DNA of 64,000 bases from Diplonema papillatum (taxonomy: Eukaryota > Euglenozoa > Diplonemea > Diplonemida > Diplonemidae). Shown one piece after another: positions 1-64,000 of the stretch (position 1 is the stretch's first letter; every line of letters begins with the position of its first letter). Location of the stretch: NCBI GenBank assembly GCA_030068145.1, contig JAPJBO010000922.1, forward strand, positions 1 through 64,000, in the 5' to 3' direction. The position numbers and the translations under genes are program-made. The notes below the pieces were generated by a model, which did no database searches, was not told the DNA's origin, and saw only the letters and a list, made by a program, of their open reading frames with translations.

Positions 1-570
1 GCATCTGCTATCTGGCGCACTTTCGTTTCTTTGCTGCTGGCGGTGGGTCACTTGACGTGCCGCGCTTGGAGCCCTTTCGTGGTTTGTTGATTACCTCGGA
101 GCATATTCGTTTGCAACAACCACATCGAAGGGGACGGACCTCACCATTGCTTTTCATCCTTCGCTTTTTTTCCCTGCCCCCCAGGAGCGGTATCGTAACG
201 GGAGGAAGTATAATATTATACTTGCACTCAAGGGTTGCAAGGCACGGGCACTTGGACGGCGTAAGTCTCACGGATGGATTCCTTCAAATGAACGGCATGG
301 GTAAACGAGGCGGGGTCTTTTTTCATTCATCTTGCTATGATTGCGACGTTTGTAAGAATTAGTAAATTTGGTCGGCAACCTTGTAAAACGTAGTAAATAT
401 ATGGGATCTTGCTTAAGAGCCACATCCATCACACTTGGGAAAACGTAGAGCTCTTTTGTGGAGCCCTCCGTTCTTCGGTGGCATGTCTCGCAGTCGACGT
501 CGGGGACACGGGTTGCCTTCTTGTTCTTCACTTTCTGTACGAGAACTTCGAGTGGCTCGGTGTAAGCTTT

Positions 571-1899
571 TTACGCCTCAACACACCCTGGGTCCCTTAG
601 GACTTTCTCGTCGTAGTGGGTCACCATGTCTCCTGATGCCCAATCACCCATCTTTTGAACCTGCATGGGGTCCATACCCGCTTTCAGAAGGGATGCAACA
701 ACCATCTATCCGGGCACTGTGGGTTAGAAAACGCGCCCTCGTCCGTCCCGAGCAGTCGGCGTCGTTGAACGGCTGCAGGATGCCCCGCTTCCCCGCAGTC
801 CCGCGGAGGGCATCCCTAAACGAGGCATGGACGGGAAACCGGCACAAGAGGCGTTTCCCCTTGGCCATGAGTTTCAGAAGGGAAAAGACCTCGACAGGGC
901 AGTACAGAATAGACTCTGGCACGCTGTCGGGTCCATTCGGCAGGAGCAAAGGGGGCAACAGATTGATGCTTTCAAAGGTGAGGTATCTACTGCACGTCCC
1001 TGTTGCCTTGAACATAGTCGATCCAACCCTCACGCCGCCCTCGCCGACGCGGACATCCTCCGTCAGGATCGACTGCATGGAGAGTGAAGTGCTCACCCAG
1101 CAGCTGCACATCCGCGCCGTACCCGCCAACGGTCCGCACGAAGCCGAAGATCTGACGGGACTGTGCGGCGCCTCGGGGCTCGTCGCTCTCAGGGTCAGGC
1201 GCCGCTCTCTTCAACGCTCTGATCATCCTGCGGATGTCGTCAGCAGGATTCTCGAGAACCCAACCATCCGCCGTGTCCTCGGCTAAGATGGCGTTGATGA
1301 TGTTGTGGGGCGCCTTGTACGCCTCATCTTTCATGCCTACAGGTATCCGCCGAAGTTCTCAAGCCTCCGGACCGTCGTCGGGTATGGATGCACGCCCTCG
1401 CTCGCACGCCACTCCCTGTACGTGGCCGTGTTCGAGTTGTTGACCCTCCTTGTGCCTGCAGTCGTGTACAGGCTCCTCATGCGAGGGCGGGCTGCATCAG
1501 GGGGACGTCCTCGAGGGCACGCTTTAGCGCCCGCCGCTGAGACGTTGACCTCTTCTCAACCGGTGTTACGGGACTGACCAGCGCAGGAGAGCTCTGATCA
1601 CGCGCTCTCACCAAGTCCTGTACTCTGCGGTACAGCTCAGGACTGGGCACACGCACCGGAAGTGCCCACATCGGAAGCCTCTCCAGTGTCAGAAGGGTCG
1701 TATCGTCCGGGAGGCCTCGGAGGCTTCTACTCACGTCCCTCCACTCTTCCTCATTGAACAAGGTCCGCAGAAACGCGACCCACCCAATCATCTTTTCTGG
1801 GGCAGGGAGGGCGGGAAGAAAAGAGAAAGAGAGACATAAATAGAGGTAGCGAGGGTTTGGAGGAGGACGCTGGCGTGCGTCGGGGCCAGTGAGAAGCAC
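571..1899 (-). mobile_element. Tyrosine-recombinase remnant in unit A
   Basis: Read in several minus-strand frames, this stretch gives the parts of a tyrosine recombinase in order: an SAM-like N-terminal domain (TYREWRASEGVHPYP, then TTVRRLENFGGYL), a core segment (ENPADDIRRMIRALKRAAPD), a beta-rich catalytic part (ILTEDVRVGEGGVRVGSTMF), the THSAR box, and a C-terminal block MGDWASGDMVTHY that would hold the nucleophilic Tyr. Such enzymes move Crypton DNA transposons and DIRS/PAT-type retroelements; which of the two this was is not clear. It is broken, with a few breaks, and the same breaks appear in all units, so it died before the array expanded. Confidence 0.75.
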
Positions 1900-2059
1900 C
1901 GGCTACATTCAAGCCTTCGAGTTTGCTGAGCCGGACGTCCAGTAGCTGTACCCCCTTCTGCAATACCTATGCCTCTTCTGTGATGTCATCTGCCTCGCAC
2001 GTGGGGGCCTCATAGCACCCACATGAACAAAAAAACATTCTTCGCATCGTAAAACATAC

Positions 2060-2158
2060 CATTGTTCTGCACGTCGACCTTGGCACCAGCTGCGATCAAT
2101 TCCTTGACAACTTCTGAGTGACCGTTCTCGCTGGCAATATGCAGAGCCGTCCAACCAT
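2060..2158 (-). CDS. Ankyrin-repeat exon, unit A
   Basis: This 99-bp exon encodes one complete 33-residue ankyrin repeat with the core DGWTALHIASENGHSEVV. On the minus strand it is preceded by gacacag and followed by a perfect GTATGT donor. Both introns are phase 1: the last base G joins the AT of the next exon to give Asp, so successive repeats read NDG in frame. Ankyrin repeats fold as helix-loop-helix-hairpin and bind proteins. Unit A has Trp at position 5, His at 9, Glu at 13 and NN at the junction. The exon has no start codon and can only be an internal exon of a gene whose ends lie outside the window or are lost. The repeat family is certain; expression is not shown. Confidence 0.9.
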
Positions 2159-2479
2159 CTGTGTCATTGGGTGAGCGGCTAAAATGTACAACGACACGAA
2201 CACAATGTGTGGGTGGTAGCAATCAGATGCAGACTGCATCACGGGCAGCCTGAAGCGGGAGGTGTTACTTTCAGATTCACGTCTCAGGGTCGAGACGCTG
2301 GCGACAGAGAATGGATGATCTTGGGCAAACACAAATCTTCCGTGTCATATGTTGACATGTGGCATCTTCTTGTCCGGAAAGTACACGTTGTGAGCCGCTC
2401 TCCACATTGGAATTCGGTGTTTTTTGGGTTCCATCTTTGTTTGATAAGGGAACAAGGGAAAACGACATTCACCGATCTG

Positions 2480-2794
2480 CTATGTATCATCCTGCTTCTT
2501 GCATGTCAAAACGTTGTGACCCGAATCACCACATCTGGCGCACTTTCGTTTCTTTGCTGCTGGCGGTGGGTCACTTGACGTGCCGCGCTTGGAGCCCTTT
2601 CGTGGTTTGTTGATTACCTCGGAGCATATTCGTTTGCAACAACCACATCGAAGGGGACGGACCTCACCATTGCTTTTCATCCTTCGCTTTTTTTCCCTGC
2701 CCCCCAGGAGCGGTATCGTAACGGGAGGAAGTATAATATTATACTTGCACTCAAGGGTTGCAAGGCACGGGCACTTGGACGGCGTAAGTCTCAC
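2480..2794 (-). pseudogene. Zinc-knuckle (CCHC) remnant in the array unit
   Basis: The minus strand reads a basic stretch and then a CCHC zinc knuckle, CARCGDSGHNVLTC (C-x2-C-x4-H-x4-C). This layout is common at the C-terminus of MULE-type transposases and in Gag proteins. An upstream piece at 2,791-3,054 reads DCETCHRRTEG and may belong to it. The segment lies downstream of the tyrosine recombinase on the same strand. Copies lie at 5,003-5,317, 7,526-7,840, about 10,080-10,299, 12,508-12,822, 21,818-22,030 and 24,255-24,569, with a cut copy at 8-271. The parent element is not identified. Confidence 0.55.
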
Positions 2795-3093
2795 GGATGG
2801 ATTCCTTCAAATGAACGGCATGGGTAAACGAGGCGGGGTCTTTTTTCATTCATCTTGCTATGATTGCGACGTTTGTAAGAATTAGTAAATTTGGTCGGCA
2901 ACCTTGTAAAACGTAGTAAATATATGGGATCTTGCTTAAGAGCCACATCCATCACACTTGGGAAAACGTAGAGCTCTTTTGTGGAGCCCTCCGTTCTTCG
3001 GTGGCATGTCTCGCAGTCGACGTCGGGGACACGGGTTGCCTTCTTGTTCTTCACTTTCTGTACGAGAACTTCGAGTGGCTCGGTGTAAGCTTT

Positions 3094-4422
3094 TTACGCC
3101 TCAACACACCCTGGGTCCCTTAGGACTTTCTCGTCGTAGTGGGTCACCATGTCTCCTGATGCCCAATCACCCATCTTTTGAACCTGCATGGGGTCCATAC
3201 CCGCTTTCAGAAGGGATGCAACAACCATCTATCCGGGCACTGTGGGTTAGAAAACGCGCCCTCGTCCGTCCCGAGCAGTCGGCGTCGTTGAACGGCTGCA
3301 GGATGCCCCGCTTCCCCGCAGTCCCGCGGAGGGCATCCCTAAACGAGGCATGGACGGGAAACCGGCACAAGAGGCGTTTCCCCTTGGCCATGAGTTTCAG
3401 AAGGGAAAAGACCTCGACAGGGCAGTACAGAATAGACTCTGGCACGCTGTCGGGTCCATTCGGCAGGAGCAAAGGGGGCAACAGATTGATGCTTTCAAAG
3501 GTGAGGTATCTACTGCACGTCCCTGTTGCCTTGAACATAGTCGATCCAACCCTCACGCCGCCCTCGCCGACGCGGACATCCTCCGTCAGGATCGACTGCA
3601 TGGAGAGTGAAGTGCTCACCCAGCAGCTGCACATCCGCGCCGTACCCGCCAACGGTCCGCACGAAGCCGAAGATCTGACGGGACTGTGCGGCGCCTCGGG
3701 GCTCGTCGCTCTCAGGGTCAGGCGCCGCTCTCTTCAACGCTCTGATCATCCTGCGGATGTCGTCAGCAGGATTCTCGAGAACCCAACCATCCGCCGTGTC
3801 CTCGGCTAAGATGGCGTTGATGATGTTGTGGGGCGCCTTGTACGCCTCATCTTTCATGCCTACAGGTATCCGCCGAAGTTCTCAAGCCTCCGGACCGTCG
3901 TCGGGTATGGATGCACGCCCTCGCTCGCACGCCACTCCCTGTACGTGGCCGTGTTCGAGTTGTTGACCCTCCTTGTGCCTGCAGTCGTGTACAGGCTCCT
4001 CATGCGAGGGCGGGCTGCATCAGGGGGACGTCCTCGAGGGCACGCTTTAGCGCCCGCCGCTGAGACGTTGACCTCTTCTCAACCGGTGTTACGGGACTGA
4101 CCAGCGCAGGAGAGCTCTGATCACGCGCTCTCACCAAGTCCTGTACTCTGCGGTACAGCTCAGGACTGGGCACACGCACCGGAAGTGCCCACATCGGAAG
4201 CCTCTCCAGTGTCAGAAGGGTCGTATCGTCCGGGAGGCCTCGGAGGCTTCTACTCACGTCCCTCCACTCTTCCTCATTGAACAAGGTCCGCAGAAACGCG
4301 ACCCACCCAATCATCTTTTCTGGGGCAGGGAGGGCGGGAAGAAAAGAGAAAGAGAGACATAAATAGAGGTAGCGAGGGTTTGGAGGAGGACGCTGGCGTG
4401 CGTCGGGGCCAGTGAGAAGCAC
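3094..4422 (-). mobile_element. Tyrosine-recombinase remnant in unit B
   Basis: Copy of the remnant described for unit A, 2,523 bp further on, with identical translated segments. Broken in the same way. Confidence 0.75.
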
Positions 4423-4582
4423 CGGCTACATTCAAGCCTTCGAGTTTGCTGAGCCGGACGTCCAGTAGCTGTACCCCCTTCTGCAATACCTATGCCTCTT
4501 CTGTGATGTCATCTGCCTCACACGTGGGGGCCTCATAGCACCCACATGAACAAAAAAACATTCTTCGCATCGTAAAACATAC

Positions 4583-4681
4583 CATTGTCCTGCACGTCGA
4601 CCTTGGCACCAGCTGCGATCAATTCCTTGACAACTTCTGAGTGACCGTTCTCGCTGGCAATATGCAGAGCCGTCGAACCAT
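4583..4681 (-). CDS. Ankyrin-repeat exon, unit B
   Basis: 99-bp phase 1-1 exon with the same acceptor and GTATGT donor as unit A. It differs from unit A by Ser instead of Trp at position 5 (TCG for TGG) and by DN instead of NN at the junction. Position 9 is His and position 13 is Glu. It shares Ser5 and an intron G/A variant with unit C, suggesting B and C are the closest pair. Confidence 0.9.
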
Positions 4682-5616
4682 CTGTGTCATTGGGTGAGCG
4701 GCTAAAATGTACAACGACACGAACACAATGTGTGGGTGGTAGCAATCAGATGCAGACTGCATCACGGGCAGCCTGAAGCGGGAGGTGTTACTTTCAGATT
4801 CACGTCTCAGGGTCGAGACGCTGGCGACAGAGAATGGATGATCTTGGGCAAACACAAATCTTCCGTGTCATATGTTGACATGTGGCATCTTCTTGTCCGG
4901 AAAGTACACGTTGTGAGCCGCTCTCCACATTGGAATTCGGTGTTTTTTGGGTTCCATCTTTGTTTGATAAGGGAACAAGGGAAAACGACATTCACCGATC
5001 TGCTATGTATCATCCTGCTTCTTGCATGTCAAAACGTTGTGACCCGAATCACCACATCTGGCGCACTTTCGTTTCTTTGCTGCTGGCGGTGGGTCACTTG
5101 ACGTGCCGCGCTTGGAGCCCTTTCGTGGTTTGTTGATTACCTCGGAGCATATTCGTTTGCAACAACCACATCGAAGGGGACGGACCTCACCATTGCTTTT
5201 CATCCTTCGCTTTTTTTCCCTGCCCCCCAGGAGCGGTATCGTAACGGGAGGAAGTATAATATTATACTTGCACTCAAGGGTTGCAAGGCACGGGCACTTG
5301 GACGGCGTAAGTCTCACGGATGGATTCCTTCAAATGAACGGCATGGGTAAACGAGGCGGGGTCTTTTTTCATTCATCTTGCTATGATTGCGACGTTTGTA
5401 AGAATTAGTAAATTTGGTCGGCAACCTTGTAAAACGTAGTAAATATATGGGATCTTGCTTAAGAGCCACATCCATCACACTTGGGAAAACGTAGAGCTCT
5501 TTTGTGGAGCCCTCCGTTCTTCGGTGGCATGTCTCGCAGTCGACGTCGGGGACACGGGTTGCCTTCTTGTTCTTCACTTTCTGTACGAGAACTTCGAGTG
5601 GCTCGGTGTAAGCTTT

Positions 5617-6945
5617 TTACGCCTCAACACACCCTGGGTCCCTTAGGACTTTCTCGTCGTAGTGGGTCACCATGTCTCCTGATGCCCAATCACCCATCTT
5701 TTGAACCTGCATGGGGTCCATACCCGCTTTCAGAAGGGATGCAACAACCATCTATCCGGGCACTGTGGGTTAGAAAACGCGCCCTCGTCCGTCCCGAGCA
5801 GTCGGCGTCGTTGAACGGCTGCAGGATGCCCCGCTTCCCCGCAGTCCCGCGGAGGGCATCCCTAAACGAGGCATGGACGGGAAACCGGCACAAGAGGCGT
5901 TTCCCCTTGGCCATGAGTTTCAGAAGGGAAAAGACCTCGACAGGGCAGTACAGAATAGACTCTGGCACGCTGTCGGGTCCATTCGGCAGGAGCAAAGGGG
6001 GCAACAGATTGATGCTTTCAAAGGTGAGGTATCTACTGCACGTCCCTGTTGCCTTGAACATAGTCGATCCAACCCTCACGCCGCCCTCGCCGACGCGGAC
6101 ATCCTCCGTCAGGATCGACTGCATGGAGAGTGAAGTGCTCACCCAGCAGCTGCACATCCGCGCCGTACCCGCCAACGGTCCGCACGAAGCCGAAGATCTG
6201 ACGGGACTGTGCGGCGCCTCGGGGCTCGTCGCTCTCAGGGTCAGGCGCCGCTCTCTTCAACGCTCTGATCATCCTGCGGATGTCGTCAGCAGGATTCTCG
6301 AGAACCCAACCATCCGCCGTGTCCTCGGCTAAGATGGCGTTGATGATGTTGTGGGGCGCCTTGTACGCCTCATCTTTCATGCCTACAGGTATCCGCCGAA
6401 GTTCTCAAGCCTCCGGACCGTCGTCGGGTATGGATGCACGCCCTCGCTCGCACGCCACTCCCTGTACGTGGCCGTGTTCGAGTTGTTGACCCTCCTTGTG
6501 CCTGCAGTCGTGTACAGGCTCCTCATGCGAGGGCGGGCTGCATCAGGGGGACGTCCTCGAGGGCACGCTTTAGCGCCCGCCGCTGAGACGTTGACCTCTT
6601 CTCAACCGGTGTTACGGGACTGACCAGCGCAGGAGAGCTCTGATCACGCGCTCTCACCAAGTCCTGTACTCTGCGGTACAGCTCAGGACTGGGCACACGC
6701 ACCGGAAGTGCCCACATCGGAAGCCTCTCCAGTGTCAGAAGGGTCGTATCGTCCGGGAGGCCTCGGAGGCTTCTACTCACGTCCCTCCACTCTTCCTCAT
6801 TGAACAAGGTCCGCAGAAACGCGACCCACCCAATCATCTTTTCTGGGGCAGGGAGGGCGGGAAGAAAAGAGAAAGAGAGACATAAATAGAGGTAGCGAGG
6901 GTTTGGAGGAGGACGCTGGCGTGCGTCGGGGCCAGTGAGAAGCAC
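5617..6945 (-). mobile_element. Tyrosine-recombinase remnant in unit C
   Basis: Copy of the unit A remnant with identical translated segments. Broken in the same way. Confidence 0.75.
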
Positions 6946-7105
6946 CGGCTACATTCAAGCCTTCGAGTTTGCTGAGCCGGACGTCCAGTAGCTGTACCCC
7001 CTTCTGCAATACCTATGCCTCTTCTGTGATGTCATCTGCCTCACACGTGGGGGCCTCATAGCACCCACATGAACAAAAAAACATTCTTCGCATCGTAAAA
7101 CATAC

Positions 7106-7204
7106 CATTGTCCTGCACGTCGACCTTGGCACCAGCTGCGATCAATTCCTTGACAACTTCTGAGTGACCGTTCTGGCTGGCAATATGCAGAGCCGTCGAA
7201 CCAT
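7106..7204 (-). CDS. Ankyrin-repeat exon, unit C
   Basis: 99-bp phase 1-1 exon with intact splice signals. Position 5 is Ser, position 9 His, position 13 Gln (CAG in place of GAG), and the junction reads DN. The rest of the repeat is identical to unit B. Confidence 0.9.
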
Positions 7205-8139
7205 CTGTGTCATTGGGTGAGCGGCTAAAATGTACAACGACACGAACACAATGTGTGGGTGGTAGCAATCAGATGCAGACTGCATCACGGGCAGCCTGAA
7301 GCGGGAGGTGTTACTTTCAGATTCACGTCTCAGGGTCGAGACGCTGGCGACAGAGAATGGATGATCTTGGGCAAACACAAATCTTCCGTGTCATATGTTG
7401 ACATGTGGCATCTTCTTGTCCGGAAAGTACACGTTGTGAGCCGCTCTCCACATTGGAATTCGGTGTTTTTTGGGTTCCATCTTTGTTTGATAAGGGAACA
7501 AGGGAAAACGACATTCACCGATCTGCTATGTATCATCCTGCTTCTTGCATGTCAAAACGTTGTGACCCGAATCACCACATCTGGCGCACTTTCGTTTCTT
7601 TGCTGCTGGCGGTGGGTCACTTGACGTGCCGCGCTTGGAGCCCTTTCGTGGTTTGTTGATTACCTCGGAGCATATTCGTTTGCAACAACCACATCGAAGG
7701 GGACGGACCTCACCATTGCTTTTCATCCTTCGCTTTTTTTCCCTGCCCCCCAGGAGCGGTATCGTAACGGGAGGAAGTATAATATTATACTTGCACTCAA
7801 GGGTTGCAAGGCACGGGCACTTGGACGGCGTAAGTCTCACGGATGGATTCCTTCAAATGAACGGCATGGGTAAACGAGGCGGGGTCTTTTTTCATTCATC
7901 TTGCTATGATTGCGACGTTTGTAAGAATTAGTAAATTTGGTCGGCAACCTTGTAAAACGTAGTAAATATATGGGATCTTGCTTAAGAGCCACATCCATCA
8001 CACTTGGGAAAACGTAGAGCTCTTTTGTGGAGCCCTCCGTTCTTCGGTGGCATGTCTCGCAGTCGACGTCGGGGACACGGGTTGCCTTCTTGTTCTTCAC
8101 TTTCTGTACGAGAACTTCGAGTGGCTCGGTGTAAGCTTT

Positions 8140-9468
8140 TTACGCCTCAACACACCCTGGGTCCCTTAGGACTTTCTCGTCGTAGTGGGTCACCATGTCT
8201 CCTGATGCCCAATCACCCATCTTTTGAACCTGCATGGGGTCCATACCCGCTTTCAGAAGGGATGCAACAACCATCTATCCGGGCACTGTGGGTTAGAAAA
8301 CGCGCCCTCGTCCGTCCCGAGCAGTCGGCGTCGTTGAACGGCTGCAGGATGCCCCGCTTCCCCGCAGTCCCGCGGAGGGCATCCCTAAACGAGGCATGGA
8401 CGGGAAACCGGCACAAGAGGCGTTTCCCCTTGGCCATGAGTTTCAGAAGGGAAAAGACCTCGACAGGGCAGTACAGAATAGACTCTGGCACGCTGTCGGG
8501 TCCATTCGGCAGGAGCAAAGGGGGCAACAGATTGATGCTTTCAAAGGTGAGGTATCTACTGCACGTCCCTGTTGCCTTGAACATAGTCGATCCAACCCTC
8601 ACGCCGCCCTCGCCGACGCGGACATCCTCCGTCAGGATCGACTGCATGGAGAGTGAAGTGCTCACCCAGCAGCTGCACATCCGCGCCGTACCCGCCAACG
8701 GTCCGCACGAAGCCGAAGATCTGACGGGACTGTGCGGCGCCTCGGGGCTCGTCGCTCTCAGGGTCAGGCGCCGCTCTCTTCAACGCTCTGATCATCCTGC
8801 GGATGTCGTCAGCAGGATTCTCGAGAACCCAACCATCCGCCGTGTCCTCGGCTAAGATGGCGTTGATGATGTTGTGGGGCGCCTTGTACGCCTCATCTTT
8901 CATGCCTACAGGTATCCGCCGAAGTTCTCAAGCCTCCGGACCGTCGTCGGGTATGGATGCACGCCCTCGCTCGCACGCCACTCCCTGTACGTGGCCGTGT
9001 TCGAGTTGTTGACCCTCCTTGTGCCTGCAGTCGTGTACAGGCTCCTCATGCGAGGGCGGGCTGCATCAGGGGGACGTCCTCGAGGGCACGCTTTAGCGCC
9101 CGCCGCTGAGACGTTGACCTCTTCTCAACCGGTGTTACGGGACTGACCAGCGCAGGAGAGCTCTGATCACGCGCTCTCACCAAGTCCTGTACTCTGCGGT
9201 ACAGCTCAGGACTGGGCACACGCACCGGAAGTGCCCACATCGGAAGCCTCTCCAGTGTCAGAAGGGTCGTATCGTCCGGGAGGCCTCGGAGGCTTCTACT
9301 CACGTCCCTCCACTCTTCCTCATTGAACAAGGTCCGCAGAAACGCGACCCACCCAATCATCTTTTCTGGGGCAGGGAGGGCGGGAAGAAAAGAGAAAGAG
9401 AGACATAAATAGAGGTAGCGAGGGTTTGGAGGAGGACGCTGGCGTGCGTCGGGGCCAGTGAGAAGCAC
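8140..9468 (-). mobile_element. Tyrosine-recombinase remnant in unit D
   Basis: Copy of the unit A remnant with identical translated segments. Broken in the same way. Confidence 0.75.
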
Positions 9469-9628
9469 CGGCTACATTCAAGCCTTCGAGTTTGCTGAGC
9501 CGGACGTCCAGTAGCTGTACCCCCTTCTGCAATACCTATGCCTCTTCTGTGATGTCATCTGCCTCGCACGTGGGGGCCTCATAGCACCCACATGAACAAA
9601 AAAACATTCTTCGCATCGTAAAACATAC

Positions 9629-9727
9629 CATTGTCCTGCACGTCGACCTTGGCACCAGCTGCGATCAATTCCTTGACAACTTCTGAGTGACCGTTCAGGC
9701 TGGCAATATGCAGAGCCGTCCAACCAT
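9629..9727 (-). CDS. Ankyrin-repeat exon, unit D
   Basis: 99-bp phase 1-1 exon with intact splice signals. Position 5 is Trp, position 9 His, position 13 Leu (CTG), junction DN. The Leu codon differs from the Glu codon of unit A at two bases. Confidence 0.9.
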
Positions 9728-10598
9728 CTGTGTCATTGGGTGAGCGGCTAAAATGTACAACGACACGAACACAATGTGTGGGTGGTAGCAATCAGATGCA
9801 GACTGCATCACGGGCAGCCTGAAGCGGGAGGTGTTACTTTCAGATTCACGTCTCAGGGTCGAGACGCTGGCGACAGAGAATGGATGATCTTGGGCAAACA
9901 CAAATCTTCCGTGTCATATGTTGACATGTGGCATCTTCTTGTCCGGAAAGTACACGTTGTGAGCCGCTCTCCACATTGGAATTCGGTGTTTTTTGGGTTC
10001 CATCTTTGTTTGATAAGGGAACAAGGGAAAACGACATTCACCGATCTGCTATGTTGCTTTGCTGCTGGCGGTGGGTCACTTGACGTGCCGCGCTTGGAGC
10101 CCTTTCGTGGTTTGTTGATTACCTCGGAGCATATTCGTTTGCAACAACCACATCGAAGGGGACGGACCTCACCATTGCTTTTCATCCTTCGCTTTTTTTC
10201 CCTGCCCCCCAGGAGCGGTATCGTAACGGGAGGAAGTATAATATTATACTTGCACTCAAGGGTTGCAAGGCACGGGCACTTGGACGGCGTAAGTCTCACG
10301 GATGGATTCCTTCAAATGAACGGCATGGGTAAACGAGGCGGGGTCTTTTTTCATTCATCTTGCTATGATTGCGACGTTTGTAAGAATTAGTAAATTTGGT
10401 CGGCAACCTTGTAAAACGTAGTAAATATATGGGATCTTGCTTAAGAGCCACATCCATCACACTTGGGAAAACGTAGAGCTCTTTTGTGGAGCCCTCCGTT
10501 CTTCGGTGGCATGTCTCGCAGTCGACGTCGGGGACACGGGTTGCCTTCTTGTTCTTCACTTTCTGTACGAGAACTTCGAGTGGCTCGGTGTAAGCTTT

Positions 10599-11927
10599 TT
10601 ACGCCTCAACACACCCTGGGTCCCTTAGGACTTTCTCGTCGTAGTGGGTCACCATGTCTCCTGATGCCCAATCACCCATCTTTTGAACCTGCATGGGGTC
10701 CATACCCGCTTTCAGAAGGGATGCAACAACCATCTATCCGGGCACTGTGGGTTAGAAAACGCGCCCTCGTCCGTCCCGAGCAGTCGGCGTCGTTGAACGG
10801 CTGCAGGATGCCCCGCTTCCCCGCAGTCCCGCGGAGGGCATCCCTAAACGAGGCATGGACGGGAAACCGGCACAAGAGGCGTTTCCCCTTGGCCATGAGT
10901 TTCAGAAGGGAAAAGACCTCGACAGGGCAGTACAGAATAGACTCTGGCACGCTGTCGGGTCCATTCGGCAGGAGCAAAGGGGGCAACAGATTGATGCTTT
11001 CAAAGGTGAGGTATCTACTGCACGTCCCTGTTGCCTTGAACATAGTCGATCCAACCCTCACGCCGCCCTCGCCGACGCGGACATCCTCCGTCAGGATCGA
11101 CTGCATGGAGAGTGAAGTGCTCACCCAGCAGCTGCACATCCGCGCCGTACCCGCCAACGGTCCGCACGAAGCCGAAGATCTGACGGGACTGTGCGGCGCC
11201 TCGGGGCTCGTCGCTCTCAGGGTCAGGCGCCGCTCTCTTCAACGCTCTGATCATCCTGCGGATGTCGTCAGCAGGATTCTCGAGAACCCAACCATCCGCC
11301 GTGTCCTCGGCTAAGATGGCGTTGATGATGTTGTGGGGCGCCTTGTACGCCTCATCTTTCATGCCTACAGGTATCCGCCGAAGTTCTCAAGCCTCCGGAC
11401 CGTCGTCGGGTATGGATGCACGCCCTCGCTCGCACGCCACTCCCTGTACGTGGCCGTGTTCGAGTTGTTGACCCTCCTTGTGCCTGCAGTCGTGTACAGG
11501 CTCCTCATGCGAGGGCGGGCTGCATCAGGGGGACGTCCTCGAGGGCACGCTTTAGCGCCCGCCGCTGAGACGTTGACCTCTTCTCAACCGGTGTTACGGG
11601 ACTGACCAGCGCAGGAGAGCTCTGATCACGCGCTCTCACCAAGTCCTGTACTCTGCGGTACAGCTCAGGACTGGGCACACGCACCGGAAGTGCCCACATC
11701 GGAAGCCTCTCCAGTGTCAGAAGGGTCGTATCGTCCGGGAGGCCTCGGAGGCTTCTACTCACGTCCCTCCACTCTTCCTCATTGAACAAGGTCCGCAGAA
11801 ACGCGACCCACCCAATCATCTTTTCTGGGGCAGGGAGGGCGGGAAGAAAAGAGAAAGAGAGACATAAATAGAGGTAGCGAGGGTTTGGAGGAGGACGCTG
11901 GCGTGCGTCGGGGCCAGTGAGAAGCAC
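10599..11927 (-). mobile_element. Tyrosine-recombinase remnant in unit E
   Basis: Copy of the unit A remnant with identical translated segments. Broken in the same way. Confidence 0.75.
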
Positions 11928-12087
11928 CGGCTACATTCAAGCCTTCGAGTTTGCTGAGCCGGACGTCCAGTAGCTGTACCCCCTTCTGCAATACCTATGC
12001 CTCTTCTGTGATGTCATCTGCCTCGCACGTGGGGGCCTCATAGCACCCACATGAACAAAAAAACATTCTTCGCATCGTAAAACATAC

Positions 12088-12186
12088 CATTGTCCTGCAC
12101 GTCGACCTTGGCACCAGCTGCGATCAATTCCTTGACAACTTCTGAGTGACCGTTCTCGCTGGCAATATACAGAGCCGTCCGACCAT
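12088..12186 (-). CDS. Ankyrin-repeat exon, unit E
   Basis: 99-bp phase 1-1 exon with intact splice signals. Position 5 is Arg (CGG), position 9 is Tyr instead of the usual His, position 13 is Glu, junction DN. It is the last exon before the DDE transposon interrupts the array. Confidence 0.9.
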
Positions 12187-13038
12187 CTGTGTCATTGGGT
12201 GAGCGGCTAAAATGTACAACGACACGAACACAATGTGTGGGTGGTAGCAATCAGATGCAGACTGCATCACGGGCAGCCTGAAGCGGGAGGTGTTACTTTC
12301 AGATTCACGTCTCAGGGTCGAGACGCTGGCGACAGAGAATGGATGATCTTGGGCAAACACAAATCTTCCGTGTCATATGTTGACATGTGGCATCTTCTTG
12401 TCCGGAAAGTACACGTTGTGAGCCGCTCTCCACATTGGAATTCGGTGTTTTTTGGGTTCCATCTTTGTTTGATAAGGGAACAAGGGAAAACGACATTCAC
12501 CGATCTGCTATGTATCATCCTGCTTCTTGCATGTCAAAACGTTGTGACCCGAATCACCACATCTGGCGCACTTTCGTTTCTTTGCTGCTGGCGGTGGGTC
12601 ACTTGACGTGCCGCGCTTGGAGCCCTTTCGTGGTTTGTTGATTACCTCGGAGCATATTCGTTTGCAACAACCACATCGAAGGGGACGGACCTCACCATTG
12701 CTTTTCATCCTTCGCTTTTTTTCCCTGCCCCCCAGGAGCGGTATCGTAACGGGAGGAAGTATAATATTATACTTGCACTCAAGGGTTGCAAGGCACGGGC
12801 ACTTGGACGGCGTAAGTCTCACGGATGGATTCCTTCAAATGAACGGCATGGGAACGAGGCGGGGTCTTTTTTCATTCATCCTATGATTGCGACGTTTGTA
12901 AGAATTCAAATTTGGTCGGCAACCTTGTAAAAGTAGTAAATATATGGGATCTTGCTTAAGAGGCCCCAGGTAGGGTAACGCCTGTACAATGACTTTGTAC
13001 AGCACCCACCCACCAAAGGAACTGAACAAAATCTTAAA

Positions 13039-14248
13039 ATGCGCGACTCGGGAATGCGTTTTGTCGAAACATCGGTTGAAGAATTCGCGAGGCAAGACGC
13101 GTATACGAAGTACGATAAGTCATCGGGCACCATGAAGAGACGCTTCAAAGTGACGAGAGCCTTTCTGGAGAAGGTCGCAGGAGCTGACCCGATCGGGTTC
13201 GTTGTATCTCTGTGTACAGAGACTGAGAAGGCCCGAATCTGGCGTGAGTTATCCGGTTCATTTCCTGAAACGTTCAACAGCATCACGCACGAGCTGACAC
13301 GGCGCAAGATCGTGCAGGGTTTGGGATGGGTGAGGCAGCGGTACGCGGTAGTGGGCATGAAAGTTGGGGACAAGCTGTGGGCCAACAGACAGAACGGGGA
13401 AGAGGTGGCAAGAGGCGGGCGACCAACAAAGGTGACCCCGGAAATGAGGCAGCAGGCATTCGACGATCACGAGCAGGCATCGACACCAACGTCACGTGTC
13501 ATCAAAAAGCTTTGCACCGCAGACGAGACGGTTGTCGCACAGAACGTTCTCGTACCCTTCCAGCTGGTGTACGAAGAAAGCGACCTGAATCAAAAGGTGT
13601 CGTACACCACGTACCGCCGGCTACGTGGAGCCCAGTTCCAGCACCTTTCTCGACGGACCGATGTGTGTGACACCTGTGCAGAAGGGAACATGATTAACAA
13701 TCGCCTTCGTGAGTACATTGCCAGTAACAAGAAGTGGCTCACTTCGCAGTACTGGCGATCAGACGCGAGCCCCTTTTTTCTGTTCGGCGCTTTGGACGAA
13801 CCTACTATTCCCCCCCAAGTCACGAGCAGTTTAGCAGTTATGTTGCACCAGCTCATGGAAGTCCAGCTTCATCAGGAATCTGCGGCACGACAGAGGGCAG
13901 CTTACAATGCTCACCTCAAGAACCCACCACCCGGCTGTGTCGTGGTGACATTCGACTTTAAGCAGAAGGGAAAGTTGCCGATGCTGCCAGAAGAGCCTGG
14001 TCAGCTTTTTTACAACCAGGGGGCCTTCTCTCTCCTTGGGTTTGGCTTGCATTGGACAACTGGTGATTCGACCAAACGCCAGCACATTGACATACTGATG
14101 CGCACGCACAATCAGTGCTCGTTTGCCGCAGTGCGTGCTCTGGAGCGGGCAAAGGAATTCTTTCCGGAAGACAAAAAGTGTGTTTACTGGTGTGACTCTG
14201 GTAGGCATTTCCGAAGCCTCCTCTTCATCAGTCGCCTTCTCGAAGAAA
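13039..14248 (+). pseudogene. Unclassified DDE transposase, 5' part
   Basis: About 400 residues from a Met at 13,039. The N-terminal half is helical and basic. A Cys pair lies in RRTDVCDTCAEGN. A likely catalytic core follows: VVVTFDFKQKGKLP, with the candidate first Asp, then the segment ending in KKCVYWCDSGRHFRS with a second candidate Asp. The reading continues into LLEEMR and then meets the repeat at 14,237. After removing that repeat the next residues would be GKTWEKSTASIIFFEGGHGK at 15,611. The layout with a late GHGK-x-D motif recalls P-like, KDZ and IS3EU-type transposases, but I cannot name the family. The gene is not functional as it stands unless the insert is spliced, and no GT-AG pair fits the join. 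Confidence 0.6.
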
Positions 14249-14514
14249 TGCGTAGTTTTGGTTTATTCTTTTGCTTTTAGTTGTCGACAACATTATTTAC
14301 TTTCAGCGTCTTTTCATGCCTTTAAATGACGGTATTTTTGGTATTCTTTCTTCACCATGGTTTTTCTGGACTTTATGGTGCCATAGAGTTGTCGTACTCT
14401 CTCTATGCCGCCCACGTCATGTTCGTTTAGCAGCGGTTGCCGAATCATGCCGTAGCACCGTCCTTTCGCGTTTTTTTGGCTTTTTCTGATAGAAAATACG
14501 TGGTAACACCCTCG
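14237..14514 (+). repeat. Direct repeat, left copy (tgcgtagttttgg family)
   Basis: About 265-275 bp starting aagaaatgcgtagttttgg and ending near atacgtggtaa. A near-identical copy lies at 15,345-15,613. Further related copies lie at 36,935-37,165 and 43,862-44,225. The two local copies flank about 830 bp and together split the transposase gene, like the long terminal repeats of a very small element, but no coding capacity lies between them. Confidence 0.8.
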
Positions 14515-14789
14515 TAGCTCGCCGGGTGAAGCACTCCAACCGAGGTTGGGTTATTGTTATGCCTATTCTAGAGCCTTCCCGCAATCGTCGTCTTTCTGGC
14601 GACGCTACGGGAGAGCTCGTTTCGCTATTTCCGTCGTGGCAATATTATCCGTTCGAGCTGCTTTGAAGCCGAATCACATTCGCATGCATCTACATACGCT
14701 ATGACTCCGCTTTCCCAAGGACAGTTTTGCAGACTCGAGTTTTTCTTTTTCCCTCTCTGATTTTCTTTTCCTTGTTCACTTGCCTTTCC

Positions 14790-15085
14790 AGTTTGCCGGC
14801 CCATTGGCTAACATAAATGTTTGCACAAATTAAAGTATGTCCCGGCTGTCGGTTAGACTCGTGGTTTCTTTTCCTTTTCCCTGTCGCTCGCCTTTCACCT
14901 TCACCGGTCCATTGGCTAACATAAATGTTTGCGCAAATAAAGTAAGTCCCGGCTTTCGGTTGTAGACGCTGATTGTTTGTTTTTTTCCCACTTTTTTGTT
15001 TTCCTTTCCCGGTTGCCGGTCCGTTGGCTAACATAAATGTTTGCGCAAAATTAAGTAAGTCCCGGCTGCCGGTTGTAGACACATT
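14790..15085 (+). repeat. Three imperfect ~110-bp tandem copies
   Basis: The motif ccattggctaacataaatg followed by tttgc.caaat and gtcccggct is repeated at about 14,803, 14,910 and 15,020. The copies differ by scattered substitutions. They fill part of the DNA between the two direct repeats. Confidence 0.8.
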
Positions 15086-15344
15086 TCAATTTTTGGTCAA
15101 CTGGCAAATCGGACGTATCGTGTGGTAGATATTTGCAAAGACTTCTATCAAAGAAGCTATTTAGCGTGTTGTCAGTTTTCTCACTTCCGTCCACAGAGCG
15201 GATGGTGAGGCACGTCGTCAGAACTTTCTGTTCCGCCACGTGGCTTTTGAGGACATTTGATAGCAGTTCCGAAGAAGTGCATCAATGTTTTGCCAAATCC
15301 TCCACTGGTAGCTCTAACGAGACCCATGTGGTAGATCGGTAGAA

Positions 15345-15613
15345 AGAAATGCGTAGTTTTGGTTTATTCTTTTGCTTTTAGTTGTCGACAACATTATTTA
15401 CTTTCAGCGTCTTTTCATGCCTTTAAATGACGGTATTTTTGGTATTCTTTCTTCACCATGGTTTTTCTGGACTTTATGGTGCCATAGAGTTGTCGTACTC
15501 TCTCTATGCCGCCCACGTCATGTTCGTTTAGCAGCGGTTGCCGAATCATGCCGTAGCACCGTCCTTTCGCGTTTTTTTGGCTTTTTCTGATAGAAGATAC
15601 GTGGTAAAACGTG
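15345..15613 (+). repeat. Direct repeat, right copy (tgcgtagttttgg family)
   Basis: Near-identical to 14,237-14,514, with one G/A difference near the right end (gaagatacgtgg against gaaaatacgtgg). The transposase frame resumes immediately after it. Confidence 0.8.
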
Positions 15614-16208
15614 GGAAAAATCGACGGCTTCGATAATTTTCTTTGAGGGCGGGCACGGCAAGAACGACCGTGACCAGCACTTCGGCTCTGTTAGCCGGGC
15701 ACTCGACATGGCATCCCGCAAGAACGCCGTGCAAACGTTGAACGATGTCAAAGGAGTGATAGAAAGGATTGCTTGCACAGCGGCAGTTCAAGTTCGTATC
15801 CGTTCACAAACCGCCACTTTCAACGTCAGAAAGATAGGGAACGTCATGGTCATCGGGTCATATGAGAAAGACAGCCTTGGCAATGTGACAGTTCATGACT
15901 TCAGTGGTGAACCGGGGTGCAAACTTCGAGCGAAAACCCGCCCTGTGGCCTTCACGTTCACGCCAAAGGTCTCGGACAAGCTGCCGCTGTGCAACTCAGA
16001 TAGTGAGTGTGACGTACTGAGTAGCAGGAGTGAGTGCTCGTCATCTAGCTCAAGCGAAGGTCTGAAAGGAAGGCTCCATAAAAAGCGGCTCAAGAAGAAA
16101 CAGGTTTTCGACGAGCTGGCTGCGAAAGACCAAAAAGAGGCTAAGAGAGCAAGAACCACTGGCAGGAAACCTGTAGCAAAGTCAGCAAGTCGCGGCACGA
16201 AGCGGTAG
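15611..16208 (+). pseudogene. Unclassified DDE transposase, 3' part
   Basis: The frame opens just after the right-hand direct repeat and reads FFEGGHGKNDRDQHFG, a motif typical of the last catalytic block of DDE transposases, followed by an all-helical segment, a Ser-rich acidic patch and a very basic tail ending in SRGTKR at 16,208. An internal Met at 15,708 is not the true start; the reading continues upstream of it. It is the continuation of the gene that starts at 13,039. Confidence 0.6.
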
Positions 16209-16452
16209 CCAACTCGATGGTATTCCGCTGCTCTTTTCCTTCCTTCATCAGAATCAATCAAGGGACATCGAAATCCAGAAAAACAGCGTTTTGTGCTCAA
16301 AAGAAGGCTCGCCGAGAGCATTTGAGCTCGAAATCGGCTCGCAAACATGGTTTTTGGGGGGGTGTGGGTCCTATACCCCACTTGCCCAGTATCTTACTAT
16401 GCCAGAAAACATCTGCCCAAACCCCCCCCCCCCCCCCCCCTTTTGGCATCGT

Positions 16453-17891
16453 ACCATATTATACTTGCACTCAAGGGTTGCAAGGCACGGGCACTTGGAC
16501 GGCGTAAGTCTCACGGATGGATTCCTTCAAATGAACGGCATGGGTAAACGAGGCGGGGTCTTTTTTCATTCATCTTGCTATGATTGCGACGTTTGTAAGA
16601 ATTAGTAAATTTGGTCGGCAACCTTGTAAAACGTAGTAAATATATGGGATCTTGCTTAAGAGCCACATCCATCAGACTTTGGAAAACGTAGAGCTCTTTT
16701 GTGGAGCCCTCCGTTCTTCGGTGGCATGTCTCGCAGTCGACGTCGGGGACACGGGTTGCCTTCTTGTTCTTCACTTTCTGTACGAGAACTTCGAGTGGCT
16801 CGGTGTAAGCTTTTTACGCCTCAACACACCCTGGGTCCCTTAGGACTTTCTCGTCGTCCCTGTTGCCTTGAACATAGTCGATCCAACCCTCACGCCGCCC
16901 TCGCCGACGCGGACATCCTCCGTCAGGATCGACTGCATGGAGAGTGAAGTGCTCACCCAGCAGCTGCACATCCGCGCCGTACCCGCCAACGGTCCGCACG
17001 AAGCCGAAGATCTGACGGGACTGTGCGGCGCCTCGGGGCTCGTCGCTCTCAGGGTCAGGCGCCGCTCTCTTCAACGCTCTGATCATCCTGCGGATGTCGT
17101 CAGCAGGATTCTCGAGAACCCAACCATCCGCCGTGTCCTCGGCTAAGATGGCGTTGATGATGTTGTGGGGCGCCTTGTACGCCTCATCTTTCATGCCTAC
17201 AGGTATCCGCCGACTTTCTCAAGCCTCCGGACCGTCGTCGGGTATGGATGCACGCCCTCGCTCGCACGCCACTCCCTGTACGTGGCCGTGTTCGAGTTGT
17301 TGACCCTCCTTGTGCCTGCAGTCGTGTACAGGCTCCTCATGCGAGGGCGGGCTGCATCAGGGGGACGTCCTCGAGGGCACGCTTTAGCGCCCGCCGCTGA
17401 GACGTTGACCTCTTCTCAACCGGTGTTACGGGACTGACCAGCGCAGGAGAGCTCTGATCACGCGCTCTCACCAAGTCCTGTACTCTGCGGTACAGCTCAG
17501 GACTGGGCACACGCACCGGAAGTGCCCACATCGGAAGCCTCTCCAGTGTCAGAAGGGTCGTATCGTCCGGGAGGCCTCGGAGGCTTCTACTCACGTCCCT
17601 CCACTCTTCCTCATTGAACAAGGTCCGCAGAAACGCGACCCACCCAATCATCTTTTCTGGGGCAGGAAGGGCGGGAAGAAAAGAGAAAGAGAGACATAAA
17701 TAGAGGTAGCGAGGGTTTGGAGGAGGACGCTGGCGTGCGTCGGGGCCAGTGAGAAGCACCGGCTACATTCAAGCCTTCGAGTTTGCTGAGCCGGACGTCC
17801 AGTAGCTGTACCCCCTTCTGCAATACCTATCCCTCTTCTGTGATGTCATCTGCCTCACACGTGTGGGCCTCATAGCACCCACATGAACAAA
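16453..17891. repeat. Array unit F, first part
   Basis: Array sequence resumes after the DDE transposon at the point equivalent to 2,737 and runs to the point equivalent to 2,028. About 390 bp equivalent to 3,134-3,520 are missing. It carries several substitutions not seen in A-E, so it is older or less well homogenised. The unit continues at 21,385, on the other side of the retroelement. Confidence 0.9.
16814..17759 (-). mobile_element. Tyrosine-recombinase remnant in unit F
   Basis: Shortened copy of the remnant described for unit A, with the same order of parts. Broken. Confidence 0.7.
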
Positions 17892-17995
17892 ATACTCGAC
17901 GTAGCTGCTTCGACTCCGAATGAAAGGGGGGAAATATAGAGGTAAGGGGCAAATACAATACAAACACAATCTGATTTGTTCTTCGCTTACACCAC
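17892..17995 (-). repeat. Split direct repeat, B half
   Basis: On the minus strand it reads aaatcagattgtgtttgtat... to gcagctacgtcgagtat. It matches the B halves at 29,934-30,034, 30,238-30,333, 54,272-54,363 and 63,253-63,345. Confidence 0.85.
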
Positions 17996-18783
17996 GACGA
18001 AACTCCCACGTGGGCCCGCAAGGTTCATGCCGAAATACCCGCGGACGCCCTCATCCAGTTCGAACTGGTAGAAGTAGCTCTTCGCATCCGCCAGGTAGAC
18101 GACCGCCGAGCTTAGCACCCGATCGATCACGTCGGGCATGGAGGGCAGGAGCATCGGAGGCGGTCGGGGCATGACAGCGTTCAGCTTTCGTCCATCGCAC
18201 ACGAACCTCTCCCCCCCGCTCTTCTTGGGAACCGTGAATGCGGGGAGCACGACTCTCGGATGCTCGTGTGCTACCTCCGCGACACCGTACTTCAGCAGGT
18301 CCGGAAGGTGGTGTAGCATCCGCCTCGAGGTCCCGCGCGCTATGGCCTCTGAGTGCCAAGAGGAGGCGTCGCGGACTAGTGCGGACTCGAGAGACTCACG
18401 CGACCTGATAACGTCCAACACGCCTCCGAGTAGGCCGTGTGTATCCATGGCAAGGAGCCTGTCGAGATCCATGAAGGAGGACGTGATGGGCGCTAAATAC
18501 CCCTCCGAGCTGCGCTGCGCCGGAGGAGCGGCAAGCTCGTTGACGATGAGGTCGCCCCCGTAGGCGACGGTGACGAAAGGCGTAAAATCCGACGGCGGGG
18601 CATCGCCGATGCCCCCATGGTGCCGGATCGCTTCCAAAAACGCCGGGGGGGGTACATCCTGCGACAAAGCATCGGGTCCAGGATAGCACTTGGACAGGGG
18701 GTTACGAGGAGCTCTCTTCGGCGGCCTGTATGGGAAAACCGGTTCCAAAGGGATGCTTACAGGAGGGTTGCCGACGCGCATGC
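17987..18783 (-). mobile_element. Reverse-transcriptase region of the retroelement
   Basis: A reading that can start at a Met near 18,783 shows the finger and early palm blocks of a DIRS/PAT-type reverse transcriptase: PAFTVPKKSGGERFVCDGRK, then VVYLADAKSYFYQFELDEG with the first catalytic Asp. The reading leads into the B repeat. The element is broken, so no further enzyme domains follow here. Confidence 0.8.
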
Positions 18784-19610
18784 CGTCTCCCGGACGAGGG
18801 GCACCTCCGCCTCCGGGAGGTAGCGTACCAAAGCGTCCTGGGTCGCGTGGCGGGACACCCTCTGGAGCGTGTCGAGGTCGACGCCCATTTTTAGGAGGCG
18901 AAACAGCGCCCCCCGGCGGAGAGAGTGCCCCGTCAGGGCCTGATTCGACCTCTTCAACGCCGCTACGACGCGGCGAAACGTCACGCCCGCGAAAATGCGC
19001 TGACCCGGGCGTGCGGAGCGGAGGAGAGATCGGAGAGTCTCGTCCTCCTCCGGTGGAAGGACCACGCCGGTCACTTGTCCCAAACGGAAGGGGTCCGACT
19101 TCGAACCGACCCAGTTCACGGACCAGAAGTCGGGGCTCTCGGTCACGTTCCGGGCCTCCCTGGTGAGAACGTCGTCCACCCGGGCTGCTCCCTGCCACGC
19201 GAGAGTGATGGCCAGACGCATCACGGGATCCGTCTCGAGGCGCACGGCGCGCGCCACATCCTCTTTCGTCGCCGGAACTGCCTGCTTGGCGGGACGCAAG
19301 GCACCCGCCCTCTTCAGGGATCGGATGAAGTCTCGAACCAGCTGGCTCTCTATGGGCCGACCGAGTCGCCTCTCCGCGGACTGTATGTTGACCACATACT
19401 GTACCGCGGTGGATGTCGAGATGCTGTTGGGCTCGCGCGACAAGAGACGCGTCACGAACAGAACGACCGCCGTCGGAACGTCCAACGGCGTACCGAATCG
19501 CGTCTCCCAGTGACGGCGGAACTCTAGGAAACGCCGGTATACCGAATGAACGCCGCGTCGCGTCGACAACGCCAGCGCGTCGCCGATGTACGAGTTGGCC
19601 TTGCCAACAA
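18757..19610 (-). mobile_element. Tyrosine recombinase of the retroelement
   Basis: The last ~283 residues of a long minus-strand frame form a full-looking tyrosine recombinase. An SAM-like N-terminal domain (RGVHSVYRRFLEFRRHWETR) is followed by the catalytic boxes: GAARVDDVL with the first Arg, HSLRRGALFRLLKMG with His and second Arg, SRHATQDALVRYLP with the second His and the Tyr. The enzyme would insert a circular DNA intermediate. It overlaps the start of the reverse-transcriptase reading by about 26 bp. Confidence 0.85.
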
Positions 19611-19706
19611 GTCTCTCCCGCTCGCCGTTCGACAGCGGAGGTTCCAACAAGAGCGCCCGACCACCGGATGTCGCGCGCGGAGGTGGGGGGAACCGGTCCA
19701 AGACAC

Positions 19707-21175
19707 TCACCGAGACCCTTTCCTCCTGCTGCCGGCGCGTGCCCCGTCCGCCTGAGGAGGGGGGGCTGCGCTGTGGGGAGGGGCAGCGCGCCTCGTCGGC
19801 TGTAACCCCGACCCCCGCGACCTGGCGGGCTTCGCCGGCTGTTCGTCCGCCTTCCGCATCGCCTGAAACCCCCGGCGCAGGTAGGCGGGCACCTCGTCCT
19901 CCTCGTGGTACCCCTTCTGGAGGTCCGCCGCAACGGACCAGCCCGCCTTGAGGGCTGTTTTGAGCACCACCATGCGGTGCAGGGTGCTCTCCGCGAGCCG
20001 CACCATCCCCTCTTGGTCGGAGGTGTCGTCCATCAGATGTAGGATGCACGAGAGGTGGTGGAGGAGGTGCTGGCCGTCGTTCGCCAGGGCCTGCGACCCA
20101 TTTAGGACTTCCGCAAAAATATCGCGGATGTGGACGAGGAGCAGCGACTTCTCGACCGGCCCGTAGGACAGCCACACGCGGGGGTCGAGGAGCCCGGGGC
20201 CCGGGGTGATCAGCGCTGGTTGGGATTGAACGGACCCGCGCTCCAGCGCGTCGAGCGGGTCCTGCTGAAAAACCTCCGTCTGGGAGGGTGCCGAGAAATG
20301 TTGCCCCGCGAAGGGGTTCTCCTGAGCCGGTTGGGAGGGCTGCGTCGGCGCCGGAACGGGAGCCGGCGGCTGGGGGGCAGAGAAGGGCGCCGGAGTATGG
20401 CCTGCCCCCGCGTGGTGAGACCCGAACGGGACGCGCGAGGCATCGACGAGGGGAGGCGGAGGCGGCACCTCCATGCCGCGCTGGACAGATGGACGCTGAG
20501 GGGCTGGGGGCGAGGAGCGTTCCACGAGCGCCAGCACCATCGCGGTGAGGCGCTCCACCTGGCTCTCCAGGCGCCGGATGTCGTCCGGGCGTTCCGCAAA
20601 CGTCACCCGCCTCGCGGGTGTGTCCTGCACGTCGACCTGCAGGGCCCGGGCGACCTCTTCGTCCCCCTCCGGTGTTCCCGGGAGCGGAATCCCCGAGGGG
20701 GTGCGCGGAGCAGCAGCGGAAGACGAGGCGGCGGAGGGGTCGGCCGCGGCAGCAGCAGCAGAGGTGGCGGCAGTCGAGGAGGCGTGGGCCGCGGCGGCGC
20801 GAGAAAGCGGCGTAATCCGCCGAGTCCGAGTGCGCGGCGTCAGCGGAGCGGCCAGGCAGCCGAGGGGAGGGGCCTTCGTGGTGGGCCGGCGACACTGAGC
20901 GTACCAGCTCTTCGAAGTCCGCAGGGGTGGCCGTGGGCGCGGACGCGCACGCCAACCAAGCCAACACCCACTGCGCCGTCCCGCTCGGCGGCTCCTCGCC
21001 CCCCAGGGCCCCTAGCAGAGACCTCAGGTACGCGTCCGCGGAAGCGCCGGCATCCCCCGCCAACCGGATAATCGGCCGCAGCCGACCATTGTCCGGACGA
21101 AAATGGAAAGCGGACGGAACTTGGAGCCCCGTAGCCTGCTTCACCCACTCCACCGCGGCCTCCCTGCTCCACTTC
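19707..21175 (-). mobile_element. Gag-like region of the retroelement
   Basis: The first Met after the A repeat (near 21,175) opens a reading with MKWSREAAVEWVKQATGLQ. A second reading, from a Met at 20,630, starts with a short coiled coil (RRLESQVERLTAMVLALVER), a Pro-rich linker and a helical domain (YGPVEKSLLLVHIRDIFAEV). No zinc knuckle was seen. The position and composition suggest a nucleocapsid-type protein. The region belongs to a broken element. Confidence 0.5.
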
Positions 21176-21182
21176 ATCCCTT

Positions 21183-21384
21183 TTTGTTCTTCGCTTACAC
21201 CACCGTGTGTTGTTTTCTCACTCAGGACTTTGACCTGTTGTGTTTGTGTGATTTGTCGTGTAGGGGTAGACCCGCATGACCTCACGTCCGTTCAACACGT
21301 GGTTCGGTAGTTACAGCACTTGGGATCCCTTCTGTTCTTTGTCGGGCAGCATCGTCGAGCATTTCCTTTCAAGCTGGCGCTTAT
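21183..21384 (-). repeat. Split direct repeat, A half
   Basis: On the minus strand it reads ttacataagcgccagctt... to ggtggtgtaagcgaagaac. It is the 5' end of the retroelement and matches the A halves at about 30,035-30,237, 40,198-40,412, 54,076-54,270 and 63,345-63,562. Confidence 0.85.
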
Positions 21385-21420
21385 GTAAAAAAAAAACATT
21401 CTTCGCATCGTAAAACATAC

Positions 21421-21519
21421 TCTTGTCCTGCACGTCAACCTTGGCACCAGCTGCGATCAATTCCTTGACACCGTCTGAGTGACCGTTCTCGCTGGCAACA
21501 TGCAGAGCCGTCCAACCAT
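21421..21519 (-). CDS. Ankyrin-repeat exon, unit F
   Basis: 99-bp exon with the same acceptor and a GTATGT donor. It has Trp at 5, His at 9, Val at 10, Glu at 13, and DG in place of EV at positions 18-19, with DK at the junction. The last exon base is A rather than G, so the residue made with the next exon would be Asn instead of Asp. It is the most diverged copy and lies directly beside the inserted retroelement, which leaves its donor side only 36 bp of array intron. Confidence 0.8.
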
Positions 21520-22342
21520 CTGTGTCATTGGGTGAGCGGCTAAAATGTACAACGACACAAACACAATGTGTGGGTGGTAGCAATCAGATGCAGACGGAGG
21601 TGTTACTTTCAGATTCACGTCTCAGGGTCGAGACGCTGGCGACAGAGAATGGATGATCTTGGGCAAACACAAATCTTCCGTGTCATATGTTGACATGTGG
21701 CATCTTCTTGTCCGGAAAGTACACGTTGTGAGCCGCTCTCCACATTGGAATTCGGTGTTTTTTGGGTTCCATCTTTGTTTGATAAGGGAACAAGGGAAAA
21801 CGACATTCACCGATCTGCTATGTATCATCCTGCTTCTTGCATGTCAAAACGTTGTGACCCGAATCACCACATCTGGCGCACTTTCGTTTCTTTGCTGCTG
21901 GCGGTGGGTCACTTGACGTGCCGCGCTTGGAGCCCTTTCGTGGTTTGTTGATTACCTCGGAGCATATTCGTTTGCAACAACCACATCGAACGGGACGGAC
22001 CTCACCATTGCTTTTCATCCTTCGCTTTTTTCCCTGCCCCCCCGGATGGATTCCTTCAAATGAACGGCATGGGTAAACGAGGCGGGGTCTTTTTTGATTC
22101 ATCTTGCTATGATTGCGACGTTTGTAAGAATTAGTAAATTTGGTCGGCAACCTTGTAAAACGTAGTAAATATATGGGATCTTGCTTAAGAGCCACATCCA
22201 TCTCCCTTGGGAAAACGTAGAGCTCTTTTGTGGAGCCCTCCGTTCTTCGGTGGCATGTCTCGCAGTCGACGTCGGGGACACGGGTTGCCTTCTTGTTCTT
22301 CACTTTCTGTACGAGAACTTCGAGTGGCTCGGTGTAAGCTTT

Positions 22343-23671
22343 TTACGCCTCAACACACCCTGGGTCCCTTAGGACTTTCTCGTCGTAGTGGGTCACCATG
22401 TCTCCTGATGCCCAATCACCCATCTTTTGAACCTGCATGGGGTCCATACCCGCTTTCAGAAGGGATGCAACAACCATCTATCCGGGCACTGTGGGTTAGA
22501 AAACGCGCCCTCGTCCGTCCCGAGCAGTCGGCGTCGTTGAACGGCTGCAGGATGCCCCGCTTCCCCGCAGTCCCGCGGAGGGCATCCCTAAACGAGGCAT
22601 GGACGGGAAACCGGCACAAGAGGCGTTTCCCCTTGGCCATGAGTTTCAGAAGGGAAAAGACCTCGACAGGGCAGTACAGAATAGACTCTGGCACGCTGTC
22701 GGGTCCATTCGGCAGGAGCAAAGGGGGCAACAGATTGATGCTTTCAAAGGTGAGGTATCTACTGCACGTCCCTGTTGCCTTGAACATAGTCGATCCAACC
22801 CTCACGCCGCCCTCGCCGACGCGGACATCCTCCGTCAGGATCGACTGCATGGAGAGTGAAGTGCTCACCCAGCAGCTGCACATCCGCGCCGTACCCGCCA
22901 ACGGTCCGCACGAAGCCGAAGATCTGACGGGACTGTGCGGCGCCTCGGGGCTCGTCGCTCTCAGGGTCAGGCGCCGCTCTCTTCAACGCTCTGATCATCC
23001 TGCGGATGTCGTCAGCAGGATTCTCGAGAACCCAACCATCCGCCGTGTCCTCGGCTAAGATGGCGTTGATGATGTTGTGGGGCGCCTTGTACGCCTCATC
23101 TTTCATGCCTACAGGTATCCGCCGAAGTTCTCAAGCCTCCGGACCGTCGTCGGGTATGGATGCACGCCCTCGCTCGCACGCCACTCCCTGTACGTGGCCG
23201 TGTTCGAGTTGTTGACCCTCCTTGTGCCTGCAGTCGTGTACAGGCTCCTCATGCGAGGGCGGGCTGCATCAGGGGGACGTCCTCGAGGGCACGCTTTAGC
23301 GCCCGCCGCTGAGACGTTGACCTCTTCTCAACCGGTGTTACGGGACTGACCAGCGCAGGAGAGCTCTGATCACGCGCTCTCACCAAGTCCTGTACTCTGC
23401 GGTACAGCTCAGGACTGGGCACACGCACCGGAAGTGCCCACATCGGAAGCCTCTCCAGTGTCAGAAGGGTCGTATCGTCCGGGAGGCCTCGGAGGCTTCT
23501 ACTCACGTCCCTCCACTCTTCCTCATTGAACAAGGTCCGCAGAAACGCGACCCACCCAATCATCTTTTCTGGGGCAGGGAGGGCGGGAAGAAAAGAGAAA
23601 GAGAGTCATAAATAGAGGTAGCAAGGGTTTGGAGGAGGACGCTGGCGTGCGTCGGGGCCAGTGAGAAGCAC
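22343..23671 (-). mobile_element. Tyrosine-recombinase remnant in unit G
   Basis: Full-length copy of the remnant described for unit A, with a few private substitutions near its N-terminal end. Broken. Confidence 0.7.
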
Positions 23672-23831
23672 CGGCTACATTCAAGCCTTCGAGTTTGCTG
23701 AGCCGGACGTCCAGTAGCTGTACCCCCTTCTGCAATACCTATGCCTCTTCTGTGATGTCATCTGCCTCGCACGTGGAGGCCTCATAGCACCCACATGAAC
23801 AAAAAAACATTCTTCGCATCGTAAAACATAC

Positions 23832-23933
23832 CCTTCCCCTCCTGCACGTCGACCTTGGCACCAGCTGCGATCAATTCCTTGACAACTTCTGAGTGACCGT
23901 TCTCGCTGGCAATATACAGAGCCGTCGAACCAT
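23832..23933 (-). CDS. Ankyrin-repeat exon, unit G
   Basis: 102-bp exon, one codon longer than the others at its 3' end (junction EGK in place of DN), still phase 1-1 with a GTATGT donor. Position 5 is Ser, 9 is Tyr and 13 is Glu. It would be the most 5' ankyrin exon visible on the minus strand. Confidence 0.85.
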
Positions 23934-24636
23934 CTGTGTCATTCGGTGAGCGGCTAAAATGTACAACGACACGAACACAGTGTGTGGGTGGTAGCAATCA
24001 GATGCAGACTGCATCACGGGCAGCCTGAAGCGGGAGGTGTTACTTTCAGATTCACGTCTCAGGGTCGAGACGCTGGCGACAGAGAATGGATGATCTTGGG
24101 CAAACACAAATCTTCCGTGTCATATGTTGACATGTGGCATCTTCTTGTCCGGAAAGTACACGTTGTGAGCCGCTCTCCACATTGGAATTCGGTGTTTTTT
24201 GGGTTCCATCTTTGTTTGATAAGGGAACAAGGGAAAACGACATTCACCGATCTGCTATGTATCATCCTGCTTCTTGCATGTCAAAACGTTGTGACCCGAA
24301 TCACCACATCTGGCGCACTTTCGTTTCTTTGCTGCTGGCGGTGGGTCACTTGACGTGCCGCGCTTGGAGCCCTTTCGTGGTTTGTTGATTACCTCGGAGC
24401 ATATTCGTTTGCAACAACCACATCGAAGGGGACGGACCTCACCATTGCTTTTCATCCTTCGCTTTTTTGCCCTGCCCCCCAGGAGCGGTATCGTAACGGG
24501 AGGAAGTATAATATTATACTTGCACTCAAGGGTTGCAAGGCACGGGCACTTGGACGGCGTAAGTCTCACGGATGGATTCCTTCAAATGAACGGCATGGGT
24601 AAACGAGGCGGGGTCTTTTTTCATTCATCTTGCTAT

Positions 24637-25960
24637 CTGTGACATCCCGTCGAGCTGCGACGTTGTCACCGGCGTCAGCGGGCTGAAATTCCCCGCGCCA
24701 CGTACCAACGCCGCGATCTCCTCCGTCAACACCCCGCGAATCACCGCTGTTTTGCTCAGACAATACGGGTTTCTGGAACGAGTTCCCCAGTCGATGATCA
24801 CTTCCGTGGGCGCGCGAACCGCGGATGTGCCGGTACTCGGCGACAGTATCAAACGAGGGGCGGTCGACCACCTCGTGTGCGCGAAAGCGGCGGGGGCTCC
24901 GTTTCCCGAGCACCTGATTTCGCGCTTGGCGAAGCACCGCCGACAACGTCGACCCGACGTTGGCGCAAATAACGGTGAGGTACACGGCGGATGTGGTGGC
25001 ACTGGCGCGCGTGTTGAGATCGGCGGAGGTGACCGAACACCTGTGAAGGGAACGTGGAAAGACGCAGATCCCGCAAGGTTGACGAATTGGCAGCTCGTTC
25101 GAAGGTAACGTGGAAAGACGCAGACACGAGAACCGCCAGCACCCGGTACGAGTTTATCGGGGTGGACTGGGACCACCAGGGCAGGAAAGTCGGCATTTCG
25201 GCAAGGTTGTCGAAGAAATTGGCACGGGATCTCGCAAGGGTGCGATGTCCGCGTCCGGTCTGGAGACGGTGGTCGGTTGCTGCACGCGTCGGCCATCGTG
25301 GGTGTTTTTGTCGGCGAGTTCTACTTCGCCTTGAAGTTTCTTCGCCGGTTGACGAATGCGCTGAACCGGGGCGAGAAGGCCGTCGACCAGACGATTCGCC
25401 TCTCGGGTAGTGTGCAGCGGCTACTCGACGGCTGGGTTCGCGCGGTGTTGGAGAAGCGAAGAATGCCAGTGGCGGCCCGGGTGCCGTCGCTCACCGTGTT
25501 TGTGGACGCAAGTCTCGAGGGATGGGGCGGCGTGCTGGTTGACGTCGCCACCAACGCGATCGAAGTTCTGGGCTCGCGGTGGTCCAGGAAAGAGAAGGGC
25601 CTTCACATCAACGAGCTGGAGGCCCTTGCATTTGAACTTTGTGTGTCGGCAGTGCCTGACAAGTACGCGGGCGGCACGGTCACCGTCGTGGTTGACAACA
25701 CGACGGTGCAGGGTGTTGCGCGGAAAGGGGCATGTCTGCGATCGCAGACTTTGAACTATGCCGTGGTGAACGGGCTCACACGCCTCATGCGCCACATGAA
25801 CATTTCCTTATCTGTGCGCTAGGTAACAAGCGCCGGGAATCCTGCTGACCTTCCGTCACGGGTTCCGTTATCGGCAATTTCCGATAAGAATATGGCCGAC
25901 ATGGCACTTGCAGTTAGGCAGTTCCTGACTGGCGATATGGGTTTGGTGGTGTGACCTCCT
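24637..25960 (+). mobile_element. Retroelement RNase H remnant
   Basis: Array unit G is cut at 24,636 by this segment. Its plus strand reads a connection-like piece (TRYEFIGVDWDHQGRKVG) near 25,142 and then an RNase H domain: VFVDASLEGWGGVL with the first Asp, INELEALAFELC with the Glu, and TVVVDNTTVQ with the next Asp. NPADLPSR follows near 25,840. This type is found in DIRS-like and related retroelements. The first ~450 bp are not interpretable. The element is broken. Confidence 0.7.
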
Positions 25961-26148
25961 GGGCTAGCCTGTTTCTCTCACCATTCAGCGGCTATCTCGG
26001 GGGGTTACCCCATCGTAAGTGCAATTCGTTTAGTTTTCTTCCTTTCGCGTTCATTTCATTGAACTGATCATTGTCACCGAGTGAAGCGCACAAAGCATTC
26101 CGCATAGTTGTTTGGGCTGTTCCGCATAGTTGCGCATAGTTTTCGGGG

Positions 26149-26270
26149 ACCAAAATTGGACCAAAATTAGACCAAAATTGGACCAAAATTGGACCAAAAT
26201 TGGACCAAAATTGGACCAAAATTGGACCAAAATTGGACCAAAATTGGACCAGTATTGGACCAGTATTAGG
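26149..26270 (+). repeat. 11-bp minisatellite (ggaccaaaatt)
   Basis: About eleven near-perfect copies of ggaccaaaatt in direct tandem, with variant ends carrying agtattgg. The period of 11 is not a multiple of 3. Confidence 0.95.
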
Positions 26271-26338
26271 GGACCCACCCACCCCGGCCACGGCCCCAGG
26301 GTGGGACATTGTCCGTCGGTATTCCAAAAACGTCATCC

Positions 26339-26460
26339 CCCAATCATCTTTTCTGGGGCAGGGTGGGCGGGAAGAAAAGAGAAAGAGAGACATAAATAGA
26401 GGCAGCGAGGGTTTGGAGGAGGACGCTGGCGTGCGTCGGGGCCAATGAGAAGCACCGGCC
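26339..26460. repeat. Scrap of the 2,523-bp array unit
   Basis: Matches array positions 1,787-1,906 with three or four substitutions. It lies 1.7 kb beyond the end of the array, so the array or a copy of it once reached further right. Confidence 0.9.
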
Positions 26461-26464
26461 ACCT

Positions 26465-27720
26465 TGCTAGATAAATCCTGCCGCGGAAAAGGAGCCCTTT
26501 CATTCGCTGGGGTCACCACGGCCCTCTTCCGTGTGCCTTCACGCGGAAGGAAACAGTAGGCATTATTCAAAGACGCCGCGCCCCCTTCCCCCCCCTTCAA
26601 TTTGTTAGTCTCTGGTGTCCAGGTCGGCGACCATGTTCTCGCACTGCTCAGTCAACTTCCGCACTCATCCGTCTCTCGAGCCTCGCTCACGAAACGGCTT
26701 CTGGTTTTTTTGATGTTGGCAAGAGCTTCCGCCAGCGCTTGCATTGCTTGTTGTTTGCTAGTACTTTTGTCCCCTGTACTGATATTTGTGGTCGACACAC
26801 ACATCAGTATAGACTTTCTCCGACGTGCTGCAATTCCTGCTTGGGGAGACGTCAAGGTGTCCTCAAGCAGCGGCACCGCAAAAAGAGACGTGATGAATCT
26901 GCCAACCAGACGCATTCGTTAAACTGCTTTCCGTCTTCGGTATTCTGAGAGGAGGCGTGGGGAGGGATCCCGGCGGGTTGGCAGGACCTTGGGATACAAG
27001 GTTGGGTCTCCGGCTGGATACCGACGGGGTATTACGTTCGAAGATTCTTCCGATCTGATTCGGGAGTGCGGGGAGGATGGGTGAGTGGATGTTCGAAGAT
27101 GGGAACGAATCAATCCTGCAGAGACTATGATGCGTAGAGAGGAACTGATTGCAAGAGTTACAAGAGTTTCATTAAAACTGCAACACTGATTATGAGTCAT
27201 ACAACAAACTCATGTCAGAAGAGAGTGCATACTTGCTAAGAAGCGAGCCATGTTGACACAGTTACGGTCGATGGAGATAGCTCTCCGGATGTCGCTCAGG
27301 TTTCAATACTTGCTTGCTTCCAAGATCAACTTCTCTGCGTCTAAATTCTTCGAATACTTCAAAAGGTCGGTGGGAGATTAGAATTTGAGGTGAGAGCGTT
27401 CCTGCGAAAAGGTTGACAATCACGGCAAAAAACGTACGAAGCTGTTGGTGTACACCTACCATTTGCCCACGATTTCAGTTTATCTGGTCTAGTTCGTCAA
27501 TGAAGCCCCGTCTTGAGCAGGCACATCATCGAAAACGCAGTTTCAGTGCTGCCCACGGGTTCGGCGTGCACTGTTAGCCACCATGTGGGTGCTGACACTG
27601 CAATTCCTGCCCTGCCGCCCAAGAGTAGCGCTGCCGTTACTGCACCCTAAGATGGCCCTTGAGGAGCGTAGCCTGCCAATGGAAGCGACGAGCTTAAAGC
27701 ACTGACCTACGCCCTTAGAT
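26465..27720. other. No recognisable gene
   Basis: Only short open frames without family resemblance were seen on either strand. A short duplicated phrase about agatggcccttgaggt lies near 27,651 and 27,717. Confidence 0.5.
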
Positions 27721-27726
27721 GGCCCT

Positions 27727-27850
27727 TGAGGTAGGTCAGTTTGTTGAACGCTTACGTCCGCCACTCAACCCAGATCTACCTGTGCTTCGTGTGTGCTGCG
27801 GCGCACCTCCCCAAGCATTTCCTAGAAACAGAAGGTACTTATACAAAAAA
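27727..27850 (+). repeat. Partial second split-repeat family
   Basis: The segment from tttgttgaacgcttacg to acttatacaaaa matches 59,538-59,672 and the reverse of 62,572-62,700 with substitutions. It is part of the second terminal-repeat family of the window. Confidence 0.75.
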
Positions 27851-27859
27851 GAGGTAGTC

Positions 27860-28470
27860 CCCTGCGTGAGCAGCAAACACTTGCAGGTTCTCGAGGCGCA
27901 AATGCTTTTCGACGAGCGGAACGGAAGGTCTACATGTAGTGGAACAAATGCTCAAGACGTGAAACGCGAATCTATGCGCTTACGCCGCAGTGACCCATGC
28001 CGATAGCGACAGCAGGAGACTTTGAGCCGTACAAGAAAAAGGGGGAAGCAAAGCCAGCACAGCACAGAGGAGTTTCTGCTCTTCGTATTTTCTGACGAGA
28101 ACTGCCTAGAAGAAAGGGAAAAGTAAGAACACGTCTTTGTAACTGATAAGCACTAGCGCAAGGGAATGTTGAGTGACTGCCTTAACCCGGGGAAACGAGC
28201 TTGGGCGAGGTCACCGGGGTGCTAGGGAGGGTGGGAAAACTTAAATTTTCTTTGAACCAACCACACCCTGAAGGCTGTGTGAAGTTCTCTAATCGACTTT
28301 CGTGGTGCATCAACTCCCTCAGTGAAACTGTGACAGTGACGACTTCGCACCGCATCTCGGATGGCCAACAAGGAGCAAGGGGTTGGCACGAGGCAGGGAA
28401 CTAAGCCGGTCGATCCGCTCCTGATAGACCGTGAGAGACAGTCGAATCCAGACGAATCTAAATGCAGCTG
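27860..28470. other. No recognisable gene
   Basis: Short frames only, with no motif I can name. Confidence 0.5.
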
Positions 28471-28479
28471 CAGGGGATA

Positions 28480-28705
28480 GGGTGCGCAGGGGAGCGAGCG
28501 ACGCGAGCAGCGCAGAGAGCTGGGCGCGGAAGATCTTCGAGAGGGCGGCCCCCGGGGTGTCGGACGGCGCGGCGGCGCGGGCGAAGCGCAGGAAGTCGCG
28601 GATGGGCCCGGTGGGCAGACGATGACTCGAGGCGGGTGAACAGCTCGGGGCGCACTTGGCGCTGGTTCTTCCGGATGGCGCCAGCTACACTGTAGCCGAC
28701 TTCGC
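28480..28705 (-). pseudogene. Myosin motor-domain exon fragment, copy 1
   Basis: On the minus strand an acceptor-like ctcacag is followed by GEVGYSVAGAIRKNQRQV, which matches the conserved HYAGxVxYxxxGxxxKN stretch of the myosin motor domain. After a one-base frame change the next part reads GPIRDFLRF and then SKIFRAQLSALLASLAPLRT, matching the helix near loop 2 where myosins read FxxQLxxLxxTL. Only about 75 residues are present and the frame is broken, so it is a pseudogene fragment. A duplicate lies at 29,071. Confidence 0.75.
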
Positions 28706-29070
28706 CTGTGAGTACGTTTTTCAAGTTTCATTTATGGATTAGAAGGTCGGTATTCTGAAGTCTCCGGTCGATCGTAGAGGCTTGGGTAGGGAGAAGGGTT
28801 GAAGGAGTTGAAAACAGCGAGAAGGTGCGTGCTACGGGTGCTGGAGTCTCCGGTGACTCCAACACACCCCGTAGTTTCCAATACGCATTGCTAAACAACT
28901 ATTGCTTGAACTTAGCAATAGGGACAAGCTTTACTATCTCGGTAAAGTAATGATTCTTGGAGTAAAAGTTCGCTTGAGATTCCGGACTTTTCGGTCTCTG
29001 GGTGACCTTCGCTAAATGGGTTCTCGTAGAGCAAGTAAGGGTTCTGAATCGGGCCGCTTGAGGACCCAGT

Positions 29071-29296
29071 GGGTGCGCAGGGGAGCGAGCGACGCGAGCA
29101 GCGCAGAGAGCTGGGCGCGGAAGATCTTCGAGAGGGCGGCCCCCGGGGTGTCGGACGGCGCGGCGGCGCGGGCGAAGCGCAGGAAGTCGCGGATGGGCCC
29201 GGTGGGCAGACGATGACTCGAGGCGGGTGAACAGCTCGGGGCGCACTTGGCGCTGGTTCTTCCGGATGGCGCCAGCTACACTGTAGCCGCCTTCGC
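29071..29296 (-). pseudogene. Myosin motor-domain exon fragment, copy 2
   Basis: Near-identical duplicate of 28,480-28,705, including the same frame change and an acceptor-like acacag. The flanks differ, so the exon fragment alone was copied. Confidence 0.75.
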
Positions 29297-29317
29297 CTGT
29301 GTATACGTTTATAAAAG

Positions 29318-29523
29318 TGTGTGTACAGGTGGGTGTTCGTCTGCTGTATGTGTTTATAAATGTATGTGTACAGGTGGGTGTTCGTCTGCTGTATGTGTTT
29401 ATAAATGTATGTGTACAGGTGGGTGTTCGTCTGCTGTATGTGTTTATAAATGTATGTGTACAGGTGGGTGTTCGTCTGTTGTATGTGTTTATAAATGTGT
29501 GTGTACAGGTGGGTGTTCGTCTG
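29318..29523 (+). repeat. 45-bp minisatellite
   Basis: About 4.6 copies of a 45-bp unit containing gtgtacaggtgggtgttcgt and tgtttataaatgt. Because 45 is a multiple of 3, open frames run through it on both strands. It ends in a short tgt/gtt run. Confidence 0.95.
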
Positions 29524-29539
29524 TTGTTGTTGTTGTTGT

Positions 29540-29905
29540 TGTTCTCGCCACTTCGCAGAAAAGCACATTTTCTTGAAAGAGAGCTTTTCGCAGTGTTGAA
29601 AGGCCTCGAGCTGGCCGTTAGAATACAACGTGGAGTGTCCGTAGAGCTGATGGTAGACTACCTACCGGCGGTTCATTGTCTCAACAAAGGGCCTCGAAGA
29701 ATTACGCGGCGAACATAATACTGTCGCGCATTTTTGATCTGGTCCGAGAGTACGGACTTGAGCCCACGGCTACGTGGGTGCCGACCCACGAACAAAGGGC
29801 GGACGAGTACACCCGGGGTACCCAGGCGAAAGAGAACGCGACGCCTGGAAGGTGGTTTCCGAAGGAGGAAGATCTCTCGCCTCCTCCGGATCTGACTACT
29901 TGAAC
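29540..29905 (+). mobile_element. RNase H remnant of a split-repeat retroelement
   Basis: The plus strand reads ERELFAVLKGLELAVRIQ, an Asp in LMVDYLPAVHCLNKG, and then WVPTHEQRADEYTRGTQ, the order expected of an RNase H domain. It is directly followed by the B1-A2-B2 repeats, so it is the 3' coding end of an element in the plus direction. It differs from the RNase H at 25,500. Broken. Confidence 0.7.
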
Positions 29906-29927
29906 TGCGTGGTCCCTGGGGGTCCTG

Positions 29928-30333
29928 GATGGTGTAAGCGAAGAACAAATCAGATTGTGTTTGTATTGTATTTGCCCCTTACCTCTATATTTCCTCCCTT
30001 CCATTCGGAGTCGAAGCAGCTACGTCGAGTATTTTTACATAAGCGCCAGCTCGAAAGGAAATGTTCGACGATGCTGCCCGACAAAAAACCGAAGGGATCC
30101 CAAGTGCTGTAACTACCGAACCACGTGTTGAACGGACGTGAGGTCATGCCGGTCTACCCCTACACGACAAATCACACAAACACAACAGGTCAAAAAAGTC
30201 CTGAGTGAGAAAACAACACACGGTGGTGTAAGCGAAGAACAAATCAGATTGTGTTTGTATTGTATTTGCCCCTTACCTCTATATTTCCTCCCTTCCATTC
30301 GGAGTCGAAGCAGCTACGTCGAGTATTTTTGGT
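29928..30333 (+). repeat. B1-A2-B2 split direct repeat end
   Basis: Starting gtgtaagcgaagaac, a B half runs to tcgagtattttt at 30,034; an A half follows (acataagcgccagc to ggtggtgtaagcgaagaac at 30,237); then a second, almost identical B half runs to 30,333. This B1-A2-B2 order is the known 3' end of PAT, Ngaro and TOC-type retroelements, whose 5' end carries A1. It ties the repeats and the RNase H upstream to one family. Confidence 0.85.
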
Positions 30334-30397
30334 CCGCCAAAAATCGCTCAGAGTATGTAAAACCCTGCCTCTAAACCCACCTGGTCCAGACGAAAAT

Positions 30398-30446
30398 ATC
30401 GGGGAGTTTCGGGGAGCTTCGGGGAAATTCGGGGAGTTTCGGGGTA
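30398..30446 (+). repeat. tttcggggag G-rich short tandem repeat
   Basis: Five near copies of a 10-bp unit tttcggggag. Four or more GGGG runs separated by about six bases could form a G-quadruplex on this strand. A second block with the same unit lies at 32,438-32,531. Confidence 0.85.
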
Positions 30447-30449
30447 TTT

Positions 30450-30960
30450 CCTTTGTGGCGACCACTTTCCCTGCAGCCGGCCTTGGCGAAGGCGGGGAGG
30501 GGGCTACGCTATTATGGCCCTACCTTGCGCAGAGCGGTCCCGTGTTTGGCTATGCCCCGAAGACGAAGATAGGGGCTGAGAAGGAAGGACAGACTGGAAG
30601 GTACAGGTTGGCACGGTTTGAGTCGCAGCTGGGGACGAACAGGCACGACTTCAATGATGAGGTCTGGGGGATGGACGTATTTTCCACGTATGGGCGGACG
30701 TGCTGGTGGGACGCCTTCGAAGACGGCACCTCCGGCAAGAAGGGGCAGAAGAGGGTAAATTTAGTGGGCGGCGGAGACCCAGTGCATGGAGGTAGGCGTG
30801 CCCAGGCCACCACCAAGGACGAGAGAGTGTGCACGAGACATCCGGACGGCCTCGCCGTGAAGTATTGCGAGAAGCACAGGATGACGCAGTGCGGGACGTG
30901 CAAGACGATCGCGGAATGCTGCAGGAACTCACACCGCGGATGCCTGCCTGCAGCACGATA
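30450..30960 (+). pseudogene. B-box zinc-finger protein fragment
   Basis: An open frame on the plus strand ends in a B-box-type zinc finger near 30,826-30,951: VCTRHPDGLAVKYCEKH then CGTCKTIAECCRNSHRGC. The spacing C-x2-H-x7-C-x2-C/H matches B-box 2 domains of TRIM-type proteins. The upstream 110 residues (YRLARFESQLGTNRHDFNDE and on) are not recognised. No convincing start exists: the frame enters from the retroelement repeat. The frame runs on to 31,144, but after the finger it has no clear domain. Probably a fragment of a host gene. Confidence 0.45.
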
Positions 30961-31244
30961 TGCCGATGTGCGGAGTCGGCGGCAAAGAGACGGAAGCGCG
31001 GGCCTTCGCCCCTGGGGACGCCCGAAGCGACACCGAAGTCGAGACGCAGGCTGCGACCATCGGCCCAAAGCGCCACAAGGGAAGCGGCGGATGCCGGCGC
31101 CAACACCGCCATCGAGAACGCCGAAGACAAGGCGACGACACTAGGACGGCCGCTGCAACGAAGCGGCGGCGTAAGGACTCGCCATCATCGAAGACAGAGA
31201 CGTGCACTCCGCGGCGGGCAGAGGTCAAGATAAGGTACCAGTGA

Positions 31245-32430
31245 CGAAGAGAGGTAGCACGAAGAGGTAGTCACGAAAGAGAGCAGATGCAGATTATCGC
31301 CACAGGCTCTTTGCATGCTAACCCTAACCACCAGGACCAGGGGCAGCTACGGTCGAAGACGGCAATTCGAGCGAGGAGTAAGGTTGATAACCAAAATGAG
31401 AGGCACGATGGCCATCCGAAAGCAGGGTTGCAGGATGATGCTTGGCCAAGGATACGGTTGCTATGGCGACTGGGACAGAGAGATAACGCAAGATAGAGAG
31501 TCCTCCTTATGGGGTGGTCACACCTTCGCAGTCCCAGGGCCTCCACCCACCTGCATACGGTCGTCGACTGACCATTCCCGAGACGAGTTGGAATGCGGGT
31601 ACCATCTTTCCGGAGATTTCCGGTTCCTCCCGTACTCTACAACTCCCCACATAAGTGAACGTGGACTCCGAAGTGGACACTCCTTTCAACCGGGTGCACG
31701 AATTCAGAATTCCGGGATGGGTTGACCCACTGTTTCCGATGCGGCTTCCAATCATCGAAGGCTAAACTCGGGTGCAGGAGCGGTGCTCGTCGTTCGGGAC
31801 CAGATGGGGGACGACTGGGTCTGCCCGGTTTACACGTGACTGCTGCAGCGTGGTCAGAAGTGGGAAGGTCATCGGGAGATGGCGGGCGCGAATACTTTTT
31901 GCCCAAACCAAAACCCAAGAGGGGATTGGAGAGTTTGACATAAGAATGGCAAACTCGTGGTACCGAAGGTTGCAACCGCAAACAGAAGAGTCAGATGATG
32001 GTTGAACCTGCGCTCATGCACACGACGCGTCCTGTTCAGACGCCTCCCTGTGTCCAAGGACTCAAAGGCAGGTCCTGCAGGTTTTCCAGCAACTGCTGGT
32101 TCGCCTTGAGGCCCTCCGAATCCGCAGGCTGAAGGGTGTGCCTCAACAACTGCCCAGGAGTCCAAGCTACAGTTGGTAGATGCATCCGGTTAGTAGAGGA
32201 AGAGGATCGGAGGAAGAGGAACACGGACGGCTCAAGAGAGCCGCGTCCGAAGCACACTAGCACACCTACCTGCACACCTCACCCACTTGCCCGCACCCGT
32301 CTACCCAACTAACCACCTGTTCACCCATCCACCGACCTGCACACCGCCATCCACCCATCTGTCCACTCAACTACCAACCTGTACATCTGCCCACCCACAG
32401 GCAGCCCCACTTTTTCCAACAAAAATCGGG
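31245..32430. other. No recognisable gene
   Basis: Only short frames without motifs. A cct/acc-rich patch (32,270-32,400) encodes low-complexity Pro/Thr/His and is not a gene. Confidence 0.5.
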
Positions 32431-32437
32431 CTGAGTA

Positions 32438-32531
32438 TCGGGGAGTTTCGGGGAGTTGCGGGGAGTTTCGGGGAAGTGTCGCGGAAGTGTCGGGAAGTGT
32501 CGGGGAAGTGTCGGGGAGTTTCGGGGAGCTT
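32438..32531 (+). repeat. tttcggggag G-rich short tandem repeat, second block
   Basis: About nine copies of tttcggggag or gtgtcggggaa. Both blocks are preceded by aaaaatcg followed by a ctcagagtat or ctgagtat phrase, so block and leader seem to be one dispersed repeat. Confidence 0.85.
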
Positions 32532-32647
32532 ACCAGGAGCCCGGACCAGGTGGTAAACGTGGAAATTCGGTGTTCTTTGGATTTGTGTCGGTCTCTTTGG
32601 TGCCACCCTGGTCCTCATGAGGACCCGGATCTTCTGTTCTCCTATTC

Positions 32648-32772
32648 GGTCGACCTGTTCGGGTTCGAAGACTTCGCCCGGCGGAACCACCTCGAGCAGC
32701 TGCTGGTCAACTACGCCAACGAGCGGCTGCAGGCCTTCCACTACCAGCAGCGCTTTGGGGCCCTCGCTTTCG
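32648..32772 (+). pseudogene. Myosin relay-helix fragment, plus copy
   Basis: Reads VDLFGFEDFARRNHLEQLLV and NYANERLQAF, the switch II (DIxGFE) and relay-helix segment of the myosin motor domain (typical NSFEQLxINYANEKLQ). About 40 residues only. An inverted, longer copy lies at 32,968-33,184. Confidence 0.85.
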
Positions 32773-32921
32773 CCGTGAGATCGTGTCGTGCGGCCGTAAG
32801 CTCTGATACAATGACACCATTTGTTACCCAACATTGCATACTTTATCTGAATTATAGTTACGCAAGTGCATCGTTCATCTGATTCCTAGCTACCGAACAA
32901 TGCATGCTTCAACTCATTTTT

Positions 32922-33280
32922 CGCACTATTCAACTGAGTTGTCGTTCGCATTTTCTTTGGGCCGGCACTGGTCGGCGAGGGCCCCGAAGCGCTGCTGGTA
33001 GTAAGGAGGCCTGCAGCCGCTTGTTGGCGTAGTTGACCAGCAGCTGCTCGAGGTGGTTCCGCGGGGCGAAGTCTTCGAACCCGAACAGGTCGACCACTCT
33101 CGCCACAGCCGGCCCCTCCGGCGCCCGCCCGCCGCCGTCGGCGAAGGCGGCGAGTTCCTCCGGGCGGTCTGCCAGCCGCTGCTCCTGTTTTCGTGTTGAA
33201 TAAGTGCATTGCTGCGTCCATGTCGGGTAACAAAAAATCAGTTGCATTGTGTAGTAACGACAACTCAGTTGAATAGTGCG
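32922..33280. mobile_element. Small TIR element carrying a myosin exon
   Basis: A 25-bp sequence starting cgcactattcaactgagttg at 32,922 is repeated in perfect inverted orientation ending at 33,280. Between the inverted repeats lies a complete-looking myosin exon piece with its acceptor. The layout is that of a non-autonomous DNA transposon that has captured host sequence (Pack type). No transposase is present. Confidence 0.65.
32968..33184 (-). pseudogene. Myosin switch II/relay exon fragment, minus copy
   Basis: On the minus strand an acceptor-like gaaaacag is followed by EQRLADRPEELAAFADGG, then VDLFGFEDFAPRNHLEQLLV and NYANKRLQA. After that the frame shifts by one base relative to the plus copy, which reads YQQRFGALA. 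So the motor-domain exon is present but broken. Confidence 0.85.
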
Positions 33281-33417
33281 ATGTTGGGTCAGATGAATTA
33301 GTTCAACGTTGGTTAACTATAAACCAGTTGCATAGCGCAAACCCTGTGACACCCGTTCGGGCTCACCCTCGAGCAGCGCCGCGCATTCTTTCGAGGAGGC
33401 GTCAGACCATAGCTTGA

Positions 33418-33659
33418 GGGAGCCTGGGGCTTGAGGGAGCCTGGGGCTTGAGGGAGCCTGGGGCTTGAGGGAGCCTGGGGCTTGAGGGAGCCTGGGGCTT
33501 GAGGGAGCCTGGGGCTTGAGGGAGCCTGGGGCTTGAGGGAGCCTGGGGCTTGAGGGAGCCTGTGGCTTGAAGGAGCCTGGGGCTTGAGGGAGCCTGGAGC
33601 TTGAGGGAGCCTGGGCTTGAGGGAGCCTGGAGCTTGAGGGAGCCTGGGGCTTGAGGGAG
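33418..33659 (+). repeat. 17-bp G-rich minisatellite
   Basis: About fourteen copies of agcctggggcttgaggg with few variants. Three units equal 51 bp, so the complementary strand is open in all frames as Pro/Ser/Gln-rich peptides; these are not genes. Confidence 0.95.
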
Positions 33660-33805
33660 CCGGCGAAGGGTTGCCTGGGCCTTGCTCGTAGTCGCGCAGG
33701 GGAAGGGTTGCCTGGGCCTTGCTCGTAGTCGCGCAGGGGAAGGGTTGCCTGGGCCTTGCTCGTAGTCGCGCAGGGGAAGGGTTGCCTGGGCCTTGCTCGC
33801 ATTTG
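33660..33805 (+). repeat. 37-bp minisatellite
   Basis: About 3.7 copies of a unit containing gcaggggaagggttgcctgg and gccttgctcgtagtcgc. It abuts the 17-bp array. Confidence 0.95.
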
Positions 33806-33883
33806 CGCGCGGCTGGCGAAGACGGCATGTCCGAGCGCGTGCGGGAATCGGTGGGTGAAGCGGCGACGAAGCAGGGGCCGCCC

Positions 33884-34045
33884 GCGATGCATTATCTGGT
33901 GAGTGGAGCACAGGCGCGCGATGCATTATCTGGTGAGTGGAGCACAGGCCCGCGATGCATTATCTGGTGAGTGGAGCACAGGCCCGCGATGCAATATCTG
34001 GTGAGTGGAGCACAGGCCCGCGATGCATTATCTGGTGAGGGGGGC
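33884..34045 (+). repeat. 35-bp minisatellite
   Basis: About 4.5 copies of a unit containing gcgatgcattatctggtgag and tggagcacaggcccg. Third minisatellite within 650 bp. Confidence 0.95.
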
Positions 34046-34049
34046 AGGC

Positions 34050-34680
34050 GCGCGATGTCGCTTCAGATCTTGAGGCGACTGTGAAGGCGGCGGGACTTCT
34101 TCTATGGCGCGCCAATAGCAGGTATTTCATCCGCGTTCGAAAATGACAGGGCCAGGAGGTCGTGAATTCCCACGACACAACCAGGATGAGGCATCAGAAA
34201 GGACGTTGGGATAATGACAATGTCGACGATGATGTTCTGAAAGGTGGTCTTTGGGCTTTCGCGCGACAACAATCAAGATAGCCATCTGTCCTCGTTTCTG
34301 GGGTTTGTACCCATTCGGTAGGACGCGACTTGACGACATGTCCGGGTGCTGGACAAGAGAGAAGGAGAAGAAGACGATTGTGGAGGTTCACGTGAAGGGC
34401 AAAAACAGGAAGACGGGCTTCGAAGCGAAACGTGTATCGGGTTTTCGATAGCGTAGAGCTTCCGTTCTTTCGAATGAATTCGGACATTGATTTTGCGTAC
34501 CGCGCTTCTGAAATGCGGCTGACGAGTAAAGTAGGTTTAAGGATTGTGCGCTACAACGACACCGACTTCCCCCCGCACTTATCCCTAGCCCGCCAAGAGG
34601 CAACAATTCCAACTGCCCAAGTTTCACCCACTGCACTCCCAACTTTCCCGCCAAATCCTTCAGACCCATATAAGCCCCTG
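34050..34680. other. No recognisable gene
   Basis: Short frames only; nothing with family resemblance. Confidence 0.5.
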
Positions 34681-34682
34681 CT

Positions 34683-35474
34683 CACATCCACATGTGACGA
34701 CATTCTGCATCATAGCTTGTGGTTACCTATTTGCTCGTATCAGATCGCCGACGAAAGAAAGCGGTGAGCTTCAGCGACCTGCTCTGCGCAACGAGACCGC
34801 TACGACATACAAGAAGGGGCCGAGCCAAGTCGAAGAACATCCCAGGAAGGGCCCTGAAGAGTCAGAGAGCTCGCCGGTAGATCAAAAGAAGGTGATCCCG
34901 CCCTCTGAAAGGAGAGCCAAAATTTGACCGGAAACGGACACCGGACGGATCGACAGAAGGACCCGCTGGTATCCTATAGGACCCCCTCAGCATGAGGAGC
35001 CTTCTGGCGTTTCTTTTAAAAGAAACGGAAACGTTTCCGTTTCCGTTTCCGTTTCCGTTTCCTTATTTCGAAAAAACTAAAAGAAACGGCGTTTCCATCC
35101 AACTTAGGGCTTTTGTTGGATAGAAACGCCGGAAGGCTCTTCATGCTGAGGGGTCCGATAAGATACCATCTCACGGGTCCTTCTGTGTGTCCGTCGGGTG
35201 TCGGTTTCCAGCCAAATTTTGGCTTTCCTTTCAGACCTTCTTCTTTTGATCTACCAGCGGGCACTTCTCTTCCTCCGTCTTCTGGCGGGCTCTCTGACTC
35301 TTCAAGGCCCTTCCTGGGCTGTTCTTCGACTTGGCTCGGCCCCTTCTTGTGTGTCGTCGCGGCCTCGTTTGTGCAGAGCAGTCGCCGGTGCTCACCGCTT
35401 TCTTTCGTCGGCGATCTGACACGAGCAAATAGGTAACCACAAGCTAATGATGCAGAATGTCGTCACATGTGGAT
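34683..35474. mobile_element. Long inverted-repeat (foldback) element
   Basis: The left arm (34,683-35,012) and right arm (35,127-35,474) are reverse complements over about 330-350 bp at roughly 85 percent identity by eye. Landmarks are tgtgacgacattctgcatca, gatcgccgacgaaagaaagc and gccgagccaagtcgaagaac. The loop holds a TTTCCG hexamer run. Both arms keep a similar reading outward (KKGPSQVEE and EESES), which suggests they derive from a coding sequence. A foldback transposon or an inverted duplication would explain it. Confidence 0.8.
35027..35062. repeat. Hexamer run TTTCCG in the foldback loop
   Basis: Six near copies of gtttcc, preceded by aaaagaaacggaaacg, its own complement. A related block with the same words lies at 36,024-36,108. 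Confidence 0.9.
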
Positions 35475-35479
35475 GCTTT

Positions 35480-36410
35480 CTGACACCAGATTCCACTCTT
35501 CTGTGCCTACCACTTCGTCTTCTGCTGCTTCCAACCCACGTTCTCATGTGAGTGGGGCTTGTTGAATCTGCCGTCCTCTTCTGCATTGTTGGTGGTTTCT
35601 TCCTGCCGTCGTTGTCTATGCTCCGACAACACCGCCCCTTCCGGTGACGGTTGCCACCCGACGTCGTATGCAAGGTGCACTGTGGCAAGCGATGTTTAAC
35701 GCACACGTTACTGCGTGGCCATCGCTTTTCTGGCGGGTTCAACATTGCCCCGGCATACGTGTGCCCTTTGCGCGTTGGCCAACAGCCTCGCATAACAGAG
35801 CATCGTCGCCACAACAGCCATTGGTGTAAAGAGCTGCAGACCTCAAAGTCAGCACAACCGGATGCGTGTGGTTGCGTCTGCTCCACGCGGTCGCACTCTT
35901 ATGCTTCTTTCCTCCCTCTTTTCGGAGCCTCCTTGTCCATGGTTTCCCACTGGATTGCGGGGTCCGCCGTTCGGAACACATTTCCGGTCGGACCTTCAGC
36001 CAGTATATTAGTGGCATACCAGCCGTTTCTTTTGAAAAGAAACGGCGTTTCCATCCACCGCCAAAAAGAAGGAAACGGAAACGGAAACGTTTCCAACGTT
36101 TCCATCCTACATAGACTTAGGGGGGGTCTGGTTTATCCGGCCATCCGGCCAAAGTGGCTGATCCTTTACAAGAGCGCTGCCCCACCCCCCCTTGCAGGCG
36201 CTGCGGCGCCGAGAGAGCAGCTTGCCGATGCCCCTGTCCTGCGAACCTTGGGCATCCCGCGGGCCTGCTCCGTCGGGACTTCCTTCTGGTACTCGCCACC
36301 GTTGACAGAGTGAGCCGATACCTCGCATCTGACTTCTCAATTTGCTTTTATGGGGAGTCATTTGCACGCAAATGAGTAAAGGGGGGGAAGAACTTAGTTT
36401 AATGTTTAGG
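35480..36410. other. No recognisable gene; related hexamer block
   Basis: No motif in any frame. The stretch 36,024-36,108 repeats the tttcttttgaaaagaaacgg and ggaaacggaaacg words of the foldback loop and is probably a second, decayed relative. Confidence 0.5.
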
Positions 36411-36414
36411 CAGG

Positions 36415-36468
36415 ACACTGCCTCTCAAGCATGTTTGATGCTAGCATCAAGTCTTCTTCGAAGAGAGT
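36415..36468 (+). repeat. Double-hairpin dispersed repeat, copy 1
   Basis: Reads ctgcctct...then tgatgctagcatca and tcttcttcgaagaga. Two adjacent self-complementary words form two small hairpins. Copies at 37,478-37,528 and 51,029-51,075. Confidence 0.7.
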
Positions 36469-36573
36469 GTGAAATAGAAAAGGGAAAAAGGAAAAGGGTA
36501 AAGGGGTCACGGGGAGTGTAAGACTCCGCAGGTAGGGTATGAAACCTTGAGGGACTAGTCCTCTTTATATTTT

Positions 36574-36732
36574 TTCGGGGGGTCGAATAATAACAGTTAT
36601 TTGACACCACGTCTGGTTGTCTAAAAACACTACCACTATTTGATCCTGCGACTGTTCGGCTACCCGGAACTTCTTTTTATTACTCGACAAATCGAATAAG
36701 AACACAGTGTTAATATTCGACCCCCCCCCTTT
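36574..36732. mobile_element. Small inverted-repeat element (MITE-like)
   Basis: ggggggtcgaataataacag at the left is mirrored by cagtgttaatattcgacccc at the right, giving about 20-bp imperfect inverted repeats around a 155-bp element. A clear target duplication was not found. Confidence 0.6.
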
Positions 36733-36934
36733 ACCACACGGAATCACAAAGTACGCAAGAAGAACGCACGCAGCACGGGGGTAAGTGGCGTGCTCAGTTT
36801 CAGCTTTTGCCGGGTTTGCGCCGGTTCGTACCGGGGAAAAAGACTTAGTTTACTGTCCAGGCGCTGGTCTGTCTGCGCCTTTTGTGTTCGCTGACGTAAA
36901 GTCTGCGGGATACTTCTTGGTCATGACTGCAAGA

Positions 36935-37165
36935 AAGAACTGCGTAGTTTTGTTTTATTCTTTTACTTGTTTGTTGTCGACAACATATTGTGGTTGAGGT
37001 GTCATTCAGATGAAGATCTAAAGCCGCCCACGTCAAATTTTGTTAAGCAGCGGCTGCCAAAACTTGCCGTGACACCTATTTGATGCAAGGTAAAGGAGAA
37101 AGTTGGAAGTAATTGGGAAGTTGATATTTTGTTGGGACCCTCGTAGCTCGCTGGGTCAGGCGCGC
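36935..37165 (+). repeat. Diverged copy of the tgcgtagttttgg repeat family
   Basis: Shares ctgcgtagtttt, gttgtcgacaaca, gccgcccacgtca, tagcagcgg-like and ccctcgtagctcgc words, in order, with 14,237-14,535. Confidence 0.8.
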
Positions 37166-37477
37166 CAGGTAAGCGCTGGGCTAGTTCCTGTCTGGGCTCG
37201 GACTGTGAAGTCCTCTTGGGTTTCCGTCGCAAGTTCTCTCGTGTATGCTTACACCGAACCAGTTTGCGAACGAAGAGGAATCAAACCATCCAGGGTAAAC
37301 CTATCACTTCCATTGCGTAGGGGCAAGATGAAAATACCCGTCCAGGGGACTTACGGAAACAAGCTTGTCTGGACAAGGTCACAGGGGGAAGGGAGGGTGG
37401 GTTTCCCATCCAACGACACCCCTGGTTCTTGGGTGGCTTGACGACTGCGCAGCAGCATTCGCACGGAGACTCTAAAA

Positions 37478-37528
37478 CACTGCCTCGTGCTTGATTGGCG
37501 CCAGCATCAAGTCTTCTCAGAAGACGGA
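37478..37528 (+). repeat. Double-hairpin dispersed repeat, copy 2
   Basis: Reads actgcctcgtgcttgattgg then gccagcatcaagtcttctc and agaagac; a diverged copy of 36,415-36,468. Confidence 0.6.
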
Positions 37529-37547
37529 AAAAAATGTATAGAATAGG

Positions 37548-37800
37548 GATGGTAGTATGTGTCGTCTGCCGAAGCAGCCGGAGACAGCAAGCACAGGGGG
37601 CAGGTCTTGCTTTACTTTCATCTTCTTCATGGAGACCCGCCCTCAGGCTATCCCACCTGTCCAATCACGGTCGCGAAAGGTTTTCGTGCCCTGTAGTGAT
37701 GGGGGTGGTTGACCAGGCCCACACAATCCCTTACACACAACACGGCTACAACACGAGGATGCAGCCCTGCTTGGGTGTGCACTCAGCCATCCCCAGATCT
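37548..37800 (+). repeat. Dispersed repeat, copy 1
   Basis: Matches 57,793-58,042 over about 250 bp with scattered differences (landmarks gtatgtgtcgtctgccgaag and acacggctacaacacgagga). No coding capacity recognised. Confidence 0.9.
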
Positions 37801-38213
37801 CGCCACTTGACCTGACACAGCTGCCACCCTGCAGCAACCTTCGCAAAGAAAGCGCGCGCAGCTGAAGTGTACAGGTGATTCCGTACAACAGCTGCATCAG
37901 ACGCAGCTTGATCCGAGAGCTCGTCGGGGAGGTGGCGCTATGTCACCGCTATGCCGGCAAGTGTCCGCCAAAGTAAGTTCTTTTACTGTCTGTCCGCTGA
38001 CTTTTCTACGCTGCTCTTGGCGTACTTTTCTTACGTGTGGGCGGATTATTCTAACGTGTGGGCACTTTGAGTTCTCAGTGCAAAATCATGGTCCACGAGC
38101 AGGAAGGGGTGAAAAACTGCCAAAGACGGAGAAGGATGTCGCTTCGGTGGCTGCCAAAACGAGTGAGGCCGAGCTTCTGAGCATGGCAAGTCAGGCCAAG
38201 TACGAGAAGCGAC

Positions 38214-38642
38214 ATGAGCATGGTACCCCAACAGCTGGCGAAAAACTACAAACTTGACCACATCGAGACACGCACTGGCCAGGCACTGAGAAGATCGGCT
38301 GCTGCCATCTCAGGAAGGGGGGCGGTCCCTGCCGAAGCCTTTATTGGGACCATAACGACAACCCAGGAAAACATCGACTGCACGTCGAAGGCAGCCACCC
38401 AGGTTGCAGGGACGTTGCTTGGAACAGGACCGCCGTCAGACTTCTCTGCCAGTGTCAGGGGCTTCGGGCAAGCATCGCCCTCTGGGGTTTACAGCACTAC
38501 GTACACAAATCAGCTGACACACAGTAAAGCTATCTTCTTGCCTCGAGAAGTTGTTTTCTTGCACTCGAGTACGGGCTCGAGTGGCAATCTGGAAAGCTCT
38601 TGCGCAAGACAGCAACTCTTTTCTTGGCGAATAAATAGTTAG
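38214..38642 (+). CDS. Unrecognised 142-codon open frame
   Basis: Opens with MSMVPQQLAKNYKLDHIET and keeps an amphipathic, soluble composition for about 100 residues (AFIGTITTTQENIDCTSKAA). No family is recognised and the last 40 residues look non-coding. It ends just inside the Harbinger-like element. It may be an exon or a gene scrap. Confidence 0.2.
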   Translation: MSMVPQQLAKNYKLDHIETRTGQALRRSAAAISGRGAVPAEAFIGTITTTQENIDCTSKAATQVAGTLLGTGPPSDFSASVRGFGQASPSGVYSTTYTNQLTHSKAIFLPREVVFLHSSTGSSGNLESSCARQQLFSWRINS

Positions 38643-38859
38643 GGCTGACTATTCTTTATATTTGGCTCGCGCTCGGGCACCTCAAAAAAATCTGGGCGCG
38701 CGCCAGGGGACTTTAAAAACCCGGTGTCCCGGTGTCAGACACCGGGAAAACCCGGTGTGTCAAAAAAAGAGGAAAAAAAAAGAAGTCAGAAAAATTCTGG
38801 GAAAAGAATATTTCCAGATTTCTGTTTTGTCACTGTGTAGGCTGGAAACTTTCTCGTGG

Positions 38860-39520
38860 CGGGAACTATTGACGGAACTTTCTCTCGTGACGGAAACCGA
38901 TGATGGAAATATTCTCGTGAAAACTACGCGGAAACTTGTTTCGTGGGAAACTGGTGGTGGAAATTTCTCTCGTGACAGAAAACTGGTGGAAATTTTTTCG
39001 AGGCGAAAGCTACTGGCGGCAATTTCTCTCGTGGTGGAAACCTAGTGGAAATGTTCTCGTGGAACCTACTGGCGGAAATTTCTTTGTGGGATACTGTTGG
39101 TGGAAATTTTCTCTCACGACAGAAAGCTGATGGAAATCTTCTCGTGGCGGAAACTACTGACGGAAATTTGTTTCGTGGGAAACTGGTGGTGGAAATTTCT
39201 CTCGTGACAGAAAACTGGTGGAAATTTTCTCGAGGTGAAAGCTACTGGCGGAAATTTCTCTCGTGGTGGAAACCTGGTGGAAATGTTCTCGTGGAAACTA
39301 CTGGCGGAAATTTCTTTGTGGAATAATGTTGACGAAAATTTTCTCACGACAGAAAACTGATGGAAGTTTTCTCATGGCAGAAACCACCGGCGGAAATTTA
39401 TTTCACGGGAAGCTTGGCGGACAACTTTTCTAACAGAAATTGTTGGTGGAAAGGTTTTCTAACGGAACCCATCGGTGGCAATTTCTCGTGGTAGAAACCT
39501 GATGATTGGCGGAAATTTCT
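38860..39520 (+). repeat. Degenerate ggaaattt-type tandem repeat
   Basis: About twenty degenerate copies of a 30-35 bp unit built on ggaaatttctctcgtgg and gaaaactggtgg. A larger repeat of about 250 bp is visible, since 38,935-39,080 resembles 39,172-39,320. Confidence 0.85.
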
Positions 39521-40197
39521 TTCACGGAAAACTGTTTTGCGATCTTCGTACTTAGCTGGCTGGCCAGAAAGGCGCCAAAAAAATTCCGCGCCTGCGGCGC
39601 AGGTATTTTGGCTGAGTATCTTTTGTAATGGGGCTACCGCATTATTTGCTCATTCTGTTCACAGTGCTCCACCGTGGCAGGCAATGCAGGGGCGTTGTGC
39701 AGGACGAAAACCTGCTGCAGCCGGTGAACAACCAACGTGTTTCCGTCCATCTGTTTAGCTGTAAGTGCGACCGTCAAAATTTCCGCGCCTGCGGCGCAGG
39801 TTTAATTGACATGTCAGCCAACCTAGTTGTGACGAGCCACCCTACTGCCCATCTGCTTTGATCCGTAAGTGCGACCGTTTAAAAGTTTCCGCGCCTGCGG
39901 CGCAGGGCTCCTTTAAGAAACACAAAACCGCCACAAAAAGAGTTGCTGGATCGGTGTTCCGGAGTTTAACGCTGGTTCAATCGTGCACCAGAGGCGGCAC
40001 ACGCACGCAGAAGCCAAAAGGTGGCTCACCACCACAAAATATATCGCTGCGCAGGTCTCCCCCCACCCGAAGCGTCAAGACAGCCTACTGTGCGGGTCGA
40101 GGCTTCAGTAGGGTCACCGCTGAATGCCGTGTGATTCCCCAAAACCCCGGTTTAGAGCGTAGATTTTCGTCCCAAGGCATCCCTGCTGCCCAAGTGT

Positions 40198-40412
40198 TCT
40201 TTTGTTCTTCGCTTACACCACCGTGTGTTGTTTTCTCACTCAGGACTTTGACCTGTTGTGTTTGTGTGATTTGTCGTGTAGGGGTAGACCCGCATGACCT
40301 CACGTCCGTTCAACACGTGGTTCGGTAGTTACAGCACTTGGGATCCCTTCTGTTCTTTTTCGGGCAGCATCGTCGAACATTTCCTTTCAAGCTGGCGCTT
40401 ATGTAAAAAAAA
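40198..40412 (-). repeat. Solo A half of the split repeat
   Basis: Complete A half in minus orientation, almost identical to 21,183-21,384, with no B half beside it. It is nested in the Harbinger-like element. Confidence 0.85.
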
Positions 40413-40710
40413 TTGACCTAACACCGGGTTTTTTGGCTGACACCGGGTTTTCCGCTCCAACCCCCAAACTTTTAAAGACCCCTGGCGCTAAAAAAAAAAA
40501 CAATAGGGCAGAAAATTACAAAAAAAAAATAGTTTGACGGACACCTGGCCGCAGTGCCGTTCGAGCCCTGAGTCCAATCTTGGGTTGGCATTCACCCTTC
40601 CCGGATGCATTTTAAGTTCAACCCCTCAGAATAATCCGAAAACATACCGACACCGCCAACACGAGTTCACAAAGTATCTAAAAGACAAGACCAGCAGGCA
40701 CATGGTACAC

Positions 40711-40973
40711 CGTTGCTGGGGATTTGCTGATGAACAGCGAGTCCACATGGACTTCCCGTGGTTCCCATGAAGCCAACGAGATACGTAGAAGCGGGCATGG
40801 AGAGAGATCATAGATGTGAAGTTGGCGTCGATGGATCCAGTTTGTGTCTTTTGGCACATGCTCGACGTTGGCTGCTTGCTTTGGACCTCTCGATTGCTGA
40901 AGGACCTCGCACAGATGCATCCCCAGGGGAAGTCCATGTGGACTCGCTGTTCATCAGCAAATCCCCAGCAACG
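40711..40973. repeat. 47-bp inverted repeat
   Basis: cgttgctggggatttgctga at 40,711-40,757 returns as its exact complement at 40,927-40,973, with a 169-bp spacer. It could form a stem-loop. Confidence 0.9.
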
Positions 40974-42107
40974 GGTTTGCAGAAGGGTCGACCACCATGG
41001 GTGGCCACCCCCCCCCCCCCAATGCTGATGCTAAGGCCCCTAAACTCGGCATCGTTGTCAGCCGGACGGCAACGAGGGGTGGGTGGGTACCCCCCCCCCC
41101 CCTAAACACCCCCCCCCTCCCCCCCCCTCCTGCAGGGCCTGTGTGCAGCAGGGTGGTGACCGCTCTAAGGTGGTTTCCTCAGCAGCGACCAAGAAAAAAA
41201 AAATTTTGACCCACTTTTTCCACCATTTCACCATAGAGAATTTAGCTAGGACAGTAGGTCCACATCTGCAGTGGGTTGCACCAGGAGGGGGGGGGTACCC
41301 ACCCCCACCCAGGGTTAGCAACTTCGTTTTGGGTCTCAGGCTTAGTATCAGCACTGCCCCCCCCCCCCCCCCCCCGGTGGTTGCCATCCTAGTGGCTGTC
41401 GGTGGTTATTCCTCTCCTACGCTGTCGGTAGGGATCCTGCTTTCGCAATTGAAGAGTACTCCACTGAGCATGAATCTGTGCAACGACTGTCGACGCTCCC
41501 GGCTTCGTGAAGTTCATTGCAGATGCCAGGAAACTGGAAGGAAACAATGCGAATAAGCAATTCCACAGCCTAGAAGGTGCCCACAGTGTGGCAGATGCGT
41601 CCAAAAGAATGGGCAAGCTCACGAGCCCAGTGCCAGCAGTAGTAGGGCCCATCGTCCCATGACCCCAGATTCCGGGCCAGGTACAGTCTCACAACACAAG
41701 GGGTTCTTCTTCGCCCCGCAGCCTCAGTCAATCGCAGTTAGATGGCTTTCCGCACAGGCTCATCCGACTCGCTTGCAAGCAGTTCTCGTTCCCCTACCTT
41801 CCTTCCTAGGTAGCAGTGTTGCGCCTGCAGCCGTAGTGCTGCACAGGTGCTCCAATGGGCATCGTCTGCACCACAGAATTGAAAGTCATGTGACTTTTCT
41901 TGAAGGGTTCTCATTTTCTTGCACGACCGTGCATCCTTCAAGGCATAGTTTCTTGCCATGCCAAAAACAGCCAGCCCCTGGGGCTGCCCCAACAACAATG
42001 GTTGAGATCCCCTTTGGCTGGGCACCTGGTATTGGCCGCCATTGGAGTCGTGTCTGCAGTTTGCAGGTATTCCCAGGCGGGGACATTTTGCGTCCGAGAT
42101 TTTGTGC

Positions 42108-42250
42108 GTGCCGGGTGATCGTTTTCCCACTTGTATTTACCCTGTGTGTATTCAGGTAAGGAATTCTGATCAACCACCAAAACACGCTGCCCACGTCTTT
42201 TTAGCCTGCACAATACATTGAAGGGCAACCCACAAGATTGTTGGTACTAA
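42108..42250 (+). repeat. Dispersed repeat, copy 1
   Basis: Matches 58,224-58,366 (landmarks gatcgttttcccacttgtat and aaggaattctgatcaaccac). A word near 42,702 (gttaacaatgcattgttggt) matches 58,468-58,487 in inverted orientation. Confidence 0.9.
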
Positions 42251-42345
42251 AATTTCCGAGTGCCCGAAGTGGTCCAGGTGACCAGAAGTGGCGGAGTCGT
42301 CCGAGTTGTCATGTCGACCCTGCACAAACTATTTTTTTTTCCCAA
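42250..42345 (+). repeat. Direct duplication, copy 1
   Basis: About 95 bp starting aaatttccgagtgcccgaag and ending in a T-run is repeated at 42,596-42,690. Confidence 0.95.
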
Positions 42346-42595
42346 CTATTTATTTTCGCGGTCAACTCTTCGTCTCAGACGGCAGTGATGGCGCAAGCCC
42401 TGCGCAGCTCCCTGTGTTACAAGACCTAACATCTTCATACTATCTTTTGGCGAGTCTTTCTTCCTGGACGACTCGTCTGCGATGGGTAAGTTCGGACGAT
42501 ACGCAGAGCCACTGCGAGTAAGATCTGCCTCTGGTACGCTCCGAAACTGAGGAATCCAGGTCTTCGACAGAGATGTTTCCACCTCCGAGATAACT

Positions 42596-42690
42596 CAAAA
42601 ATTTCCGAGTGCCCGAAGTGGTCCAGGTGACCAGAAGTGGCGGAGTCGTCCGAGTTGTCATGTCGACCCTGCACAAACTATTTTTTTTTT
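42596..42690 (+). repeat. Direct duplication, copy 2
   Basis: Identical by eye to 42,250-42,345, 346 bp downstream. Confidence 0.95.
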
Positions 42691-42910
42691 TTTGTTAACA
42701 ATGCATTGTTGGTACTAAAAATTAGTAGTTGGCAGCGTGCTAAAAGCAACTCACCAAATCAGGTGAAAAGCCGCTAGTGCGCACAAACAAACGGAAGCGC
42801 CATACTAATTTTTTCCCAACTATTTTTTTTTTTTTTTTTTTCGAGGTTTCGCAAAAAAACTCGGGCGCGCGCGAGCGCGAGCCAAAAATAAAAAAAATAG
42901 TCAGCCCTTA

Positions 42911-43860
42911 TTCACGCGGTGTTGTGTGCACGCAGACCATTCCAAAGATAGAGGCTCGTCTCGTCAGTGGTTCTTTTGGATGGGGACTACCAGCCTGTTC
43001 CGATGCGAGCATAATTTCGTTTCGCCGCAAAACGGAGACGTGCCTATACCGCCTGTCGTCTGAAAATGGGCAAACCGCAACTACTACGATTTCCCTTTAT
43101 CTCTCCCCCAGCCCCCACCCGAAACCGGATCCCCCTAAAACTCGGGCCTCTTGAAAAGAATGAAAATGACAAAATCGCAAGAAAGGCGTGTGCCTCGTTA
43201 ACGAATAATTCTTTTGTGTCTCCTCTCGACCGTTTTTTCCTTTTTGCCTTGCTTTTTTTCTCGGCGTAACACGGTTACTAACCCATTGTGTATCTCCTTC
43301 AGGTGGGTGTGTGGGTGGATAAGCTCGTGGTAGGTTGTTCGGAAATAAGTACAACCTCAAACTACGCCTAGCACAGGGCCAGGCGGTATATGCGTGCCTT
43401 CATCCTCTCATGTAAGTGTGCGCTCACCCGTACAGACACTTCGAGTTGTCTCCCGTTCGTCAGGGTAAACGGGTGCGGAGTGAAAAATAGACCAGCCAAC
43501 AATCAAGAATCCGATGAGAAGTAGTCCTGCGCGGGGAGCCGTTGTTATTGGTGCTGGTTTTGAGGGATAAGGAAAAGGTAAGAAATCTTTTTGCGGTGGC
43601 CTCCGCTGGTCTGGTAGTTTGTCCTCCGTTCTTTTACACTCGTTCTCTTCTCTACCCACTACTGTACGTACTCTTTCACTCTTTTACTCTCTTTGGCTGG
43701 CCAAAAAAGACACGGCAAGACACGGCATTGTCTCGTGTGGATTCTGAGACCTATTTCTCCCACGAACAGTGAGGCTCTGGTGACCGTTGTTCCGCAGTGG
43801 GTACATGGATATGCTTCCCGACTTGCGGATCGTGCTGCGGTTACATACTACGAGTTGGAT
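42911..43860. other. No recognisable gene
   Basis: Short frames only. A pyrimidine-rich stretch near 43,090-43,260 is low complexity. Confidence 0.5.
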
Positions 43861-43861
43861 T

Positions 43862-44225
43862 CGCAAAGAAATGCGTAGTTTTGGTTTATTATTTTGCTTT
43901 TCGTTTTCGACAACATAGGTTCTCCACACAAGGGAATTTTTTGAACATCTGCCGTCCATATAAGGGACCAAAAAAGTCTGTCCATACAAGGTCCCTTTTG
44001 AGAATGTGTGTGTCCATACAAGGGTATTTATTCAGAATCTTCTGTCCATACAAGGGTATTTTGCAAAACTCTGCTGTCCATACGAAGGCCCTTTTAGAAC
44101 TAGTGAGCCCATACAAAGGTTTACTCCAAAACTTCGGCTCCGGATAAGGAACTTTGTCCTATTTCCTTTCAGCGTCTTTTCGTGCCTTTTAGTGACGGTA
44201 TTTTTGGTTTTCTTTTCTTCACCGA
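43862..44225 (+). repeat. Copy of the tgcgtagttttgg family with an inserted minisatellite
   Basis: Starts aaagaaatgcgtagttttgg and ends with cagcgtcttttcgtgcc and tgacggtatttttgg, in the same order as 14,237-14,350. About 230 bp are inserted between cgacaaca and tttcagcgtc, where the other copies have only a few bases. Confidence 0.8.
43935..44150 (+). repeat. Degenerate gtccatacaaggg minisatellite
   Basis: Seven degenerate copies, 30-37 bp each, built on gtccatacaagggtatttt. It fills the insertion inside the dispersed repeat. Confidence 0.85.
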
Positions 44226-44365
44226 AAAAGAGAGAGAAACGCTTCGATTCCATTGTCACACCCTTCACCCGACTAACGAAATACGCGCCAAGGTGGAGAG
44301 AAGCACGCACAAAATACGCAGTTCGGGCTTATTTTCTCTCGGAGGCGCCACGGATCTAGCAGATG

Positions 44366-44513
44366 AGCAGCGACACCTCCCCTCAATGCGAGCACGGGTG
44401 TACCGGGGAAAAGCTGCCACACGGGAGCCAAGCTCCACGGGTTCGGCGGTACTGCAGAGCCAACGGGCCTACGGGTCAAGCGGCTACGTAACCGATTCCC
44501 CGAACTAAAGCAT
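44366..44513 (+). repeat. Dispersed repeat R3, left part
   Basis: From gcagcgacacctcccctc to gaactaaagcatca. Matches 53,417-53,570 in direct and 52,490-52,613 in inverted orientation (landmark gtgtaccggggaaa and tgttcggcggtactg). Confidence 0.85.
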
Positions 44514-44882
44514 CAGAGAGAGAGAGAGAGGGATCAAAAACTTCGTGAACGAAGTGAGTGAAGTTCTGGACGAACTTATACCGAAGGGCGGACTTGGCGT
44601 GCGGGGGGGGTGAACCTGTTGGTCAAGTACGAAAAAACACAAAGACCGCAGGAGCACACAGCAACTCCCCTCCCGAAAAAACTGTACTGTTCGGGCGGTT
44701 TTATTTCGCAGACTCATGTTCTTTATGCGGCATGGTATCGGGATTTGTATCTTTCGTGGCACAAGTAGTGCAGTTTAGTGGTCTAGCTTGGTTTGCCGTT
44801 TATCTTTCTTGTTAGCAAGCACACGAGTGCGAGGTTTGAGGGCAGCAACGCGGCCGGTCCGAAATAAGCCCGAGGTAAGAAG

Positions 44883-44885
<3 letters not shown>

Positions 44886-44970
<85 letters not shown>
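44886..44970 (+). repeat. GA dinucleotide microsatellite
   Basis: About 42 uninterrupted ga units. Confidence 0.99.
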
Positions 44971-44972
<2 letters not shown>

Positions 44973-45284
44973 ACATCAAAACAAGTCAAAGGGTGTGAGT
45001 CACGCCTTAGCAGTCCCAGGGCCTCTCCCCACCCACAGAGAGAGACGGGGAGTTTCCGGTCTCCTCACTTCTCTTCGTGCTGCTACGGCGGGAGGCGCGC
45101 TGCAGGTTGCGGCTCTGCTACAGTGAGTGGCGGCACCGGAGTTGGTGCTGCAGCGGGCGCTCAGGCCGGCGGGTGACCTCGTCTCGCGGGGGATCCGCCG
45201 CCTTGCAACGCTGCCGGCCCTCTTCTTTCTCGCGACTGCGTGGCCTACGGCGGCGGCTAACACCTTGATGGGAAACTCCAGCTG

Positions 45285-45440
45285 CGAAGCATCAAGGCGT
45301 GGCGCACCTTGGGGCTTGGCGCTTGCGCTGATAACAAGCTCGTCGAGACGGTCAGCCACCACAGGGCACAGCGGACGGGGTTGTGGCACTGTGCTGCCTC
45401 CGACTCAAGCTTTGCAAGCTGTGGTTGACCGTCACGTTCC
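45285..45440 (+). repeat. Dispersed repeat R3, right part
   Basis: From aagcatcaaggcgtggcgca to gttgaccgtcacgttc. Matches 53,148-53,300 and 53,565-53,700 (landmark cttggggcttggcgcttgcg). Confidence 0.85.
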
Positions 45441-45449
45441 CGGACCCGA

Positions 45450-46060
45450 AGCGGCCTTGTCCTTCTTCTTTTTGTTTTCTTCTTCGCCTTCTTCGGAGGC
45501 ACCAATAACACGGTATCTCCCACCCGACAAGTTTAGTGGATAACCGAATGAGTAAACAAACGAGTTGACGCCAAGGCTGCACGTAGTTTGGATGTGGGGG
45601 GGGGGGGGATTGAAACCCCGGGAAGGGGGGGGGGGGGGGGTAGCTTCTTACCAGAGTTCCTGGAAAGAAACCACTGGTAGATCTGCTGGACACGGAAAAA
45701 GTATCGTAATTTGATTGTTTGTTTGATTTGTTTGGTTCCCCCGAACACCGAAGACACGAAGTACGCGAGCACTCGTTGTTTCCCGGTGCTTGAAAATGCG
45801 CGACATCCGTGGGCAAACAGACGAGCTTGCTGGCCCTGGACAAGCTCCATCCTGTATGGTGCACCCTACCGTCCCGTGAACAAGCCTTGACCACCGACCG
45901 ACCGTGAATCGGATCCTATTTTCTTTTCTGAAGAAATGGTCATGTAATGGCACCTCCGCTAACCATGGCCTGTAAAACCCTGCACTTGCCGCCAGATAAA
46001 ACGTGGATCCTGCACAGCGGAATCCTCGTCCTGAAGGGGTGTTTTGCGGGTATGCAGAAT
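45450..46060. other. No recognisable gene
   Basis: Contains two long G-runs (45,597-45,608 and 45,625-45,640) and short frames only. Confidence 0.5.
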
Positions 46061-46067
46061 AGGCGGT

Positions 46068-46565
46068 GCGATGGCGACAAACCTGCGGTTTGTGCTCAGT
46101 TTCCCGGGTGCTGCTCTTTCAAATGCTGGCGAATGAAGCGGTCCGAGTCTGGACTCAGCGGAATGGGTGGATGCGATGGCGACAGACTTGCACTTTCAGC
46201 TCAACTTTCCGTGCGTTGCTATGAAGCCGAATGAATTGGTCCGAGTCTGGACTCAGCGGAATGGGTGGATGTGATGGCGATAGACTTGCACTTTCAGCTC
46301 AACTTTCCGTGCGTTGCTATGAAGCCGAATGAATTGGTCCGAGTCTGGACTCAGCGGAATGGGTGGATGTGATGGCGATGGACTTGCACTTTCAGCTCAA
46401 CTTTCCGTGCGTTGCTATGAAGCCGAATGAATTGGTCCGAGTCTGGACTCAGCGGAATGGGTGGATGTGATGGCGATGGACTTGCACTTTCAGCTCAGTT
46501 TTAGGTGCGCTGCTCTTTCAAATGCTGTGAAGCTGAACGAATTGGTCCGAGTCCGGACTCAGCGA
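46068..46565. repeat. 98-bp minisatellite derived from a coding 3' end
   Basis: Five copies of a 98-bp unit (gatggcgatagacttgcact ... attggtccgagtctggactc). On the minus strand each unit resembles the last codons of the membrane-protein gene, LSPDSDQF followed by a variant tail. The last copy overlaps the true 3' end of that gene, so the minisatellite grew out of it. Confidence 0.9.
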
Positions 46566-49500
46566 CCGGGACGTCTCAGCCCTCGGCGACATCTCCAGGG
46601 GTGAAACTCCCCCGCTCCCCGGCTTGCCGAAGCTCATGTGAAAAGATGCCGCCGACATGTTGTCGGTCGCGGCGATGTAATCAGCCAGGTGGATCGTATT
46701 CGAGTCCTGGCGCCTCTTTCTGATCACCAGGCCGGCCACAAAAAGCGCTGCGACCACCACAGCCGCGATGATGAGCGCAACCCGCCACGATGACGTGCCA
46801 ACCTGCGAGCCGTCGTCCGCCTCGTCGGTGGCTGCTTTCGTGCCATTGACGGCGCCTGTCGCGTTTGCATTCGGCGCGTCCGTTCGAAAATCCCCCGACC
46901 CCGGAGAAGCGGTCGGCGGCGACCATGACGATACCGGCGCTGGGAACTTCGTCGACATCGGCGCTGGGAACCCCGTCGACACCGGCGCCCAGGTGTGCGG
47001 CAAGACAGCTGTGGAAGCCGCCCCCGTGAACGGTACCCCCGTTGCCGCGCCGGCCGCTGGTGCCCCGCTTACTGGTGCTCCTGTTGACGGTGCTCCCGCC
47101 GCAGTCAAAGGCACCCCAGTATACGATGTACTGGTTGGAACACCTGCTGGTGCTTCGGTCATTGGTGCTCCAGTCGAAGGTGTTCCTGCCACAGTTAAAG
47201 GCGCCCCAGTATACGATGTACTGGTGGGAACACCTGCTGGTACTTCGGTCATTGGTGCTCCAGTCGAAGGTGTTCCCACAACAGTCAAAGGCGCCCCAGT
47301 GTATGATGTACTGGTTGGAACACCTGCTGGTACTTCGGTCATTGGTGCTCCAGTCGAAGGTGTTCCTACAACAGTCAAAGGCGCCCCAGTGTATGATGTA
47401 CCAGTTGGAACACCTGCTGGTGCTTCGGTCATTGGTGCTCCAGTCGAAGGTGTTCCTACCACAGTCAAAGGCGCCCCAGTGTATGATGTACCAGTTGGAA
47501 CACCTGCTGGTGCTTCGGTCATTGGTGCTCCAGTCGAAGGTGTTCCCACAACAGTCAAAGGCGCCCCAGTGTATGATGTACTGGTTGGAACACCTGCTGG
47601 TACTTCGGTCATTGGTGCTCCAGTCGAAGGTGTTCCTACAACAGTCAAAGGCGCCCCAGTGTATGATGTACTAGTTGGAACACCTGCTGGTGCTTCGGTC
47701 ATTGGTGCTCCAGTCGAAGGTGTTCCTACCACAGTCAAAGGCGCTCCAGTGTCTGATGTACTAGTTGGAACACCTGCTGGTGCTTCGGTCATGGGTGCTC
47801 CAGTCGAAGGTGTTCCTACCACAGTCAAAGGCGCTCCAGTGTCTGATGTACTAGTTGGAACACCTGCTGGTGCTTCGGTCATTGGTGCTCCAGTCGAAGG
47901 TGTTACGACCGCAGTTAAAGGCGCCCCCGTGACTGGTGGTGCCTCGCTCGCTGGTGCTCCAGTTGAGGGTGAAGGCACGGGTACCCCCGTTGCTGCAGGC
48001 GCCCCAGTTGATGGAGATGATACGACAGTAGATGGTGCGTCAGTATCGGTTGGTGGTGCTCCAGTCGATGGCGTGCCAGTTAATGGCGTGCCAGTTAATG
48101 GCGTGTCAGTTGACGGTGCCGCAGTTGAGGGGGCTGCGGTAGCCGGCGCTATCGTGTCAGGCGCCGCAGTCACAGTTCCGCAGTGGTCACGAGGCGGGGT
48201 GATGATATTCCTGTTTTCCACTCCTATCTTCCGCTTGAACGAGCACGTGTCGCCATACGGGCACACGTCGCCGCACTCCCCCTGGCCCGGATCGTTGAAG
48301 GCCTGCCAGTCACCGGTTTTCTTGAAGCAGTAGTACTGCGGATCGTCCTTCGCCACCCCTTGCGGCGGGCACGTCGCGTAAACCCGACACCACCCGTCGT
48401 ACATCCCCCAAGAGAACCCCGTCGAATCGGGGGAGCTGTCGCTGAGGGCGAGGCAGTCCTCGTAAGACACGCCCTTGTGCCGGTGGTCTCCGATCAACGT
48501 CTCGCAGCCTTTGTACCCGATGCACCTGCCGTGGCGGATGAATCGGTACCCTCGAGGCTCTTGCAGCATGAACGTCCGGTGCGAGTCGACGAACGCCGGG
48601 AGGTTGTCGTACTTCGCGTGGTCCACCACCGCGCATCGCACTTGGTACTTCAACCCGTCGTGTAGCTCGCCCCCCATTTCTTGGGTCAGCACCATCATCG
48701 CCACGTCGTTTTCGACGACGGCGGCCTTCGCATACTGTCCGTTCGTGCCGTTCAGCGCCTTCAATTCCTCCGCCGTCTCGGGTAGTTGGGGCCGGTCGGT
48801 GGACCCCCTGCGGGCGGCGCAGACGACCACCGCGCCGTTCATCATGCCGTTGGTCTGCACGCTCACGGGGATGCCGTCCTTGGTCCCCTGCCGCGGGAAC
48901 TGGTCCACGATCTCGATGCTCCGCTCCCGGATCTTCAAATACGTCGCCGCTCCAAACCCGTCGAAGCACGACTCGTACGTGCACCCCGCCACCTTCTCGA
49001 CGCTTGTTCGGCTGCCGCAACCGCGGAGAAGTTCGCACTCGCCAGCCTCGTTCCAGAACGTGAACGCGCCGCAGTCTGCGTCCGCGTCGCACGCCGCTGC
49101 GCAGCAGTCGATGCTTTCCATTGGCGCCCTGCTGATCGACGGGTCCCCACACTTGACGTACCCGAACTCCAATCTTTGAAACGAGTACCCGTTTACCAGC
49201 GGCGCCTTCCCTTCCCTCGTGCAGAACCACGTGTCGTACAGGTTGACCATGTTGTACACGTCGACGTTTCCCAGCAAGTCGTGCCTCTCGCCCGAGTCCA
49301 TGTGCAAGATCCGGCACATTTTCAGCAGCCGGTTGTCTCCTCGGTTCAGCTGCAGGGTCTTCTGGTAGTAGAACCCGACGCACAGAAAGTCGAGGCTGCA
49401 GATCGACTTGCAGTGCTCGACGCTCTCGTACGGACCGAGGGGTCGGTGCACGTAGTTGATGCCCTCCGGGTGGTACTTCCACTGGTCGCCGTCGGGGAAG

Positions 49501-50804
49501 GGGAGGCTGTTTTGGTGCCGCTGCCAGCGCGTGCACTTCGGCCGCTCGCGGCCGGTGGGCCCCGTGGACTCATTCCGGGTGGGGCAGACCGCGGGCCCGG
49601 TGACCCGCACCGTGTAGTGCGTCATCTGCAGCGACTGGGACTCCATCCAGCACGTGTAGGAGTTCGGCCCGCCCGAAGGGTACGTCCAGGTCCACAGCCG
49701 GCAGCGGCCCTTCTCCCCGACGTACTCCCTGCACCGCTTCGCGCACTCAGCGGGCGTAGGGCAGCTGCCGCGGGCCCCCAGCGCCGCGTCATCTGTCGCG
49801 ATCAAATCCGCCCCGCCGACGACACCCGATTCAGCGCACGTCATCTCAAGGTCAGCTTCGTAGTCCGAAATCGCGAGCACGGGCCCCAGCAGGTCGTGGG
49901 GCGACTGGATGGACGGCCGCTCGCCGTTCTGGTTGACCGACACCGCGATGAGCAGGTGCGGGTTGCACTTGTCGGTCGCGCCGGTTTTCTGGTCGCGCCG
50001 GTCGTAGCTGATGGGGCAGCGCTGCCAGTCCGTGGCCTTCGTGCCCATGGGTATCTCGAAGGTGATGTCGCAGCCGGTCTTCGGGAACTCGCGGAACAGT
50101 TTCGAGGGGTCCATCCACATCGAAAGATGCCACGAAACGGGGTTCCGCAGCTCGCATGACGGCGCCTTGCGGGTCGCCATGACGAAGCCCCAGTACACCC
50201 GGTAGTGCGTAATGTCCGACTCATCTGCGGCGCGGAGAAGCGTCGCGTTTCCGCCGAAGACGAAGCGCTCCGGGTCCTTGTCCACGAACATGAGACCCAT
50301 CGGGCGCTGCGCCGGGACCTTGTCCACCGTCGGCAGCTCGCAGCACTCCGCATCCGAGCACCCGAAGTAGCAATCCAAGTCGGCCGCGTTCGCCTTCAGG
50401 GTCCATCCCGCCGAGCACGTGTACGTCGAGCATAACTGCTCAGTGCAGCACTCCTCGTCGAAGCACGCGTGCGCTTCGAAGTCGTTGTGGGGGTTGCGGC
50501 AGATCATGCCGGAGGCGTCTGCCCGCAGGACCTTCCCGGCGCCGCACTGGTGGTAAGGGACGTCGGCGGGCGGCATCGTCTGCCAGATGTAGTCGAAGCG
50601 GGGGTCCGGGTCGTTCGGCACCCGCTTGCAGTACGGCCACTTCGGGTAGTCGGCGTCGTTCAGCGGGTGCGGGCACCACTGCTTCCGGCAGTCGCCGCCG
50701 AACGAGACGCCGCCGTAGCCTTGGCACGGCGCTGCGACCACACCGCTGCCCCCAAGCAGCAGGCACAGCGAAACGACATACAGAACCCCGCGCATCCCAA
50801 ACAT
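46518..50804 (-). CDS. Type I membrane protein with PAN/Apple-like ectodomain and mucin-like stalk
   Basis: A single 1,428-codon frame without introns. Residues 1-25 are a signal peptide (MRGVLYVVSLCLLLGGSG). The ectodomain to about 870 is Cys-rich; segments near 430-510 (YESVEHCKSICSLDFLCVGF), 555-605 (SIDCCAAACDADADCGAFTF) and 770-830 (VSYEDCLALSDSSPDSTGFS) have the spacing of PAN/Apple domains, which bind protein or carbohydrate. Residues about 875-1,335 are a Thr/Pro/Ala-rich stalk with 30-residue repeats, likely O-glycosylated. A transmembrane helix at 1,340-1,361 (VALIIAAVVVAALFVAGLVI) is followed by RKRR and a 63-residue Ser-rich tail with SP sites. A cell-surface receptor, adhesin or wall-linking protein is likely. 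Met1 at 50,804 is MFGM; a second Met three codons on would give a tighter signal peptide. Confidence 0.88.
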   Translation of the reverse strand: MFGMRGVLYVVSLCLLLGGSGVVAAPCQGYGGVSFGGDCRKQWCPHPLNDADYPKWPYCKRVPNDPDPRFDYIWQTMPPADVPYHQCGAGKVLRADASGMICRNPHNDFEAHACFDEECCTEQLCSTYTCSAGWTLKANAADLDCYFGCSDAECCELPTVDKVPAQRPMGLMFVDKDPERFVFGGNATLLRAADESDITHYRVYWGFVMATRKAPSCELRNPVSWHLSMWMDPSKLFREFPKTGCDITFEIPMGTKATDWQRCPISYDRRDQKTGATDKCNPHLLIAVSVNQNGERPSIQSPHDLLGPVLAISDYEADLEMTCAESGVVGGADLIATDDAALGARGSCPTPAECAKRCREYVGEKGRCRLWTWTYPSGGPNSYTCWMESQSLQMTHYTVRVTGPAVCPTRNESTGPTGRERPKCTRWQRHQNSLPFPDGDQWKYHPEGINYVHRPLGPYESVEHCKSICSLDFLCVGFYYQKTLQLNRGDNRLLKMCRILHMDSGERHDLLGNVDVYNMVNLYDTWFCTREGKAPLVNGYSFQRLEFGYVKCGDPSISRAPMESIDCCAAACDADADCGAFTFWNEAGECELLRGCGSRTSVEKVAGCTYESCFDGFGAATYLKIRERSIEIVDQFPRQGTKDGIPVSVQTNGMMNGAVVVCAARRGSTDRPQLPETAEELKALNGTNGQYAKAAVVENDVAMMVLTQEMGGELHDGLKYQVRCAVVDHAKYDNLPAFVDSHRTFMLQEPRGYRFIRHGRCIGYKGCETLIGDHRHKGVSYEDCLALSDSSPDSTGFSWGMYDGWCRVYATCPPQGVAKDDPQYYCFKKTGDWQAFNDPGQGECGDVCPYGDTCSFKRKIGVENRNIITPPRDHCGTVTAAPDTIAPATAAPSTAAPSTDTPLTGTPLTGTPSTGAPPTDTDAPSTVVSSPSTGAPAATGVPVPSPSTGAPASEAPPVTGAPLTAVVTPSTGAPMTEAPAGVPTSTSDTGAPLTVVGTPSTGAPMTEAPAGVPTSTSDTGAPLTVVGTPSTGAPMTEAPAGVPTSTSYTGAPLTVVGTPSTGAPMTEVPAGVPTSTSYTGAPLTVVGTPSTGAPMTEAPAGVPTGTSYTGAPLTVVGTPSTGAPMTEAPAGVPTGTSYTGAPLTVVGTPSTGAPMTEVPAGVPTSTSYTGAPLTVVGTPSTGAPMTEVPAGVPTSTSYTGAPLTVAGTPSTGAPMTEAPAGVPTSTSYTGVPLTAAGAPSTGAPVSGAPAAGAATGVPFTGAASTAVLPHTWAPVSTGFPAPMSTKFPAPVSSWSPPTASPGSGDFRTDAPNANATGAVNGTKAATDEADDGSQVGTSSWRVALIIAAVVVAALFVAGLVIRKRRQDSNTIHLADYIAATDNMSAASFHMSFGKPGSGGVSPLEMSPRAETSRSLSPDSDQFVQLHSI
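47071..47935 (-). repeat. 90-bp coding minisatellite of the mucin-like stalk
   Basis: Nine copies of a 90-bp unit encoding 30 residues such as GAPLTVVGTPSTGAPMTEAP. Variants are few (Val/Ala, Ser/Gly, Asp/Tyr), so copy number is probably polymorphic. Because the unit is a multiple of 3, the opposite strand is open too. Confidence 0.97.
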
Positions 50805-50990
50805 TAAACTGCAGATCTGGGGTGTGCGTGTAGTCTAATTAGACTAAAGTGTACAGATGTAAGAATGTGTAACTGTAAGAGTGTGTGATTGTAAGAGTGT
50901 GCTAATGTAACCGGCAGCATGACAGATAAGAAATGATCAAGGTAAGAAGTCACGTCGTAGAACCGGGGAAATTCCTATCCTGTAGTTTAA
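50805..50990 (-). promoter_or_regulatory. Upstream region of the membrane-protein gene
   Basis: The 185 bp before the start codon contain gtctaattagac, a palindrome, and short gtaagagtgtg repeats. The whole block is repeated at 51,398-51,582 in front of a duplicated gene start, so it probably includes the promoter. No TATA box can be named with confidence. Confidence 0.4.
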
Positions 50991-51004
50991 GTGTTTATAG
51001 TGTC

Positions 51005-51050
51005 AATCGTGCATAGGAGAGGCAGAAAACTGCCTCTCCTATGCATGATT
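51005..51050. repeat. Hairpin tgcataggagaggcag / ctgcctctcctatgca
   Basis: A near-perfect inverted repeat with 20-bp arms and a 4-base loop (aaaa). It abuts the double-hairpin motif at 51,029-51,075 and lies between the gene and its duplicated 5' end. Confidence 0.95.
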
Positions 51051-51075
51051 GATGCTAGCGTCAAGTCTTCTTCGA
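51029..51075 (+). repeat. Double-hairpin dispersed repeat, copy 3
   Basis: Reads ctgcctctcctatgcatgat then tgatgctagcgtca and agtcttcttcgaggga. Matches 36,415-36,468. Confidence 0.7.
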
Positions 51076-51079
51076 GGGA

Positions 51080-51400
51080 CGAGTGGCGGCGCTTCGAAGT
51101 CGTTGTGGGGGCTGCTGCAGATCATGCCGGAGGCGTCTGCCCGCAGGACCTTCCCGGAGCCGCACTGGTGGTAAGGGACATCGGCGGGCGGCATCGTCTG
51201 TCAGATATAGTCGAAGCGGGGGTCCGGCACCCGCTTGCAGTACGGCCACTTCGGGTAGTCGGCGTCGTTCAGCGGGTGCGGGCACCACTGCTTCCGGCAG
51301 TCGCCGCCGAACGAGACGCCGCCGTAGCCTTGGCACGGCGCTGCGACCACACCGCTGCCTCCAAGGAAACGCCGTACAGAACCCCGCGCATCCCAAACAT
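51080..51400 (-). pseudogene. Duplicated 5' end of the membrane-protein gene, copy 2
   Basis: Matches the first ~110 codons of the gene at 50,804. The start region reads MFGMRGVLYGVS, then a deletion within the signal peptide shifts the frame. It also lacks a few codons in the middle (PNDPDPR) and ends at the block equivalent to FEAHAC. It has its own copy of the upstream region. Confidence 0.9.
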
Positions 51401-51582
51401 TAAACTGCAGAGTCTGGGGTGTGCGTGTAGTCTAATTAGACTAAAGTGTACAGATGTAAGAATGTGTAACTGTAAGAGTGTGTAATTGTAAGAGTGTGCT
51501 AATGTAACCGGCAGCATGACAGATAAGAAATGATCAAGGTAAGAAGTCACGTCGTAGAACCGGGGAAATTCCTATCCTCGGC
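51398..51582 (-). repeat. Duplicated upstream region of the membrane-protein gene
   Basis: Near-identical to 50,805-50,988, including gtctaattagac and the gtaagagtgtg repeats. It ends abruptly at cctatcct, where the third gene-start copy begins. Confidence 0.95.
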
Positions 51583-51803
51583 ATCGTCTGCCAGATGTAG
51601 TCGAAGCGGGGGTCCGGGTCGTTCGGCACCCGCTTGCAGTACGGCCACTTCGGGTAGTCGGCGTCGTTCAGCGGGTGCGGGCACCACTGCTTCCGGCAGT
51701 CGCCGCCGAACGAGACGCCGCCGTAGCCTTGGCACGGCGCTGCGACCACACCGCTGCCCCCAAGCAGCAGGCAACAGCAAAACGACATACAGAACCCCGC
51801 GCA
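51583..51803 (-). pseudogene. Duplicated 5' end of the membrane-protein gene, copy 3
   Basis: Matches the first ~73 codons of the gene. The reading from MRGVLYVV shows a small indel in the signal peptide, after which it is out of frame. A C-run (51,806-51,822) replaces the upstream region. Confidence 0.9.
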
Positions 51804-51824
51804 TACCCCCCCCCCCCCCCCCCC

Positions 51825-52489
51825 AAACCGTACACCGCAGAGTCGGGGGGTGTGACGCAAGAACCAAAGAAAATAGTTGTATTGCAGTCGTCGAACCTTT
51901 CGGAAGATAGGTTCGGGGGTGCAACTCGCCTCACACGCTGGGAAGACCAACTCCCCCCTCTCAGAAGTCCTCCTATTTGTCCGCAAACGCCGAAGGCATT
52001 CACCAAGCAACGAACTACAATGCGTGGCTTGGTTCTGTCGATATGTGTGTTGTGTTTCTGTGTTTCTGTGTGTCTGTGTGTGTTGAAGTTCATGGCTTGA
52101 AGTGGGTGACGTCGGCAGTCAGGTAGAGCAGGCCTTACGTTCAGCATGCTGAACGAGCTGATTTCAGCACGTTAATTTGCTTAGTTTCTTTTGGTACACA
52201 TGCTGAACCAGTACGTGGACACGTGCTGAAATCAGTACGTTATCAGCACGTACTATCTTTTCTGCAGATTCATCTGGGGAATCAACCGCAGTACCGGCGT
52301 TTCCGGTCGGCAGATCCACTGGAGGGTTGAGGCCGGAGAGGAGGCAGAGGCAAAGACATGCAACACTGGCCGGTGAGCCCCCTATGCCCTATTTCTTTCT
52401 TGTCTGACCCTACGTACTGATCTTCAGTAGGTATTTTAGCTCCAAGACTAAACAGCTGCGTAAGCCCTGAGGTAGAGCCCACTGAAATA
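51825..52489. other. No recognisable gene; short inverted repeats
   Basis: The part 52,138-52,258 holds several copies of cagcacgt, ctgatttcagcacgttaa and its complement cgtgctgaaatcag, which can form stems. A tgtgtttctgtg run lies at 52,045-52,083. No gene seen. Confidence 0.5.
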
Positions 52490-52640
52490 CCGGTAGCCAC
52501 TTGACCCGTGGAGGCCGTGACTCTGCAGTACCGCCGAACACGTTGACGCTTGGCCGTGTGGCAGGCTTTCCCCGGCACACTTGCTCGTATACAATAAGGG
52601 GAGGTGTCGCTGCTTTTTACCTGCCAGATCCGTCCTGAGT
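52490..52640 (-). repeat. Dispersed repeat R3, inverted copy
   Basis: Reverse complement of 53,395-53,545 with about ten differences. Confidence 0.85.
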
Positions 52641-53147
52641 TGTCGGAAAAAGATGTGATACGTAGACTAGCGGGAACTTGTCACCAACCTGGGGGGGTGT
52701 ATGTAAACCTGCCGCCCGGTGCTCTGCATCTTATGAGGAGCCACGAACCACACACATACGTATGGGTGCTTGTGCGTGTCTTCGTTGCCTGTTGCCGACT
52801 ATTCGACTTATTCTTCGCGCACGTGGCGTGTCATGTTTTCGCCTCTTCGGCCCGTCTTGATCGTTCGCATTTCGGCGCGCGCTTGGTGCTTTGCTTCTCC
52901 TTCAGCTGCCCATCAGCTGCGCGTCGGTGGCTGCTTCTTTCACGGCGCTTGGGCGATGGCCGTGTCATCTTCTGTGAAACTGCCGAGGTTAATCGTCGCT
53001 TTCTTCGTCTTCGCTCTTTGAAGCCGGGTTTATGAAACGAGCAAAGGGCTAAGAAATCAGGAACAGAATGGAATGGGCAGGCAAGCATCACACGATGAAC
53101 ATGCCTGCCGAACTCTGCTTTTGCTGGCCAGATTCACCCGTGAACTA
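52641..53147. other. Dispersed basic-peptide repeat; no intact gene
   Basis: The minus strand at 52,835-52,960 reads KEKQSTKRAP and matches 63,848-63,965 (LKKKRGTKRAP). The two copies keep the same frame for about 30 residues, which suggests a shared coding ancestor, perhaps the basic end of a transposon protein. The surrounding frames are not convincing. Confidence 0.4.
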
Positions 53148-53705
53148 AAGCATCAAGACGCGCACCTTGGGGCTTGGCGCTTGCGCTGAACCAGCTCGTA
53201 GAGACGGTCAGCCACAGGCAGGGCGGACGGGGTTGTAGCACTGGGCTGACTTCGGCTCAAGCTTTGCAAAGCTGTGGTTGACCGTCTCGCGTTCTCGACC
53301 CGGTCCCGTGAGTCGCCGCTCCTTTTCTTTTCTACTTTTGGCATGGCAGATGTCATTTGGGGCAGCTGGAACTGGCCGACACGTTTGGCCACTTCAGGAC
53401 GGATCTGGAAGGTAAGCAGCGACACTTCCCCTTATTGCATACGAGCAAGTGTACCGGGGAAAGCCTGCCCCACGGGAGCCAAGCTTCACGTGTTCGGCGG
53501 TACTGAAGAGCCACGGGCCTCCACGGGTCAAGTGGCTACCGGTATTTCTCAAACTAAAGCATCAAGACGTCGCGCACCTTGGGGCTTAGCGCTTGCGCTG
53601 AACCAGCTCGCAGAGACGGTCAGCAACGGGCAGGGGCGGACGGGGTTGTGGTACTGGGCTGCCTTCGGCTCAAGCTTTGCAAGCTTGTCGACCCGGAGCG
53701 GCCTT
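53148..53705 (+). repeat. Dispersed repeat R3, tandem composite
   Basis: Right part (53,148-53,300), an unrelated piece, left part (53,395-53,560) and a second right part (53,565-53,705). Order and orientation match 44,366-45,440. Confidence 0.85.
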
Positions 53706-54070
53706 TTTTTTTTCACTTTCTAGTTTTGACATGGAATTGGCGGGCAGAAAGAACAAGGGAGCCAGTGGTTGGAAACGAGAATGTTGGCTGTGGGAAGCTT
53801 GTCGGGAGGATTGGTTTGGGACACCCCTGCGAAGGCCGGTCATCTTATGGCTCAGGTGCAGGTCTTGGTTTTGGGCGTCGTAGGCAGTCACATTGACAGT
53901 GTGCCGCTGAGCAGAAGTGCGGTGCAGCACACGATCTAACTCCGCAGCTGAGGAAGAATATGGTGACACGTGCGTCACTTGCTAGGCAAGACGAAGGGAA
54001 GACACGATGAAGACGGTGTTAGAACCTCCCCTCCAGTACTTCATACCATCCGACCTCGTTCAGAGCTATT
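53706..54070. other. No recognisable gene
   Basis: Nothing with family resemblance on either strand. Confidence 0.5.
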
Positions 54071-54075
54071 GTTTT

Positions 54076-54363
54076 ACATAAGCACCGGCTTGAAAGGAAA
54101 TGCTCGACGATGCTGCCCGACAAAGAACAGACGGGATCCCAAGTGCTGTACCTACCGAACCACGTGTTGAACGGACGTGAGGTCATGCGGGTCTACCCCA
54201 CACGACAAATCACACAAACACAACAGGTCACAGTCCTGAGTGAGGAAACAACAGACGGTGGTGTAAGCGAAGAACAAAGCAGGTTGTGTTTGTATTGTAT
54301 TTTCCCCCTCTACCTCTATATTTCCTCCCTTCCATTCGGAGTCGAAGCAGCTACGTCGAGTTT
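54076..54363 (+). repeat. Solo A-B repeat of the retroelement family
   Basis: A half (acataagcaccggc) directly joined to a B half (to tacgtcgagttttcc), the same order as A2-B2 at 30,035-30,333, with about 5 percent divergence. No coding sequence flanks it. Confidence 0.85.
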
Positions 54364-55057
54364 TCCACTTTTGTCTCGTGCTCCTGCGTGGTTCAGGCAA
54401 GGCTCGCAATTCACCGCTGCACCTCAGGTGGAGGCAGCACGGGCCCAGATGGGTACAGGAGCGGGGCCGAGGGCGTCCGGCAGGAGAAGTCACAGCTGAG
54501 AAGCACAAACTTGCAGCAAGTGTTGAGGACGAGTCCAGACACAAGGCAAGCAGAACAATTCAGATGACAGCAACGAGCAAGAAGAGCTGTCAGCAACAGC
54601 TTCAAGCACGTCGCCAGCTGACTAGAGTGTGGTTGCACGGAAAGAACGGCTGGTCAGGAGGGATAACCATCGGTGGAATGCGGGTTCGGCTGACGGCGCC
54701 TTCAAGTCTGCACGTCCGAGCGAGGCCACAACAGCACGACAGACACCGCCACAAGGCACCGCAGGTAGTTAGGGGCGGAGCAGGTGTTCTTTGACATGGG
54801 GAAGCAAGGATAAACCCCTCGCATCAAGACCTGTGCTCTGTGAACGGTGGTAATGGTGACTTGCCAGTAATCATTTCATCGGGATAAAAGCGCTTGCACG
54901 CGTACACCATACGCATACCGATGTTACTCTGAACAAACCAGCGTGCGCAAAGCAGGCGTTCGTCGTGAATGATAAAGCATGGAATAACAAGGGATCGATT
55001 CTCTCGACTCTTTTTGTTGGTCGCTTACGGGCGAGAGGACCTGCCTTTGCCGCGGCG
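54364..55057. other. No recognisable gene
   Basis: A 138-codon frame (54,378-54,794, plus) shows a basic, Gln-rich composition but no motif. Confidence 0.4.
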
Positions 55058-56400
55058 GGTCCTCTGCAGGGAAGGCGTCAAGGACACACTATACAGTGCT
55101 CCCACTTCGGGATTTAGCAGCTCGTTCTGCTGCTGGCCGTCCTTTCCCTGCTTTCCCTGGTCAGGAAGGCTTGTGCCGATTGACGGCATCGGTTTTGGTG
55201 AGTCCCGTGTCGTGTGGTTTGTGACGGTCTTGATGCGGCTGCACGTTTAGCGAGTTTGTCGCATTTCCGTTGCCAGTAACTGACTTCATTCTCATCGTCG
55301 CTGACTCTCTCTCCTACGGACGGACGTCCATAAACTAACACTAACCCGTGAACCGTGCTCGCTTGCCTTCCTGGCACTTGCGCTTTAAAGAGCTCAATGC
55401 TCCCACTGCGTGATAAACGGCGGGTCATTTACAGGAAGTCGTCAAAGACACACCAATCAGTACTCCCACTGCCAAATGTGCGCGTGTGACGACGTGGCCG
55501 AGTACGAAGGTACACCAGTGGGTCCTCTACAGGGAAGGCGTCAAGGATACACTAAACAGTGCTCCCACTTCGGGATTTAGCAGCTCGTTCTGGTGCTGGC
55601 CGTCCTTTCCCTGCTTTCCCTGGTCAGGAAGGCTTGTGCCGATTGACGGCATCGGTTTTGGTGAGTCCCGTGTCGTGTGGTTTGTGACGGTCTTGAAGCG
55701 GCTGCACGTTTAGTGAGTTTGTCGCATTTCCGTTGCCAGTAACTGACTTCATTCTCATCGTCGCTGACTCTCTCTCTAACGGACGAACGTCCATAAACTA
55801 ACACTAACCCGTGAACCGTGCTCGCTTGCCTTCCTGGCACTTGCGCTTTAAAGAGCTCAATGCTCCCACTGCGTGACAAACGGCGGGTCATTTACAGGAA
55901 GTCGTCAAAGACACACCAATCAGTACTCCCACTGCCAAATGTGCGCGTGTGACGACGTGGCCGAGTACGAAGGTACACCAGTGGGTCCTCTACAGGGAAG
56001 GCGTCAAGGACACACTAAACAGTGCTCCCACTTCGGGATTTAGCAGCTCGTTCTGGTGCTGGCCGTCCTTTCTCTGCTTTCCCGGGTCAGGAAGGCTTGT
56101 GCCGATTGACGGCATCGGTTTTGGTGAGTCCCGTGTCGTGTGGTTTGTGACGGTCTTGAAGCGGCTGCACGTTTAGCGAGTTTGACGCATTTCCGTTGCC
56201 AGTAACTGACTTCATTCTCATCGTCGCTGACTCTCTCTCTAACGGACGAACGTCCATAAACTAACACTAACCCGTGAACCGTGCTCGCTTGCCTTCCTGG
56301 CACTTGCGCTTTAAAGAGCTCAATGCTCCCACTGCGTGATAAACGGCGGGTCATTTACAGGAAGTCGTCAAAGACACACCAATCAGTACTCCCACTGCCC
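55058..56400 (+). repeat. 463-bp tandem array, three units
   Basis: Units begin at 55,058, 55,521 and 55,984, with 1-3 percent differences. Each carries one 99-bp module (plus strand: CSHCQMCACDDVAEYEGTPV) and, on the minus strand, a 104-codon frame beginning MTRRLSRSGS and holding DDENEVSYWQRKCDKLAKRA. Neither is recognised. Confidence 0.95.
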
Positions 56401-56863
56401 CATGTGCGCGTGTGACGACGTCCTCTACAGGGAAGACGTCAAAGACACACCAAACAGTACTGCCAAATGTGCGCGTGTACGACGTGGCCGAGTACGAAGG
56501 TACACCAGTGGGTCCTCTACAGGGAAGGCGTCAAGACACACCAAACAGTGCTCCCACTGCCAAATGTGCACGTGTGACGACGTAGCCGAGTACGAAGGTA
56601 CACCAGTGGGTCCTCTACAGGGAAGGCGTCAAGGACACACCAAACAGTGCTCCCACTGCCAAATGTGCGCGTGTGACGACATGGCCGAGTACGAAGGAAT
56701 GCCGGCGGGTCTCAATCCAATGGCCATTCGCAGAGTTCGAGTCGCTATGGCCACTGGTCTGCCCTGCTTACACCGTGAGATCCAGCCTCAGAAGCTGGAG
56801 TTGAAGAGGATGTACCCGAGTCGCACCCGAAAAACGGGTGTGCTACAACCAAAACGTGTGTAA
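56336..56863 (+). CDS. Open frame with 33-residue Cys-rich repeats
   Basis: A 175-codon plus-strand frame made of about 3.5 copies of a 99-bp module: HTKQCSHCQMCACDDVAEYE followed by GTPVGPLQGRRQG. The C-x2-C-x-C pattern repeats every 33 residues. One module also sits in each 463-bp unit upstream. It might be a tandem metal-binding repeat or simply a translated minisatellite; one module is out of frame between 56,430 and 56,500, which argues for caution. Confidence 0.3.
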   Translation: MINGGSFTGSRQRHTNQYSHCPMCACDDVLYREDVKDTPNSTAKCARVRRGRVRRYTSGSSTGKASRHTKQCSHCQMCTCDDVAEYEGTPVGPLQGRRQGHTKQCSHCQMCACDDMAEYEGMPAGLNPMAIRRVRVAMATGLPCLHREIQPQKLELKRMYPSRTRKTGVLQPKRV

Positions 56864-56890
56864 ATCCACACCCGAAAAGCGGGTGTGACA
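56823..56890. repeat. Two hairpins with cacccgaaaaacgggtgtg
   Basis: cacccgaaaaacgggtgtg at 56,824 and cacccgaaaagcgggtgtg at 56,872 each form a 7-bp stem with a small loop. They flank acaaccaaaacgtgtg. Function not inferred. Confidence 0.7.
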
Positions 56891-56899
56891 CCGGCTTTT

Positions 56900-57330
56900 T
56901 GAACTCCTTCAAACAGGTTGTGAGGCTGGACTCCACGTGTAGACCCCACCATCACCGCAGACGGAGCGCAGCGTAAAGGGGATCCGCCGCCGGGCTAGAC
57001 ATCAGGACTACGATGGTGGCAAAGATACCCATGGCCCACGTTCCGCAGATGGTAGCGAACACCTTCCCTCCGTCGGTCTGCGGTGGCATTGTCGTGCCGC
57101 CCAACGGGGTCGTCGATGTTGTCAGGATCGTTGCGGCAAGCCAGAAGCCCTGTCAAGAGTGTTGTTCACTGGTAAAAGACACCGGCACGTTCGTAACTTG
57201 TGTGGGACGGAGAAGGAATAGTTGAGTCGCAGCTCTTGCTGCTAAAACCTGCCGTGGCTCCTATGAGCAAGGGGGGCATCTTTTTGGGGGGAAAATGGTT
57301 CTTGGGTTTGAAGAGCGCGTGGGGGGGAGT
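56900..57330. other. No recognisable gene
   Basis: A 70-codon frame at 57,013 has no motif. Confidence 0.45.
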
Positions 57331-57772
57331 CCCGGCAGTGATCATCAAATCGAACGTTCAAACGTGGAACGTTTGAACGTTCGACAAACGTTTGCGTTTG
57401 CAAGGTTTATGTCAAACGTGTATCAAACGTGAGTTAGGCACTGGCTGTGCCTGCAGCGGCGATCCGAGTGTGGGGTTTGTTTGTGAACACCCGAGACACG
57501 AGGGCAGGATCTTCATGCCCGGGGCCCCACAAAGTGGGACGTAACGCTTGCTGGAGGCTAGTATTTCCCTGTGCACGCCCAAGGAGAGCCAGAAGGATGT
57601 CTTTTCGTCGTGTCCGCCTGCAGCCACGTGGACAAGTGCTATCAAGGGTCTGTACTGTGTACAGACCGGGTCCATCGATTGGCAAACGTCACGTTTGCAC
57701 GTTTGGTCAAACGTTTGCGTTTGATAAATCTTGTCAAACGTACGTTTGCAAACGTTTGATATCATCACTGCC
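57331..57772. mobile_element. Inverted-repeat element rich in CAAACGTTTG
   Basis: The left end reads ggcagtgatcatcaaa and the right end its near complement tttgatatcatcactgcc. Both ends are followed inward by many overlapping copies of caaacg and cgtttg (57,353-57,430 and 57,680-57,760), which can fold on themselves. No coding sequence inside. A clear target duplication was not found. Confidence 0.65.
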
Positions 57773-57792
57773 CTAGGAGGGAAGAACCAGGG

Positions 57793-58042
57793 TTGTAGTA
57801 TGTGTCGTCTGCCGAAGCAGCCGGAGACAGCAGGCGCAGGGGGCAGGTCTTGCTTTACCTTTCTCTTCTTCGTCGAGACCCGCCCCCCGGCAATCCCGAC
57901 TGTTCAATCACTGTCGAGAAAGGTTTGCCTATTGTGATGAGGTGGTTGACCAAGCCTCCACGAAGTCTTATACACAACACGGCTACAACACGAGGATGCA
58001 GCCCCAGCCCTGCTTAGCTGTGCACTCAGCCATCAGGCCATT
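57793..58042 (+). repeat. Dispersed repeat, copy 2
   Basis: Matches 37,548-37,800. Confidence 0.9.
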
Positions 58043-58223
58043 GGCTGCTAAGCACCCCCCGACCGGTCGATTTGACAATTTTGTGGCCCTCTATTCGCCG
58101 AGCGGTGCTGTCAGCACTCGTTCCGCGTCGCATCAAGTACATGATGCTGGCGGTTGGGGGACCGGCGACCGCGACTCAATTAAGGTGCGGTCAACAGTGT
58201 CGCCACGCGAAGGCCCCCCTTGT

Positions 58224-58487
58224 TTGTGCGTGCCGGTTGATCGTTTTCCCACTTGTATTTACCCTAGGTAAGGAATTCTGATCAACCACCAAAACACGCT
58301 GCCTACGTCTTTTTAGCCTGCACAATGCATTGAAGGGCAATCCACAAGATTGTTAGTACTAAAACAATTAGCATGGTGCTTTCTTTTGTTTATGCGCACC
58401 AGCGGAACTCGCCTGCTTTGGTAAGTTTCATGTAGTACGCTGCCAACTACTAATTCTTAGTACCAACAATGCATTGTTAACACAAAA
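58224..58487 (+). repeat. Dispersed repeat, copy 2, with inverted ends
   Basis: Matches 42,108-42,250 at its left side. The words tgcacaatgcattg at 58,319 and caatgcattgttaac at 58,473 are partly complementary, as in a small TIR element. Confidence 0.8.
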
Positions 58488-58761
58488 AGGTAATTCGAAA
58501 AACCCAACATACGTCTTCGAAAGGTCTATCTTCTGTTGCTGCCAGAATAGCGCCGAAGATTACAGAAAAGAATGACACCTACGTTGTTGTTGCGTTTGAT
58601 CACTGGGTGCTCACTGGGTGGAGGAAGTAACCTGGACCCTAGAGGCAACCAATCCCTGATCAGGGCCACAAGCTTGCAAACTGCGTCCATGTCCAAAGTA
58701 CCCACCCCATCGTAGATTGCTATTCGGATTTCTGCATTCCTTTCCTCTCATTGAGCGAAAC

Positions 58762-59070
58762 CCGCTGCTGCAATGCACACAGCAGCAGTGCCTGACTGCA
58801 ATGTCCCACTGCAATGCACACAGCAGCAGTGCCTGACTACTGCAATGTCCCACTGCAATGCACGCAGCAGCAGTGCCTGACTGCAATGTCCCACTGCAAT
58901 GCACACAGCAGCAGTGCCTGACTGCAATGTCCCACTGCAATGCACACAGCAGCAGTGCCTGACTGCAATGTCCCACTGCAATGCACACAGCAGCAGTGCC
59001 TGACTACTGCAATGTCCCACTGCAATGCACACAGCAGCAGTGCCTGACTGCAATGTCCCACTGCAATGAC
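58762..59070 (+). repeat. 41-bp minisatellite
   Basis: Seven copies of a 41-bp unit (ctgcaatgcacacagcagca ... gactgcaatgtccca), two of them 3 bp longer. Open frames through it encode Cys/His-rich peptides and are not genes. Confidence 0.95.
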
Positions 59071-59189
59071 CTACACACACTGAGGATAGCCGATAGAGAT
59101 TCCCCAACAAACATGTGGGGGACGTTAGCCTGTTAGTGAGTGAACATGACCGCTGAGGCTAATCTCCTCCTAACAATCAATTGTTCCTA

Positions 59190-59450
59190 CGCAGAAAGTA
59201 CTCGTACGTAGCCGGTTTGACTCCGAAAGGATGGAAGGGAGGGTAGAGGGGAAAATACAATGCGAACACACTCTGACTTGTTCTTCGCTTACACCACCCA
59301 ACGTGTTGTTTTCTCACTCGGGACTTTTTCCCTCTGTTGTGGTGCGTGTAGGGGTACCTCACGCCCGTTCAACACGTGTTCGGTGGTAACAGCACTTGGG
59401 GTCCCTTCGATGCTTTGTCGGGCATTTCCGTCCAAGGCTGGAGCTCGTAT
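59190..59450 (-). repeat. Diverged A-B repeat of the retroelement family
   Basis: Minus-oriented B half (tactcgtacgtagccgg) then A half (ttcttcgcttacaccacc ... aggctggagctcgtata). About 20 percent diverged from the other copies, so it is the oldest in the window. Confidence 0.75.
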
Positions 59451-59690
59451 AAAATACTCGAGGGGCTGCCTTGTGCTTACTTCGAAAGGAGGCGAGAGGG
59501 GGAGAAACAATACAACTACAAAGTGGGTCGTTTTTGTTGAACGCTTACGCCCGCCACTAAACCCAGATTTACCTGTGTTTCGTGTGGGCTACAGCACATT
59601 TACCTCCTTTGATCTATCGCAACTGGGCAGTCTCCTCAAGAACTTCCTACAAAGCAGGTGCCTATACAACAAAAGAACGCATACCAGCAA
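59451..59690 (+). repeat. Second split-repeat family, plus copy
   Basis: From atactcgaggggctgccttg to aagcaggtgcctataca. An inverted copy lies at 62,562-62,785, a partial copy at 27,727-27,850 and the start of another at 63,965. Its layout (purine-rich part, then cttacgcccgcc, then an end in aagcaggtg) parallels B and A of the first family. Confidence 0.8.
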
Positions 59691-59930
59691 GGGGATGCCA
59701 ATGAATAGGAAGAGACAGACTTTCATCCCAGCATTTCGCGTGACCTTCGCACGCTCTGCCTGCACGTCGCCCTGGTGCGCCTCGCTGCGGGGGCTGATCG
59801 CGAAGGACGGCTTCTGCACCTCTGGCACCCGCAGGACGATGTCGCCGCTGCCTTGCTCGTTCCCCGGCTGCGAACATGCCGTCTCGCATTCCTTCTGCAT
59901 TTCGCCCTCATCTCCGTACGGGGCGGTCAT
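59589..59930 (-). CDS. Small open frame with a transmembrane segment
   Basis: A 113-codon minus-strand frame: an acidic start (MTAPYGDEGEMQKECETA), a middle part (VLRVPEVQKPSFAISPRSEA), then a hydrophobic helix VCLFLFIGIPLLVCVLLLYR and a basic end that lies in the retroelement repeat. The soluble part is repeated at 60,345-60,590 with the frame kept, which hints at real coding sequence. The helix may be a chance fusion with the repeat. Family unknown. Confidence 0.35.
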   Translation of the reverse strand: MTAPYGDEGEMQKECETACSQPGNEQGSGDIVLRVPEVQKPSFAISPRSEAHQGDVQAERAKVTRNAGMKVCLFLFIGIPLLVCVLLLYRHLLCRKFLRRLPSCDRSKEVNVL

Positions 59931-60025
59931 TTCAACCGGATTCCGTGATTCCGCAGTATTTTCTTTTGGGCGGGGCAGGGGAGTTGCTGCGGTTCCACGG
60001 AAAGGATGAAGAATATGTATGCATA

Positions 60026-60205
60026 GAAGACTTGACGTTGACGCTTACACGGTGCACTAGTCATGCCATTCACTAGTCACTTACTACTGATCTTACTAGT
60101 CATAAATCTTACATGTAATGACTAAGAAGACTTTGACGTTGACGCTTACACGGTGCTGCCATTCACTGGTCACTTGCTACTGATCTTACTAGTCATATAT
60201 ATTAC
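60026..60205 (+). repeat. Direct duplication around tgacgttgacgcttacacgg
   Basis: Two copies of about 85 bp (60,026-60,110 and 60,126-60,205) with cactagtcac and gatcttactagtcat words. Confidence 0.85.
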
Positions 60206-60239
60206 TAGTCATAATAATAATATTATGACAACTGGCGGT

Positions 60240-60336
60240 AGTAAGAATGACTACTGCAGTAGTCATTCTTTCTACTGCAGTAGTCATTCTTTCTACTGCA
60301 GTAGTCATTCTTTCTACTGCAGTAGTCATTCTTGCA
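60240..60336. repeat. 21-bp palindromic minisatellite
   Basis: Four copies of ctactgcagtagtcattcttt. Each contains ctactgcagtag, and the first lies in the longer palindrome gaatgactactgcagtag, so the array can fold into repeated hairpins. Confidence 0.97.
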
Positions 60337-60344
60337 AGAGACTT

Positions 60345-60590
60345 TCATCCCAGCGTTTCGCGTGACCTTCGCACGCTCTGCCTGCACGTCGCCCTGGTGC
60401 GCCTCGCTGCGGGGGCTGATCGCGAAGGACGGCTTCTGCACCTTTGGCACCCGCAGGACGATGTCGCCGCTGCCTTGCTCGTTCCCCGGCTGCGATCACG
60501 CCGTCTCGCATTCCTTCTGCTTTTCGCCCTCATCTCCGTACGGGGCGGTCATTTCAACCGGATTCCGTGATTCCGCAGTATTTTCTTCAG
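60345..60590 (-). pseudogene. Duplicate of the soluble part of the small frame
   Basis: Matches 59,717-59,965 at about 96 percent. The translated stretch VQKPSFAISPRSEAHQGDVQ is identical. The membrane helix is replaced by the palindromic minisatellite at 60,240-60,336. Confidence 0.7.
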
Positions 60591-60707
60591 GGAGTGGATG
60601 AAGAAGATTCATCGGAGCACATGGGTTTTGGAGTGCTCACAACCAGACTTGATGCCCGCAGTCCACATTTCCTGACTCACGAACCCCACAGCGCTTATGT
60701 GTGCTTC

Positions 60708-61780
60708 GGCATAGTTCACCATCTTTCGGGTCCCAACAAGTGTACTTAACCCTATTCCGACGAGCAGGATCATATGTCCGGTTTACTCGGGTCTTTTTCT
60801 TCTCTGGTGCTATTAGGATGTGCGCCGGTGGCACCAAAAGATTCCAGAAAACGTGGAATGTGTGACGTATCCTTCCAGAAATCCTCGAGGACGCAGCACA
60901 GCCCGATCCTGGTTTACTGGAAAGGGATTCGAGGGTAACCCTCTTCTGACGGGGCGCCCACAGATTGATTCTGGGTTGTCTGTGACAGGGTCGACGCAGG
61001 CATAGCCACTGATACCTTGGGTCGATCTTCCAACCGTCATAGGTTGGCACGTCCCCCTTTGCGGCTTGTGGGTTTGACACCCCAAGCCACGTGTTAGACT
61101 CCTTGGTCCGTGTTTCAAGACGGGTAGTAGTAGAAGACCGCTGTGTCTGACATGAGCCTGCGCGCGTTTAAACCACGTCAGGCCAGCGAGCAAGGACGTT
61201 GTCCGAAGACGCCGACACTTACCCTTCGCTGACGATGCCGCGGGTCACCTCAACTCATTCCTATCCTGGTCGATCCGAGCAAAACTGAGGCAGCCGGCAA
61301 GTCGTCTCGAACTCCAACTCTTACCCCTCATCGGTTGCAGGGACTTCTTAACCCTCTTTTCAAAGTTCTTCGCATGCTTCCATCGCTGCACGTGTTCGCT
61401 ACCGGCCTCCGGGAGATATTTAGCCTCTGCTGATACCTGCTCATTAGCTCAGCATTCCCAAACTGAGCGACTCGTGCTAGCAAGGAGTTAACTAACATGA
61501 CTCGTCGAGGAAATACGGGACTCTCATCCACTGGATACCCCATTCCAGGAGACTTACCGAGGCTGGTCGATCGTCAACCACCCAGGCACCATACGAGTAT
61601 GCTAACTCGGATCTGGAACGAGTCCACGGGAGAGAAACGATCTTGACCTTTGCATTTTCATTGGCACATGACCGATTCATTTGCATTCCCTCCATGTCTT
61701 TCGAGCATGTGGTATGTCATTCATACTCATTCTAATCGGCATCCCTCTTCTTGACACCGCCAATTCAGATTATCGAGATG
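60708..61780 (-). rRNA. Diverged 28S (LSU) rRNA segment
   Basis: The minus strand holds landmark LSU words in the right order. After a gatgacctca-like start and gggatgccgattag (resembling GGGATTGCCTTAG) come tctcctggaatggggt, gtttgggaatgctgag, gtagcgaacacgtgcagc, gaagaactttgaaaagag, gtcttgaaacacggaccaag, gagtctaac and, near 60,730, ttgggacccgaaagatggtg. These belong to domains I-II of eukaryotic 28S rRNA. The sequence between the words is far from any usual eukaryote and about 200 nt longer before the last landmark. It stops right after gaactatgcc. It is a partial, probably decayed copy or LSU sequence from a fast-evolving lineage; no 5.8S was seen to its right. Confidence 0.8.
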
Positions 61781-61784
61781 AGGT

Positions 61785-62170
61785 CATGCCAGATTAGTTA
61801 GCTACGTCACTAGAGCGGAGTGCTGCTCCGATTCAGAATGTGATTGACTCACTCTAGTGATTGATACACAAGCAAACACACGACGCCAGTACATTGTGCG
61901 GACAAAAAGAGGGGCACGAAACCTGAGTGCTGTCAACAGAGGGTGAGTGGCGAAAAGGGGACTCCAGACCCAGGCAGGTGTTGTCATTATTTCCAGCAAG
62001 TGTGGGCGGGAGGCTAAGGTTTGCGCATGCCGACCGGGTGTGTGTGTGTGTGTGAAGAGCTTTTTATAGCTTCTTGGCCGCTTTCGAGATATCGTCAAAC
62101 AGCCCTCTTTGCCGTTGCCGCTTGCCTTTCTTTTGTAACATGCCTGCGGCAACACATTGTCCGTGGAATA
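61785..62170. other. No recognisable gene
   Basis: Lies between the rRNA segment and the UBA exon. A short tgtgtg run at 62,040-62,052. Confidence 0.45.
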
Positions 62171-62173
62171 GCA

Positions 62174-62368
62174 TCAGCCATCTCCCAGGAGGATAGAAAG
62201 CGCCGTGTCTTCTTTGCCTTCGCACGCGTCGACAGCCCGCAGAACCTTGTCTTCGGGGAAGCCCATTCCCTTCAATCGCTCGATGAGCACCGACGGCGCC
62301 ACCTTTTCTGCATCGGGGTTCACGAGTTCTTCGGTGGCTTCTGCCAGCGACAAGCCGCGAACGATGAT
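62174..62368 (-). CDS. Terminal exon with a UBA domain
   Basis: On the minus strand an acceptor-like aaaacacag is followed, in phase 0, by a 64-codon reading that ends in a stop: IIVRGLSLAEATEELVNPD, then LIERLKGMGFPEDKVLRAVD and ACEGKEDTALSILLGDG. The MGF motif and the helix spacing are those of a ubiquitin-associated (UBA) domain, a three-helix module that binds ubiquitin. It has no start codon, so it is a last exon or a fragment of a ubiquitin-pathway gene. No upstream exon was found before the retroelement repeat at 62,562. Confidence 0.6.
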   Translation of the reverse strand: MIVRGLSLAEATEELVNPDAEKVAPSVLIERLKGMGFPEDKVLRAVDACEGKEDTALSILLGDG

Positions 62369-62561
62369 CTGTGTTTTAGCGTTTTCTTGTGGTTTAGAGG
62401 TTCGGTGGTTTAGGGTCTCCGGTTGACCATTGAGGCTGTGAGGCGGGTAGCATGAGGGTAGCAGGTGTACACTTTAACTACGGCTGCCGTGTTTGTGCTG
62501 CGGTCAACGAAAACTCTAGTTTCCCTTTCTACTTTCTACTCTCGCGGTGTACGGTTTTTTT

Positions 62562-62785
62562 TTTTTTGTATAAGCACCTGCTTTGTAGGAAACACTTGAG
62601 GAGGCTGCCAGTTGCAAAAGATCAAAGGAGGTAAATGTACTGTAGCCCGCACGAAACACAGGTGAATCTGGGGTCAGTGGCGGGCGTAAGCGTTCAACAA
62701 AAAAGACCCATTTTGTAGTTGTATTGTTTCTCCCCCTCTAGCCTCCTTCGAAGTAAGCACAAGGCAGCCCCTCGAGTATTTCTAG
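62562..62785 (-). repeat. Second split-repeat family, minus copy
   Basis: Reverse complement of 59,451-59,690, with a T-run at its left side and cccctcgagtatt at its right end. Confidence 0.8.
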
Positions 62786-62798
62786 GGGATACATCTCG

Positions 62799-63252
62799 CA
62801 AGTTTGCAGCGGTGTGGCGTACATCCACAGCAAACGAGTACTGCACCGGGATATTAAAGGAGAGAACATCCTGATAGCGAGGGACGGCCGTGCCGTGCTT
62901 GCCGAATTTCGGCTGCAGCAAGATGATGACGGCCGGCGACTCTTCGGGCAGCAGCACGTTCGTCGGTACCCTGTGCTGGATGGCCCCCGAGGTCATCACG
63001 TGTGGACCGAAAGGTGAGTACAAGACGAGCGCCGATACTGGGTCCCTTGGCATCACGATCAGCGAGCTGCTCAACAACGGTCGCGCGCCGACTCTGAACG
63101 CCATCATGCGGCACATCTCCGACCAGCACCTCCCGATTATCCCGGAGCATGTTTCGCCTTTTTGCACGCACCGGTGCCTAACCGGGAGCTTTGGAGTGAG
63201 CAAAAAACGGTTCCTCTTCCTTGGGCCTTCCACAGAAGGGCACGCCTTTTGA
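62799..63252 (+). pseudogene. Protein-kinase C-lobe pseudogene
   Basis: Reads QVCSGVAYIHSKRVLHRDIK and GENILI, the catalytic loop with HRD and the Asn of a Ser/Thr kinase. At the DFG motif one extra base shifts the frame (AEF in the first frame, FGCSKMMTAGDSS in the next). Then come GTLCWMAPEVI with the APE motif, SLGITISELL in place of the usual SLGCTxxELL, and an end resembling the closing HPF. The order and the GCSK word point to a MAP3K/STE11-like kinase. The N-lobe is missing, the frame is broken and the WS of the DxWS motif is changed, so it is dead. It is wedged between two retroelement repeats. Confidence 0.8.
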
Positions 63253-63562
63253 AAATACTCGACGTAGCTGCTTCGACTTCGAATGGAAGGGGGGAAATAT
63301 AGAGGTAAGGGGCAAATACAATACAAACACAATCTGATTTGTTCTTCGCTTACACCACCGTGTGTTGCTGGTGTTGGTGGTGTTTTCTCACTCAGGACTT
63401 TGACCTGTTGTGTTCGTGTGATTTGTCGTGTAGGGGTAGACCCGCATGACCTCACGTCCGTTCAACACGTGGTTCGGTAGTTACAGCACTTTGGATCCCT
63501 TCTGTTCTTTGTCGGGCAGCATCGTCGAGCATTTCCTTTCAAGCTGGCGCTTATGTAAAAAA
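63253..63562 (-). repeat. Solo A-B repeat of the retroelement family, minus copy
   Basis: Complete B half then A half in minus orientation, nearly identical to A2-B2 at 30,035-30,333, with an 18-bp tgctggtgttggtggtg insertion near 63,365. Confidence 0.85.
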
Positions 63563-63847
63563 AATCGAGCTTTCAGGGTGTCGGTGGACAGGGGGCGTCG
63601 GGGGTGGTGCTTTCGTGACGCCGTGGAATGCGCTGAAGGACTTGTTGAGAAAGTAGACTCGAACGCTATCGTAGAAGTCGGTTGGCTCACGCGTGCAGGA
63701 ACCTAAGTAAAGCTCGGTGCCGCGTCCCCTTCAACGTTCGCCAAGAGGACTGAGGGAAAAGCTCAGTTGCGACCATTGCGTGCTTGTACTGGTCCTTGAA
63801 AATAGTCGCGTTATCGTGACGGCTGGCAGAGGTCTGACCGTACGTGA

Positions 63848-63965
63848 TGTGTCATGCTTTCGCCTCTTTACCTCTTCTTGATCGTCGCGCTCAGGCGCGC
63901 GTTTGGTGCCTCGCTTCTTCTTCAATTGCTCGTCCAGGTTCACGCGCGTCGGTTTCTGCTTCTTC
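63848..63965 (-). repeat. Dispersed basic-peptide repeat, copy 2
   Basis: Minus strand reads LDEQLKKKRGTKRAPERDDQ and KRRKHDT; matches 52,835-52,960. Confidence 0.6.
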
Positions 63966-64000
63966 AAGGAGGCTGGAGGGGGAGAAAACAACACAACTAC
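63965..64000 (+). repeat. Start of another second-family repeat, cut by the window
   Basis: aaggaggctggagggggaga and aacacaactac match 59,484-59,520. Confidence 0.6.

Follow-up and report, generated by a model that had tools for sequence, protein, structure and literature searches.

The minus strand of the window, a 64,000-nucleotide stretch of Diplonema papillatum DNA (contig JAPJBO010000922.1), carries seven one-repeat ankyrin exons, A–G, which vary mainly at codons presumed to contact ligand and lie in 2.5-kb units that are otherwise nearly uniform. On balance, we take these exons to belong to an ankyrin–protein kinase gene family with tandem single-repeat exons, in which concerted evolution probably acts together with diversifying selection. 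The initial annotation had placed all seven exons in near-identical 2.5-kb units. The exons are all present, but only units A–E are contiguous, and unit G is an older copy since eight further intron bases differ from A–E. Units F and G are separated from A–E by two insertions (12963–16455 and 17893–21382). The features are:

10..12560, minus strand: units A–E, contiguous, head-to-tail; each is 2,523 bp long except D, which has 2,459 bp
435..1286, plus strand: 283-aa ORF in unit A, on the strand opposite the exons, opening with TTG; Pfam finds no match
1477..1796, minus strand: ORF beginning EKMIGWVAFLRTLFNEEEW, in a phase compatible with the ankyrin exon, to which model DIPPA_17351 joins it
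2060..2158, minus strand: ankyrin exon A (DGWTALHIASENGHSEVVKELIAAGAKVDVQNN), 99 bp
4583..4681, minus strand: ankyrin exon B (S5, H9, E13), 99 bp
7106..7204, minus strand: ankyrin exon C (S5, H9, Q13), 99 bp
9629..9727, minus strand: ankyrin exon D (W5, H9, L13), 99 bp
12088..12186, minus strand: ankyrin exon E (R5, Y9, E13), 99 bp
12561..12962, minus strand: partial unit adjoining E, interrupted by an insertion
16456..17892, minus strand: exon-less unit sequence, interpreted as unit F's downstream flank, which the insertion at 17893–21382 has separated from the exon
17893..21382, minus strand: insertion inside unit F; it holds an ORF resembling tyrosine recombinases (Phage_integrase, 26.2 bits, slightly below the curated cut-off of 27.1)
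21383..24636, minus strand: exon part of unit F, then unit G; unit homology stops at 24636
21421..21519, minus strand: ankyrin exon F (HVASENGHSDGV), older copy, last base A, 99 bp
23832..23933, minus strand: ankyrin exon G, 102 bp

The acceptor of exons A–G is ACACAG/AT (slash, splice junction), and phase 1 fits all seven. The donor is ..G/GTATGT in A–E and G, and ..AAGA/GTATG in F. The F–G pair of exon types recurs on contigs C1035 (L042) and C1046 (L045).

Base-by-base alignment of units A–E identified six variable exon sites (2066, 2128, 2129, 2141, 2152 and 2153 in unit A coordinates), all of them replacements and none synonymous. The flanks show a single intron substitution (1997), and unit D has lost 64 bp; this count excludes 13 mismatch columns at the start of E (within its first 19 bases), the product of the cut chosen for the D–E deletion junction. 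The alignment thereby reproduces the exon and intron counts of the initial annotation. Variable bases make up 6 of 99 in the exon and 1 of 2,360 in the flank (Fisher's exact test, p=2.5e-8, in a small sample of five units). Two of the outcomes that the initial annotation named as refuting, equal divergence of intron and exon and synonymous changes matching replacements in frequency, are thus not seen.

This inequality extends beyond A–E. The exon pattern matches 367 places in the D. papillatum genome, and our wider comparison covered 70 units, drawn from the window and from 20 other genome stretches. Nucleotide diversity (π) across these units is 0.0437 in the exon (34 of 99 sites variable) and 0.0021 in the flank (70 of 2,424), with raised values also in the flank immediately 3′ of the exon (bins of 0.029 and 0.015), which counts against our reading. 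Fourteen hypervariable bases, chosen from the same data on which they are tested, encode ankyrin positions 1, 2, 3, 5, 9 and 13. We take these to be ligand-contact positions, following the ankyrin numbering of DARPin design and that used for fungal NOD-like receptors. Of 1,231 non-independent unit pairs that could be compared over 1,800 or more flank bases, 99 have no flank substitution at all (~2.27 kb); these pairs nevertheless differ on average at 2.19 of the 14 hypervariable bases, against 0.09 of the exon's remaining 85 bases, and 85% of the pairs differ at one or more hypervariable bases. In a 47-unit subset, π is 0.207 at hypervariable bases (13 of 14 variable), 0.0025 in the rest of the exon (5 of 85) and 0.00117 in the flank, the last being low partly by choice because units were picked for at most four flank differences. 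These figures suggest that recognition modules have recently diversified into a large set.

A second array type (type 2), with a different intron, varies at the same ankyrin exon sites, so the concentration of change at presumed contact codons within homogenized DNA, proposed initially for this array, holds across 70 units, many contigs and two array types. Three type-2 copies match exactly over −600 to +5 and again over +124 to +1554, yet differ at hypervariable sites. In 21 of 40 type-2 places next to an identical 301-bp intron stretch (paired by position), codon 5 encodes W in 11 and F, Y, N and A in two each, and is out of frame in two. The type-2 intron also contains an antisense RNase H-like retroelement ORF. 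We did not adopt a reading of the ankyrin exon as mobile-element cargo because type-2 units form same-strand series on several contigs.

The hypervariable codons assort singly and largely independently. Across 33 units, 14 of 21 site pairs show all four combinations and mean r2 is ~0.07, the highest value (0.48) belonging to two adjacent bases of codon 13. The comparison with brown-algal receptors made in the initial annotation stands for the one-repeat-per-exon layout. It is not supported as a guide to the host, a diplonemid, and because single codons assort, the idea that variety comes mainly from shuffling whole exons is not supported either. Zambounis and colleagues reportedly described brown-algal LRR-ROCO genes with one repeat per exon in 2012. 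In a later account, these proposed immune receptors have tandem exons of one repeat each in constant phase (PMC11378527). The 99-bp phase-1 exons of Diplonema likewise hold one repeat in a constant symmetric phase, but they encode ankyrin and are associated with a kinase, whereas the algal exons encode LRRs in phase 2 with a ROC-COR GTPase; the LRR-ROC-COR architecture is absent, and assortment in Diplonema reaches below the whole exon to single codons.

The partner domain appears to be a protein kinase. At all 29 testable places, kinase and ankyrin exons share a strand, and 23 kinase places have a same-strand ankyrin exon upstream. In the annotated proteins DIPPA_19608 and DIPPA_11962, related ankyrin repeats are joined to a kinase and vary at positions 1, 2, 3, 5, 10 and 13 in both; Pfam found ankyrin and kinase families in the two, one weak unrelated match and no NACHT/NB-ARC. 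One kinase exon on a type-2 contig is complete by Pfam, and ten kinase places of a 54%-identity kind are open across 426–429 aa. Setting aside these ten, DIPPA_19608 and its three long relatives, 34 of 47 other kinase places do not start before residue 486, while 13 begin at 454–455 and carry one to three stops (some of which may be the natural end). Most kinase matches thus look truncated or stop-containing, which counts against our preferred reading. The contig of the window stops short of any kinase belonging to its own array. A Pfam search for N-terminal exons in window positions 24601–44400 (minus strand, three frames) gave none, only a weak Myosin_head stretch, and a protein search with seven joined repeats returned none named D. 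papillatum among 120 listed of 1,866 matches (many unnamed; ~128–408 aa).

Pfam gave no match for six unit ORFs and the 283-aa ORF. In models DIPPA_17351 and DIPPA_20965, the downstream ORF at 1477..1796 would supply the ankyrin protein with its C-terminal domain. A relative of this ORF (89–90% protein identity) is found on contigs outside the ankyrin matches listed, and we did not adopt the models as our main reading because the 90%-identical relative has 12 protein-identical places elsewhere, 11 of them on such contigs (150 of 712 candidates scored). The ORF may be mobile-element sequence absorbed by the gene predictor.

We envisage that splicing would join the exons to encode one long ankyrin solenoid preceding the kinase, forming recognition receptors. 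Unequal exchange and gene conversion would continually homogenize the units, introns included, while diversifying selection favouring rare types at the binding surface would retain alternative contact codons, the outcome being contact codons that assort on an otherwise identical background. In simple simulations (one run per setting, with variation present at the start and parameters of our choosing), conversion with rare-allele selection gave low flank π, high hypervariable π and low linkage disequilibrium, and variation was lost without selection; simulated hypervariable π was 0.75, compared with 0.21 in the data. Conversion plus selection can therefore suffice for the pattern in the model. 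The initial annotation had named diversifying selection or a focused diversification process, and the simulations bear it out to the extent that variation persists only where diversity is favoured.

Comparable systems are known. Fungal NOD-like receptors have near-identical ANK, TPR and WD repeats under concerted evolution with few hypervariable positions, which in Podospora ANK repeats lie, with one exception, on the concave surface (PMC4986451, PMC12222747). The Diplonema arrays show the more than 85% near-identical repeats and few hypervariable positions that define the fungal high-internal-conservation (HIC) receptors. Unlike in the fungal proteins, the partner is a protein kinase instead of NACHT/NB-ARC, copies number in the hundreds over many contigs, and each repeat is its own exon within kilobase units; near-identical introns between the repeats therefore provide a neutral yardstick. 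In the PRDM9 zinc-finger minisatellite, a homogenized tandem coding unit is likewise uniform except at ligand-contact codons (−1, 3 and 6), in 84-bp units without intervening introns and with DNA as ligand (PMC8925151). Diplonema contact codons, inferred from ankyrin numbering, are similarly far more variable than the rest of the unit. The minke whale contrast reported there, nucleotide diversity ~2.5-fold lower once hypervariable sites are removed (PMC8925151), is much weaker than 0.207 against 0.0025.

The frame of the exons is harder to accommodate. Complete exons number 89: 66 of 99 bp, 11 of 96, 102 or 111 bp, and 12 with a shifted frame, in every case at a hypervariable site or no more than 2 bp from one. 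These 12 count against homogenization plus selection because selection at the protein level does not predict them; assembly confusion at heterogeneous sites could explain them. In 150 kb of alignment, small indels (up to 3 bases) lie no more than 2 bp from hypervariable sites in 18 cases (four being the 3-bp insertion that G-type exons share, and two a compensating pair), in flanks in 45 and elsewhere in exons in 5.

The clustering of frameshifts and small indels at these sites is what would be expected if an active process rewrote contact codons and made indels there whatever the function of the protein, an explanation we regard as possible though improbable. Hypervariable differences between units stand at 2.19 per pair with zero flank differences and reach just 3.44 at 4–8, with 4.00 in the 10 pairs that have at least nine; the three otherwise identical type-2 copies, and one unit in which codons 13–14 have changed as a block to Tyr-Phe, are in keeping with such a process. 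Diversity-generating retroelements offer a precedent: defined codons of a binding fold vary in otherwise fixed DNA, through adenine-directed mutation. The Diplonema arrays share variation at defined binding-fold codons but lie in a eukaryotic nuclear genome, and adenine-directed mutagenesis is rejected by the base spectrum, all four bases changing and many exon adenines being invariant. Moreover, a search within the exon family found no template, codon 13 has no stop among 100 listed of 205 places, and conversion with selection can yield the same pattern in simulation. Were hypermutation nonetheless at work, which we think unlikely, several hundred near-identical ankyrin cassettes, rewritten at contact codons with each copying and gaining indels there while the kilobases around them stay identical, would form a library for ankyrin–kinase receptors.

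We also doubt, if anything more strongly, that the 2.5-kb arrays are an untranscribed, silent archive donating short tracts to expressed ankyrin–kinase genes, with selection acting on the recipients. Trypanosome VSG arrays are silent donors of this kind, copied into expressed genes. The kinase following the type-1 (2.5-kb) array on C1046, the only such kinase read, is frameshifted and lacks its N-lobe, while the ten 54%-identity places are open; together with the 12 out-of-frame exons and non-contact exon sites almost as invariant as introns, this fits an archive. D. papillatum is described as having a dispersed 20-kb repeat with tandem 2.5-kbp motifs and a 283-aa ORF without similarity that is apparently not transcribed (PMC10161547). 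That motif, matching in unit length, tandem layout and 283-aa ORF, is taken to be the unit of the window; the text of PMC10161547 does not use the word ankyrin, and the sections consulted mention neither hypervariable codons nor a kinase link. The lack of transcription reported for that ORF fits an archive and counts against our preferred reading. Against an archive, no donor–recipient pair is demonstrated, and donation alone leaves single-codon variation among donors on identical flanks unexplained.

It is very improbable that an ordinary repeat was simply amplified and that assembly or consensus error produced the surplus of exon differences: duplicated or collapsed repeats are warned of in PMC10161547 and frameshifts do sit at heterogeneous sites, but the same codons differ almost every time and in two array types, they overlap the variable positions of annotated ankyrin–kinase proteins, and errors falling at random would put ~24 times as many changes into the 2,424-bp flank as into the 99-bp exon.

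Homogenization plus selection in an ankyrin–kinase family thus remains our preferred reading. The literature searched yielded no description of a recognition-receptor repertoire for diplonemids, and D. papillatum is a marine, free-living, single-celled relative of trypanosomes. Its arrays amount to hundreds of natural replicates, their near-identical introns serving as an internal neutral control, so that selection and hypermutation could be told apart by sequencing clonal lines. The hypervariable positions are nearly those that protein engineers randomize and, if expressed, the arrays would constitute a large natural repertoire of ankyrin binders.

Seven ankyrin exons (A–G) lie on the minus strand in the first 24 kb of the window, each encoding exactly one repeat. 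Every exon starts directly after ACACAG and phase 1 fits in all seven, so the exons are joinable in any number with the frame intact. The 2.5-kb units of A–E adjoin one another; exons F and G are separated from this array by two insertions. Since the window begins at the contig start (C922:1-64000), the downstream end of the array is cut off by the contig edge. Upstream, positions 25089-26907 have 96.5% identity to a region adjoining an array on contig C786; they include an ORF with weak RNase H-like character, and 121 bp of the 2.5-kb unit recur at 26339-26459. Features of the array region are as follows.

435-1286, plus strand: 283-aa ORF of the unit, TTG start
12963-16455: insertion holding a 433-aa ORF (12979-14280) without Pfam match
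14243-14506 and 15344-15607: direct repeat of 264 bp, 99.6%, inside this insertion

The window also contains five copies, in both orientations, of a 210-320 bp sequence (21182-21394, 30025-30329, 40200-40412, 54069-54367 and 63250-63568), probably the ends of one mobile-element family, as well as a 90-bp minisatellite (47073-47931; 9.5 copies, 94% matches) and a fully regular AG dinucleotide run (44886-44970; 42.5 copies, 100%).

Variation among the units is concentrated in the exon. The initial annotation had counted six variable exon bases in A–E, all replacing amino acids; in the intron it had one variable base and one deletion of 64 bp. Base-by-base alignment returned the same figures (Fisher p=2.5e-8 for exon versus flank). 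We extended the comparison to 70 units from the window and 20 other genome stretches, obtained from 76 exon matches after leaving out six with <180 query bases. Nucleotide diversity (π) was 0.044 in the exon versus 0.0021 in the flank, the latter counting substitutions in alignable flank after masking of locally diverged windows; bases inserted against the reference were not counted. π is likewise elevated in the flank immediately 3' of the exon, where there is a T-run, 15 units have a 23-bp deletion, and substitutions at +153 and +161 are common.

Fourteen hypervariable bases, picked post hoc from the variation profile of these same 70 units, fall at ankyrin positions 1, 2, 3, 5, 9 and 13. 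The last exon base is variable too and, with the following AT, makes position 3 Asp, Asn, His or Tyr. DARPin libraries are built by randomising surface positions, probably 2, 3, 5 and 13 among them.

Unit pairs with at least 1,800 flank bases number 1,231, of which 99 are free of flank substitutions (mean 2,265 bp). The mean difference in these 99 is 2.19 at hypervariable bases and 0.09 at other exon bases, and 85% of them differ at one or more hypervariable bases. Hypervariable distance is nearly flat against flank distance, rising from 2.19 to 3.44. For 47 units selected by ≤4 flank differences, a choice that partly accounts for their low flank value, π was 0.00117 in the flank (29/2,424 sites variable), 0.207 at hypervariable bases (13/14) and 0.0025 at other exon bases (5/85, three of the five owed to one unit). 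The sites are loosely linked: in 33 very similar units all four combinations occur in 14 of 21 site pairs, and mean r2 is about 0.07, reaching 0.48 only for two adjacent codon-13 bases.

A second array type (type-2) places a related exon in a different intron. Copies on contigs C842, C1002 and C1010 match the 2.5-kb unit (at about 97%) from -585 to +239 around the exon and no further; past these limits their sequence is different and carries an RNase H-like retroelement ORF in antisense orientation. Among themselves the copies are identical over -600 to +5 and +124 to +1554. Their differences lie at exon sites 6-7, 17, 20, 29-30 and 96-98 and in one T at 123 (zero-based from exon start), and the frame is broken in two of the three exons. 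A 301-bp piece of the type-2 intron has 100% identity in all 40 places scored, of 813 candidates, and these form same-strand series (for example, C842 and C963 have nine each). Exon letters stand at the expected distance in 21 of the 40, where codon 5 reads TGG 11 times, TTC, TAC, AAC and GCC twice each, and is out of frame twice. Hence, the same codons are variable on two different intron backgrounds.

The exon is present in high copy number. Four genome searches of differing strictness gave 205, 207, 177 and 367 matching places, and reversed-pattern controls gave zero. Among 100 matches listed of the 205, counted by eye, codon 13 was GAG 64, GGG 11, CGG 8, CAG 6, CTG 4, AAG 3, GCG 2, TGG 1 and CTC 1, with no stop.

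We infer that the unit is the 2.5-kbp motif of a dispersed repeat published for Diplonema papillatum, a diplonemid (Euglenozoa). The genome paper describes a repeat of nearly 20 kbp with 13 occurrences; about eight tandem motifs of 2.5 kbp make it up, and the 283-aa ORF in each is apparently untranscribed and without similarity (PMC10161547). The text searched contains no mention of ankyrin. Our Pfam search of the unit's 283-aa ORF gave no match. Published ploidy analysis reports haploidy, with under 600 SNVs across 142 Mbp, and the copies should therefore be paralogues rather than alleles, assembly duplication excepted. A unit ORF is 100% identical to annotated protein DIPPA_17351 over the 75% of the ORF aligned. 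The unit's MIG ORF (1477-1796, minus strand), downstream of the ankyrin exon, is 90% related to a 97-aa ORF that is identical in protein at no fewer than 12 places and looks like a recently spread element.

97-aa ORF places: contigs C12, C19, C46, C128, C358, C478, C521, C667, C983, C1151, C1175 and C1980

Annotated proteins DIPPA_19608 (734 aa) and DIPPA_11962 (772 aa) combine ankyrin repeats of related sequence with a protein kinase domain. Across nine repeats each, both vary at positions 1, 2, 3, 5, 10 and 13; position 9 is variable in DIPPA_19608, less so in DIPPA_11962. Variation extends to positions 18 and 29-33, with some rows there out of register. A genome search with DIPPA_19608 found 61 kinase places. 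On contigs with an ankyrin exon (typed list of 95 exons), the kinase is on the ankyrin strand in 29 of 29 places, and an ankyrin exon lies upstream in 23, within 3.6 kb in 12. The type-2 contig C842 has a Pfam-complete kinase exon (90230-91640; profile 2-257 of 263, E 8.7e-48) in a 357-aa open frame. Ten places of this kind (54% identity) have stop-free frames of 426-429 aa; only C842 and C1068 among them were also found with the type-2 intron (40 places scored of 813 candidates). On C1046, the kinase that follows a type-1 (2.5-kb) array is frameshifted and lacks the N-lobe (profile 90-258), and the ankyrin exon preceding it is cut at about base 84, the same 144-bp truncated match recurring on C1222 and C1035. 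With these ten places, DIPPA_19608 itself and three long relatives set aside, 47 kinase places are left: 34 begin no earlier than residue 486, and 13 begin at 454-455 and contain between one and three stops. The window itself has a kinase fragment, apparently outside the ankyrin arrays.

62905-63078, plus strand: protein-kinase fragment (Pfam Pkinase, 27.5 bits, below cut-off)

Targeted mutagenesis is a possible source of the hypervariable codon differences. The reading frame is lost in 12 of 89 complete exons (three truncated ones excluded), in every case at a hypervariable site or no more than 2 bp from one. The 18 small indels at these sites, some in-frame, are far denser than the 45 over about 150 kb of aligned flank; another possible origin of such indels is the mixing of reads at heterogeneous sites. 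Our simulation had 200 units, conversion tracts averaging 300 bp and varied codons at the start, with one run per setting. Without selection all variation was lost. With rare-allele selection hypervariable π was 0.75, exceeding the observed 0.21, flank π was 0.0006-0.001 and r2 0.02-0.05; near-exon π was raised (0.0045) in one selected run and zero in the other. Conversion with rare-allele selection thus keeps variation in the simulation, and targeted mutagenesis is not required.

In the way they work, the arrays resemble the high-internal-conservation repeat receptors of fungi (PMC4986451, PMC12222747) and PRDM9 (PMC8925151). Podospora ANK repeats are reported to be under positive selection at five positions, with selected and other variable sites on the concave surface, one excepted. 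Pfam found no NACHT or NB-ARC domain in DIPPA_19608 or DIPPA_11962, which places the D. papillatum family outside the fungal receptors. Brown-algal ROCO genes have one repeat per exon in common with the arrays, but different domains (PMC11378527). We found no report of diplonemid ankyrin-kinase arrays in the open-access main texts searched. The ankyrin exons would be spliced into one solenoid ahead of a kinase, the products may act in recognition, and selection would maintain the variety of their contact codons.
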